NCBI GenBank assembly: GCA_034401135.1
Contig: JAWZSP010000001.1
Coordinates: 5,704,001 to 5,768,000 of the forward strand
Reading direction: 5' to 3'
DNA length: 64,000 nt
Source: Volutella citrinella
Lineage: Eukaryota > Ascomycota > Sordariomycetes > Hypocreales > Nectriaceae
Part shown: positions 1 to 64,000 of the stretch, in pieces
How the letters are laid out: each line of letters opens with the position of its first letter
Numbering within the stretch: the stretch's first letter is position 1
Translations under genes and position numbers: made by a program
Notes under the pieces: generated by a model
Told to the model about the DNA's origin: nothing
The model's database searches: none
Seen by the model: only the letters and a program-made list of their open reading frames with translations

Positions 1-2857
1 TTTGGGAAATGGAAAATTGGACCTCGCCGCGCCTGAGCCAGTAGCTTCAATCCAGCCTCCCCGCTCGTGGTGCTGGAGGCGATGGTTCAGTGGAGTGGGT
101 GCCGGCCGTGCTGTCCATGGCCAGTGGAGGGCACCAATACCGGCATAGTTGCGGGTGGTGAGGGTGGTGACTGCCCGTCCGGCCACCTGAACCTTTACTG
201 GGGAGGCTGTAGCGTAGCGGCACCAGGAGCCACTGAAACACCAACGCGTAGCCCCCGAAGCGGCCAAGCCAGCCACTGAAGCCAGTCCAGTCCACCACCT
301 GAGTCACTGAGGCACTCTCAAAGGGATGCCACCGCAGTGTCCCAGATCCCCAGGTGGCCTCTACCCGTGGTTACCGTCGAGCTAACCGAAAATAGGTACG
401 ACCGGGTTTTAGCCGGCCGAAGGGCACCACTACGCTGGGCAGCCACCCAATGGGCAACTTGCAAGGCCAGGCCCCCCCTTGCCCTGACCAGCCGTCCAGA
501 TCCATCAGGGCTGAGTCCTGACCCTCAGACCCCTCCGACCTCCAGACCATCGTGCTGAGTGGAAGTGGAGATGGAGCACGGCAACGATGCGCTGTTCAAA
601 TCGATGAAAGGAAGTGCATAATGATTTAATACGTGGTGAAGCTCTTTGGCTGCATGAACCAACCAACCGTCCGTCTCTTCTTCAGCCCCCCTCACCAACC
701 AAGGTCCTCCTTCCCATTGGTTTAACTGGCCTCCATATCGTCCCTTGCCCCACGAGACAGACACAGAGAGGCAACACAAGATACACAACGAGAACACAGA
801 TCCCCGCCCCCAATCCGATATGGGGCTGGGAAAGCTTCGAGAACCATCGCCAATGTCACGTGCCTTGGTCTGGCTCCGTCCAAAGCTGGACCGCGGCGCA
901 GAAGTTTAAGCTTCCAGCCACAGGAGCAGGATATCGAATACGTAATAATGAACACCTACTACTTCCTGCTGTTACTGCTCCTACAACTTGTGGGTGACCG
1001 ATTGAGCCATCGTCTGGCGGGGAGCATCGCTGCAGTGCTTGGCCAGCATCCCTAGCCCCAGCCACCACCATCAGGTCACTGATGGATCCCCAGTCCAGTC
1101 AGAAACAGTGACACGGTCTGGCTGTGCTCAGGCTGTTGGTCCGGGTTTGTTTTGGGTGTGGCCGCACCGCCATTCCTCAGGTACCCTCGATAGGGATAAC
1201 GCAAGGTACGCGCGCCCTGGGATTGGCGTTGGCCGCGCGCTGTGCTGCACGTCATGCCCTGAAATGCCCGATGCTGTACCACTTCCCGTCACGTTCCCCT
1301 CCACCAAGCCTCCCATCTATTGTAAGCATGGCAAGGCGGTTGCATTTGTACGGTGCGCGGATCGGTCGCGTCTCGCCGATCACTCGCTACGTTGCGCAAG
1401 CCCTCTTCCAGAACTCCTGTTCTTGCAGCCGTCCACACTGAAGCGATCCCATCACTGCAAGCCGTCAATTGGGTTTGTCAAGGCGCGTGCAATCAGCAAT
1501 TGAAACGCAAGCATTGGCTGTTATGCTTAAATAAAAGGGCCGTCTCAGATGTCCGGGGAAACACTAGCTGTCGCGTCTCCTTCACCCTGCTCTTATTCAT
1601 TGGATCAATGACTCAGTTGTGTTTTCAGGATTCCGATATGTATTCAGATCTGGGAATCGGTACTCCGCACGGACATCCGCACGAAAGTGCCCTCATGTCA
1701 TGCCAATCCTTCAACTCTTGGGAATCGGCCCCTTGTCGGATCAGTTGCTGTGCATGCTCTCCGGAAACTGGTTATCGACGCACATCCAGGTTTACACAGC
1801 ATATACACGCAGTGTCATGTCGTCGCTGTGCTCTTCTCGCGTCCGCACGAGCAGTGTCCTGGCGTTGTGAGGAAACTGCTACCCCATCGGCATTCGGCCT
1901 CCAAGTCTGAGTAGCGAGCTGGTCGACGCGCCGCAGCCCCGCGTCGCGTCTCCCTGGATGAAAGAGTTGAGTGACACGAAGTAAATATCGTGGCTGACCG
2001 TTTTTAACCAAGGTCGTTCACTCGTTTGAGACCCATATTCATCATCGCGTACTGTGGATTGGGCCTGTAGTATATGAGCGTTGGCAAACTCGATGGGCGA
2101 TTGAGCCAGGATACCTCTGTATGACTTGGTTCCGCGTTGTATCTCTCGCAGATGTCTGCGAGTCCCTCGTCGGATGTGTGCCAAGCGGAAATTGTCATGT
2201 CACTGCTTTCTTGACTACTTCCTCCTGTAAGCGCGTAAAGACGCGTATACCTTCGCCGTGCAGCATAGATTAAGCAGGCATGCTAGTAATAAAGATGCCT
2301 AGTAGAGGTTACGCCACGCCCTCTTCTCTCTTGGTCTTGTGTGTTATCGCCCACGCCCTTCACTGCAGCACTCCTAGAGAGTCCACCCACAAGTGAACCA
2401 ATTGCACTTCTTCGAGTAGTCTGTCAAGAAGGCATAGCACACGGGTGAACGCGCGTACGACTTGAGTATGGAGTCAATGGGCGTCAAAAGGTCATCCCAG
2501 ACCAGTTTCATGGATTCACAATGGACGAGCCGAATCTCCGAGAAACATTCAACGACCGTTGACAAGTCTCTTGTGTAACGTAGAACAAAGAAAGATGCTA
2601 ACTACCTGATCGGCCTGTTCAGCATACTCAGCCTGCTCAGCCTACCTAACACAGGGGTGCAGAGTGCCAAGAGATGCATCTTACATTGCCCTTGTCAAGG
2701 TCGTCTCTTTGGGTCAATTCAAATGGCTTCAAATGGCGAACTGCGCCTATTTGCACGACCGTAATGTCATCGACATGCGTTTGGTCAACGCTATCGCGAT
2801 CCCTCGGTGTCCTGCGGATGACCTGATGCTGGACCCACCAACAAGCACTGAGTTTGG
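1..2857. other. region without a supported gene
   Basis: The base composition is normal, with short open frames on both strands. None has a recognisable domain, a plausible spliced extension or a codon pattern that beats the frames opposite it. No transposon ends, long repeats or RNA genes were seen. It may hold untranslated ends or a fast-evolving gene that cannot be recognised by eye. Confidence 0.5.
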
Positions 2858-3452
2858 TCAACATCGTTCACTAGAAAGCTCTTTGGGTCCGACATACGCT
2901 TGGCTGGATGGCAGCGTAACGAAGATTAACACAATAAGCCACACAGTGGCGTTCTCCACGAACAATCCTGGTCTGTCGGCAACAGGCGGAGATAGCCCAA
3001 ACAATGTGCAATACTCGAAATGCGTGTCTGAATGCGTGCATCGCCAGATGGCAGCACCCAGGAATGCAAAGTTCAGGATGGAAATGCCACTCCAGGAAGC
3101 CCACATGAACAAGGAGAAGATTCGCAGTGATGGGTCGTGCCCAGCCGAACGAACGCCAAACCTGGCCACACAGGCAAGTGCCAGCCAAACGAGCAACATC
3201 TAAAGGGGAGGACACTCGCTAGTCAGCGACATATTGCAAGCAGCTTCTTATCCAGAGCCTTACCCAAACCTGGTTGATGAAAAATATGAGCCTGGCAGGT
3301 TCAATACCCCCGATTTGGAAGACAACGTAGGCGACATTGATGGACGACATCAACATGATGCTCAGTCCCATATGGAGAACAAGCAGGACAAATGCTTGTG
3401 GAATGCTCCATGGTCGCACCGCCATTCGCCATTGCCGCCAGAATGAAAGCAT
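2858..3452 (-). CDS. possible small four-TM membrane protein, two exons
   Basis: I do not recognise the family. Two adjacent minus-strand open frames become one 176-residue protein if 3200-3263 is removed as an intron. The donor is GTAAGG, the branch site GCTGAC and the acceptor CCTTTAG, all in phase 0. The product would have four hydrophobic segments, near residues 16-40, 60-78, 90-112 and 145-160, joined by short polar loops and without a cleavable signal peptide. The layout resembles small fungal integral membrane proteins of the MARVEL type, but no signature residue proves it. A second donor (GTATGT) near 2896 could give a different C-terminus. The fit of a good intron to matched hydrophobic frames is the only support. 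Confidence 0.4.
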
Positions 3453-3739
3453 GGTGCCCTGATGCCCTCGATATCGACAGAATTACTGGTAGGAATACCA
3501 AGGCATGGATGCTGGCTTCTTATAGCCAAGGGTGCAGCAAAGTAGCAATCTGGTCTGCGGAGAAAAAAAAAAGAATACAAGAAGCTTTTTCGATCCGCAT
3601 CGCTGTAGCATCGCATGCCGTTCCTTCGGTTGGCCAGTATTGCGGAAGCCAGATATGTGGTGGCAGGGAGGCAGGAGAGACCAGCAAGGTTTGCAGTGCG
3701 TCGTAAGCACCTTCTTGTCGTGCCGATGATTGAGTCTCA

Positions 3740-4441
3740 TCACGCATTTTTCAAAAAGTGGCCTTTGAACTTTCTGTTGGCGCGGTCGGCGGAGCGAAGC
3801 ATCATCTGGTCGCCCAATAGCTCGAATGCAAACTTCTGGGGGGCGGTTTCGGCTCCTTGTTCCGTCTTGCCTTTCTCTGAATCAACGGGCATCTCAATCC
3901 GGAACACCGTGCCCTCCTTGGGGACCATCTTGAGCCCATTCTTCTTGGTGATGATCTCGACTACGAACTTGCGATCGCGTACGACGATGCCCCGGATCCC
4001 AACGCGGCTGGTGCACCGACTGCGAACCACCTCAACCAGCGCCCCGTGGAACTCTGCGCTGGCCAGTTTGGCTGCAGGGCCGGCCCCTCCAATGTACACA
4101 TCGTTCCCCAAGAGCTCGCGGGCGTATCCAAGCCAGAGCTGGCTGAGGGGTTCGTAAATTTCGTATTTCTGCCCCTCCTTGGGGATGTCGTGCAGGCCGA
4201 GGTTGCGGCGTTCGCGTGAGGACAGCGGCTTGGGTCTCTGTTTCTGCCTCGCCTTGCTCTCCTGGCGAGATTTTCTTCGTGCGGCGCGCGCATTGAGGGC
4301 GGCAGGGGGCGGCGAAGTCGGTCGTAGAAGGAGCGGGCGATGCTGAATCTTTTCCGAGTAGATGCGATTGACGCTGTCGGGGGAATGAGCTCTGGCAAGC
4401 AGGGCCTGGGTGGCCTTTTGTGCCGCAGGGACGGTCGTCAT
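3740..4441 (-). CDS. POP4: RNase P/MRP protein subunit Pop4 (Rpp29)
   Basis: This is an intronless 233-residue protein of the Rpp29/Pop4 family. The family binds the catalytic RNA of nuclear RNase P and RNase MRP, which process the 5' ends of tRNAs and pre-rRNA. The first 90 residues are basic and disordered, with runs such as ARRKSRQESKARQKQRPK that suit nucleolar localisation and RNA contact. The C-terminal half is the conserved Sm-like beta-barrel: a LHDIPKEGQKYE lead-in, LWLGYARELLG, GALVEVVRSRCTSRVGIRG, and IVVRDRKFVVEIITKKNGLKMVPKEGTVFRIEMP in stages. Length fits fungal orthologues. The start Met precedes the usual short alpha-helical N-terminus. It is divergent from the acyltransferase gene, with about 830 bp between the starts. 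Confidence 0.9.
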   Translation of the reverse strand: MTTVPAAQKATQALLARAHSPDSVNRIYSEKIQHRPLLLRPTSPPPAALNARAARRKSRQESKARQKQRPKPLSSRERRNLGLHDIPKEGQKYEIYEPLSQLWLGYARELLGNDVYIGGAGPAAKLASAEFHGALVEVVRSRCTSRVGIRGIVVRDRKFVVEIITKKNGLKMVPKEGTVFRIEMPVDSEKGKTEQGAETAPQKFAFELLGDQMMLRSADRANRKFKGHFLKNA

Positions 4442-5267
4442 GATGAGCGATCGGATAGGTCCCAGATTCCGCGTCGGAGTGCTGGTGTTGGTCGCAGAGC
4501 GCTTGACGCTGTCAAAGTGAGTCGGGCTTGACTTTTTTCTTGGTCATGATGGATGCCAAGCTGGTCTAGAAATTGACGTGGGTGGAGCCCATGCGATGTG
4601 CTGACTGCTGCTCAGGTGCAGCCTCGTTCCGGCAAGTAGTGGCTGGTTGGTGCTGAAAACCCCCGCAATACCCCCGCCTGCCGCGAATCAATAAGCCGCC
4701 ATTTGACCAAAGACGAGCAAGAGTTAGGCGGCAAGTGGCTGGCTCAGGCATGGATTGGCTGCGCGCAACGCTTCTGGGCATCGCTTGCCGCTCCGGATGC
4801 TACCTAGCATTTGCTACACTGCCGCGGCAAGAAACCGGTGGCCTTAGCTCGCTGTTCCAATGGCTCCTTCCCCCATTCACATGCTTCTTGCCGCCTCTCA
4901 GTCTCTGCTTCGCGCCTGCCGCCTTCCGTCATCACCAGCCGGCTCGGCATAAACGGGTGCTTGCCCCAGAGTCTTGCCCCACACGGCCGATCATCTCATC
5001 TGACTCGACTCCTTCAACCTTGTCCTCTTTGTCACGCCCTGCTGGCCCTGGTGCCATTTGATTGCGACTTTCCCACAGACATCTCAGGTTGCGGCACAGG
5101 AGGCTTGCGCATGACAAGACGAGGTCCCTCCCGCGACCGACCGTGACGTGCCTGATTCCTGTGAATGCGCCATGCCTCTGTCGTCTTGAAGCTTGCCACC
5201 ATCCTACCGCAGGGCCCTGATACCGTTGACGCATCGCACCGTCCATCTCCACTTGTTGCTCGCGGCC
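4442..5267. promoter_or_regulatory. divergent intergenic region of POP4 and the acyltransferase gene
   Basis: This is an 826-bp gap between two divergently transcribed genes and must hold both promoters. The right part (4850-5260) is pyrimidine-rich, as expected of a fungal 5' leader. No clear TATA box or long repeat was seen, and the small open frames here have no support. Confidence 0.5.
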
Positions 5268-7884
5268 ATGTCTCGAAACGACGACTCCATTGAGGCCTCG
5301 GGCTCCGCGCCTGACCTCCAGATTCTGGGCGATGAGGTTACACTCCAGCCTAGCGGATACGTCGAGCCGCCTCACAAGGAAGGCGATGATGACAAGGAGC
5401 GCGCCTTGATGGCCCAATTCGCATCGTTCCGCGCCGAACCTCTGCAGTAAACACCCAGCGCCACCTGGCCAATTGATTGAGGACGCTGACACCATTTGCC
5501 TTAGATTCCTTCGCGAGGTGTCACTCTACGTGTCGGGCCAGGGATGGCGCGCCTACGAGCACCCTATCGGCCAGCCAGTCTTTTACTCGGGCTTCTCAGA
5601 GAACATGAAGTCGATGGTCATGTCCGCGCCTCTTCTTCAGCAGCGCATTATGCAACTTGCCGAGCGCCGCGTCGCAGTTGAGGAGAAGGAGGGCATACTA
5701 GCTCGCCATGACAAGGACTTTGGCACGAAGCGTACGCAGCGGCTCAATGCCATTGTCGCGGGCCTCCAGGAACTCGCGGAGAAGATGACGGATGACATGA
5801 TTTGCAAGATGGAGAGCAGGCCGTTTATCCGGGGAGCCTATTATCTCTGCACGCAATTGCTGACGAGAGCATACCATCAAGGAATCCACGTATCGAGTGA
5901 GGAGGTCCTGAGACTCAGAAGGGTGGCCGAGGTTGCCAAGAAGAATAAGCAGAGCATCGTCTTCCTCCCGAGCCACCGCTCTCACGTCGATTATGTTTCC
6001 CTGCAGCTCATTTGCTATCGACTGGGATTGACTCTCCCGATTGTTGTTGCGGGCGACAACTTGAACATTCCGCTGTTGGGTGCCTTCCTCCAGCACGCAG
6101 GAGCTATGTGGATCCGACGGTCATTTGGCGACGACGTTCTCTACCAGACACTTGTGCAAGCATACATCGACACTCTGCTCCAGGAGGGATACAACTTTGA
6201 GTGCTTCATTGAGGGTGGCCGCTCCCGAACAGGCAAGCTCCTGCCTCCCAAGTTTGGTATCCTCAGCTTCATCCTGGACAGCATCTTATCTGGCCGGGTC
6301 AACGATACCATCATCTGTCCTGTGAGCACTCAATACGACAAAGTGATTGAGACCGAGGGCTATGTGACAGAGCTTCTGGGAGTGCCCAAGAAGAAGGAGA
6401 ATCTTGTCGATTTCCTCTCGGGAGCGTCGGTGCTATCACTGCGGCTGGGGCGTGTGGATGTCAGATTTCACGAGCCTTGGAGCATGAGGCAGTACATTGA
6501 TACCCAGCTTTCGAAATTGCCCAGCATACCCGCTGGCCTCAGCAGCGACCAGTACAACCCCGAGGTACGCGCTGTTCGAGAGAAATTGCTTTTCTCACTC
6601 GGCTACAAGGTCCTCGGCGATATCAACGACGTTTCTGTGGTGATGCCGACGGCCTTGATTGGCACGGTTCTTCTGACTCTCCGTGGACGAGGAGTTGGCA
6701 AGCAAGAGCTGATCCGACGGGTAGGCTGGCTGACGGAGCGCGTACGAGCCAAGGGTGGGCGCGTCGCTCACTTTGGAAACGCTCCCGTGTCCGAAATCGT
6801 TGAACGAGGCCTCGACGTGCTTGGGAAGGAGCTTGTCGGCGTAGTAGACGGGCTCTTGGAGCCAACATACTACGCGGTGGATCGATTCCAGCTTTCCTTT
6901 TACCGCAACATGACGATTCACCTGTTCATCTACGAGGCGCTCGTCAGTGCAGCCATGTATATTCGGGTGAAGCGAGGCGGTGGGCCGGAATTCCAGGACG
7001 TTCCCTTTGACGAGCTGAAAGAACAGGTTCAGTTCCTCTCGTCGCTCTTCCGTGGCGAGTTTATTTTCTCAGGCGAGGGTCTCGACTACAACCTCGAAAA
7101 GACGCTGCTGGGCCTCGAGGCGGACCGGATTGTTCGAATAGACCGCGACGACAGCGGAAAGGTAACCCAGGTTGGTCTATCGGACGAGGAGCGCAAGGCT
7201 GGAAGAGAGAACTATGACTTTTACTGTTTCCTCATATGGCCCTTTATCGAAGCTGCTTGGCTGGCGGCGGTATCCCTGATCGGACTCACCCCTCCCCAGG
7301 GGCGGAATGGAGATGTCTGGATCGAGCAAAGTAAAGCTCACAGCAGTGCCCAACTAGTAAGTCCATGGGTTGGTTGGGCGCACTTGGGAAGAGATACTAA
7401 TCGCATCGTACAGCTTGGCAAGACTCTGTACCACCAAGGTGATCTCTCCTACTTTGAGGCGGTCAACAAGGAAACACTCAAGAACTCGTATCAACGGTTC
7501 GAGCAAGATCAGCTGCTGCAGGTTGTCAAGTCCAAGGACCCCAAGGTCCCACCCCGACTGCGGCTCAGCCCGTCATGGCGGCCCCCTCGCGACCCAAAGA
7601 CTGGGGCGCTGCTGGCGGAAGGCAAGCTGTGGGACTTCACTGAGAAGATTGCGCAATCGCGTCGCGAGGGTAAGAACCGGCGCGACGGCGCGACGGTGAG
7701 CATCAGAGTCCTGCGATTGACGGACGAACTGGGCCAGAAGCTCTTCACCGAAGCCGACGAGGCTGAGCGAAGCGGCAAGAGCAAGGTGCCGAGCAGACTC
7801 AGCGAAGAGGACAAGGCTGTATTGGGTAAGAGTATGAAGGCTGCGGAGCGGAGGCGAAGGCATGGAGGAAGGGCTCATCTGTGA
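5268..7884 (+). CDS. PlsB-type glycerol-3-P/DHAP acyltransferase, possible PTS1
   Basis: This enzyme transfers an acyl chain to glycerol-3-phosphate or dihydroxyacetone phosphate, the first step of glycerolipid or ether-lipid synthesis. Exons are 5268-5446, 5505-7356 and 7414-7884, giving 833 residues. Intron 1 has GCTGAC and TTAG signals; intron 2 is 57 bp, so it stays open if unspliced, but has GTAAGT, TACTAAT and CAG. Acyltransferase block I is SHRSHVDYVS (HX4D, His217 to Asp222), followed by GAMWIRRSFG and FIEGGRSRTGK near residue 294. The C-terminus reads GGRAHL, and AHL fits the peroxisomal PTS1 pattern, as in the DHAP acyltransferase GNPAT. The start is the ATG whose short acidic exon splices exactly in frame. 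Family is clear; the preferred substrate is inferred. Confidence 0.9.
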
Positions 7885-8130
7885 ACATGCTATCCTCCGA
7901 TTTGCGGTGCAAGCGAGTCATGTTTGTCTTGTGTACAATATGTCATGTCCTCATGTTAAATTTACGAAGCCATATAGCCATCGGTGTGAATAAACTACAC
8001 TCTGAGCAAAAGCCTCCGGGCACAACGCCATGCATGCCATGCAATTCTGTCTACTAACCAGTGCGGCCTCGGCCCCCCAGCACTGGCATCACCGACATTC
8101 TCTATGCCTAACAGCCTCTTGTTGGGTATT

Positions 8131-9342
8131 CTAGTCCTTTTTGGCCTCCTTGGGCTTCAGGATGATGTTATCAATCAGACGCACAGCCGGTCCGCCGCTG
8201 TGGCCCAGGTCCTCTCCCACCTTGGCAACGTCGACGGGCAACATCTTGATGGCACCACTGAGGACGGCGCCACGGGTAGGGTCGACCTCATTCACCTCCT
8301 CCAGCGTCTCCGGGTCGGCCAGAGACACGTAGTCAACCTCGAAGGTAACGCGCTCGTCCGGGGGCAGCTCGTTCTGGACCAGGGAGACGGCGGTGATGAA
8401 CTCATTTGCGGCGCCGAGGATGGCGGCGCGGCCCAGGGCGCCCGAGCCGTAGGTGGCCTCGGCCATGCTCAGGGCGCCGTTCAGGACGGTGGCGACCCCC
8501 CGGCGCCGAGGGCCGAGGTAGACATTGCGGGAGCTGAGGGCCAGGCCGTCGGGCTCGCGCGAGGTAGGGCCGATGACGACGTCGATGGGCATCTGAAAGT
8601 CACGGACCATGCGACGGATGACGACGGTCTGCTGGACGTCCTTTTGGCCAAAGTAGACGCGGTCGGGCTGGACAATGTTGAAGAGCTTCATGCAGACGGT
8701 GGCGACTCCGCGGAAGAAGGTAGGACGGCTAGCGCCCTCGAGCAGCTCGCCGACGGGGGTGATTGTGACGAAGCTGCCCTTGCTGTCAACGGCCTGGCCG
8801 GGGAAGCCAGAGGGGTACATCTCTTCCGTCGAGGGCGCGAAGACGGCCGAGATGCGGCCCAGGTTCGCGCCGTCGTCGGCCAGCTCGCGGTCCAGGCGGG
8901 CCAGCTTGTCAAGGTCGGCGTCCCAGGTGACGGGGTACGAGGCCAGGTCCTCGCGCACGCCAAACTGGGCCGGGTTAACGTAGACGCTGACGACGACGTG
9001 GTGGTTCTCGCGGGCGGCGGCGCGGATCAGGCTCAGGTGGCCCTCGTGCAGCGCGCCCATGGTGGGCACGAGGCCGACGGACCGGTGGTTGACGACGTGC
9101 GGCCGGCGCCATGTGCGGAGCGCCCACACGGACCGGAGGATGCGAATTGGTGATTTGGGCACCTTTTCGGAGCGCGTGGTGCAGGCGGGGCGGAAGGACG
9201 ACGGGCAGCGGAGGACGGCCGAGGGGGCGCCGTCGGGGGACGGGGCGACGCAGGAGGGGGGAGTCATTGTCGGGACGGAGGTCGTCGTGGGCCGGAGCCG
9301 GGATCGGAGGAGGACGGCGGCGGCGCGACGGGTGCCAAACAT
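8131..9342 (-). CDS. panC/PAN6: pantothenate synthetase (pantoate-beta-alanine ligase)
   Basis: This enzyme joins pantoate and beta-alanine with ATP to make pantothenate, the precursor of coenzyme A. The 403-residue intronless frame has the family's nucleotide-binding signature PTMGALHEGHLSLI (residues 93-106), then SVYVNPAQF, the PTFFRGVATV segment, YFGQKDVQQ (pantoate/ATP contacts), and the SSRNVYL motif of the second ATP loop. The Met at 9342 is preferred over one 12 codons upstream because it opens an Arg/Ala/Ser-rich, acid-poor stretch (MFGTRRAAAVLLRSRLR) like a mitochondrial presequence. About 85 residues precede the catalytic core, longer than bacterial PanC. The gene converges on the acyltransferase gene with about 245 bp between stops. 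Confidence 0.93.
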   Translation of the reverse strand: MFGTRRAAAVLLRSRLRPTTTSVPTMTPPSCVAPSPDGAPSAVLRCPSSFRPACTTRSEKVPKSPIRILRSVWALRTWRRPHVVNHRSVGLVPTMGALHEGHLSLIRAAARENHHVVVSVYVNPAQFGVREDLASYPVTWDADLDKLARLDRELADDGANLGRISAVFAPSTEEMYPSGFPGQAVDSKGSFVTITPVGELLEGASRPTFFRGVATVCMKLFNIVQPDRVYFGQKDVQQTVVIRRMVRDFQMPIDVVIGPTSREPDGLALSSRNVYLGPRRRGVATVLNGALSMAEATYGSGALGRAAILGAANEFITAVSLVQNELPPDERVTFEVDYVSLADPETLEEVNEVDPTRGAVLSGAIKMLPVDVAKVGEDLGHSGGPAVRLIDNIILKPKEAKKD

Positions 9343-10747
9343 TGTGGCGGGTGGGAGGGGGAAGAAAGGGAAAAACAAAAGTCAGAGTTTGAACGGGGGG
9401 CGTTGGGATTTATCGGCGGGCGGGTAGCGCGGGCGTCGCGGCCATGGCGTGCGGCGCAATGGGCGAGCTGAGGCTGTTCGTGATGGTTTCTGCCGCGGAG
9501 TTTTGAGGATGGCCATGGGTGAGGACGGAGAGCCATCATGGGGCCGAGCTGAGCTGGTGGGGCGGGCAGTGGAGTGCAAGCGAGTGGGGCGTGTCGCGCT
9601 ACCCTACACTTTCAAATTTCAACGTCAAGGGTGCCATGACTTAGTACCAGGCCATGCTGTTCCCAGAGGTAATCAAGTATTCAAAGTCAATAGATGTTGG
9701 GAATATAAATTTCACTTATATTACAGCTGGGAGACTTGGTCGTGTTCATTGAGCGCAATAGCCAATCCACCGTCTCATTAAGAACGTCTCTTTCCTTCTT
9801 GTCGACAGTGAAAGGAAGCCGGGACTTTTGGCTGCGCATTATCGCAAGTTAACTCTTGATCCTATGAGCTATACTAAATCTAGACTCTGATCTCCTTCGA
9901 CTTCCATCCCGGATTCGCTGTCCGAGAAATGCTCCTGCTTACGCGAGGCCGGCAAATTGAAGTCTCGGGTGCTGTGCTCAGTCCCAACTGTTTGCTATGG
10001 CAATGAATAGAGCGCAAAAGAGTGCATGTGCTCGGAAGTATGCTTGTCGGCTTCTGGCTGTTGTAGCGTTTGGCCGCAGGATAGTGGGCAATGCATCCAG
10101 AACAGTTGATTGTGGTTGTCCTTCATATGCCTCATCCAGTGGTTTGCCGTAGCATATAAGACCAGGTGTTGTTGGGGCAATCTCCATATCCAGCCTTGCA
10201 ACAGTTGAACCCAATCAAACATTTGCTTTCTAGTACATCCCTGACAAACAGAGTCTATGGCTTTAACCGCCTGTAAATAGCTGGCGTGGCATTCGGCGAG
10301 GCAGCTGTGTGACTAGTTTGCTACTTTTTACAATCTCTTCATGTTGGTTTCCTGCAGTCAAATGGTTACTCAAACCACATCAAAAGGGTTGGAAACTACT
10401 CAAACGGATGCAGAAACTGCACAAGATGTGCAGAACAATCCGATATTGATCACTTAAAGTCAACATGTCTCGCTGCCTAAACCGGACACACCACGCTTCC
10501 CGGCGTGTTATTGGGGGGGGGCAAGACGAGTTTGCTTTCATGGCATAGACTCAACAATCAGGGCCAAGCAAGCTGAAGCTTGTTGTTTCGAAGTTTTAGC
10601 CCTGTCTCTTGAAATCATAAACATGACCTTAAGATTAGAAGCATGTCAAACAAACAAGACTTCCTTGCCCTTTATCTGCCCGCGTGTCCCTTCCTCCTCT
10701 CTCAGTTTTGCACTCTTCATCAGACTGCGACACAGGTTGGACACAAA
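9343..10747. other. intergenic region, panC to kinase gene
   Basis: These 1.4 kb hold the promoters of two divergent genes. The part next to panC is GC-rich; the rest is of ordinary composition with an isolated nine-G run near 10514. Open frames are short and featureless. No repeats or RNA genes were seen. Confidence 0.5.
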
Positions 10748-12679
10748 ATGTCTGCTGGGTCGGCACAGCGCCCCAATCTGGGCGATGGGAATCCCCAAGA
10801 GCCCCCGGCCGAGGCCCAGGGCGCTCCGGACACGGCACCGTTCAACAGCAACGCCACCCCAAATGCTGACAAGATCTTGGGCGACTATTTGAGACAGGAA
10901 GCAATTAAGCACTTGTATCACTCAATAAATGGCAAGAGATTCTGGTCAAAGCAGCTTTTGAAACGCCTGCTGGATCCAGCCAAAGTCCGCAATGTCCTAT
11001 ATTCGGCACAGGTCGACCAACGGGACGTCGACCGCCTTTGCCTCGCGATTGACACTAGTCGGGCACACCATCTTCAACTTTTTGCCCTTCTTGTCATGAT
11101 GGAGCGTGTCAGGAATCTTGACAGCTTCAGAAACGAAGGGCTGAGCGATGCATGTCTTTCAATGAGAGGCGATGGCACAACCATCCCAACGGCAGAGGGT
11201 TGTTTCAAGGATCGCGGCTGGAAAGAACAAGAAATTAAGTATTTCAAAACTTTCCAGCATCAGGTGAAACCCCATCTCTTTGAGTCGGAGCGCCATTATG
11301 AGCTTCACCCAGAAACAATCCTCCCTTGGCTCCAGGGGAGAGCCGACGACAAGAAGGATGATGCAACAATGAGCGGCGGATCTGGGATTGTTAGCAAGTA
11401 CAAGATTGATCCCAAATCTCACAGTTTCGGGGAAGTCCTTAAAAAGGCAAGTACAGTCTCTACTCTACTGCTAGTAGCACCAATCGCAACCTCGCCCGCC
11501 ACAGGTTGCAACTCGCTAACAGACTTGACACTCAGGCTGGGTTGGATGGCAACTTGGTTGCTGTCAAGACCCTCAAGACTCAGAGCTCTGGAAAGACGAA
11601 GAAAGAATTCGAAAACGAGACTGCCAACTTGTGGCGTCTCCACAGCAACACCGACCACTCCATCATTCCTCTGCTGGCCAGCTACACCCAGCATGGACGC
11701 TATCACCTTGTGTTTCCTGCGGCAGAATGCGACCTGGATACATACTGGACGACTGAGCGACACAAAGGGCCACTGACTGGCCTGGAGAAGGTCGACCAAG
11801 AGTGGATGTACTGGGTGTCGGATCAGATTCGGGATCTGGTCGAGGGGCTCAAGTGGATTCATCGAGGAAACCACTCGGGATTGGAACCCCCCGAATACGG
11901 CAGACATGGAGACCTGAAGCCTGCAAACATTCTTTGGTTCAAAAACTCTTCAGCGTCGAGATATGGCAAACTGGTCATTGCCGATCTGGGCCATTCTGAA
12001 TTCCACCGGGACGGAAGCAAGTCCAACATCCCCAACGACGACAATTCCGGGGCCACACCGGAATACAAGCCGCTGGAGTGTGACGTCCAAGGTTGGAAGA
12101 TATCCCGCAAGTACGACATCTGGTCCTTCGGCTGCGTGCTGCTGGAAATGGTATGCTGGGTTCTCGGGGGCCAAGACGCGAGAGAACAATTCAGCAAAGA
12201 CAGACTCTCGCTCGCCGTCACTGGCGTGAAAAACTCGATCTTCTTTGAGATGAGTAAGAACATGGGTCATTATAAGTTGCGAGTCAAAACAAAGGTGACC
12301 GAGGTGAGTTGGCTCCCCATGACCCGGGGATGCCCTCTGGGCGAGCCCTGGGTCTTTCTTTCTGTTCAGTCCCTTGCTGACCCCTGCCAAGTGGATAGAC
12401 AAACTACACAACGAGCCAGGCTGTACCGACTATATTCATCACATACTTCGCCTGATCAGAGACGGCATGCTTGTGGTAAAGCCAGAGAAGAGGACCACCG
12501 CGGTGGAGCTGTATAGGGAGCTGGCAAGCCTGGACACGACGGACTCCGACATGATGTTGACGCCACAACCGCAAAAGAGGAAGACAGAACCCAAGAAGGC
12601 GGTAAAGGTGCAACTCAGAGACGGGTTGCGCGTGGAGAGAGCCGACAAGGGCTGGGGATGGCTCCCACGGAACAGATGA
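10748..12679 (+). CDS. protein kinase-like protein with fungal N-terminal region
   Basis: This is a eukaryotic-type protein kinase domain behind an N-terminal half of unknown role. Exons are 10748-11446, 11536-12303 and 12392-12679, giving 584 residues. Intron 1 appears to be a GC-AG intron (AAG|GCAAGT, branch GCTAAC, acceptor CTCAG); intron 2 has GTGAGT, GCTGAC and CCAAG. Kinase landmarks in order are VAVK (Lys244), the catalytic loop HGDLKPANIL (His357, Asp359), a DLG in place of DFG (Asp383), a TPEYKPLE segment, and YDIWSFGCVLLEM. The gap between the glycine-rich region and VAVK is short, so exon 2 may start slightly differently. The C-terminal tail is Lys/Arg-rich. Many such kinases occur singly in ascomycetes and their substrates are unknown. 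Confidence 0.8.
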
Positions 12680-13057
12680 ATATCCAAAGTTGATTCTATT
12701 CTATCAAACAACCTGAGTACGTAGTGTCAATTCCATAATGATCGGATATTCCCAAGGTCAAGGCGGGCTCTATTTATTCCTCTCATCATCCAGATTGAAC
12801 ATGAGACAGACCATGAGGCATGGCCGTGTGTGAGGTGGCATCACAGGGACTGTAGTACTCCATTCACGGCATACTCTTCCATTTGGACAAGACCACGAAG
12901 CCTACTGAACTCATGCTTAACACAAGGTTAGTAAACAGCCAGCACTCAGGACTCTCAGTTCGCATCTCCTAGGAGCTGGAGCCCTCTCACCTTTGTCAAG
13001 TCACGCGGGACTTTGCACTGGAACCGGTCTTGTTCCCACTGCGCTCGAGTTACTAAA

Positions 13058-13309
13058 TTAATTCGTCATCCTTGGCTGCAGGAGGGCAGTGTGGTATACC
13101 CTGACTACTGCTTGCCGCGGGAACAGGGCGCTGAGGAATATCTCGAGGGGCCCGTGGTAGCTGTAATCCGCGTAGATGGCGATTGTGGTGCTGGGTTGCG
13201 CTTTTGTGTTATAGTAGGACCGAAGAGGCAGACAAAAAATCATTGTCGTCTCGTATCAAAGTTATTGCTTGAGATGTGTCTCTGATAGAGTGGCGTTGCT
13301 GGAGCCCAT
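13058..13309 (-). CDS. tentative small transcription unit: 15-codon uORF and 60-aa frame
   Basis: Downstream of a minus-strand TATATAAG (13394-13401) comes a leader rich in CACTCACTCACTCC and CAAC, typical of fungal 5' leaders. The first ATG (13309) opens a 15-codon frame ending at 13262, and the next ATG (13243) opens a 60-residue frame ending at 13058. The 60-residue product is not recognised. Support is only the promoter-like layout. It could equally be a non-coding transcript from a bidirectional promoter shared with the CorA-like gene. Confidence 0.25.
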
Positions 13310-13734
13310 TGTCTTTGTCTTGTGTTGGAGTGAGTGAGTGTTGGGGATTGTGAAGTTGTGTCCCGTGATGGGAGGACGATGTGGAACAAGCTTCTTATAT
13401 AGATTTACCTATCGTGGTGTCACTGGTGTGAGTGAGTGTGAATGAGAGTGTAGGTGTCGTGTGATATTGTGTCACATCGGGTGAGATCTAGCGAGCTCAG
13501 GCACCAACGGCTGTACTTCAGGGCCATTGTTAGTGGCACAGTGCCACTGATTACATGCCTGTGTCCTCTGTCACTCTGTGTGACTGAATCATTGCTCCGT
13601 GCTGCTTGTGAAGTTGTGCCACCATACGCAAGGGGCTGCTCGGGGGAGACAAGGCTCACAGGAACCCATGTTGAATCGCCCCGACTGGCTGTATTGCTCA
13701 CCGAATCAGCCATTTTTGTCGCTTTGGCCGTTGG

Positions 13735-13742
13735 TATATAAG
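13735..13742 (+). promoter_or_regulatory. TATA box of CorA-like gene
   Basis: TATATAAG lies 157 bp before the start codon. It is followed by a pyrimidine-rich stretch and a CAAC/CATC-rich leader, the usual fungal core promoter arrangement. Confidence 0.6.
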
Positions 13743-13898
13743 ACACTGTCCCACACGGTTCTCTTCCCCGGCCACCACAACATCATCAACCACAACTGAC
13801 CGCAGCACAACACTGATCCCTTCCACAAGAGATTCCCAGAGCTCAGTCCTCCAGCACACTACATTCGACCAACACTGACCGCAACGTTCACCATAACA

Positions 13899-15714
13899 AT
13901 GGATTGGCCTTACGACACCATCATCAGCGACGGGAACCTCGACGGAGTGTTTCGCTATGCGCCGCGCGAGAGCACCGTCGTCCAGCTGGTTGGAGACGTG
14001 AAGGACGTATGATTGAGCCCTAATTCCCCGAATTCCTCTTGGATCAACTGCTTCCTGACTGGCCTAGGGTGTTGCTACGGCCTCGACTTTCGAGTCGGAT
14101 GTGGACTGGAATGACTGTCTCGAGGTAACAATAAGCTGGTTCCTACATATCAATTAGACATCTGGCTAACTCTTCATAGGGAATCGAGAAGCGGGTTCAG
14201 TCCAAGACCCAGGAGCCAGGATTGATCCTCCTGTATGGCTTAGCCCCCTTCCACATCATCACACATCATCACACAAGCCAAAAGCTAATCAAGTACAGTA
14301 TGGCCCGTCGCAAGGGTGAAACCCCGACGGAGCGAGTTGTCAACCGTCCTCTTCTGGACTACATCGCGGAACTGCAGAAGATTACACCATCCAAGCATGG
14401 CCTTCGCGTGGAGGCCATGTTGGCCGCCTTTAAACCCAAGGACGACAAGCCCAAGAAGGGCCCGCCGGGAGGACACAATGTGCCCACGGTCCCCTTTTCG
14501 CGCAAGACTTTTGGGCGCGTCACCAAGGCCTTTTGTGTCAATGAGTCGTTTGGACGGACCATCAGCCGACACAGCGCCCCGGTGTTTTCGTATGGAGACG
14601 CAACCGTTGGAGGCAAACCCGCCATCAGTACGGCTCTCCCTCTTCTCCCCTTGAGAGAACACAAGCTGATTTTTTTGCTAGTTTACAACTGCCGCACCTC
14701 CAACGCCTGGAAGGATGATCTTGCAATGTCGGCAACCTACTTCCCCGAGTCAGGTCTCACCCTCGCCATCGTCTACGGCTGCTCCCTCTTTATCGAGGTC
14801 GAGTTCTTGCAGCGCCTGACCTGGGTCCGTCAAGACCAGGCCCACCATCCCCTCTTCCTCCTGGGAGCCTTTGCCGAGTGGGAGCGGTATCGCCATTCGC
14901 GGGAAACCAAGGCCACGACCTCCGACTTGTGCGACATCATGAACAACTCGCGGCTGTCTGAAGATCTTGATGACGTGGAGGAGCAACACGAGATCAAGCG
15001 GAAGGTTTACCTCGACGGTGCTCACTTCAAAAAACGGCTTGCTCACCTGGAAGAAGCAGCTTGAGCGAATGTCGGAGCATGCTTTGGAGTTTTCTCAGCC
15101 TGGTGCTCCGGGAGGAGGCATCCCCTGGTCTCCCCGCCCTTATAATCAGTCTCTGCTCCCTGAGACGGCCGCCATGCCGGCACGGGTTCGACGCCGCCTG
15201 CGCGAGATGCAGGGCGAGTACGAGGACTTCGCCCGGGACTGCAGCATGCGAATGGAAGGCCTGGCGATTGCGGCGCAATGGGTATGTGGCCCCAACCTGT
15301 GCCTTCTGAAGGCTAACCAGGGTCAACTCCGATGAAGGCGCAGTGGGAGACCAGCTGTGAAATCGCCCTGTCCGCCCGGAAAGACTCTCGAAACATGAAA
15401 TCCATTGCATTGCTGACCCTGATTTTCCTTCCCGGGACCTGGCTCGCGGTAAGTTGGACAGACGACGGGAACGACTTAATGAGACTCAGACCCAGAACTG
15501 ACAAGGCTGCTTGTGATAGGGTGTGTTTAGCATGTCTTTCTTTGACTGGAAGCAACCAGACACCGGTGGCACTGTGTCAAGCGACTTGTGGATCTACTGG
15601 ATCATCACACTCGTCTTGACTGCTTGCACCATCGGTATTTGGTATTACGTCACCGTCTACCGGCACAAGGGATCGGCAGGAAAGCATGTTGTTGCTGGTT
15701 TTGCTGAGGAGTGA
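13899..15714 (+). CDS. CorA-like two-TM membrane protein, eight exons
   Basis: This is a fungal protein with the C-terminal two-helix end of CorA/ZntB-type cation channels. Exons are 13899-14006, 14068-14124, 14180-14232, 14299-14627, 14682-15004, 15054-15281, 15338-15448 and 15520-15714, giving 467 residues. Introns have GT donors and clear CTAAC/CTGAC branch sites; those at 15005 (GTTTAC donor, 49 bp) and 15282 (AAG acceptor) are the least certain. TM1 lies near residues 389-411 and TM2 near 427-449. The segment FLPGTWLAGVFSM stands where CorA has its GMN filter, so GMN is absent, as in many fungal relatives. Charged heptad-like helices (residues about 290-365) precede TM1. Magnesium transport is not proven. 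Confidence 0.75.
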
Positions 15715-16033
15715 CGGGGTATCGGGAGTATGTCTGGAGGGTGTAGCATCTGGTCTGCATGTATCCTTGGTGCGAAAATGTTGAGATGTACTACAGATTA
15801 TTGCTCATAGTAACATATTCTCCATCTCAGAAACTGACAAGCGTCATATCTCTATCCGTCGTCCAAATCCGGACTCTATATCATTCATTAATCTAGTAAG
15901 TGTTGAGTGATTCTGCCGATCCTCCCAAGCCGGGTGTTAAATCCAAGGCTCCAATCCAATCCCATCTATGTCGCACATTCGCCTATTGGAGCATAAACTC
16001 CAGATCCTTCTAGTTTTGACTCATAATTAGCAT
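15715..16033. other. convergent 3' region
   Basis: These 319 bp lie between the stop codons of two convergent genes and should hold both 3' ends. The sequence is moderately AT-rich, with no repeat or open frame of note. Confidence 0.5.
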
Positions 16034-17961
16034 CTAGGCCATGGCAGCGGCGCCACCCTCGGGCGGCTGCAGCTTTGTCCACCTGGAACCCAAGCCAATG
16101 ACCGCTGAGAGCGCATTGCCGGCAATGACCATGGCAAACACAACCTTGAGGCCCTGCATGTATCCTTCCAGCACGGTCGAGAGCTGTTCCGGAGAAAAGA
16201 CATCTCTCAACGCAGTTGCACCGGTGGAAACCAGAAGAGCAGGGCTGATTGTGGGATCGTTGGATAAAACGTTCTTGCTCATCTCGTTGACAAAGCCAGC
16301 TTGGCCGCCAGCCACGAGGAAAGCTCCACCCAAGCTCTGGAAGACTGAGAAGAGTTAGAAAGGACTCTTAGTGTACAAAGAAAGCAAACTTACAAATCAT
16401 GATACCAGTGGCCGTGGCCATGTCCGACGCCGGGACGCTGCCTTGGATGACAATCATGGGGATCTGGAACGTGGTGCCCCAGCCAGCGCCAGCAAGAATC
16501 TGATAGCCGATCCACTTGGCGGTGGGCGTATCAGTACCCAGTGTGTACAAGAGGCCCGATCCAATTGCACCCAGGGCGGCACCGCCTATCAGGAGTGGCT
16601 GGTAGTAGCCCGTTGCTGAGATGATGGCACCACTGCCGATGGTGGTGATGGTGACGGCAATGATGGAAGGCAGCATGCGTACACCGGCACTGATGGCAGA
16701 CGCGCCGTGGACAGATTGGAAGTAGATTGGGAGGTAGTAGATGGCGAGGAAGTAGGCGCCTGCGAAGATGAAGGCAAAGGGCGTCATGACGGCCACGGTC
16801 CTGTCCTTGAGGATGCGGAACGGCACGCAGGCGCGCTCGCCCTGGTACCACTGGTCGACGACCCAGGCGCACAGGATGGTGGCAAAGCCGACGAGGAGGC
16901 CAATGACCGTGGAAGAGTTCCAGGGGTGAGTCTGGCCACCGTACTGGACGGCGAGCATGAGGCAGATGCTGGCGCCCATCATGAGGGCGATGCCCAGCGG
17001 GTCCATTTGGAGGAACTTCTCCAGCCGGGTCGCCTTCTGGGGAGCGGCGGCCTTGCCGGGGTGGAACAGGAACAAGATGATGGCAGCGGCCAGGCCACCG
17101 ATGGGTAGGTTGATCCAGAAACACCAGCGCCAGGTGACGCTCTCTGTGAAGGCGCCGCCGATGAGGGGCCCGACAATGCTAGCCAGGCCGTACGACATGC
17201 CGACTATGCCGGTGAGGGCGGGGCGGCGCTTCGGGGGCGCGGAGAAGGCGATGATGGTGTAGGAGCCGGTACCGAGGCCGGCGGCACCCACGCCAGCGAG
17301 GGCACGGCCGATGATGAGTGCCTCGGGGTTGGGTGCCGGCGCACAGATGACGGAGCCGACCTCGAAGATGAAGATGGCACCCAGGTACCCCCACTTGAGC
17401 GGGAAGTATTTGTAGAACTTGCCCCCTTGAGACTTGTTAGTATGCACAAGGAGAGACGGGGAGCTTGAGGCGAGTGCGCGTACATGCTGGGGTAAAGGCA
17501 CCGGCCGTCATGAAGTACGCAGCGCCGTACCATCCGACCTTATCGAGACCGTCGAATTCCTCTGTGATTTTGGGAATGGCGACGGCAACAATGGTCTGTA
17601 GATGAAGGTGTTAGACTGGATTGGGTGTGGACAAGGGCCAACGTACCATGTCGAGGGCGAAGAGGAAGATGACCATGGCGAGGGCGAGGAGGATGAGGGC
17701 AAGCGTCATGCCGGTGGGATATTGCGACTCATCTTCCTCGCCTGCCTCAATATCTGTGTTGTCGGCTGTGTCATCGCCCTTCTTCAAGTCCTCAACCTCG
17801 TTCTTGTCCGTCTCATCATCGTCTGAGCCCTTGCGGCCCCGCGAGCTGTCATCCACCTCCTTGTTATACGACCGCCGTTCATCGTCGAGCAGGGTCGGCG
17901 CCAGAGACTCGGCCGGCTCAGGGGTTGGGATGGCGCCCAATTTCCCGGGATCAGCAGTCAT
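16034..17961 (-). CDS. DHA2-family MFS transporter
   Basis: This is a proton-driven exporter of the 14-helix DHA2 branch of the major facilitator superfamily, in the plasma or vacuolar membrane. Exons in reading order are 17961-17647, 17595-17484, 17425-16394 and 16344-16034, giving 589 residues. All three introns (49-58 bp) have GT/AG ends. About 85 acidic, disordered residues precede TM1 (MTLALILLALAMVIFLFALD). Family marks include WGKFYKYFPLKW after TM2, GRALAGVGAAGLGTGSYTII, the motif-C-like region GMSYGLASIVGPLIGGAF, and WRWCFWINLPIGG. Relatives include toxin and drug exporters of secondary-metabolite clusters. No synthase gene lies nearby, so the cargo is unknown. Confidence 0.88.
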
Positions 17962-18070
17962 GGTGCTTATAATCCGGAGAGGAAGGGTTGTAAGACGTAT
18001 ATGTATTAACCTTGAATTAGAATGGATAAGCTTGAGTTAGGTCCGACTACACTCGGGGGACGACGGAGTA

Positions 18071-18078
18071 GTATATAT
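18071..18078 (-). promoter_or_regulatory. TATA box of MFS gene
   Basis: The minus strand reads GCGCTATATATACTACTCC about 110 bp before the transporter start codon, a good position for a fungal TATA element. Confidence 0.5.
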
Positions 18079-18844
18079 AGCGCCTGGTTTCAATAGACCG
18101 TCCTCGACGCGTGAAGCCAACATCGTAATAACGGCTTACACGGCGTCCCTGAATGGGCATGGTCGCGGAGAGTTGAGGACATCTGACTAATGTGTTGGAT
18201 GGGTAGGGGTGGTGGTGCGTTGTCGTGCTCACTGGCACTTTGACAGACTGAGTCACGTCATGGGCTGACCCGTAAAGTCCGTAGCGTAGCATAATGCGTA
18301 AGCCGAGATCTCACGAGAGGGCTGTCCAGATGAAGATGCATCTGGACATCCCTGCGGAGTTGGCTGGTGGACTTGGGCGTGTGGCGTCGACGAGATGAAA
18401 TGTCCGCTCCCCCCTACAGCGCTAGAGCCGTGACTCCGTCAGCCTGGACCGCCCTTGCAAGATCTGCACCGGGCGTCGCGCGCGACCATCCCACGTTTGA
18501 GGCTACCGGGATGACAAGCTTGATCTGGCATCCAATCAGAGCGAGGGATGTTGCATTATCAGGCCTCAACATAGTCAGCCGTCGGGGTTGAGATGCGCAA
18601 GATATCCGACACATGCCGCCGCTTAGAATAACGGGCTACAACATTGGACCGTGTCCGTGTCAGATAGCCGAACCTGATTGGAGACGACAAACCCCACTGC
18701 ACCAAGAAGCTTAAGACGACTGCCGAGTAGCGCGCACCTGGCCGCGGATTTTCGTGGCCATAACGCCGGGCATAACGCCGGACGCGGAGTTTGCCGGGTG
18801 AGATGAGACTAGCTGACGCCTGGTCTCTGCTCCACCCGCGCGCG

Positions 18845-18998
18845 TCGGTGACTATCCGGGGACTTGTCATGGGCAATATATGTGTGAAATGGGTTTGATG
18901 TTGACTTGATTAGTAAAATACCATGGTGCGATGATTCTAGCCAAGTGCTGGTTCGACTCTCTCGCTCTGACGACTCGGTGACTATCTGGTGACTTGTC
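18845..18998. repeat. 24-bp direct repeat pair
   Basis: Two copies of a 24-mer (starts 18845 and 18975) differ at two positions and lie 130 bp apart in otherwise unique sequence downstream of the NACHT gene. No function is evident. Confidence 0.6.
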
Positions 18999-19031
18999 GA
19001 GCATTTGGCTTCATTCACAACTCGCAGCTTA

Positions 19032-21186
19032 TTATTGCTCGTCCCAGCGACTTTGACCCTGCTCTGTCATAGTCACAGGCTTGGCATCCTCCATCTGTTG
19101 AGGAAGCTGCAGCGGTTCGAAGCCTTCGAAAGTCTCGGCCTCGAGGTTGGCGCCGTCTTCTGACAGTAGCCTGACCAACTTATAGCGTCTTGTGAAGATA
19201 GCCCATGCAAGTAACGGTTCACCTTCAGCTGATCTCATGTCGGTGCCGTGGCGAAGAAGGAACTGAACGAATTCGTCGAATCGCTTATTGCTTTCAGCTT
19301 CGATAATCGCAGGGCGTTCTGAAATCTTTGTCCAAAGTGACCACGCTCCATTTATCCTATATTGCGAACTTTGCGTGACAAGAAATTGCCGAGTGGCGTG
19401 CTCCTTCACTTCGAATTTGGTGTAGCTGTCCGTCTTTTGCTCTCTTGGCGGGTGGTTTACGGCAATTGACGTTAGTACCTTGAAACCAGTCCGCTTCCAC
19501 GACGGTGGGCTATCGAGCATAAGCGGGTTGGTCGCAGCCGTGTTTCCGTCCCAAGGAGTCAGAGCATCGGGGATTGGTCGCTTGGTGAGACTAGCCTCAA
19601 GTATTGTCATAATGGCCTCTTCATCCGCAGGAGCGTCCACTTCTAACATCTCGATTTGAAAACGCGTAGAGGAATTGTCGGTCCACTCCTCGAGCGTGAA
19701 CATGAAAACCAGCTTTTTGTCACGCTTGATGACTTTGGCCGACGCCTTTGGTATTTTTGCGCTATGCTTGATCAATAAATTGACGGCTACACCATCAAAC
19801 TCATGGATCGCTTCAACAAGAGCATTGTGGCTATTGGCACCATTGCTGAGCAGTTTTGTGATCGTGTCTTCACTCCCTTCTTCGGCAGCTTTCAATAAAA
19901 TCCCGGTGCTATCAGCGCCGCTCTGCAGCAGCAAACGCACAATGGGCAAAACATCCCCTGCAACTGCGATCGATAGTGGCGTCTGGAATCCAGTGCTGCA
20001 TGCCTCGACGTCAGCGCCCTCGTCAATAAGCAGCTTAGCCATGGCTTCATTGCCAAATTTGGCAGCGATTCCCAGAGGAGTCCAGCCCAGATAGGCAGAA
20101 TCGATGTCGAAGCCATTGTCTAGCAGCAGCTTCGTAAATGTCCAGTTGCTTTGCTCTAGCGCTTGGGTCATGAGAAGATGACTGTCGTTGTCCCCGACGT
20201 CCAACTCGATTAACTTTCCCTTGGCAACGCCTAGGAGAAGAGACTGGATTCTGCCGGTTTCCTTAATAATATATCGGATGTGGTGCGGCCAAAATGCTTT
20301 CGCATACGCATAGAATGGAAACTGGTCAACTGAGGGCGGGTTGTGGTATTTTCCTGCGTCTGCTAAAACCTTGCCTACATCGCAGCCGCCCTGCTTGCGC
20401 GACTGCAGCAAATGGAGTGCAAGACTGCGAATAATGCTTGGTTCTGTCGAGTGGATGACCCTGGAAGGCGCCATCGCGGCCTGCAATCTCGGCGTCACTA
20501 CCGTGGAAAGCTGAGTTTCAAAAACATTGTAGCTGAGATACGTGACAATGACGCTCCCCATGGTTTTGACTACGTGGTCCATCTTGAGAACGGAGACAGC
20601 CGAGTCTGTGAACTCTCCAAAGAGGAATTGCTTGACGCTGCCATGCACAAGCCGGATGGTTTCATCTTCCTCTTCAATGGCGATGAGCCCACCGCAGCAA
20701 GCAAGAGCTGAGTAAATGTCGTTGATCATCCGCTCTGGTACCCAGTTGGGGTCGCCTGGAACGACGCTGAGCGCGTCTCGAAGTTCTTGCCTCGTCAGGG
20801 GCCGACGGGCTGCAGTGACTAGTTCGAATATGCGTGTCTGGAGTTCCTCCCCCAGTTTAGCTAACCGCTGCAGGATACGAGAAAAGGTCTCCGGAAGGTC
20901 CTTTAGTAGATCGGCCAGGGCGCTTCGGATAGCTTCATCTGTCTTGGCTGTGCATAGAGAAACGATTTGAAGAGCTGCCCACAGGAACATCCCCTTTGCG
21001 CCGTCTCGGAGGGCATCTTGGATTTCGAGAATCAGCGCAGGATTTCCTAGCACCAACTTTCCGGACTGAATGCATTCCTGGAGTTTTGAGGTAATGAATT
21101 GGCTAATGTTAGGATTTTCCTCTGGAATCAGGATTGTGATCTGGTTGGGAAATGGCTTTGGCCCCAACTTTCGGATACCACCTGCC
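19032..21186 (-). pseudogene. NACHT/ankyrin protein gene, C-terminal half, cut off by transposon
   Basis: This is the 3' part of a fungal NLR-like gene whose 5' part lies at 53135-54452. It is one uninterrupted frame of about 718 codons from the transposon border to the stop. It begins inside the NTPase module (LGPKPFPNQITILIPEE, then GMFLWAALQIVSLC, DLPETFSRILQRL, and the winged-helix-like RPLTRQELRDALSVVPGDPNW, with RLVHGSVKQFL). Ankyrin repeats follow (GWTPLGIAAKFGNEAMAKLL, TPLSIAVAGDVLPIVRLLL and two weaker ones). The last 230 residues are not recognised. Codon 1 here has no promoter; an internal Met start, such as the one in MFLWAAL, would be needed for expression. No stop or frameshift has appeared since the split. 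Confidence 0.85.
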
Positions 21187-21191
21187 TCTAG
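21187..21191. repeat. target site duplication of element A, left copy
   Basis: TCTAG here pairs with TCCAG at 53135-53139. The one difference is C-to-T at a CpA, the RIP signature. On the coding strand the two copies read CTAGA and CTGGA, and both encode the same leucine in the NACHT gene. Confidence 0.8.
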
Positions 21192-21637
21192 TGTGACGAT
21201 CGGGTAGGTTCTAACTATATAAACCTAGTACGATATACTAGGGGTTTATATTAGCAGTCTGATATAGTATATACTAAGCTTAAATAAGTTAGTAGTAATC
21301 CTAAGTATAGTAATTATAATATTATATTAAGTAATAATTAATTAAAGTAATTAAAATAACTAAATTATATTAATAATTAAAAAGCTATTTATATTAGATA
21401 TATACTTTTTAAAAGTCTATATAGTAATTATAATCCTTATTATATAGCTTACTGCTTGTCTTTTATTTATAAAGTATAATATATTAAAAAGTATAATATT
21501 TTAAAAATATTATTACTTTTTTATTTATTACTTTTACTTTAATTAGTTTATAGTTATATAGATAGGGCGCTAGTTTTTTTATTTTAAGTAGCTATATTAT
21601 AAGTCTAGGTATTATATATTAATATTAAGTCTTAATA
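21192..21637 (-). repeat. LTR of element A, left (3' LTR)
   Basis: This 446-bp LTR aligns end to end with 52689-53134. Its outer 70 bp keep some C and G (CGATCGGGTAGG, CTAGGGG), while the rest is RIP-saturated. It ends CTTAATA, the decayed form of CCTGACA. Confidence 0.85.
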
Positions 21638-22685
21638 TAATACTCCTCTTTTTAAAGTCTTATTTTAAAGCTATTTTTTATAACTATATATTAGTTTATA
21701 AGTCTTATTATAATTTAGTTTTATAAATATTTTTAATATATTAATATAATATTAAGCTAAGTAACTAAGTCTTAAATATCTTATTAAAAAGATTTTAAAT
21801 ATAATACTTTAATTAGTATTATTATTAATTTTTATAAGAAAGTAGATATACTATATATTTATTATTTTTATTTTAATAAGTAATACTTAATATTTAATAA
21901 ATTATCTTATTATATAAACTATATTAAAGTATATAAGCTTTATAATAGTACTCAAGTAGCTTCTTTTTATATATTTATTATAAGTTTATAATAGTCTTTT
22001 TATTAACTTAATTCTTTAGTTATTTATTTAGTTAATTAAGAAAATAAGTTAAAAAATAATAAAAAAAAGGCTAATAATATATTACTTACTTTTTAAAAAA
22101 AAAGCAGTAGCTATATAAGCTTATATAGCTATAGCTACTGCTTATTTATTATATATTTAGGCTATTAAAAAAAAAGTAAAAGCTTATTAAGTAAAGACTT
22201 TATAATAAGGTTTTTAAGGTTTAAATAAAAAGAATTATTTATTTACTATACTTAGAGTTTATAAAATAGAAGTAATTAAAGAATTATATAATATTAAGGT
22301 TTTTAATAATATAAATTAGGATTCTTTTAATCTTAGCTTTATTAATCTTAGCTTTTTAATTATTAAGTCTTTAAGTACTTTTTTAATTTTTTTAAGTAAT
22401 AAGTAAAGTTTTCTAAAAGTTTCTAAGTATTTTCTAATTCTAATTAATTTTTTTATTTAATTTAATATTTTATAATTCTATTTATCTACTTATAATTAAT
22501 AATTTTTTCTACTATTTATTTTATATTTAAAAGTACTTTAATTATTAATACTAGTTTTATAATATTAATTACTACTTAAATTTATATTATACTTTTAGCT
22601 AATTTTAGTAATAAAATATAAAAAATTAAGTATATATAGATAGTTTTAAATAAATTAAGTTTATAATTATTTTTTAAAATCTATT

Positions 22686-23148
22686 TATAATAATTAAGTA
22701 GGTTTTAATTATATAAACTTAGTATAATATACTAAGAGTTTATATTAGTAGTTTAATATAGTATATACTAAGCTTAAATAAGTTAGTTATAATCTTAAAT
22801 ATAATAATTATAATATTATATTAAATAATAATTAATTAAAGTAATTAAAGTAATTAAGTTATATTAATAATTAAAAAGCTACTTATATTAGATATATACT
22901 TTTTATAAATCTATATAATAATTAATTCTTTATTATATAGCTTACTACTTATTTCTTATTTATTTTAGATTATAAAAATTATAATAATAATCTTAATAAT
23001 CTATTTTTAATTAGTTTACTTAATATAAATTATAAGGATTATTATATAATCTTAGTAATTTATTATTAATTAATTATAATTTTCTACTTAAGTTCTTTTA
23101 TTTTATATACTTTATATAAGTATAGTATATTAGTATTAGGTTCTAATA
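22686..23148 (-). repeat. solo LTR of the A/B/C family, RIP-saturated
   Basis: A 463-bp LTR sits alone inside element A, flanked by perfect CTATT duplications (22681-22685 and 23149-23153). Element A sequence resumes directly on its right side. It matches the LTRs of element B more closely than those of A. Confidence 0.8.
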
Positions 23149-24884
23149 CTATTTCTTAATTTTAAAAAGTTTAATAAATTTATAGTCTAATTTTTTTTTT
23201 ATTATTTTATTATAAGATTTTTTATAAATAGATAGATTATATTTCTTTTTATAAAAGTTAGTTTTTTTAATCTTTTTTTATTATAATATTTTATTATTTA
23301 GTTATAAATATACTTAAGTTTAGTTCTTATTTCTTAATATATTACTTTAAGCTAATTAGATTTAATTATTATTTTAATATTTTATAATTTATTTTATACT
23401 TTTTTATATATATTTAAGTTATAATTATAAAGTATTATAATAAGTATTATTTTAATACTATTATAATATAATAAGTTATATAATAGTTATATTATTAATA
23501 GTAATTCTATTTAATTATTCTATATATAATTAATATAATACTTAAGATATTATTTTATTTTTTAATTAAGTTATTTTATTTATTTATCTATTTATATTTT
23601 AAAAGTTATAATAAGTTTATAATTAAGTCTTATTATACTTATAAAACTTTAATTAAATTTTAATATAAATATTAGTTTTTTATCTAAGATAACTTTTATT
23701 AATAATCTATATATTATAATAATATTCTTATTAAATATAAATACTAATTATTTTAAGTTTATATCTTTTTTATAAAAAATATAATATATAAATTTAATAA
23801 ATTAGTTTATTATTATATATATATTATTAAAATATATATTAATAATAAGGTTAAGTAATAATAATAATTTAATAATAAAGTCTATTATAATTAAATATTA
23901 TAATTACTTATTAATTAGTAATAATTATAGTTTTTTATAAAGTATATACTTAAGTAATTTTATCTTTTTATATAAATTATATTATTTAAAAGTATTTTTA
24001 ACTTTCTATTTTATTTTTAAAAAAATATAGCTTTATTATAATTATTTTATTATCTTTTTTATACCTTAATATTTATATAAAAAGTACTTATAAACTTTTT
24101 TAATAAGTATATTTTATATTTTTTTAAGTATATATATTTATTATATTTTATTCTTTTTTTTTTAATATAAGTATTATTTAATAAAGTTATATTATTTTCT
24201 TTATAATATATTAAATTATATATCTTTTTAAAATAAAGTATAGTAATTATATTTTTATTTTAAATATTTTTTTTATAAAGTCTAGTTTTTAGCTAATAAT
24301 ATTAGCTTTTTTATTTTCTAAGCTTTTATAATAAATAATAATATAATTAAATTTAGCTAAGTATTTTATATAATATAATTATTTATTATTTAGTTTTTAT
24401 ATTATTATAAAGTATTTAATATTCTTATAATTAATATATATTTTAATTTAATACTTACTTTTTATAAAATATTATCTAAATTTTTTAAAATTATTAATAA
24501 TAATTAAGAATTTTTTATTATAAATTAAATAATTTATTTTTATAAAAATAAGTTTATAAAAATAAAAGGTAATTAAGTATAGTTTTTTATTATTATTTCT
24601 TTAACTTATTATAACTCCTAGACCTTTATTTAAAATATTAATTTTTAATTTAATAAGTTATTTTAAATTAAATATAATAAATACTAATTTTATTAATATA
24701 GTATTTTATAATTTCTTAAAAACTTTTTATTATTTTATTTTTTAAATAAAAAGTTATCTTTTTTTTATAAAATTAATTAAGAGTATTACTATTTTATTAA
24801 AATTTTTAATAAATTTTTAATAATAATTAATAAATCTTAAAAAGGATTAAATATCTTTAATTTTAAAGTTATTTATTAAGTTAA

Positions 24885-25349
24885 TATTAGAACCTAATAC
24901 TAATATATTATATTTATATAAAGTATATAAAATAAAAGAATTTAAATAAAAGATTATAATTAATTAATAATAAATTACTAAGATTATATAATAATCTTTA
25001 TAATCTATATTAAATAAACTTATTAAAAATAGATTACTAAAATTATTATTATAATTTTTATAATTTAAAGTAAAATAAAAGATAGATAGTAAGCTATATA
25101 ATAAAAAATTAATTATTATATAAATTTATAAAAAGTATATATTTAATATAAATAGCTTTTTAATTATTAATATAATTTAATTATTTTAATTACTTTAATT
25201 AATTATTACTTAATATAATAATATAATTACTATACTTAAAATTATAACTAATTTATTTAAAACTTAGTATATATTATATTAAACTATTAATATAAACCCT
25301 TAGTATATTATATTAAGTTTATATAGTTAAAACCTACTTAATTATTATA
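24885..25349 (+). repeat. LTR of element B, left
   Basis: This 465-bp LTR starts TATTAGAACCTAATA, the decayed form of TGTCAGAACCTGACG, and ends TTAATTATTATA. It matches 39686-40150 in the same orientation and the length is equal. Confidence 0.82.
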
Positions 25350-28300
25350 TATTAATAGCTCTTATTTAATATAGCTTTATATATTATTAAGTAATATCTT
25401 TTTATTTAATTATATTTAGAACTAATTTATAAATTAATATATTTAATAATAATATCTAAAATATTAAAGCTCTATTTATATATAATAATATTAATATAAT
25501 TTATAATAAGACTAATATTAAAATTATATAACTTTATAACTTTATTACTAATATAAAAAAATATATAAATATTTTATTATTAAACTTTTTATTAATATTT
25601 ATAAAAGACCTTAAAGTAGATATATACTTATTATAATTAATAATATTTAAAAAATATATAAATAATATTATACTATTTCTTATTTATTTTAATATTTATT
25701 TTAAGTTTTATTTTAATATTTTAATAAGTAGTAAAACTAAAATCTTTTTTATTTAAAAATACTTTAAAAGTACTATTATTATATAATTTAAACTTATTAT
25801 AAAAGACTATTTAAAAAATAACTTAGACTTAAAAAATTAAAAAATTTAAAATATTTTTATAAATTAAAATAATTTTAAAAAAATACTATATAATATATTT
25901 AAAAATATAAATAAGGAATACTAAGCTATAATATAATTCTTTAAATTTAAATAAACTAAATTTATTATAATTTATAAAGTTATATTTAAATAAATCTTAA
26001 TTAGGCTTAGATAAAATAAGAAACTACTAATAAAATACTTTTATTATAAATTAAAAAAAAAGTTAAGAATAAACTATTTAAAATTAATTATTTTAATACT
26101 TTAATAAAGTATATTATAATAATAATTAAAATTAATAAATAATAGTATAAATAATATTAAAAAAAGGTAGTATATAAAAAAAAAAAGAATTTTAATTTAT
26201 ATTACTTTAAGTACTTTAAAAATAAGAATTAATAATACTAATATAATTATACTTTTTAAATTAATATTTTTTATAATACTAAATTAAAACTTATAAAACT
26301 TAGAGCTATTAAAATAGATAAAAAAGATATTACTTATTATAACTAGAAAAAAAAAATACTTTAAATAAAAATATAAAAAACTTAAAAAATAAGTTTATTT
26401 TATATTAATTTAAAAAAATACTTAATAACTTTAAGTTATAAAATAAGATATAAAAGTTTATAATATAAAATAACTTTTATATAATATATAGTATAACTTA
26501 TATAAAGTATATAATTAATATAATTATAAAGTAAATAATTATAATTTTAAATATTAAATAATAAAAGTAATAAATAATAATAATAACCTAGCTAAATAAA
26601 TTATTATTAAAAAAGATAAATAAATTATAAAAGTATATTTTAAATAATATATAATTATAAAACCTAAGTATAGGGATTTACTATATATTATATATTAGTA
26701 TAAGATTTACTACTTTATTAATTAATAATATAAAGTATAATATAAAAAGATAATAAAAAGGTTAAGTATTAATAAAAAAAATAAGGTAGCTTAGTAACTT
26801 ATTTATAAAAATAAAGAAATAAGCTATATAAATTTATTTAAAAAATAATTAGAAAAATAAAGTAAGTTTATTTATAAAATAGATAAAGAAATTAAAATAG
26901 ATATTAAGTAATAAAAAGAAAAGTAATAAGTTTACTCTGACTTAGATATATATCTATTATAATAACTATAAGTAATAAAAGCTATATATAAAGCCTAAGA
27001 GTAATTTTAATTAGAAAATAAAAAAAGAAATAAGAACTCTTAAAATAATACTAACTTAGAAAGATATAAAGAAATTAAATTAATATTTATTTAGTAATAA
27101 GTAATAATTAAATAAACTAAGAAGAATACTAAGGTTTAAGCCTTAATATAAGAAATTAGAGTAGGAAATATTAATTTTAAGCTATTTAAAAAAAATACTA
27201 AATAAGTAATAATACTTAGACTTAACTTAAAATTAAAAAAAGTTAATTAAAATTATAACTTAAATAGTAATATAATAAGAGGACCTTATATAAAAATAAT
27301 AACTAAGAATATAAAAGATTAGTTTAAGACTAATTATAAATAAAAAATAATTAAATATAAAAAGAAAGTATAATATAATTATTATTTTATTATTTATATT
27401 ATTTACTAGCCTTATTATACTTAAATATAAAAATACTTTATAAAGAGAGATAATTTATAACTTAAAGTAAAATACTTAAAATACTTTTTAATTTTATAAA
27501 TCTAATACTTTAACTACTATTATAACTTATACTTAGCTAATAAATAGAAAAAGAAAAGTTTCTTATTTAAAATATTATATAATAATAAGGCCTTAAGAAT
27601 AATAAATATTTAATAAACCTACTATATAATAAAAAGAACTAATAATTAATATATTAAAATTAAAAAAATATTAAAAAGAGGATACTTAATTAAAAAATAC
27701 TAGAATTACTAAAACTCTTTATATCTTAAATATTATAAAAAAAAAAAAAAGGAACTTAAAAAAGTAAAAGTTATTAAAATATTCTATAAGCTGTTAAAAA
27801 ATATAGGCTTTTAAAAATTAAGCTATTAGTAAAGTATAAACTTATATATAGACTTAATAATATTAAAAGAAATAAACTATAATAATAATTAAAAGTAATA
27901 ATTAGAATTAAAAGATATATATTTATAATACTAATTAATAATAATATAGAAAAGAACTATCTTTTAATAAACTTAGTTAATTAATTATAAATATTATAAA
28001 TAGTAAAAAAAAATAGCTACTCTCTATTTAAAAATAATAATAATAAATTTATTTATAATTAAAAAAAAGTAACTAAAGAATTTAAATACCTTAAGATATT
28101 TATTAATAAATAAAATAAAAAGATAGATTATAATATTATAAGAATTAATAATAATATTATCTTTAGATATTAATAATTATATAAGTATAACCTACTTATT
28201 AATTAATAAACTAATTATATTAAGAACTAATTTAATATTAATAAAAAAGAGCTCTAGATAATAATAAAGAGATTTTATATTATAATTAAGTATAAGTTAC

Positions 28301-29052
28301 TTAATAATAATTTAGATATAATAAATACTTATACTATCTTAAAAAAGATAAAAATAAAATATATATAAAAATAGATATATAAGCTATAAAAAATAATTAT
28401 TTAAATTAAAAAATAACTTAAGTAACTTAATAAAGACTTAAAAAAATAATAAAGAAATAAAAAAGCTATATTTAATAAGCTTATTAATATCTTATAATAG
28501 TATTAAAAATATTAATAAGTATTTATTAAGAAACTAGAAATAAGATTACTAAAATTAAAATAATAAGATTATAAAATTATACTTAAAAATAGAAAAATAA
28601 TAAAGTTCTTTTTTATTTATAACCTTAATTAAACTAAGTTAAAAATATTTAAAAAGTATCTTAAAAAAATACTTAAAAAAAGTTATATTTAAATCTTAAA
28701 TTTAAAAACTAGATATTTTATTATATTTATACTTAAAAAGAATAATAAACTAAGATTAGTAATTAATTATTATTAATTTAATAAAAGCACTTTTAAAAAT
28801 AGAACTTTATTACTATTAATTATAAAAATAAAGGACTGCTTATAAAAAAAAAAGATCTTTATTATACTTAATTTTAAAAAAGCTTATAATTTTATTAAAG
28901 TTAAAAAAGAATATAAATAAAAAACTATTTTTAAAATTAAATTTAAATTATTTAAATACTTAATTATATTATTTAGATTTATAAATATACTAATAACTTT
29001 TTAAAAAATAATTAATTATATATTATAAAAGTATCTTAATATTTTTATTATC

Positions 29053-29070
29053 TACTACTTAGATAATATC
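29053..29070 (+). pseudogene. reverse transcriptase active-site relic in element B
   Basis: The frame reads YYLDNI followed by LIF. One G-to-A change from the usual YLDD box explains the Asn. It fixes the former coding strand of element B. Confidence 0.7.
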
Positions 29071-29640
29071 TTAATCTTTTTAAATAATAAGGAAGAATAT
29101 TAAGAATATATTTATAAAGTATTATAAAAGTTATAAAATATTAAACTATTAATAAAATTAAAAAAAAGTAACTTTTATATATAAAAAGTAGAATTCTTAA
29201 GATATATTATCTTATATAATAAGATTAGAATAGACTTAAAAAAGATAGTAATAGTTAAGAACTAACTTAACTTAATAAAAAATTCTAAGATTAAAAATAT
29301 CTAATCCTTTTTAAGATTTATTAACTATTATTAAAAATTTATTTAAAACTTTAATAAGATAGTAATATTCTTAATTAATTTTATAAAAAAAATAACTTTT
29401 TATTTAAAAAATAAAATAATAAAAAGCTTTTAAGAAATTATAAGATATTATATTAATAAAACTAATACTTATTATATTTAACTTAAAATAATTTATTAAA
29501 TTAAAAACTAATATTTTAGATAAAGGACTAAGAGTTATAATAAGTTAGAAAAATAATAATAAAAAACTATATTTAATTACTTTTTATTTTTATAAACTTA
29601 TTTTTATAAAAATAAACTACTTAATTTATAATAAAAAATT

Positions 29641-29991
29641 TATTATAAGGATTTCCTTAAAGCCTATAAGTGTATATAGTAATAAGGAAATTCCCTAAAA
29701 GTCCTTACTTTATTAGTATATATAACCTAAAGATCTACTAGGGAAGTCTTTAAGAAATCTAAAGAAATATTATTCTTACTTCTAGCTAATTTCTTAAGGA
29801 TTTCCTAGAAATTAATTATAAAAGGAATATATAAGGAATTCTTAGAGATTTTCTTATAAAAAAGGATTTTTTAACTTAGAAAAGGACTATTAAATTTTAC
29901 TTTTTAATATCTATATATACTTTATATCTCTTATTTCCTTATTTTCTTATTTATAGTAGGAATCTTACTATTAATATAGCTTACTATATTA
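29641..29991 (+). repeat. 351-bp solo-LTR-like copy, second family
   Basis: The sequence starts TATTATAAGGATTTCC and ends CTATATTA (decayed TG...CA), with AAATT on both sides (29636-29640 and 29992-29996). It is present again, inverted and equally long, at 38273-38623. Both interrupt element B sequence. Confidence 0.72.
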
Positions 29992-31121
29992 AAATTCTTA
30001 GCTATTATTAATAATTTTAAAAAATTTAAGTAATATTTTATAAAAAGTAAGTATTAAGTTAAAATATATATTAATTATAAAAATATTAAATACTTTATAA
30101 TAATATAAAAACTAAATAGTAAATAATTATATTATATAAAATACTTAGCTAAATTTAATTATATAATTATTTATTATAAAAGCTTAAAGAATAAAAGAGT
30201 TAATATTATTAACTAAAAGCTAGATTTTATAAAAAGAATATTTAAAATAAAAATATAATTACTATACTTTATTTTAAAAAGATATATAGTTTAATATATT
30301 ATAAAAAAAATAATATAACTTTACTAAATAATATTTATATTAAAAAAAGAAAGAAATAAAATATAATAAATATATATACTTAAAAAAATATAAAATATAC
30401 TTATTAAAAAAGTTTATAAATATTTTTTATATAGATACTAAGGTATTAAAAAAATAATAAAATAATTATAATAAAGCTATATCTTTTTAAAAATAAAATA
30501 GAAAGTTAAAAATATTTTTAAATAATATAATTTATATAAAAAGATAAAATTATTTAAGTATATATTTTATAAAAAGTTATAATTATTACTAATTAATAAG
30601 TAATTATAATACTTAATTATAATAAACTTTATTATTAAATTATTATTATTACTTAACTTTATTATTAATATATATTTTAATAATATATATATAATAATAG
30701 ATTAATTTACTAAATTTATATATTATATCTTTTATAAAAAAGATATAAATTTAAAATAATTAGTATTTATATTTAATAAAAATATTATTATAATATATAG
30801 ACTACTTATAAAAGTTATTTTAAATAAAGAATTAGTATTTATATTAAAATTTAATTAAAGCTTTATAAATATAATAAGACTTAATTATAAACTTATTATA
30901 GTTTTTAAAATATAAATAGATAGATAAATAAAATAACTTAACTAAAAATTAGAATAATATCTTAAATATTATATTAACTATATATAAAATAATTAAGTAG
31001 AATTATTATTAATAATATAATTATTATATAATTTATTATATTATAATAATATTAAAATAATACTTATTATAATATTTTATAATTATAACCTAAATATATA
31101 TAAAGAAGTATAAAATAGATT

Positions 31122-31325
31122 TGTAAGGGGATAGCTAAGAGCTTGAAGCTGGGGAAGAGTATGCCCTTAGGGTCAGGCTAGTATATTTACTTTTACTTAA
31201 GGTCCTCCGTTCTATGCGCAAGCTCAGCGGAAGCTTGCCGAGCCTCCGGCGGTCAGCTGGCGCCAACCGGACTAAAGTTCCTCCGCCAGTGCGGCGGCTG
31301 CGCTGGATGTGGCTGGATCCTCACA
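31122..31325 (-). repeat. 3' LTR of element G
   Basis: This 204-bp LTR reads as identical to 37917-38120. On the coding strand a purine-rich GTGGTGGGGCAA lies directly upstream, a fair polypurine tract. Confidence 0.95.
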
Positions 31326-31519
31326 ATTGCCCCACCACAAACGGGGCGCGCCCTCGGCCCCGCTTCGCCGTGTGTATGGTCCGTGCGCATCCGGCCTCCA
31401 CAACAACAACCCGTCGGTTTGTTGTTTTTCTAGATCGTCAACCCTTCCGCACATTGCCGTTGGGTCGCCGTCCTTTTGTCAACCTTTCGCCGGGGCGCTT
31501 GGTTTTTCCTTTTCTTCTG

Positions 31520-31536
31520 TGAGATCATTGATCTCA
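31520..31536. repeat. 17-bp palindrome upstream of accessory gene
   Basis: TGAGATCATTGATCTCA has 8-bp perfect arms around one base, 41 bp before the accessory ATG. It could be an operator-like site or chance. Confidence 0.35.
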
Positions 31537-31576
31537 TTTTCAAATTTTCAACTCCCGCCGTGCCGTTGCCGTCAGT

Positions 31577-32625
31577 ATGGCGGTGCTTCTCCGGATCAAG
31601 AACGTTTTGTCGGCGTTCGTCTTCGACGAACGAGAGGGTTTTGCTGGAACCCGCGCCAATAAGGCGCCATGCTTTCGCTGTCTCGTCTCCGCCAACCGTG
31701 ATCTTTCGGTCGAATGCTGCTACGGCAGTAACAAGAAACGTTGTGTTGTCTGCGAGGCAGACAAAGCCAAGTGTTGGGCGGTACGTTGCCGAGCCTTCGC
31801 CTAGATGTTTTCTGACCTCGTCCCAGATCCCAGTCGAGCTCCATGGCCCGGCTCAGGCTTATTGGAATGCCCTCAAGGACGTCGACCGTCGCCGTGCTCT
31901 CGCCGAGGGCCATGCGGATTTTATCCCCGCTGGCCACCGCAATGCTCTCTTGGACGCGATGGACGCTTGTGCTGGGGCCTAGAAGTTCCTCCAAGAAACC
32001 ATCGCGGACCCGGCAAACACTCGCAGTGCCGACGCCAAGGTTGCGCTTGCGCAACAGCAGTTCCAAGAGACCAGCTCCGTCCGAGAGCTGCTGACCGTTA
32101 TGATCTTGCAGAACGTAAGTCGAGCCTTCGCCATGCTTTCGCCATTTCTAATTTTTCCCGCCGCAGGCGCAAATGATTACTCCCGCCGATGCTGTCGCTC
32201 GCGCTGAGGCCGCTCAGCCGGCGTATGTCCGGGATGACTCCGCCGCCATGGGTGTCGACGAAGCCTTGAAGGCTTTCAACCTTGTGATCGAGCGCAAGGA
32301 GACTTCTTCCGGCGAGGCCGACTGGCCGGCAAGCCTTCCGCGGGCCTACTACACCCTCCATCCCCAGTATACGGGGCGAGCGGTGCCAGAGTGCCCAATC
32401 CAATATGCCCACTCGAAGCCGATCCGTCGTCCTGGGCAGGGCGGACCTTCGTCGGCTCGTCAGCGCCGCAACGCTGCTTTTGCAGCAAGACAGACTGGTG
32501 ACGGTGATGAGGATGGCGATTCTTTGGCGGACCTCCTCAGTGATGCCGGCTCCGGCGGTGGTGGTGATGGTGGAGGCGATGGCGATGGCGATGCTGGCGG
32601 TGGCGGCGCTGGCGGTGGCGCGTAG
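31577..32625 (+). pseudogene. cysteine-rich accessory gene antisense to pol in element G
   Basis: Three exons (31577-31780, 31827-32114, 32167-32625) make a 316-codon frame. Both introns are small (46 and 52 bp) with GTACGT/GTAAGT donors, CTGAC/CTAAT branch sites and CAG acceptors, and both join in phase 0. Exon 1 encodes CFRC, CC, CVVC and KCW (residues about 34-67), a zinc-binding-like array. Splicing then yields KCWAIPVEL, resembling a C..C...C..C...C..VP pattern I recall from fungal unknown proteins. The C-terminus is a Gly/Asp-rich tail. One in-frame TAG (31980-31982) interrupts exon 2 and may be a CpA-to-TpA change from CAG or TGG. Function is unknown. Confidence 0.65.
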
Positions 32626-32830
32626 AGCGCAGGTCATCCATTCGGCTTTTCGCCTGTGAACTTTGGAGGGGGGAGTTGAGGGGTGTCTTTGTTTGGCCGC
32701 TTGCGGCGACGGTTTGCTTTGTCTTCGGCGATGGCTTGGCCTTCGGGCATGGATCTGGTTGCTCCCAGTTTAGGCCCTTGTGGCATCGGAGTTTGAATTG
32801 GAGTTTTGGTACGGCACTGCCGTACGTTCG

Positions 32831-35800
32831 TCAAATCTTTGGCGGTGCTTCGCCATCGTCCCACTTCTTGTGAAATCGTTTGGCTTGCTTGTAATATGCC
32901 CGCAGTTTTTTCTCTGCGTTTGCCAGGTGCTCCTTTGGCTCCCATGTGTTATATTCTACAGGCCAGCCTAGCCATTTGACTTGGAAGAAGGTGTTGTCGC
33001 CATCTTGTTTGTGTGCGACGATTTCCTCTACTTCCCACTCCTCCTCCTCTTCTTCGAGGTCGGGGAGATTGTTCGGCATGTGGTCGCTCGTGACCCTGTC
33101 GTTCCAGGGTTCTAGTAGCGCGACCGATACGACGTCATGCATTCTTGCGTATTTGCTTGGCAGGGCTACTTGGTACGCCTGCTCGCCATATCGCTTGATG
33201 ATTTTGACGCGTATGAAGCGTGGTGCTAGCTTCTTGTCTTTGAAACGAAAGTTCCGCGTGCTGAGGCCGACTGTTTGGCCTTCTGTGTACGCCTGCTCTT
33301 GGTGGCGCTTGTTATAGTGCTTGGCTTGCGCCTCTGTAGCTACTTGCCAGCACTGTGCAGCTTTCTGCCGTACTTCCGCAATCTTCTCTATGCGTTCCTG
33401 CACGCCCTTGACCTTTGTCTTCAGCATGTGCGGTGCATATTCAATAGTACGCGGGTGGTAGCCCATGAGTGCCTCGATTGGAGACACGCCAATGGTACTA
33501 TGCTTGCTGTTATTGTACGCGAACTCTGCCTCTTGGAGATGTGCTGCCCAATTCTGTGGGGACTCTCCGGCGTATATTCGCAAGTACTTTTCCAGCGTTT
33601 GGTTTAACCTCTCTGTCTGTCCATCCGTTTGTGGGTGGTACGCTGTGGACAGCCGGCGTTTGACGGTTTGTTCCATCATCAGGTCAGCCCAGAATTGGCT
33701 TGTGAAGAGCTTGTCTCTATCACTGACGATTCCTTCTGGGGTGCCGTATTTACACTCAAGGTGCTTGTGGAGGATGCCCGCCAACTGTGCGGCGTTCAGC
33801 CGCTTTGTTGTTGGGATGAAGAGTGCGTACTTGGTTATTCTGCAGACAATCACAAGGATTGCATCCGCCGGCTCGCCATTTGGCTGCGCACTTTGTGGCA
33901 GTCCGGTGATGAAGTCCATACTGATTTCCTGGAAAGGATGTGATGGCAGTGGTAATGTTTGCAGTTTGCCATAAGGCCGATGCCTTGGCGTGCGTACGCC
34001 TTGGCACAGGTCACAGGTTTTTACGTACTCCCGGACATCCTCAGAGAGGTTGGTCCAATGGAATTTTCGTGAGATTAATTCTAGGGTCTTTGCAGCTCCC
34101 ATATGCCCTGATCTCGGGTCATCATGGTGTCGGCGAAGGATCTCTTGCCGTAAGGATCTTTCCTTTGGAATCACGAGCCTGCCCTTAAAGAACAAGGTGC
34201 CATCTTGGTCAACCTGGTAGTTCTTCTTCCCGGCGTTAGTGCGCAGTGCCTCCGCATGAGCTATGCATTCTGGGTCGGTGGTCTGCAGCCCCCGAACCAG
34301 CGCTTCTAGCTTATGAGATGGCTGTACTAAGAATGCCGTTTCGCCCTCCATGAGTTCTCTCATTACAGGGCGTGGGATGCATTGGTCTAGAACAATGACC
34401 CCAGCTTCTTCCAGGTCCTCGGCGCGTTCTCCGCGAACGTCGCCCTGGGAAGCCGATGCTGTGGGTACGCTGCTCCCCGCTAGTTTCCCCAGTGTGCCTC
34501 TTCGGCCTCCAGCAATCGTGGTATATATAGCGCATTGCGGCAGCTCGCCTGAGGGGCTGCATTGCAAGGGCGAGGAAGCCCTTGGTTCTTGGGTTCGGAG
34601 CGGCCTAGCCAGACTGGTCTTCACTGTCTGGATAAACGCTCTTGCTACCTCAGTTTTGCCTTTTTGACTCGCGATCATTCGCCGTAAGTCTGGCGGTAGG
34701 TTCTCAATGAGATTCAGCTTACGGGCCAAACTTGGCAACACGTCGCTGTAGGTAGGCTGACCTTCAGTGTAGTCTGGCCTCCTTGATAAGCCGTCCGCTG
34801 GGTTGTTTATACCAGGGCGGTGTTTCACTTCAAAATCGAACTCTGAGAGCCGATATACCCATCTGGCTAGTCTCCCTCGGAGATCTTTCGCCGGGGCCTT
34901 GAGGATCTGTCGCAACGCTTCATGGTCTGTGAGCAGGGTAAACTGCTCTGACAGTCCTTGTAGGTAGTGGCTCCAGTGCTCTAGGGACTCTAGGACCGCT
35001 AGAAGCTCCTGTTGACCAGTACCCCATCTATTCTCTGTCTCTGACAGTTTGCGCGAGAAGTACGCGACTGGACGCCATTGGCTGTCATGTAGCTGGGCAA
35101 GGATGCCCGCGATCGCCTTGATTGAGGCGTCGGTTTCCACCCTTGTGGGTAGTGTAGGGTCCCAGTGTCGGAGAACAGTCGCGGAGCTGAAGGCTTGCTT
35201 TAGCAGCTCAAAAGCTATCGCAGCGCTCTCCGGCCATTGGAATTCCCCTGCCTTCTTTCCCTGATGGCTGCCTTTTAGCAGATCTGTCATTGGGGATACT
35301 ACCGTAGAATAGTGGAAAATGAACTTTCGGTAGAAGTTACAGAATCCTAAGAAGACTTGGAGCTCTCGCACTGATGTGGGCGGCTTCCATTCGGTGATAG
35401 ATCGGACTCGTTCCGGCTCCATCCCAATGCCCTCCTGTGTAATGCGATAACCTAGGAAGGTTATCTCTTGTTGGTAGAAGGAGCATTTCGATAGTTTAGC
35501 GTAGAGCTGTGCGGCTTGTAGCCTCTCTAGGACTTGGTGCAAGTGCTTAGTGTGTTCCTCCCTTGTTTGAGAGTAGATGACGATGTCATCTAGGTATGCG
35601 ATGCAGTATGTGTCCAACAGTCCGGCGAGCGCCCGGTGTACGTATGCCTGGAAGGTCGCTGGTGTATTGGTGAGGCCAAAAGGCATTACATTATATTCGA
35701 AGTGGCCGTACCGCGTTCGGAACGCTGTCTTCTAGCGGTCGCTCTTCTTGATCCGGATGCGGTGGTACGCATCCCGGAGGTCGATTGTGGATATCCATTT

Positions 35801-36907
35801 TGCACGGGAAAGGCGGTCCAACAGCTCGCTGATTAAGGGTAGGGGATACCGGTTCTTTATAGTGACTGCATTAAGCCCCCGGTAGTCTACATATAAGCGC
35901 AGGGTCCCATCTTTTTTAGGAACGAATAGGATAGGAGCACCCGCAGAGCTTTCGCTCTCACTAATGCGACCTGCTGCTCGCTGTTCCGTAAGATACTCCA
36001 AGAGTACCTTACTTCTCTTCTCGTCTAGGGGGTAGAGAGGCCTGAATGGGGGTGTCTTTCCCTTCTGTATGTTAATCGCATGTTCCGCATCTGGTAGAAG
36101 CGGCGGTTCTTTTGCTAATTGTTTGTCGAATGCTCGCGCAAACTTCGCAAGCTCAGCAGGTAGTGGTACTGTTTCGCTCGGTGGCTTCTCGTCTAGGGAC
36201 GCCATTTCGCGGTCCTCGTTCGAAGCAGCGCCGTACGTATAGAGAATGTAGGCCTTCTCCTGCTGCTCCGCGACTTCGGATGCGAAGGATTCTGGGTCGG
36301 CGATGGATACTGCATCGTACTGCCATGTGCGAGCGGTCGTCGAGATAGAGATGCCCTCTCGGCCCATTGAATCATTGGATAGGAGTAGGTCGCTGGAGCC
36401 CTCAGGCCGGTCCGTGCCAATGAAGTTACGGTAGATCTTGCGTGGCCAACCGTGCCTGTCGATTAGGAAGAATCCAATCCTGTATGCCTGGCCACCCTTC
36501 TGGCTAGTAATACCTTGCCAGTTCTGTAGCTCAGGGACCTTGGCTCCCGCGAGTGGTTGGAGACCCATCTGCGAGATTAGACGGTTGCTCACAAGATCAA
36601 CTTGTGCGCAAGTGTCCATGTCCACGACGACTTGTCGCTCTTGGCATCCTTGGATAACAATTGCGTTACCCTTGACTATTTGGCCGATTGGAACAGTAGT
36701 AGTGGGTTCGGGCGCCAGCGGTGCTGCTTCACTACCAGCGCCTACTCGTTTTCCGAGGAGTCGTCGGCCGGTAGCCGGAACATGACCTCCTGCACCGTAG
36801 CCTTTGGTAGTGGGGCTGGTGCTGGGGTCGCTAGGAGCGATCCGTTCTGGTGTTTCTTCGCGAAGCAGTCGGCGTCCTTGTGGTTCGGTCGCCCATAGCG
36901 GCGGCAT
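32831..36907 (-). pseudogene. pol of element G (PR-RT-RH-IN-chromodomain), one nonsense codon
   Basis: One frame, broken only by TAG at 35732-35734, encodes the polyprotein that copies and inserts the element. In order: a protease-like [14 protein letters not shown] (DTC where DTG/DSG is usual); reverse transcriptase with LYVDYRGLN and YLDDIVIYS; RNase H with TDASIKAIAGIL; an integrase zinc finger (HH and CDLC); integrase D, D and E residues in SMDFITGLP, GIVSDRDKLF and QTDGQTERLNQTLE; and a chromodomain (WEVEEIVAHK to VKWLGWPVEYNTWEPKEHL). The stop falls before KTAFRTRYGHFEY, where a Trp is standard, so TGG-to-TAG is likely. Pol lies in the -1 frame relative to gag; the Met at 36907 may not be a true start. 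Confidence 0.9.
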
Positions 36908-37881
36908 TGCTGTTTCTGCGGGTTGGCCTTCTAAGGCTTCTTCTGTGCGTGGGTGCCTTGGTCGGGGTTCCGTTGAGGTTGGCCTCTCTCTCCTCTTTCT
37001 GGATTGTGTCCCGGTTTGTGTTTCTTCGGGTTGGTGTCTGGTCTTGCATGGTCTGATGTGCGTTTGCGGTGATTTGCCGAAGCGTCGCCGCTTGTTGCGC
37101 TGAGATAGATCCAGATCCGCTCGGCCTCGTTAACAACATCCCGGACGTTCAGTAACTCAACCATTTGTCGATCGATCTCATCACGTAAGTCCTTCCTCAA
37201 GCGGTAGTAGAAGTGGTGCGCTACCGTTGGGTTGTTGTCAAGTCCTTGTGTGCCTAGGGAGGCGTGGGTCGCTCTCCATGCTTGGAAGAACTCCGACGGC
37301 GACTCGGCGACCTTCTGACGATGGGCCTCAAGTTCATTGCGGAGTTGGCGTTCCCTTAAACGTGGGTCGACGTGTTGCTGTCGCACAAACCCGATGAAGT
37401 CATCCCATGTGGGGTCTTCGTTCGCTAGGCCTCCGACGTGCGTTCGCCAACTTTGCTGCTTCCTGTAGCACATTTGCGTTTGTGCCCAATAGATCCTTTG
37501 TGCCACGGAGGCACGCTTCCGGAAACTATTCCCTGTCTCGATCGCCTTGATCCAGTCATCAATAGCAGTGTTGTTGTCGTCTTCCTGGAGTATCTTGCAG
37601 CTGTATCTCGGGGGTCGTTCGTATTCGCGTTCTTCTGGCGAGCGCTTGGCGATCAATTGGCGAATGAGCTCGTTCTGGTTTGTCATTTGTTGAAGGATCA
37701 TGGCTGCCAGTGGGTCACTAAGCCCGGCCTGTGTGCTAGGGACCTGCTCGTCTTCGATAGAGGGCGTCAATCGGTCCTCGTCTGATAGTTGCGGTCGGTC
37801 TGATGGAAAGGGGGTGGTAATTCGCGCAGTAGTCGGCGACTGCTCGTCTCGCAGGGGAACGGCCTGTCCGTGTGCAGACAT
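36865..37881 (-). pseudogene. gag of element G with late nonsense codon
   Basis: The nucleocapsid polyprotein begins 35 bp inside the 5' LTR. About 316 residues are open: an acidic N-terminus, the retrotransposon gag fold (DDWIKAIETGNSFRKRA, WDDFIGFVRQQHVDPRLRER, FFQAWRATHASLG) and a basic tail. A TAG at 36931-36933 follows. The same frame then continues into a zinc knuckle (36865-36906) reading C-R-R-Y-G-...-H-...-C, with Tyr for the second Cys. Both the stop and the Tyr fit CpA-to-TpA changes seen on the plus strand. Confidence 0.85.
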
Positions 37882-37904
37882 ACTCGGAGCTAGCTTCTAT
37901 AAAG

Positions 37905-37993
37905 AAGTAAAAGAATTGTAAGGGGATAGCTAAGAGCTTGAAGCTGGGGAAGAGTATGCCCTTAGGGTCAGGCTAGTATATTTACTTTTACTT
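37905..37993 (-). promoter_or_regulatory. possible self-priming site of element G
   Basis: Directly inside the 5' LTR the coding strand reads ATTCTTTTACTTC, not the TGG start of a tRNA primer site. CTTTTACTT here (37905-37913) is the exact complement of AAGTAAAAG within the LTR (37985-37993). Tf1/sushi-type elements prime reverse transcription from the folded 5' end of their own RNA in this way. Nine base pairs is near the length used by Tf1. Confidence 0.45.
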
Positions 37994-38120
37994 AAGGTCC
38001 TCCGTTCTATGCGCAAGCTCAGCGGAAGCTTGCCGAGCCTCCGGCGGTCAGCTGGCGCCAACCGGACTAAAGTTCCTCCGCCAGTGCGGCGGCTGCGCTG
38101 GATGTGGCTGGATCCTCACA
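37917..38120 (-). repeat. 5' LTR of element G
   Basis: This 204-bp LTR reads as identical to 31122-31325, so the insertion is recent and no RIP transition separates the two. No TATA box is obvious. Confidence 0.95.
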
Positions 38121-38272
38121 AGATTATAAAATATTAAAATAATAATTAAATCTAATTAACTTAAAGTAATATATTAAAAAATAAAAACTAAGTTTAAGTA
38201 TATTTATAACTAGATAGTAAAATATTATAATAAGAAAAGATTAAAAAAACTAACTTTTATAAAAAGAAATTT

Positions 38273-38623
38273 TAATATAATAAGCTATATTAATAATAAA
38301 ATTCCTATTATAAATAAGAAAATAAAGAAATAAGAAATATAAAGTATATATAAATATTAATAAGTAAAATTTAATAGTCTTTTTTTAAGCTAAAAAATCC
38401 TTTTTTATAAGAAAATCCCTAAGAATTCTTTATATATTCTTTTTATAACTAATTTCTAGGAAATCCTTAGGAAGTTAGCTAAAAGTAAGAATAATATTTC
38501 TTTAGATTTCTTAAAGACTTTTTTAATAAATCCTTAAGTTATATATACTAATAAAGTAGGGACTTTTAGAGAATTTCCTTATTATTATACACGCCTATAG
38601 GCTTTAAAGAAATCCTTATAATA
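38273..38623 (-). repeat. 351-bp solo-LTR-like copy, second family, inverted
   Basis: This is the reverse-complement counterpart of 29641-29991, the same length and strongly similar through both ends. It interrupts the integrase-side sequence of element B. Its flanks (AATTT and AATAT) do not form a clean duplication. Confidence 0.65.
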
Positions 38624-39685
38624 AATATAGTCTACTTATTTATAAAAAACCTTATAATAAAATAATAGAATAAAAAATTAAATTATAAATTTATTAAACT
38701 TTTTAAAGTTAAAAAATAAATCTTAAAAAATAATTATAAACTTAATTTACTAAGAACTGTCTATATATATTTAATTTTTTATATTTTATTATTAGAATTA
38801 ATTAAAGATATAATATAAGTCTAAATAATAGTTAGTATTATAAAACTAATACTAATAATTAAAGTACTTTTAGATATAAAATAAATAGTAAAAAGAATTA
38901 TTAGTTATAAATAAATAGATAAAATTATAAAATATTAGATTAAATAAGAAAACTAGCTAGAATTAGAAAATATATAAAAACCTTTAGAAAACCTTACTTA
39001 CTATTTAAAAAAACTATAAGAATACTTAAAAAGTTAATAAAGAAAATAATAGACTAATTAATAATATTAATAGCTCTTATTACTTAAGCCTCCTTAATAA
39101 AATACTACTTAGCTAATAGAGTATTACTTAAAAAAGTAATTTTATCCTTTTTATTTAACTCTTATAGACTTTATTTAATTAAGGTAGCTTTTTTATTTTT
39201 AAGAAGCTTTTTTTAATAATAAAAACAGCTTAAATAAGCTATAATCTTCTCTAACTTCTCCTCTTCTTTTTTAATATCCTTATTTAATTTCTATTATATA
39301 AAAGTATTATATATTACTAAAAAAAAATTAATAAAAAAGTAATAAAATATTAAAAAATATAAATAAAAAGGAGTAATATTTATATTATTATAAGTATAAC
39401 TATACTAAATATACCTAGAATAATATAATAATTTACTAAATATTTAATAAACTAACTTATTTTTAAAATAATAAAAATATAATATATTAATTATAAAACT
39501 TTTAGTAGTAATATAATTAGTAAGAAGAGTATATTACTAAGTTTTAATAAACTTAAAAATAGTACTTAATATAATAATAATTAGTATAAGATAATTATAA
39601 GTCTAAGTTTATAAGATTTATATAATAAATTAATATAAGTTATTTATCTAGTTTTAGAATTAAGATTTTATAAAAGAAGATATTA

Positions 39686-40150
39686 TATTAAAACCTAATA
39701 TTAATATACTATACTTATATAAAGTATATAAAATAAAAAAACCTAAGTAAAGGACTGTAATTAATTAATAATAAATTATTAAGATTATATAATAATCTTT
39801 ATAATTTATATTAAGTAAACTTATTAAGAATAAATTATTAAAATTACTATTATAATCTTTATAATCTAAAATAAAATAAAAGATAGGTAGTAAATTATAT
39901 AATAAAAGATTAATTATTATATAAACTTATAAAAAGTATATATTTAATATAAATAGCTTTTTAATTATTAATATAACTTAGTTATTTTAATTATTTTAAT
40001 TAATTATTACTTAATATAATAGTATAATTATTATACTTAGAATTATAATTAACTTATTTAAAACTTAGTATATATTATATTAAACTATTAATATAAACCC
40101 TTAGTATATTATATTAAGTTTATATAGTTAGAACTTATTTAATTATTATA
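39686..40150 (+). repeat. LTR of element B, right
   Basis: This 465-bp copy has the same orientation and length as 24885-25349. It is followed by ATTAA, the partner of GTTAA left of the element. Confidence 0.82.
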
Positions 40151-40351
40151 ATTAAGCTAGTTCTTAATTATTATTATTTTTTTTAAGTCTATTTTAATCT
40201 TATTATATAAAATAATATATCTTAAGAATTCTACTTTTTATATATAAAAGTTATTTTTTTTTAGTTTTATTAATAATTTAATATCTTATAATTTTTATAA
40301 TATTTTATAAATATATTTTTAGTATTTTTTTTTATTATTTAAAAAGATTAA

Positions 40352-40369
40352 AATATTATTTAAATAATA
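40352..40369 (-). pseudogene. reverse transcriptase active-site relic in element A
   Basis: The minus strand reads YYLNNI. Two G-to-A steps separate it from YYLDDI, one more than in elements B and C. Confidence 0.65.
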
Positions 40370-40664
40370 AATAATAAAGATATTAAAATATTTTTATAAT
40401 ATATAATTAATTATTTTTTAAAAAGTTATTAATATATTTATAAATTTAAATAATATAATTAAATATTTAAATAATTTAAATTTAATTTTAAAAATAGTTT
40501 TCTATTTATATCTTTTTTTAATCTTAATAAAATTATAAGCTTTTTTAAAATTAAATATAATAAAAATCTTTTTTTTTATAAATAGTTTTTTATTTTTATA
40601 ATTAATAATAATAAAGTTCTATTTTTAAAAATACTTTTATTAAATTAATAATAGTTAATTATAA

Positions 40665-41114
40665 TATAACAATCAGGTAGGTTCTAACTATATAAACCTA
40701 GTATAATATACTAGGGGTTTATATTAGCAGTTCTGACATAGTATATACTAAGCTTGAATAGGTTAGTCATGATCCTAGGCATAGTAATCATAATATTATA
40801 TTAGGTAATAGTTAATTAAGGTAATTAAGATAACCAAGTTATATTAATAGCTAAAGAGCTGCTTATACTAGATATGCACTTTTTGCTAGTCTATATAGTT
40901 TGTCTAATCCTTTATTATGTATAGTAGTCGCCTAGTTCTTTATCTAAGTTATCTGTGACTATGCGCTAGTCATAAGTAACTAGTATATAGTTATGCCTGA
41001 CTTTCCTTAGTATAACTATAACTATATTTTATTAGTCTATTAGTAATTAGATATTCCAGTCTATATGCCCTGCCCTGTGTATTAGGTTACTATATATTAG
41101 CGCGGGTTCTGATA
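40665..41114 (-). repeat. LTR of element C, left
   Basis: This 450-bp LTR matches 48403-48852 over its whole length with scattered transitions. It starts TATAACAATCAGG and ends GGTTCTGATA. Confidence 0.85.
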
Positions 41115-44032
41115 TAATGTCTCCCCTTATAAGGTCTTGTTTTTAAAGCTAGATAAATAACTGTCTATTGGTTTATTATATCTGTCTAGAACTTTGTCCT
41201 ATAAACATTCTTCTAACGTGCTAACTGTTATATCCTCTAGTTCTATTAACTATTATTATACTAATTCTATCTTTATTACCTCTAAAGGTTTCTACCTTAC
41301 TATACCTTGCTTATACTATAAACTACAAGGCTTAAAATATATAATAATAGAAGGTCGTAAGAAATATACTAAATGTACTTATTATAATCACTCTTATGAT
41401 AGTATTAGCGTCTTTGTTAGTAAAGGTCTGTTTTTATTTATTTCCTCTTTGCAGTAGTATCCTTTTATTCCTAACTCTTTATTTCTAGCTAATCGTTTAG
41501 TTAAAGCAAAAGATTGCTTAGAAGCTAAGGAAGAAGTAACTGAAAGTAAGATTCTTAAGATCTAGTGTTAAATAAATAAGCGCCTGAGTTGTTTAATATA
41601 TATCTATTATTAGAAGTATTTACTTTATAATAAGGGTTTAGTAATATTAAAGCGCAATCTTTAATCTATTAAGAAGTTAAAGGTCACTAAGTAAGAGGAA
41701 GCTCGGGCTATAGTTAATATTTAGTCTATTAAGGCTGTGAATATTATTAATTAGTCCTCTGTAGGGTTAGTTAATCCTTCTCTACTTATTATAGAAACTC
41801 CTTTAGTTTCTTTAAGTAATAGGTAAGGTTCTTAGGAAGTTCCTATATGTTTTCCGATTCGGGCTAGTCTTTCTATTTAATTAAGTAAGTAGTTTTACTA
41901 TCTTTGAATTTTTTATCTAGGATTTGTTCTACTGCCTATTCTTATAGTAGGATGATCTTATCTGCTAATACGAAATCGACGTGTCTGTTATAACGTCTTT
42001 TATCCTATATTCTAACCTAGATAGTTCCTTCTGCAGTTTCTAATAATAATATATAGAATACTAAGTAGAGTAGTGATTTTCCAAGGTCTAGTTTATAGTT
42101 ATTTTTTATAATTTTCTTTTTAATTTTAAAAAGTCTAATAAACTTGTAGTTAAGTTTTTTATTTTGTTATTTTATTTCGAGGTTCTTTATTAATAGGTAG
42201 ACTATACTCCCCTCTTTAAAGGTTAGTACTAGTGACTGTTTAAAGTTATAGTACTTAGTTATTTAATTCCTAATAAATTCAAGTTCTATCTTTATTTCTT
42301 TATAGGTTTTCTTTAGTTTATCGCTTTTTAATATTACCTTGATATTTACTAGTCCCTTTTTAATATCTCTGTAGATATCTAGGTTATAGCTATAGAGTGC
42401 GACTGCTAGTATTATCTTAATACTATTATAGTAGCTTAAGTTATATATAAGTTATACTAAGAGTAAAAGTTCTACCTAGTTATTTTGCATATAGTTAATA
42501 TAGTATCTAAGGTATTATTCTACCTCCTAGTTAAGTCGCTCTATTTATCTATCTATTTATAGTCTAAATACTATTAAAAGTTTATTATTAAATCCAAGGT
42601 ATCCTATTAGTCTATTAAAGAATTTTAAAATAAATATCAAGCCTCTATCTAAAATAATCTCTATTAGCAGTCTATATACTAAGACAATATATCGAAAAAA
42701 TATATAAGAGAGTTATTCTATATTTATTACTTCTTAAAACAGGATATAATATACAAATTTTATAAGTCTATTAATAATAATAAAAATATTATTATAATAT
42801 ACTCCTATTACTAGGTCTACTAATAGTAGTAGCTTTATAATAAAGTCTATTATTACTAAGTACTATAATTATTTACTAACTAATAAGGATTGTAATTCTC
42901 TATAAGGTTTATATTATAGTACCTTAGTCTTTTTATATATATTGCATATTATAAGGACTTCTTCTACTTTTTATTTCATTTTTAAGAAGATATAGTATTA
43001 TTTTAGTCATTCTACTATCTTCCTTACTCCTAAGTATTTATAGAGTCTATATCTATATACTTTCTTAATAAGGGCTGCTTGCAGTTCTTCTAGGATATAT
43101 TCCTTATCTATTACAGAGGGTTCTAGTATTACTAAGAGCAATCCGATTATAATAATTTTACTAATAAGGTTCTATATATAATTATTATATTTGTCCTTAG
43201 TAAGTAACTATATTTCTATTTTTATTATTTCTAGCTCGAAGTCTAGTCTTTAGCTAATTATATTAGCTCTTCTATTCTCTGTTCTTTTAATATATATAAT
43301 AATATAGTCAAACTCTAATAGGTATTTAGTATATTATAGTTATTAAGTATTAAGCTTCTGAGTTATAGTAAAGTATATAATATTTTTATAGTCTGTGTAT
43401 ACTTATACCTTGTATTTACTTCTTTTAAAATAGTACTAAAACTCTTTAAATATATTAACTATTATAAGGAATTCTTTATTATAAATAGGGTAGTGTAACT
43501 CTATCTTATTTAATTTATATAAGTAGAATGCAATTAGATAGAGGCATCCTTTCTTATCTTTCTATCCTATCTAGGCCCCTAGTCCTCTGTCTAAGGCATT
43601 AGTTTCTAGTATAACTTCTTTCTCTAGGTTGAATATTTTGAGTACTAATTCGCTAAGGATGGCTTTCTTAACTTATTTAAAGGCTTCTTATTCTTTAAGT
43701 TCTTATTTAAACTTAACTCCTTTTCTTATAAAGTTAGTTATTAGTATTACTATCTTGCTAAAGTTTTTAATAAAATGTTAGTAGTAGTTAGTAAAGCCTA
43801 AGAATAATTGCATTTCCTTAATATTAGTTAGTATCTGCTATTCCCTAACTGCTATAATCTTTTTAAGATCTATATAGATTTTATTTAGTAAGATAATATA
43901 ACTTAGGAACTCTACTTCCTATATATAGAAATAACTTTTCTCTAGTTCTACTAGAAGTTCTACTTCTTATAGTTTTTATAATACTTAGTATATATATTAA
44001 GTATGTTCTTCTTCTATCTTTAAGAAGATAAG

Positions 44033-44050
44033 GATATTATCTAAGTAATA
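44033..44050 (-). pseudogene. reverse transcriptase active-site relic in element C
   Basis: The minus strand reads YYLDNI followed by LIF, the YLDD box with one G-to-A change. It sets the coding strand of element C. Confidence 0.7.
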
Positions 44051-45616
44051 TATAATAAATATATCGAGGTATTCTTATAGTATATAGTTAATTATTTTTT
44101 AGAATAAGGCTGGAGTATTAGTTAAGCTAAATAGTATAACTAAATACTTAAAAAGTCTAAACTTAGTTCAGAATACAGTTTTCCACTCATCGCCTTTCTT
44201 AACTCTTATCAAGTTATAAGCTCCTTTCAAATCGAGTGCTATAAACTAATTCATACCCTAGAGTCGGTCCTTCATTTTTATAATTAGTAGAAGGAGTATC
44301 CGATCCTTAAGAGTGATCTTATTAAGCTATTAGTAGTTTATAACTAGACAAAGTTTACTGTTTTTCTTAGGGATAAATATAATAGGGTATCCTGCTTCTA
44401 AACTAGAGCTTCTTATATAACTTTTTGTAAGTATTTCTATAAGGTATTCTTAGAGTATATCCAATTCTTCTTAGTTTAAGTTATAGATTTAGAAGAACTT
44501 AGGTTTCTTGCTAACTTTTAGGATAATCTTATAGTTCTATTGCCCGTGCTTTAATAATTCAGTATCGAGGCTTTCTGCAAACAGTTTTTCATACTATTAG
44601 TATAATTTAGAGATATCTTTAAGGCATTCCTCTACTCTCTCCCTTTCTTTTCTAATAAAGTCTTTCTTCTTCTTAATATCTTCCTTCAGTATGTTATTAA
44701 TATGCCTGAATTATTTCTATAGGAGCCTAATAATTTTACGCACTCTACCTATATATAATTATATCTATTTCTATTATATTCTCTTTATTAGGGTTATATT
44801 TATTTCTTAGGTAATATCCTTACTACTAGTAGTTTTGTCCTTATTAGTCTAAGTTTGAGATCTCTTATCTTAAAGCTTATCAATATAAGTATATAAATTG
44901 TTCTATATAAGGCCTTCCCTCTAGTTAATAAGTAGGTTTTATTATTTTAGCTATTTATAACTTAGTATAATTTAATATATAGTAACTCTAGTAATATTAA
45001 AATTTATACTCTTATTCTTCCTTACTATAAATACTTTATAATATTTTAGAAAGTATTAGATATACCTATTATTATATAAAAACGATTTACTCTTAAGTCT
45101 GCTTAATTAGTATTAGTCTTTTTCTAGTTTTATCTCCTAGTTTAGTTATAATTCATTAATAAGTTCTAGTAAAATATAATTATATAGTGCTCTGCTATCT
45201 ATAAGTACTATAACATTTTTCTTTTTAATTTATATAGTAGTTTCCAGTTAGGTCCTTTCTTTATTATCTGCGTCTATTATAATATAGAGCTGTCCGATTG
45301 TTTATATCAGTTCTTATAGGTCTTTAGGTCGTCCTAATTACTCCCTTACTAGCAACTATTACCTTTTCCTATTTCTTATTTATACTATAGAGCGATTTTC
45401 TCCTAGGTATACTTCTTATACTAAAAATCCTAGTAATTCTTTACAAGGTTAGAATTATAATAGAACTCTATACTAATACTAATATAATATTTATCAATCC
45501 TCCTTATCTTTATTTATTATATATCTAGTACCTTAAGTATTAGTATTAGTTAGATATCCTTTCTATCTTCTTAAGGCCTAATAGGGTAGGTATTATTTTA
45601 GTATTTCTCTATATAG

Positions 45617-45950
45617 TGTGTGGCAGCTGGATCACATTGGCATTTTGGTGGTTGGGCTGGATTGGTCAATTGGGCGTTTGGGTCAGTAGCTTAAAAGGGG
45701 CAGGTTCGCTCAGTACTTGAGATCAACAAGAATTTTCCCCCTCTTTCAATCTTTTTCTGTTCAGGGACTCCTTCATTTCTGTCTGATCAGATCGCTGGTC
45801 AATTCAGATTTTGTTTATCTTGCGAGGTTCTCTTGCTGGAGGTCACGCAAAATTTCGCTTTTCGCCCAAGTTCAGTTACCCTACGGCAGGTTTCTGCAGG
45901 GGACACTGACAATTATTGGTGTTTGTTTGGGCCTGTCATTCTCACCAACA
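45617..45950. repeat. unmutated 334-bp island, probable solo LTR of a third family
   Basis: Normal-GC sequence starts TGTGTGGCAGCTGG and ends CTCACCAACA, so it has TG...CA ends. A TTAAAAGG box and pyrimidine-rich stretch inside resemble an LTR promoter. Flanks (TATAG and AATAG) agree at only four of five bases. The short frame inside has no support as a gene. Confidence 0.5.
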
Positions 45951-48402
45951 AAATAGTAATAGCTATAGCTTTATATATAGTAACTAATCTATACTAACTT
46001 CTTATATTTAGGGTCTTCTAGTAAGTAGATTACTTAGTCCTTATTATACTATGGCAGGTATATCTAGGTATTGTACTAAAAGGCTATAAGGATCTATCCT
46101 ATTTCTTTTTCTTAGTACCTTCTTTTTATTTTCTAATACGTCTCCTCCTACTATTAAGTAATATTTTTAATAATTCTCCTCATAATTTGCTATGTTTTAT
46201 TAGGGTTTAGTTATTACTTTATTCCTAAAAGTGTGATTTTAGTATAGTATAGTTAGAGTCTAAAAAGCTATGCTCTCGAGGCTTCGTCCTTTATAAATCA
46301 GTACTTATTGCATCTATAGGTTCAGTAGTTGTATAGTTTTTCCTTAATATAGGAATTATATCCCTCTTATTATTCTTAGGCCTATTTACTTATTTTTCTT
46401 TCTGCTATTATAAGTTCATTTTATAATAATTAGGTCTTAGGTTCAGGCAATAAGTTAAAGGGCATTAAGTACTCTTATAGGGTGTACTTATATACCTTTC
46501 TGACTATTCTGATAGCTTTTAAGTCAATGTTCTTAGGTTTCTCTATTTCTATTAGCAGTAGCTCCTAATATCTTTTAAACTATTATATTGATATTAGTAC
46601 TAGTTTTTCTTATATTAAGTTTTTTATATTCTTTACCTTATTATCCTATAAGTCGAGCCCTAACTATCTAGCTAATTCGGCTTCCTTAGCTATAAGCTGG
46701 CTTTCTTTATACTTATTTATTTAGTATTCTTATAGTTTATAAGTAATATATTAGACTTAATCTAAACTTCCTTACTTAATAAGCTATCTTATTATACTAT
46801 CTTATAGGCTTTACGCAAGTAGAATAGTTTTATTAGTTCATACTTCAGGCTAGTTATCTTATAAGGTAAGTCCTGCAAGTCTTACTATTTAAATTTCTAT
46901 CTTAGTAAGTAGTTCTCCTATCTATTATTTATATAGTTAATACTTTTCCTTAACTTACTAAATTTCCTTCTATTAGCTCTTAGTATAGCCTATCTTATCT
47001 AAGTAGAATATTTCTTTTTATAGGACTCTAATAGCTTTCTTTATAGTAATTCTCCTTATAATATAGTTATAAGATTCCACGTTCTTCTACTTTTACTAAG
47101 TATAGTACTATAAGAGGGTGTCTTATTATTCTTCTTCTAACCTAGACTTAGCTTCTTCTTTAGTCTTATAGAGGTTATAGCTATATAACTAGATTTCCCC
47201 TAGGCTGGTACCTATAGTATTATATCTTTGCTTTCATCCTGTCTATTTTCTAAGTACCTTTATAGTTATTATTCAGATCGCGGTTTAGGGTTCCTTACTA
47301 AAGCTGCTAATATACCTTTTCTAGTTATTTTTTTATAAAAGTGGTCTGAACTTATTACAAACCTTATTCAGATAGGCACACTCCCTAGCTCTATGTCCCT
47401 TCTATCCACAGTCCTAGTAAATAAATTCCTTATTTTTACCTATTATTCCTATTATTATTAGTCCTAGTGTATATCTATATAATATATTAACTCATAGGGT
47501 ATTATTATGCTAGTATTATTAGTTCTTACTTTTAAAGTGCTCAGGGTAATATAAGTTAAAGTTCCCTCCTCTTTTATATACTGCCCTTTCCTAATATTAT
47601 TTATACTATTATTTATTAATTTTAACTACTATTATAATATACTCTATCAGAGTATCAGGGCAGTTAGCTTTAAATAGCTTGTCCTTAACTTCCTCTTTTA
47701 GTCCGCAGTAGAAATATTCTATTAATAGCTCCTCATCCTAACTAAGCCTAACTAAGATTTATCTAAATATAGCTCTATAAGCTATAGCAGATTTAGTTTA
47801 TTTAAGCTTAAGGAGTTATACTATAGCCTAGCATTCTTTATTTATATTTCTAAATATATTATATAGTACTTCTTTAAAATTATCCTAGTCTGCGAAGATA
47901 TCCTAGGTTTCCTAGTTTCTTAAATCTAGATCATTCTCTAAGTAGTCCTTTATAATGGGTTCGAACTATATAGTAGCAGTGCCCTTAAGGCATCCTTAGG
48001 TAAAAAGGACTTTAGCTTTGCTACTAGCCAGGGTATTAGGATAAAACTTAAAGTAAATATTAAGGTAGGTAAGAAATAGTATAATATTATTTATATATCT
48101 ATTGAATACTATTAGCCGTAGTAGGTATATATCTACTCCAGGGTCCTTTATAAGTGCTAGTAATAGGTTTAGTAATAGAGTGTTTATATATTCCTCTATA
48201 CTAGCGATAAGGTTATAAAATCGTATGACTTTAGTATTTATCTTATTATAGGTTGTATTAGTACTATTATATACAGGCAGAGCTCTAGTACTCTAAGCGC
48301 TATTATTAGATATATTAGTATAAAAGTTAGTTCTAGATATAGTTAAATAAGGAAATATTACTTAGTAGTATATAAGGCTATATTAAATAAGAGCTATTAA
48401 TA

Positions 48403-48852
48403 TATAACGATCAGGTAGGTTCTAACTATATAAACCTAGTATAATATACTAAGGGTTTATATTAGCAGTTCTAATATAGTATATACTAAGCTTAAACAGG
48501 TTAGTTATAATCCTAGGCATAGCAATTATAGTATTATATTAGGTAATAGTTAATTAAGGTAATTAAAATAACTAAGTTATATTAATAGCTAAAAAGCTGC
48601 TTATACTAGATATACACTCTTTACTAGTCTATATAGTTTATCTAATCCTTTATTACGTATAATAGTTACTTAGTTCTTTATCTAAGTCATCTATAACTAT
48701 ACGCTAATCGCAAGTAACTAGTATATAGTTACACCTGACTTTCCTTAGTATAACTATAACTATATTTTATTAGTCTGTTAGTGATTGGATATTCTAGTCT
48801 ATATACTCTGCCCTATGTGTCAGGTCACTATACATTAGCACAGGTTCTGATA
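48403..48852 (-). repeat. LTR of element C, right (5' LTR)
   Basis: This 450-bp copy pairs with 40665-41114. TATAA follows immediately and equals the five bases before 40665. Confidence 0.85.
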
Positions 48853-51800
48853 TATAAATCTTAGTTTATTATTTTTTTTAAATATAAATATAATAAGGTA
48901 TCTAGCTTTTAAATTTAAGATTTAAATATAACTTTTTTTAAAATACTTTTTAAAATACTTTTTAAATACTCTTAATTTAATTTAATTAAAGTTATAAATA
49001 AGAAAGAATTTTATTATTTTTCTATTTTTAAATATAATCTTATAATCTTATTATTTTAATTTTAATAATCCTATTTCTAGTTTTTTAATAAATACTTATT
49101 AATATTTTTAGTATTATTATAAGATATTAGTAAGCTTATTAAGTATAACTTTCTTATTTTCTTATTATTTTTTTAAGTCTTTATTAAGCTACTTAAGTTA
49201 TTTTTTAATTTAAATAATTATTTTTTATAACTTATATATTTATTTTTATATATATTTTATTTTTATTTTTTTTAAAATAATATAAATATTTATTATATTT
49301 AAATTATTATTAAGTAACTTATATTTAATTATAATATAAAATCTTTTTATTATTATTAAAAACTTTTTATTATTAATATTAAGTTAGTTCTTAATATAAT
49401 TAGTCTATTAATTAATAAGTAAGTTATATTTATATAACTATTAATATTTAAAGATAATATTATTATTAATCTTTATAATATTATAATCTATCTTTTTATT
49501 TTATTTAATAATAAATATTTTAAGATATTTAAATTTTTTAGTAACTTTTTCTTAGTTATAAGTAAATTTATTATTATTATTTTTAAATAAAAAATATCTA
49601 TCTTTTTTTTTATTTATAATAGTTATAATTAATTAATTAAGTTTATTAAGAAATAGTTTTTTTTTATATTATTATTAATTAATATTATAAGTATATATTT
49701 TTTAATCCTAATTATTATTTTTAATTATTATTATAATTTATTTTTTTTAATATTATTAAGTTTATATATAAGTCTATACTTTATTAATAACTTAATTTTT
49801 AAAAACTTATATTTTTTAATAATTTATAAAGTATTTTAATAGCTTTTATTTTTTTTAGCTTTTTTTTTTTTTTTTTTATAATATTTAGGGTATAAAGAGT
49901 TTTAATAGTTTTAATATTTTTTAATTAAATATCCCTTTTTTAATATTTCTTTAATCTTAATATATTAGTTATTAGTTTTTCCTATTATATAATAAGCCTA
50001 TTAATTATTTATTATTTCTAAGCTTTTATTTTCTTAAAGTATTTTAAATAAAAAACTTTTTATTTTTTATTTATTAACTAAGTATAAGCTATAATAATAA
50101 TTAAAGTATTAAATTTATAGAATTAATAAGTAGTCTTAGTATTTTATTATAAATTATAAGTTATTACTTTTTATAAAATATTTTTATATTTAAATATAAT
50201 AAGGTTATAAAATAGTATAAATAGTAAAGTAATAATTATATTATACCTTTTCTTTATATTTAATAGTTTTTTATTTATAATTAGTTTTAAATTAGTTTTT
50301 TATATTTTTAATTATATTTTTTATATAAGGCCCTTTTATTATATTATTATTAAAATTATAATCTTAGTTAATTTCTTTTAGTTTTAAATTAAGTCTTAGT
50401 ATTATTATTTATTTAGTATTTTTTTTTAAATAGTTTAAGATTAGTATTTTTTATTTTAATTTCTTATATTAAAACTTAGACTTTAGTATTTTTCTTAATT
50501 TATTTAATTATTACTTATTACTAAATAAGTATTAATCTAACTTTTTTATATCTTTTTAAATTAGTATTATTTTAAAAACTCTTATCTTTTTTTTTTTTTT
50601 AATTAAAATTATTCTTAAGCTTTATATATAGCTTTTATTACTTATAATTATTATAATAAGTATATATCTAAGTTAAAGTAGGTTTATTATTCTTTTTTTT
50701 ATTATTTAATATCTATTTTAATTTTTTTATTTATTTTATAAATAAATCTTTTTTATTTTTTTAACTATTTCTTAAATAGGTTTATATAGTTAGTTTCTTT
50801 TTTTTTATAAATAGGCTATTAAACTACCTTATCTTTTTTATTAATACTTAATCTTTTTATTATTTTTTTTTATTATATTTTATATTATTAATTAGTAAAA
50901 TAATAAATCTTATATTAGTATATAATATATAATAAGTCTTTATATTTAAGTTTTATAAAGATATTAATAACTTAGTTAAATAAATTATTACTAAATAAAA
51001 TAAATAAATTATTAAAATATATCTTAGATAATATATAATTACTAACTTTAACTATTTATTAATTAAAGTTATAATTTTTTATTTTATAATTATATTAATT
51101 ATATACTTTATATAAGTTATATTATATATTATATAAAAATTATTTTATATTATAAACTTTTATATTTTATTTTATAATTTAAAATTATTAAGTATTTTTT
51201 TAAATAAATATAAAATAGACTTATTTTTTAAGTTTTTTATATTTTTATTTAAAATATCTTTTCTTTTTATAATTATAATAAGTAATATTTTTTTTATTTA
51301 TTTTAATAATTCTAAGTTTTATAAGTCCTAATTTAGTATTATAAAAAGTATTAATTTAAAAAGTATAATTATATTAATATTATTAATTTTTTTTTTTAAA
51401 ATACTTAAAGTAATATAAATTAAAATTCCCTTTTTTTTTATATACTACTCTTTTTTAATATTATTTATACTATTACTTATTAATTTTAACTATTATAATA
51501 ATATACTTTATTAAAATATTAAAATAATTAATTTTAAATAATTTATTTTTAACTTTTTTTTTTAATTTATAATAAAAATATTTTATTAATAGCTTTTTAT
51601 TTTATTTAAGCTTAACTAAGATTTATTTAAATATAGTTTTATAAGTTATAATAGATTTAATTTATTTAAATTTAAAAAGTTATATTATAACTTAGTATTC
51701 CTTATTTATATTTTTAAATATATTATATAATACTTTTTTAAAATTATCTTAGTTTATAAAAATATTCTAAGTTTTTTAATTTTTTAAATTTAAGTTATTT

Positions 51801-51938
51801 TTTAAATAGTTTTTTATAATAAGTTTAAACTATATAATAATAATATTTTTAAAATATTTTTAAATAAAAAGGACTTTAGTTTTATTATTTATTAAAGTAT
51901 TAAAATAAAACTTAAAATAGATATTAAAATAAATAAGG

Positions 51939-52355
51939 TGTCAGAACCTGACGCTAATGCACGGTGCCCTGACCTGCGGCGTAAGCGCACGGACTGGAAG
52001 AACCTATACCCGAACCCGGACCCCCAACCAATCAAGGATAGAGCGACAAGTAATGGAGCGACAGCGCTCCAGGAGCGCAGCGCTCTAAACATATAAGCGC
52101 TCCCTGAATGATTACTCCAAGCAAACATAGTAATCTAGTATAAATATCCCTACTATAGTACGATGAAGAGGACCAGCCTCTTCAGCTATCAATAACACTT
52201 AGTTACCGCAATACCCCTTGCCTATTACCAGACGTGACAATACATTTGTCTTGCACACCGATCAACGCTCAGTATTACGCCCTGGTATAATTGCTAATAT
52301 AAACCCTAGTATGATTACTGCTGTTTATATAGTTAGAACCAGCCCGGTCGTCATA
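51939..52355 (+). repeat. solo LTR, related family, almost free of RIP
   Basis: The 417-bp sequence starts TGTCAGAACCTGACG and ends CCGGTCGTCATA (originally ...CACA), flanked by TAAGG and TAAGA. Its ends match those of A, B and C, but it is inverted relative to A and differs in the middle. It has palindromic GAGCG/CGCTC blocks, for example around 52073-52085. The surrounding element A sequence is fully decayed, so it arrived later. Confidence 0.8.
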
Positions 52356-52688
52356 TAAGAAATAATATAATATTATTTATATATTTTTTAAATATTATTA
52401 ATTATAATAAGTATATATCTATTTTAAGATCTTTTATAAGTATTAATAGTAAGACTAATAATAAGGTATTTATATATTCTTTTATATTAATAATAAGGTT
52501 ATAAAGTTATATAATTTTAATATTTATTTTATTATAAATTATATTATTATTATTATATATAAATAGAACTTTAATACTTTAAATATTATTATTAAATATA
52601 TTAATATAAAAATTAATTTTAACTATAATTAAATAAGGAAATATTACTTAATAATATATAAAACTATATTAAATAAAAGCTATTAATA

Positions 52689-53134
52689 TATAATAATTAG
52701 ATAGGTTTTAACTATATAAACTTAATATAATATATTAAGAGTTTATATTAATAGTTTAATATAATATATACTAAGCTTAAATAAGTTAATAATAATCTTA
52801 AGTATAGTAATTATAATATTATATTAAGTAATAGTTAATTAAAGTAATTAAAATAATTAAGTTATATTAATAATTAAAAAGCTATTTATATTAAATATAT
52901 ACTTTTTAAAGGTCTATATAATAATTATAATCCTTATTATATAGCCTACTACTTGTTCTTTATTTATAGAGCGTAATATATTAAAGAGCGCAGCGCTCTA
53001 GGAGCATCATCGCTCCTTTATTTATCGCTCCTGCTCTGATTAGTCCGTAGTTATGTAGGTGGGGCGCTGGTTCTTCTATTCCAGGCGGCTGTGCCGCGGG
53101 TCCGGGCACCGTGCATTAGCGTCAGGTCCTGACA
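52689..53134 (-). repeat. LTR of element A, right (5' LTR), half RIPed
   Basis: This 446-bp LTR matches 21192-21637. Bases 52689 to about 52975 are RIP-saturated, while the last 150 bp, next to the NACHT gene, are intact and include the palindrome AGAGCGCAGCGCTCT (52985-52999). Confidence 0.88.
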
Positions 53135-53139
53135 TCCAG
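53135..53139. repeat. target site duplication of element A, right copy
   Basis: TCCAG is the unmutated partner of TCTAG at 21187-21191. Removing the element and one copy rejoins the NACHT frame exactly. Confidence 0.8.
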
Positions 53140-54452
53140 CCTCCACGACAAGCAGAGAAGCAATACAGTGGCGCTCTGCAGGCTTTGGATTTGCTTCTTT
53201 AACAATGCGATCTCGTGTTCATCGCATTCATCCAGCCCGTCTAAAACGAAGTAGGCTCTGAAATTCGATGGTAGGGCGTGTGTCAATATCTCGAGCATTT
53301 TGCCCAACCCGGGCTCCCCAGCAGTTTCATCGATTACTACCGTGGAGAGATCAGGAAGCGAAGACAAAAGTTGTCGAGCCAAAGAGCTAAAGATTGTTTG
53401 AGCCATCAAACTCTCCGGTAAATCATGTCGACAGAAGAAGTAGGCAACTGCACATGTTGAGTTTTGGCTTTGTAGATGTAAATCATCCACCACATTGGCA
53501 AGAAGAACAGATTTACCCGAACCCAGCTTGCCTGTGTACACTAGAGTCGAGGAAACTGATTTGTTTCTCCAATCATGGTATTCCGTCTCGCCAAAAATTG
53601 TCGAGTTTCCCGCTTTGCGGATCTCCTTCCACGATTTCTGATGATTGTACGTTGAACAATAGTTCAGGATCTGGATCCGTGCTCTGAGCCTCTTGCGCTG
53701 TTTTTCGGTATCGACGAAGTTGGTCAAGGCACTTAGACGTGAAGACTGGCTTTCGATACCCTCGGCCATTAGATATTCCACCTCCTCTCGGATCCTGTTA
53801 CCCCAGTCATGGAGTCCAGACTGATAGCTCTTCGTGTCAGCATCGGTAAGAGACATGAATTGTTTCAAAATCGACTGCCTCGACAACTTCAACGACCGAT
53901 GACACAGGTGAACGATGACGATGAAGTATTCGGAGAGATGCGACTGAAGGGGTTTAGAACGGTGATAGAGCAAGCCTATCCGCTCATAGAGAGGAGCAGA
54001 CCTGCCAGCCACCATGAGCAACGAAGAGACTCTTTCCAGAAACGAGGAGAAGTTGACGATGGACTGAGCATAAAGTTAGCAAGCCAAGATAGACCAGAGC
54101 GGTGCAGACCAACAAGCAATGTCATTCGCACCAGAGTCCAGACCCCGGCTGCGACAATGTTCTGTGCGCCCCCAACAACAATATCGCCCAAGGCTGCGAA
54201 TTGCTGGATTGACTGCAAAACATTCGTCAATCTAGGCCCGACGCAGCGAACCCCGGGTTTCTGCTGGCGGTCAATCTCTGCCGTCAGTAGCATCACATCG
54301 TCGATGTTCGGCGGCGACTTGGACGACTTGATCCTCGAGCTGCGGAATGCGTCCTTCTGATCATCAGGGAGGTCAGCCTCAAACTCTGAAACAGCTTGCG
54401 CCAGGCGGATCTCGGGCTTCAGTTGCGGTGCTTTGGCAAGCTTAGAGAACAT
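53135..54452 (-). pseudogene. NACHT/ankyrin protein gene, N-terminal half, cut by transposon
   Basis: This is the 5' part of the fungal NLR-like gene completed at 19032-21186. Exon 1 is 54452-54114 and exon 2 starts at 54063, after a 50-bp intron with GTTGGT, GCTAAC and CTCAG signals. The N-terminal domain (residues 1 to about 250) is of the kind found before NACHT in many ascomycete proteins (MFSKLAKAP, then SEYFIVIVHLC). The NTPase follows with a P-loop GKLGSGKS (residues 291-298) and Walker B FVLDGLDECDE (385-395). The break falls at residue 422-423. As it stands the frame runs four residues into the LTR and ends at TGA (about 426 residues), so a truncated sensor/NTPase could be made. Confidence 0.87.
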
Positions 54453-55482
54453 GGTAGTGTTTCCTGGATGGCCAAGTGATGGATGATGACGAGCAAGGAG
54501 CCCAGGAGGGAGATGGCAACTCCGATTTAAGATTTTGGCCTCAAGAACGCGCCTCGGCGGTGAGGCGGGGCACCGGGGAAAGCCTCATTGTAACCATACG
54601 CCAGCCGAGTCCGCCTTATTTTGAGGCTGAGCCAGCAGGGATCATGCGTGGCGCGTGTGATGGCAGCAGCCAACGCGAATTTGGAGAAACAGAGTGCTGA
54701 CGAGAAGCGGAATGAAGAAAAGAGGAAATAAACTAAACCTAATGCTGTACTTGCCTTCTCTGCACCTAGACGCATCTACACATGCTCTTCGGGTAGGCGC
54801 ATTGAACAATGGACCGGACCACGGAGGATTTGGAGGTTGCTCGTTGCAGTCGGGAGGCCTGGATTTGCACGCACGGCAGGAGCTCCCTTCAGCTCCCCAC
54901 ATGCCTATTTTCGCAGAAGCCTGGCCCTACAACTACCGGCAGCCGGAATGGGGTTCCGGCTCCCCGCTCACAGTCCAGGGCTCAACACCACTTGAGGATG
55001 CGCAATTGGATGAAACACCACGCTCGCAACATGCCATGGCGTTTAAAACCCGAATCCACTAATTAAAGCAAGGGCTAGTGTACGGATAGCAATTCCAAAT
55101 CTTCATCCTGTGGCTTAGCTACCACGCGGTAGTATTAACCCGATGCGGAGACTCAGCCACCCAGCGGTATTACACAGCTGCCACCGATCCCTACAGAGTG
55201 AGACCTCCCGAAGAATAAATCTCGAATATTTCCATCTTGAAGTGCCATCTTCCTCTTGGCGATCATTGGAAGTTCTAGAAGGACGAAAACGAACCTTAAC
55301 GTTGATCCTCGGCATTTCGTTCTCGTTATCGCCAAGAACTCTAAGGGTCTTGGCCTACAAGTGCCCCACTGACGTCAACCGCCCTCAACTGAATCAACAA
55401 TCCTCCTTGGGTGGCAATTGACACAACGGCCTCACAGGCTCACAGCGAAGAGCTTCATCTGGAAAGGACCAGCACCGCCATC
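54453..55482. other. divergent intergenic region, NACHT gene and 55483 gene
   Basis: These 1.03 kb hold the promoters of two divergent genes. Composition is normal and no RIP is visible. Short open frames have no recognisable content, and no clear TATA box was found. Confidence 0.45.
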
Positions 55483-56321
55483 ATGTCGCTCCCCGCGTAC
55501 GGAGAGCTGGACTCGCGCTCGGGGCCGACCCAGAGCGCGCCGCCGGCCGCAGCATCCACCACACAGGCTAGGGACGACGACAGCCCGCTCGGCCCCGTCA
55601 CCTTCTACGTCGCTGGCCGCTTCATCCACCCGGGCGACCCCAGCGCGCCGCCCGCCTACGAGCTGTCGCACATGGTGCACGAGCTCAACGACAAGAACTC
55701 GAGCGTCGAGCTCATGCGCCTCGACCACCAGGTCAAGACGGTCCAGGGCGCGCCCCAGGTCACCACCCGCCCGCGCGACCTGTTCCACCTCAAGCACCCG
55801 CAGGGCATCGCCGGCTGGTCCTACGACTTTGCCTTCCACGCCGAGCCCGCCCGCCGCAGCGCCCTCGGAGCCATGGGCCTGACCCCGACGCGCGCCGAGC
55901 ACGGCAAGTGGCGCATCGGCCGCACCAAAGAGTTCCGCGTCTGTCGCGTCGTGCGCGGCGCCGATCACCGCCTTGAGGAGCGTGAGGTGCTGTTCCTGGC
56001 TGCGCCGGGCAAGGAGAGCAGTGTAGGCTTCAAGTGGACCGACCCTGACGGCAAGCTGATTGCGCGCGAGGTCGAGGATAAGGGGTACCCGAGTCTCATC
56101 GTCACGGCCGAGATGAGCGCCACGCTGCGGGACGCCCTGGTGGCAGCGTGGATGCTGAGGGTGTGGCATGCGCTTGCCAAGTGGTCGGTACGGGACATCA
56201 GCTCATGGGATGACGGTAAATGGATTTTCCCCCCAGTGAAGGGACGTCGTTGCTGACCGCCAACGCAGTGAAGAGAGTGATGAGCCAATCGGACCGTGAT
56301 CTGTCCGGCTTCACGACGTGA
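55483..56321 (+). CDS. unknown protein, probably conserved in ascomycetes
   Basis: Exons 55483-56215 and 56269-56321 give 261 residues; the 53-bp intron has GTAAAT, GCTGAC and CGCAG. I recall uncharacterised fungal proteins with the same layout but cannot name a family. A short Pro/Ala/Ser-rich N-terminus precedes PVTFYVAGRFIHPGDPSAPP and YELSHMVHEL, then alternating polar/hydrophobic stretches that suggest a beta-rich fold, and a final helix (LRDALVAAWMLRVWHALAK). There is no signal peptide or membrane segment. Splicing replaces a KGRRC end by DVKRVMSQSDRDLSGFTT. GC is high, with strong third-position G/C bias, which supports coding. Confidence 0.75.
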
Positions 56322-56550
56322 GTGCCTGCCTCGACGATGAGCGCTCCGCTCGGATGCTGACCGAATGAACAGAATGAACCGGATATGGTGATTGGACATC
56401 ACAGAAACCAAGGCCTACTAGAGGCATCTCCATGATTGCGAGGTTGTTGCCCACTGGGCATGGAGGACGGAAAATTGCATGTTCTCTACAGCGGCGATGC
56501 TGCTGCCTTTGACGCCTAATGACCAGTATTAATGCTGTAAAATTGCCAAT

Positions 56551-58005
56551 TCAGTATATGTCCCACAGGCTGATCTTGCCGTCCTTGGCCCCTGCCGCGA
56601 TCCAATGCGTGGTCCTCGCCTGCATGATGCGCCGTTCCTTGACGGTGGTTGTCTTGACTGTGGTTGCGTTCTGGATCAACTCGGTTGATCCTTTCGACTC
56701 GGGTACGGCCTCACTGCCCGCCGGGGCAGAAATGACCCCCGTGACGCTCGAGGCCTGGTTCGCGCTGCCGTCGGCGGCTGGCGGCGCTGAGACGTCGGCG
56801 AATCCAGCAGCGTAGCACCCGACTTGATGCCATTTCAGCACCGCCAGCTCCTTCATCGTCTTCGCCGAATAGACTCGTACCTTTGAGTCCCACCCGGCCG
56901 TGGCGAAGATGCGCCCATCCGACCGTATCCGCAGGCTCTGCTGGCCCGAGTGCTTCGTGTTGACCACCTTGAGGGGATCCTTCCACTCCTGCGACACACG
57001 GGTAGTTGGGCCACCTGTCTGAGAGCTGGCCTGCTTCAGGGCAGCAGAGAGGAGCGAGACGCTTGGCTTGGGAGGTTCCTCGTCGACTATCTCTGCGACG
57101 CGGTCGCTGGTCTCGGGAATGACGGCCATTTCCTGGCGACGCACGGGGACGGGGTGCCTTGCGATGATGGCGTCTGCGCCTGAGGTGAGAAAGTACTCTT
57201 GGTCCGGGTGCACGTCGAGAGATAGGATGGGTTGAGAGTGAGGCTGGGAGCGATACGTGGTGATCCATTGCCCGCTCGCATCGAGGCGGTGCACAGATGC
57301 ATACCCGTTTTCGAATGCCGCGATCAGTGTGAGGGAGTCCTCTTTTTGTAGCAGGGACAGACACATGGCCATGCCATTTTTGTCTCCGGGCCGTATGGTG
57401 TGTATGCGGCTCTGAGAGGGGAGTGAATATATGTCAATCTGCTCAACATTAGCGGCTTGGAACAGGTTGACTCGTGTGCAAGGGATCTCACAGCTTCAGA
57501 GGCGAGCGTGTTAGGAACAGCAATGAGGATTTCTTCAGCTGCATCTAAAGGCGTCGAGGTGTTGGAGCAGGCAGCAAACGAACAAAAGTTCATGGTGTTG
57601 ACCTCCAGCAGGTGGAGAAGCCAGGGCTGAGGCCGAGGAGTCGACACATCCTGAACTGGTAGGGTGGTGCTGAGCTGCTCCTCGTCTGCCTCCGCCAATT
57701 TCCAGACAATCAGCTTATGGTCGCGTCCGTGTCTAGATTCCGTCAACAAGCGTCGCATGGCAGTGTCTGTCGCAAGGCGCTCACGTTATGATCTTGCCGT
57801 CTCCCCAGCCGCGGACGCCCAGGATCGCGCTCTCGTGCGCCCGCCAGACGGCCCTGGGCCGCATGATTGTGAGGTCCCACAGCACAACATACCCCTCGGC
57901 ATCGCCGGTCACAAGCCTGGTGTTTGAGCGTATGAACGACGCCGTGTGCACCTGGGCTTTGTGGCCGCGGAGGATGGCCTTTGGCGATGGTAGAGCGTCA
58001 CCCAT
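56551..58005 (-). CDS. ASA1: ASTRA-associated WD40 protein Asa1
   Basis: This is a WD40 beta-propeller protein of the Asa1/GNB1L family. In yeast, Asa1 is a subunit of the ASTRA complex, which with TTT and R2TP matures Tra1, TOR and other PIK-related kinases. Exons in reading order are 58005-57785, 57732-57492 and 57438-56551, giving 449 residues. Introns are 52-53 bp with GTGAG donors. Repeat marks include [74 protein letters not shown] and a terminal [17 protein letters not shown]. The order of these blocks fits Asa1. An upstream in-frame extension exists, but the Met at 58005 sits right before the first repeat, as in orthologues. Confidence 0.87.
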
Positions 58006-58258
58006 CGCGGCGGGTTGGGGTGCTTGTGTGGCACCATGAGACTTATACTGCCTATAGGATGAGCATGAAAGCATCAAACCAGTATAACATAAAAAAATGC
58101 CAAATGCCGTCGTGCGTCTCCAGATTTTGTGTTGTGGAAGTGCCATCATATCTGGCCTCGCCGTGGGCTCCTGTGGTGGATTTTCGCAGTGTCACGTGCA
58201 TCTCGAATGCCGTTTAGGAATCACGCTTCATCCATTACATTCGACTATTGCCTACGAC

Positions 58259-60001
58259 CTACAATACAAAGGGCACTTTCGTTGTTTGCCCAATCACTGC
58301 ACCATCCGCCCGCCGAACAAGAACATGCGCTTCCAATGATGCGCCACCCGTGAAACCCGCCAACTCGCCGCCTTCACCCAGCACACAGGCCTTTTCTTGA
58401 CTGTCAACCGTGCGCGCCGGCATCGGGGGAGATTGGCCAACAGCAGCGACCGTCTCGCTGTAGACTGAGACGACAACTTTGACATCCTTGACATCGGCAT
58501 GGACCGGCCGCCATGTGATTCTCGCCTTCTTGCTCCCGCTGTCGCCTGAGACGGTACACTGGACGTCGTGGATCCACAGGTCAAGCGGGTCGACCTTTGG
58601 TAGATGCCACGGCGCCGCACCGTCATGCGTAGCTCCTTCCGGCTCTTCCACACGTACGCGAAAAGATTCATCAAAAGGCGTTGATAGCTTCATGCGAATC
58701 ACGGCATTGTTTTCGCCGACGTAGCTTGCTTTGACGGTTTCGAATGGAGCCGAATTTGCTGTCGGGTCAGCTCCTGCTGGCAGGCGCTGGACCTTGAAGG
58801 ACGCAGCTGTGTTGAACGGCGCCGAAGTTGACGTGAGAGCTAGTGTTAATATCGAAGAAACTAGATCCAGGTTGGACTGGCTCGTATCAATCGCCACACG
58901 AGTCGGACCGGAGAGCTTCACTGTCGCCTTTCCCCAGAGGTTGAGCGATGGGGGCTGTCCGGCCTTTTGCGCTGCTGCGACGAGCACGGAGACAATCTCA
59001 CCCTCCCTCGCGCCGCTGGGGAAGTTGATGTAGGTGGTGATCAAATTTCCCGAAATCGTTGCCGTCGATTGAGTAGCCTCAATCTTCTCTTGCGTTTCCT
59101 CACGAACAAGGACGACAGCATAGTCGCCAGCCTCGAGCTGCCCACCGCGTTGCCACATGACAGCCATACGACCAGCCTGCATTTGAACCGCGAGGCCGAG
59201 AGGAGCCATAATAAGCGGTAGCGTCTGCAGAGACTGTGCCATTGGCGAGTCGAGGTACTGTGTCAGGTCCCATGACTTCTGGCGCACGCGAGCCTCGACC
59301 GTCTTGCTTATGCCGTGCAGATTGTAGCCGAAATCACCAACCGGTATATTGAACACGCTTGGGCCCGTATTGGCACCGGCAAAGGTCGATGTGAAGAGCG
59401 GCTGCTTGTTTGGATCCACGATGGCAATATCCCAGTCGCTGGGCCCCTCGTCCACGGGCGGCAGCCATATCTGCACAGCATTGGCGGCCACGTCTAGGCT
59501 GAGCTGGACCCCGCGGGGAGCCGGCAGCGATGCTACGTGAGAGGCCTCAGCCCGAGCCCATTCGCCTGCGTATTCGGTGCCTCCATGAATCGCCCACATG
59601 CGGATCCAGATGAAAGCCGCTCTGGCATGGCTGAACTCGGGGTTCTGCACTGGGATCTGCCGCGTCGGGCCGTCGAATATCGCAAACTGCGCCTTGTCGC
59701 CCTCGTTGGGTGCGTTGTCGATGGTGCTCGAGTAGACTTGCCACTTGATGTATTTGTAGTCGTCGGGAGAGACCTGGCCTGGTGGTGGCAGTGCGGCTGA
59801 GACGTCAACTTGGACCGTGGACTCGTCCGATCCGGGAAGAAACTTGGCCGTTAGATGGGCCTGGTCGAGGTTCATCCCGCTGTCGATCCGGATGGCCGTC
59901 TCGGACGAGTTGGCCAAACCCTGTTCGATTATTCGCTGCATACCAGCCGACAGGTCGTCGCCAGGCCCAGGGCTCGGCGCTGGGTCGTTTTCCAAACTCA
60001 T
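58259..60001 (-). CDS. unknown 580-residue beta-rich protein
   Basis: I do not recognise this protein. It is a single frame of 580 residues from the Met in MSLENDPAPSPGPGDD. No signal peptide, membrane segment or enzyme motif is visible. Repeated stretches of about 90-100 residues with Trp/Tyr and alternating hydrophobics (KYIKWQVYSS, FIWIRMWAIHGG, VQIWLPPVDEGPSDWDIAIV, RMAVMWQRGGQLEAGDYAVV, ARITWRPVHADVKDVKVVVS) suggest several fibronectin-III-like sandwiches in tandem. Low Cys and no Lys/Arg-rich tail fit a cytosolic scaffold. The frame is uninterrupted and GC bias supports coding. It lies about 250 bp upstream of ASA1 on the same strand, with its stop facing the ASA1 start. Confidence 0.75.
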   Translation of the reverse strand: MSLENDPAPSPGPGDDLSAGMQRIIEQGLANSSETAIRIDSGMNLDQAHLTAKFLPGSDESTVQVDVSAALPPPGQVSPDDYKYIKWQVYSSTIDNAPNEGDKAQFAIFDGPTRQIPVQNPEFSHARAAFIWIRMWAIHGGTEYAGEWARAEASHVASLPAPRGVQLSLDVAANAVQIWLPPVDEGPSDWDIAIVDPNKQPLFTSTFAGANTGPSVFNIPVGDFGYNLHGISKTVEARVRQKSWDLTQYLDSPMAQSLQTLPLIMAPLGLAVQMQAGRMAVMWQRGGQLEAGDYAVVLVREETQEKIEATQSTATISGNLITTYINFPSGAREGEIVSVLVAAAQKAGQPPSLNLWGKATVKLSGPTRVAIDTSQSNLDLVSSILTLALTSTSAPFNTAASFKVQRLPAGADPTANSAPFETVKASYVGENNAVIRMKLSTPFDESFRVRVEEPEGATHDGAAPWHLPKVDPLDLWIHDVQCTVSGDSGSKKARITWRPVHADVKDVKVVVSVYSETVAAVGQSPPMPARTVDSQEKACVLGEGGELAGFTGGASLEAHVLVRRADGAVIGQTTKVPFVL

Positions 60002-61346
60002 GTCTATTAATTGAGTCAACTACTTTCAAGCCTGATTTGCGCTATTGGAGGGGCCTCAGGTGGACAACGTCTTGTTGGTGACTGATGTTGAGGCGAGGGT
60101 CGTGTCGGCCGCGAGCCGTTTGGCAGCTGGGAATACTTTGAGTGGCGTAAGGAGATCACAAACAATCAGCAAGGATTGTAAACCGATGCGACTATATGTT
60201 TAAAATATTCGGACACGCAGGCCCTAGTCGAAGCCCGGCAACTCGGCGCAGACCCCTCACTTTGGCCACAGTCGACGCAACCAGGCGACAGCTGACCTCA
60301 GCGGCGATTGGGCGACGCCACGAGCTGAGCTCCAGATGCGAGGCCATCGTCGGCGACCTCATCGGCTCTTGATCGGTCTGGATGCTTACCTGCCTCAGTA
60401 GCGCATATGCCCGTGGATGCGAGCGCCAGTCAGCAGGCGCCCCGCAACACCACCAGGCGGGTTCGTGGTATCGTCACTGCAACCTCGTGCTTGGGAGCTC
60501 CACGGGGCTTGGGCAAAAGTGCTCCGCCGGCTAACCCGGCTGGTAGACGTGGGCACTCCAAAGGCGGCTCAACGGCTGGCGATGGCGACTGAGGGAACAC
60601 GCTGAGTATGCCGTTGGATAAACGCATGTCATGCTTCCTGCGAGAACCAGAAACTTTGACATGGGTGCGATGATGCTTAAAAGCATAAAACAACACGAGG
60701 ATCGATTAGCACAGAGATTTCTTATCCCCGTCCCGTCGGCGAGAGGGCGGGGAGTCCACGTATATCCAAGCCAAACCAGGCCACTGCCAGCCACCAGAAT
60801 GCCTTAGGTTCGAGAATGCATTAGTAGCCCAAAAGACGAGGTCGCCTCTATTCCTCAATTTTCTAGGAAGAACCTACAGCTTGAACTTGCGTCTGCTCTA
60901 GCCGTTTGGCGTTCGTCGCGATGGCGGGCGGCATCTATGCGGGCAAGGCGGGCTCTGCCGACGATGGTGGTGCTGCGCCATGATCCGGCATCAGTCTAGT
61001 GTATCGGTTGGTGTGGATGCAAGGATGAGCATCTGCTTGTGATGTGTTGGACAGAGTTCTCGAAGGTGAATATGCCCCCTCTCTACGAAGTCAGGGAAGC
61101 ATCAGATTTGTGCAGGGTTCGACGCAAGAGCTCTGCAATCATCCTGCATGTCATTGAGCCGCCGATTTGACGAAAGATGAAGGGCTTCATGAGAGCCATT
61201 CAACGTGCTGGGTGGCAGATTCACGGCCTGGAGTCGTCATAATTGCTGCGCTCTGAGAGATGAAAGCGTAAGCATGTGCAGTGACAGATACCCTTTCACA
61301 TTTTTGTCATTCGCTAGGCATACAGTCTATCCCAAAGAAAAGCCCG
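60002..61346. other. intergenic region, 1.3 kb
   Basis: This stretch lies between the start of the beta-rich protein gene and the stop of the TTC1-like gene. It should hold the former's promoter. Small open frames are unsupported, and there are no repeats, RNA genes or RIP. Confidence 0.5.
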
Positions 61347-62424
61347 TCATCGTCCGCCCTTGCCAGCGTTCTGGTCAAAGTTCATGCTGTAGCCACCCGT
61401 CTTCTCATCCTTGACCATCTGGAAGTTATCGGTGCTCAGGCCAAAGGGCTTGAGGATGCCGTTGCCCAGGTCCTTGAGCTTCCCCCACATTTCGCCCATC
61501 TCGCGCTCCTGAGCCGCCTTTGTGCGCGCCGGCAGCTCCCGCAGCTGGGTCCGCACGATGCGCGCGTCCCCGGCCGCCAGCCCGGGCATCTTGGACAGCG
61601 TCCGGTAGTCCTCCTCTGCGCCGGCCAGCTGCTGCCAGCCTCCGGCCTCGGAGCGGGCGCGGGCGCGACGCATGAGCGCCTTGGCACGGATGCGCTCGAC
61701 GTTGGCCTTGAGCGTGGCGGCTTCCTCGTCTGCGGCTGATGCAGGGGCTGGTGCTGCCTTGGAGGCTCCTGTGCTGATGATTTCCTCCTCGACGTCCTCC
61801 TCATCCGGGTTCTCCTTGGGTTTGTCTTCCAATGCGGCCTTTGCTTCCGGGTTTAACCTGGGATCTTGGCGCTCTAGCTTGGCCAGCCCGTCCAGCGAGT
61901 CGGTGGCCGCCTTGATGGCCTCCTTCCATTGCTCCAGCTTCAGGTGGCAGGCGGCGATGTTACTGTGGATGACAGCCCTTGGGTACGCTAGGTACTTGGG
62001 ACATGACAGAACCGCGCTGTCGTATCTGTCAAGAGCGTTGTGATAGTCCTTGGCAGCGAACAGAGCGTTTGCCTCAGCCTTTAGGTCGTCAGACTCTTTC
62101 AATAGGGCCTATTCGTACATTGTTAGCGCCTGCGAGCCGGCAGTATAAACTACAAGCTGTATGGCTTGAAGAAAACCCTGACGTGGCTTGACACCAAGGC
62201 AAGTTGCTTACCGCTTCCTCATCGGGCGAGAATCTCAACTCCTCCTCACCGTCGGCGTCCGCCGCAGGGTCCTTGGCCTCCGCTTGCTCCCGGACTTCTT
62301 TACCCTTTGCTGAAGAGTCCCTGACATCCTTATCAGCATCCTCCGAGCCCATGGCGGGCGGCACAGAGATAGAGGCTGAAGCTTTTTTGTCGTTGGGTGA
62401 CGCTTGGCCGGTGGGAGCGGCCAT
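61347..62424 (-). CDS. TTC1-like tetratricopeptide repeat protein
   Basis: Exons 62424-62212 and 62108-61347 give 324 residues; the 103-bp intron has GTAAGC and AATAG and joins in phase 0. The acidic N-terminus is disordered. TPR helices follow (LKAEANALFAAKDYHNALDR, AVIHSNIAACHLKLEQWKEA and RIRAKALMRRARARSEAG in sequence), interrupted by an acidic insert near residues 165-195. The conserved end WGKLKDLGNGILKPFGLSTDNFQ, then GGYSMNF, is the signature of TTC1, an HSP70/HSP90-binding adaptor in animals. The start is the ATG at 62424 rather than the upstream GTG. A co-chaperone role is inferred from the family. Confidence 0.85.
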
Positions 62425-63063
62425 CAGATAGCGACGCACGATGCAAGGGGTGCAGCAGCCGAAAGCCGGGTCGGACTAATGCCGCTACGGGGCCCTGTGA
62501 GGCTCTTTATTGGCCCACGGACTGCCCTGCGCGTACCGTCGGCGGTGGTGAAGAGAGGTTGGGCGCTGATGTGCTTGGGCTTGGTGATGGCAAATGGAAC
62601 TCAACAGAGACGCCCACGTTGCAATCTGGACGGGTGGTGAATCACTGGGCTGCTGGCGCCCGCTGTAGCCAACAGCGCTGAGACGCTGAGCAGCGGGTGG
62701 ACTCACCGGTACCTGCAGTGGGGCATCCGGCTTTGATTCAGTGAGCGCCGGTCAGGGGCTCGGGTGAGGGGCGGCTGAGCTGTACGGGTACCTCAGAGTC
62801 ATACCGGACAGTGGTTCGCCTTATCGGCCACGCCCGCAGTGGAAAAAGCAGCGATAGCAAACAGAGGCTGCCCCGCCCCCGCTATTAAAACCACGACGAT
62901 CCCCTCACTCTTGAGCTTTTCTTCTCTTGGGCAACTGCCCCTCCACACTCCTGCGTCCACCTGCGACTAGATCCGCCCTTTGCACGCTTTGAAATATTTG
63001 CTGTGCCCTTGCACGTTGCTATCGCCAACAGAACAGCTTTACAGCAGCCGCCTTGTCGTCGCA
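62425..63063. promoter_or_regulatory. divergent promoter region, TTC1-like and HAD genes
   Basis: A 639-bp gap separates two divergent genes. A CTATTAAAAC element near 62881 lies about 180 bp before the HAD start, and the following 150 bp are pyrimidine-rich. No long repeat or open frame of note was found. Confidence 0.45.
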
Positions 63064-64000
63064 ATGGCTGCCCGCACTGAGTGAGCCTGCTCTCCTTACC
63101 ACCCGCGACCGTGACTCTAGCTGACAGCGAACACGCAGCTTCCCGCCCGTCCGGGCCTGCCTCTTCGACATGGACGGCCTCCTCCTCGACACCGAAGACA
63201 TCTACACCATGTGCATCAACATGATCCTCGAAAAGTACGGCCGCGGCACGCTCCCCTGGTCCATCAAGGCCAAGTTGCAGGGTCGCCCCGGCCCGTCCGC
63301 CAACAAGATCTTCCACGACTGGGCCCAGCTGCCCATCTCGCCCGAGACGTACCTCGCCGAGAACACGGAGCTGCAGAAGAAGCTGTTTCCTACTACGAAG
63401 CCGCTCCCGGGCATCCCCGAGCTTCTGGGCAACCTGGGCCGCACGCGGTACTGGGACGTCAAGGCCGGTGCCGCCGCCGAGCAGGCCCAGGCCAGCGGCG
63501 CCGCGCAGCCGCCCCGACGCGTACACATTGCGCTAGCCACGAGCTCGCACGAGGCAAACTTCCGCGTCAAGACGAACCACCTGGAGGAGCTCTTCGCCAT
63601 CTTCCCGTCGCACCGGCGCGTGCTGGGCGACGACACGCGCATGACGCCCGGCCGGGGCAAGCCGCTGCCCGACATCTTCCTGCTGGCGCTCAAGACCATC
63701 AACGACTCGCTGCCGGCGGGCGAGACGCCCATCGCGCCCGAGGAGTGCCTCGTCTTCGAGGACTCGGTTCCCGGCGTCGAGGCCGGCCGCCGCGCGGGCA
63801 TGCGCGTCATCTGGTGCCCGCACCCGATGCTCAAGAAGGAGTACGCGGGCCGTGAGGATGAGGTGCTGGCTGGTTGCACGGGCGAGGCGGGCGACATCGA
63901 CATGCACCAGGTCGGCAAGGTCGGCGACGGCTGGGCCGAGTACCTGGAGAACCTGGTGGACTTTCCCTACGCCAAGTTTGGCATCACGGTGCCGCCCGCC
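63064..64000 (+). CDS. HAD-superfamily phosphatase, HDHD1-like (3' truncated)
   Basis: This is a haloacid-dehalogenase-type phosphatase that removes phosphate from small metabolites through an Asp-phosphate intermediate. Exon 1 is only 63064-63080; a 58-bp intron (GTGAGC, GCTGAC, CGCAG) joins it to 63139 in phase 2. The frame is open to the window end (293 codons so far). Motif I is DMDGLLLDTED (nucleophile Asp followed by DxD), motif II ATSSH, motif III GKPLPDIFLLAL (Lys) and motif IV FEDSVPGVEAGRRAGM. A helical cap lies between motifs I and II. The spacing and cap fit the pseudouridine-5'-phosphatase (HDHD1) and DOG/GPP group; the substrate cannot be told. The C-terminus is outside the window. 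Confidence 0.85.

Follow-up and report, generated by a model that had tools for sequence, protein, structure and literature searches.

The window analyzed here, a stretch of 64,000 nucleotides (G000:C1:5704001-5768000) from a 45.1-Mb assembly of 26 contigs that was also searched as a whole, contains a minus-strand NACHT/ankyrin NLR-like gene of a hypocrealean fungus in two open fragments about 32 kb apart. The assignment of the host to Hypocreales comes from its RPC2 gene, for which the best of 120 listed matches, from Fusarium and other hypocrealean fungi, are 92% identical. Minus-strand open stretches lie beside an AT-rich block, at 53122-54075 and 53976-54584 on one side and at 19032-21224 on the other; homologue alignment and splice signals link the first two through a predicted 50-bp intron (54113-54064 on the minus strand, GTTGGT...CTCAG). 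Exon 1 (54114-54452, minus strand) encodes the N-terminal region of the NLR, 113 codons from the ATG, and is matched by homologues from their own residue 1. Exon 2 as far as the insertion site (53140-54063, minus strand) encodes the NPHP3_N/NACHT module, in which Walker A, Walker B and sensor 1 lie, and abuts the right copy of a target duplication (TCCAG, 53135-53139). There follow an insert of nested LTR retrotransposons (21192-53134; 31,943 bp, 25% GC overall), the left copy of the duplication (TCTAG, 21187-21191) and the remainder of the gene (19032-21186, minus strand), which comprises the end of the NACHT domain, a winged helix, ankyrin repeats and the stop codon. By arithmetic, the full protein would have 421 + 2 + 717 = 1,140 residues, in agreement with the length of about 1,140 proposed in the first-pass annotation. 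That annotation had also read the fragments as two minus-strand halves of one gene; both the strand and the unity of the gene were confirmed, and the 50-bp intron in the N half, which it did not mention, has to be added.

The N half has the domains of a NACHT-type NTPase (NPHP3_N, 4.2e-26; NACHT, 6.3e-10), and the C half supplies the winged helix and C-terminal repeats expected of an NLR (GPIID_WHD, 6.4e-08; Ank_2, 9e-22). An NLR should also be one continuous gene, and the break at 21192-53134 makes this one a disrupted member. PF24883 alone does not define an NLR, as it is also present in nine of 14 prokaryote control genomes. Exon 1 had no match in Pfam. Among seven homologues scanned, DUF7708 was above the cut-off in P0010 and just or clearly below it in P0045 and P0018, and the N-terminal region of the P0040 structure model is helical, at low confidence (mean pLDDT 57). 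A PDB sequence search gave a single weak match, to exon 2, and an Rfam search of the window found nothing.

The two halves were never joined for the homologue comparison; each was aligned separately to 183 distinct homologous proteins (the 120 that were listed out of 267, plus 63 that were new among the 120 listed of 837), and the spacing between halves was read from the single best BLAST alignment of each protein. Among these listed homologues, the C half was matched by all 183 and the N half by 181. In 158 of the 181 (106 of 118 in the first set alone), the N-half and C-half matches leave precisely two residues uncovered, and one copy of the duplication plus the next base encodes two residues, Leu-Glu. 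The pair was readable in 153 of the 158, where the alignment reached the last N-half residue, and Leu-Glu was the commonest pair among the homologues listed (LE 52, VE 25, LD 20, the rest other). In the 23 of 181 listed homologues with deviant spacings, 14 range from -2 to 5, three are -5 or -6, three are -36, and -22, -94 and -143 occur once each. The -36 spacing belongs to the Monosporascus records P0001, P0004 and P0028, which lack some 38 residues, the Walker B region among them, just before the insertion site; these gaps could be gene-model errors.

When compared with the whole genome, the intact protein P0038 matches both fragments, through its residues 101-431 and 428-890; its next-best match is an uninterrupted gene on contig C6, at 44% (41 of 253 candidates scored). 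Fungal NACHT/ankyrin proteins such as P0038 of Lasiosphaeria ovina share the order N-terminal region, NPHP3_N/NACHT, GPIID_WHD, ankyrins, and are uninterrupted whereas the window gene is split. The best identity over at least 300 residues, among the homologues listed, is 62% for the N half and 54% for the C half, and eight listed homologues reach beyond about C-half residue 600. Because the listed homologues so consistently leave two residues and P0038 matches both fragments, chance is not a plausible explanation of the split-gene pattern. An origin of the halves from two different genes is ruled out by the same spacing and matches. The two proteins that failed to match the N half look like contig-end fragments. 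P0003, from a 4,151-bp contig, lacks an initial Met, and its first residue corresponds to a point 6 residues inside the C half; P0058, from a 1,902-bp contig, starts 8 residues ahead of the site and continues across it. Natural half-proteins ending or starting at the site, to which the first-pass annotation had pointed as evidence that would count against its reading, were thus not encountered among the 183.

At the borders of the insert, TCTAG adjoins TGTGACG (21191/21192) and CCTGACA adjoins TCCAG (53134/53135), giving the TG...CA ends, short duplication and direct LTRs of an LTR-element insertion. The 5-bp duplication (TCTAG/TCCAG) contains one mismatch, a C-to-T change in CA context of the type produced by repeat-induced point mutation (RIP), which is silent under the genetic code, leucine being encoded either way. 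A direct repeat (21205-21491 and 52702-52988) is 90% identical over 287 nt, and therefore both borders lie within LTRs of one family; the outer ends of the insert represent a single LTR family in direct orientation. The earlier proposal that removing 21192-53134 and one copy of the duplication restores the reading frame is in accord with the borders, the phase and the two-residue homologue spacing. Likewise, the target duplication, LTR ends, phase and through-running homologues uphold its central claim of a gene split by a retrotransposon nest.

The cut falls after the sensor-1 strand of the NTPase, so that Walker A/B lie on one side of it and the winged helix and ankyrins on the other. In homologues the site comes after ...LLCVSFR or similar, past the Walker B strand, and P0040 residue 438, which corresponds to the cut, ends a predicted strand in the low-confidence model (mean pLDDT 57). 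The motif names used here (Walker A, Walker B, sensor 1) follow the usual anatomy of NACHT domains. The same names have been used for mutants of NWD2 (PMC4344463). The N half keeps all three elements, continues with LDVRT and a stop, and has no winged helix; in the C half, the first in-frame ATG lies about 66 codons in. The N half therefore ends inside the NTPase module and at an LTR end, as first annotated, with the cut now placed after sensor 1 and the LTR border at 53134. A working giant intron was considered improbable and set aside: the insert consists of 32 kb of retroelements, and a stop is supplied after LDVRT.

Within the insert, the left outer LTR (21192-21640, plus strand, inner end approximate) is RIP-like almost from its edge, and the right outer LTR (52690-53134, plus strand, inner end approximate) is not RIP-like in its last ~150 nt. 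The outermost element is too eroded for gag or pol to be read, and an inner Ty3 element is the sole one identified by its pol. This Ty3/gypsy chromovirus (31122-38120, minus strand, 55% GC) has a perfect AGATT target duplication and LTRs (31122-31325 and 37917-38120) that are identical over 204 nt; its pol frame contains one in-frame stop and carries a chromodomain. A second LTR element (40647-48854, 27% GC) has LTRs (40647-41116 and 48386-48854) that are 89% identical, and more direct and inverted copies within the insert point to further insertions. The parts of the nest form a GC gradient, from 11-13% in the AT-rich blocks through 27% in the second LTR element to 55% in the Ty3 element. Together with the identical Ty3 LTRs, this gradient suggests a relative order of insertion and a stepwise growth of the nest, the Ty3 element having arrived last. 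The outer LTRs were rejected as a means of dating, since after such erosion their divergence carries no meaning. A chromodomain can steer integration to H3K9-methylated sites, as described for MAGGY (PMC4600332), and by analogy the Ty3 chromodomain would fit integration targeted to such sites.

Other copies of these elements occur in the genome. A second Ty3 copy (L050, G000:C5 4497613-4501613), compared with positions 31300-35300 of the window (L049), has 3,933 identical positions and differs by 58 C-to-T, 5 T-to-C and 1 G-to-A changes; the C-to-T load of L050 is strand-asymmetric and lies mostly before A (36) or G (24). The end of the right outer LTR (52985-53134) is not RIP-like, although 11 of its 16 other genomic matches are 81-90% identical. 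A further copy of the outer LTR family (L040 1649-2811, G000:C4 about 4.9503-4.9515 Mb) adjoins normal-GC DNA that encodes a partial glycosyl hydrolase family 3 C-terminal domain, and L040 is possibly another split gene.

The signature of RIP differs sharply between the repeats and the coding DNA. AT-rich blocks (11-13% GC) have TpA/ApT ratios of 1.28-1.31, substrate indices of 0.03-0.22 and composite RIP indices of +1.06 to +1.28, against 0.49-0.55, 1.36-1.47 and about -0.9, respectively, for each coding half. The loss of CpA and gain of TpA are thus confined to repeats, for whose erosion RIP would be the cause. At the left border the composite index rises from -0.75 (21142-21191) to +1.78 (21192-21241) in one 50-nt step, and on the right side the low-GC, RIP-like state stops about 150 nt inside the LTR. 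Windows of 50 nt are noisy, and two in the N half (53235-53284 and 53335-53384) are positive at normal GC; because of this noise, our statement that the flanks are clean rests on the whole-half values. Neither coding half contains an internal stop in a total of 3,417 nt. Under neutrality, a divergence of about 2.5% would suffice for a 95% probability that one or more stops had appeared, in an estimate that assumes transitions to transversions of 2:1 and single substitutions only. The open frames and lack of an overall RIP signature point either to a recent insertion or to constraint on the halves, and we favor the former. Comparable RIP-affected AT-rich regions of ascomycetes, as described in PMC9970103, are also nested, low in GC and biased toward RIP-like dinucleotides; those regions occupy a gene-poor niche, whereas the island in the window lies inside a coding exon.

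With the split, its site, the nest and the open flanking frames demonstrated, we consider it very probable that a single LTR insertion into a one-intron NLR-like gene was followed by nested elements and RIP erosion. One LTR retrotransposon would have inserted once into the NACHT exon, with the 5-bp duplication arising at that step; further elements would then have landed within it, RIP would have eroded the repeats of the nest, and the chromodomain Ty3 element was probably the last arrival. Loss of NLR function is the likeliest consequence inferred from the genome sequence of this one strain. Silencing of the gene by the surrounding heterochromatin is a likely candidate effect.

Podospora nwd2, a gene that carries WD repeats, offers a precedent. 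In Podospora anserina, nwd2 is described as inactivated by the element REPA in all het-s wild isolates analysed (PMC3321046), and is thus, like the window gene, a fungal STAND/NLR gene broken by a repetitive element. The element there is a different one, whereas here a 32-kb nest with RIP-like erosion interrupts a gene with C-terminal ankyrins. Stop codons have also been reported in a het-d allele of Podospora, as have NWD pseudogenes (PMC12222747), and in Sordariales the number of NLRs is described as only weakly correlated with RIP and repeat content (PMC12258605). Transposon inactivation of a fungal NLR is therefore already described (PMC3321046), and the window adds one case; our search of open-licence PMC papers found no description of this locus.

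The insertion could also be segregating in the population as a loss-of-function allele, alongside intact alleles of a non-self-recognition locus, as for nwd2 in Podospora, a reading that departs from the history proposed above only in its claim on other strains. The clean coding flanks suggest a recent event, as this reading would have it, and het-s and het-S strains of Podospora differ in the nwd2/REPA insertion (PMC3321046); however, the window locus is known from one strain only, and we regard a segregating allele as rather unlikely. It is far less probable that the halves are expressed separately under selection, one yielding a truncated signalling-NACHT protein and the other a winged-helix/ankyrin protein. 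The stop-free coding sequence and the lack of an overall RIP signature in either half agree with such expression, but a recent insertion accounts for the open frames equally well. Moreover, the cut lies inside the NTPase, a natural half ending or starting at the site was found in 0 of the 183 listed homologues, and no in-frame ATG occurs close to where the C half begins. Equally improbable is that two separately expressed pieces still influence non-self recognition, a one-protein receptor having been made two by a retrotransposon nest. We give the least weight of all to an assembly error that joined unrelated ends of repeat islands: nested AT-rich repeats are difficult to assemble, and the inner part of the nest may contain assembly mistakes, but the target duplication, the LTR ends and the residue-exact continuity of the gene would not come from a chance join.

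Genome-wide, PF24883 gave 97 matches, 10 of them with an internal stop in a search that ignores introns. A 300-nt window below 35% GC was present in two and absent in 28 of 30 NLR loci (the best-scoring 30 of the 97, with 1.5-kb flanks), a small score-ranked sample from which we claim no enrichment. One of the two is a second NLR (L026/L058 1450-1939, G000:C2 about 304.1-304.6 kb), which is interrupted by a ~490-bp AT-rich repeated element with inverted-repeat ends and TA flanks, copies of which elsewhere are 97%, 96%, 96% and 82% identical; this NLR also has an in-frame TAG within its NACHT match. The other (L021) has ~250 nt of very low GC at about 2200-2450, separating the NACHT frame from a same-strand upstream frame that is ankyrin-like by eye.

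Much of what is seen at this locus is ordinary transposon biology. Beyond that, it provides a residue-exact record of how an NLR can be lost, in which an insertion fell within the NTPase and an eroded repeat island grew while the coding flanks stayed clean. It also illustrates how NLR counts can be distorted if an annotation treats halves 32 kb apart as separate genes. The split locus could further serve as a marker in presence/absence testing of populations.
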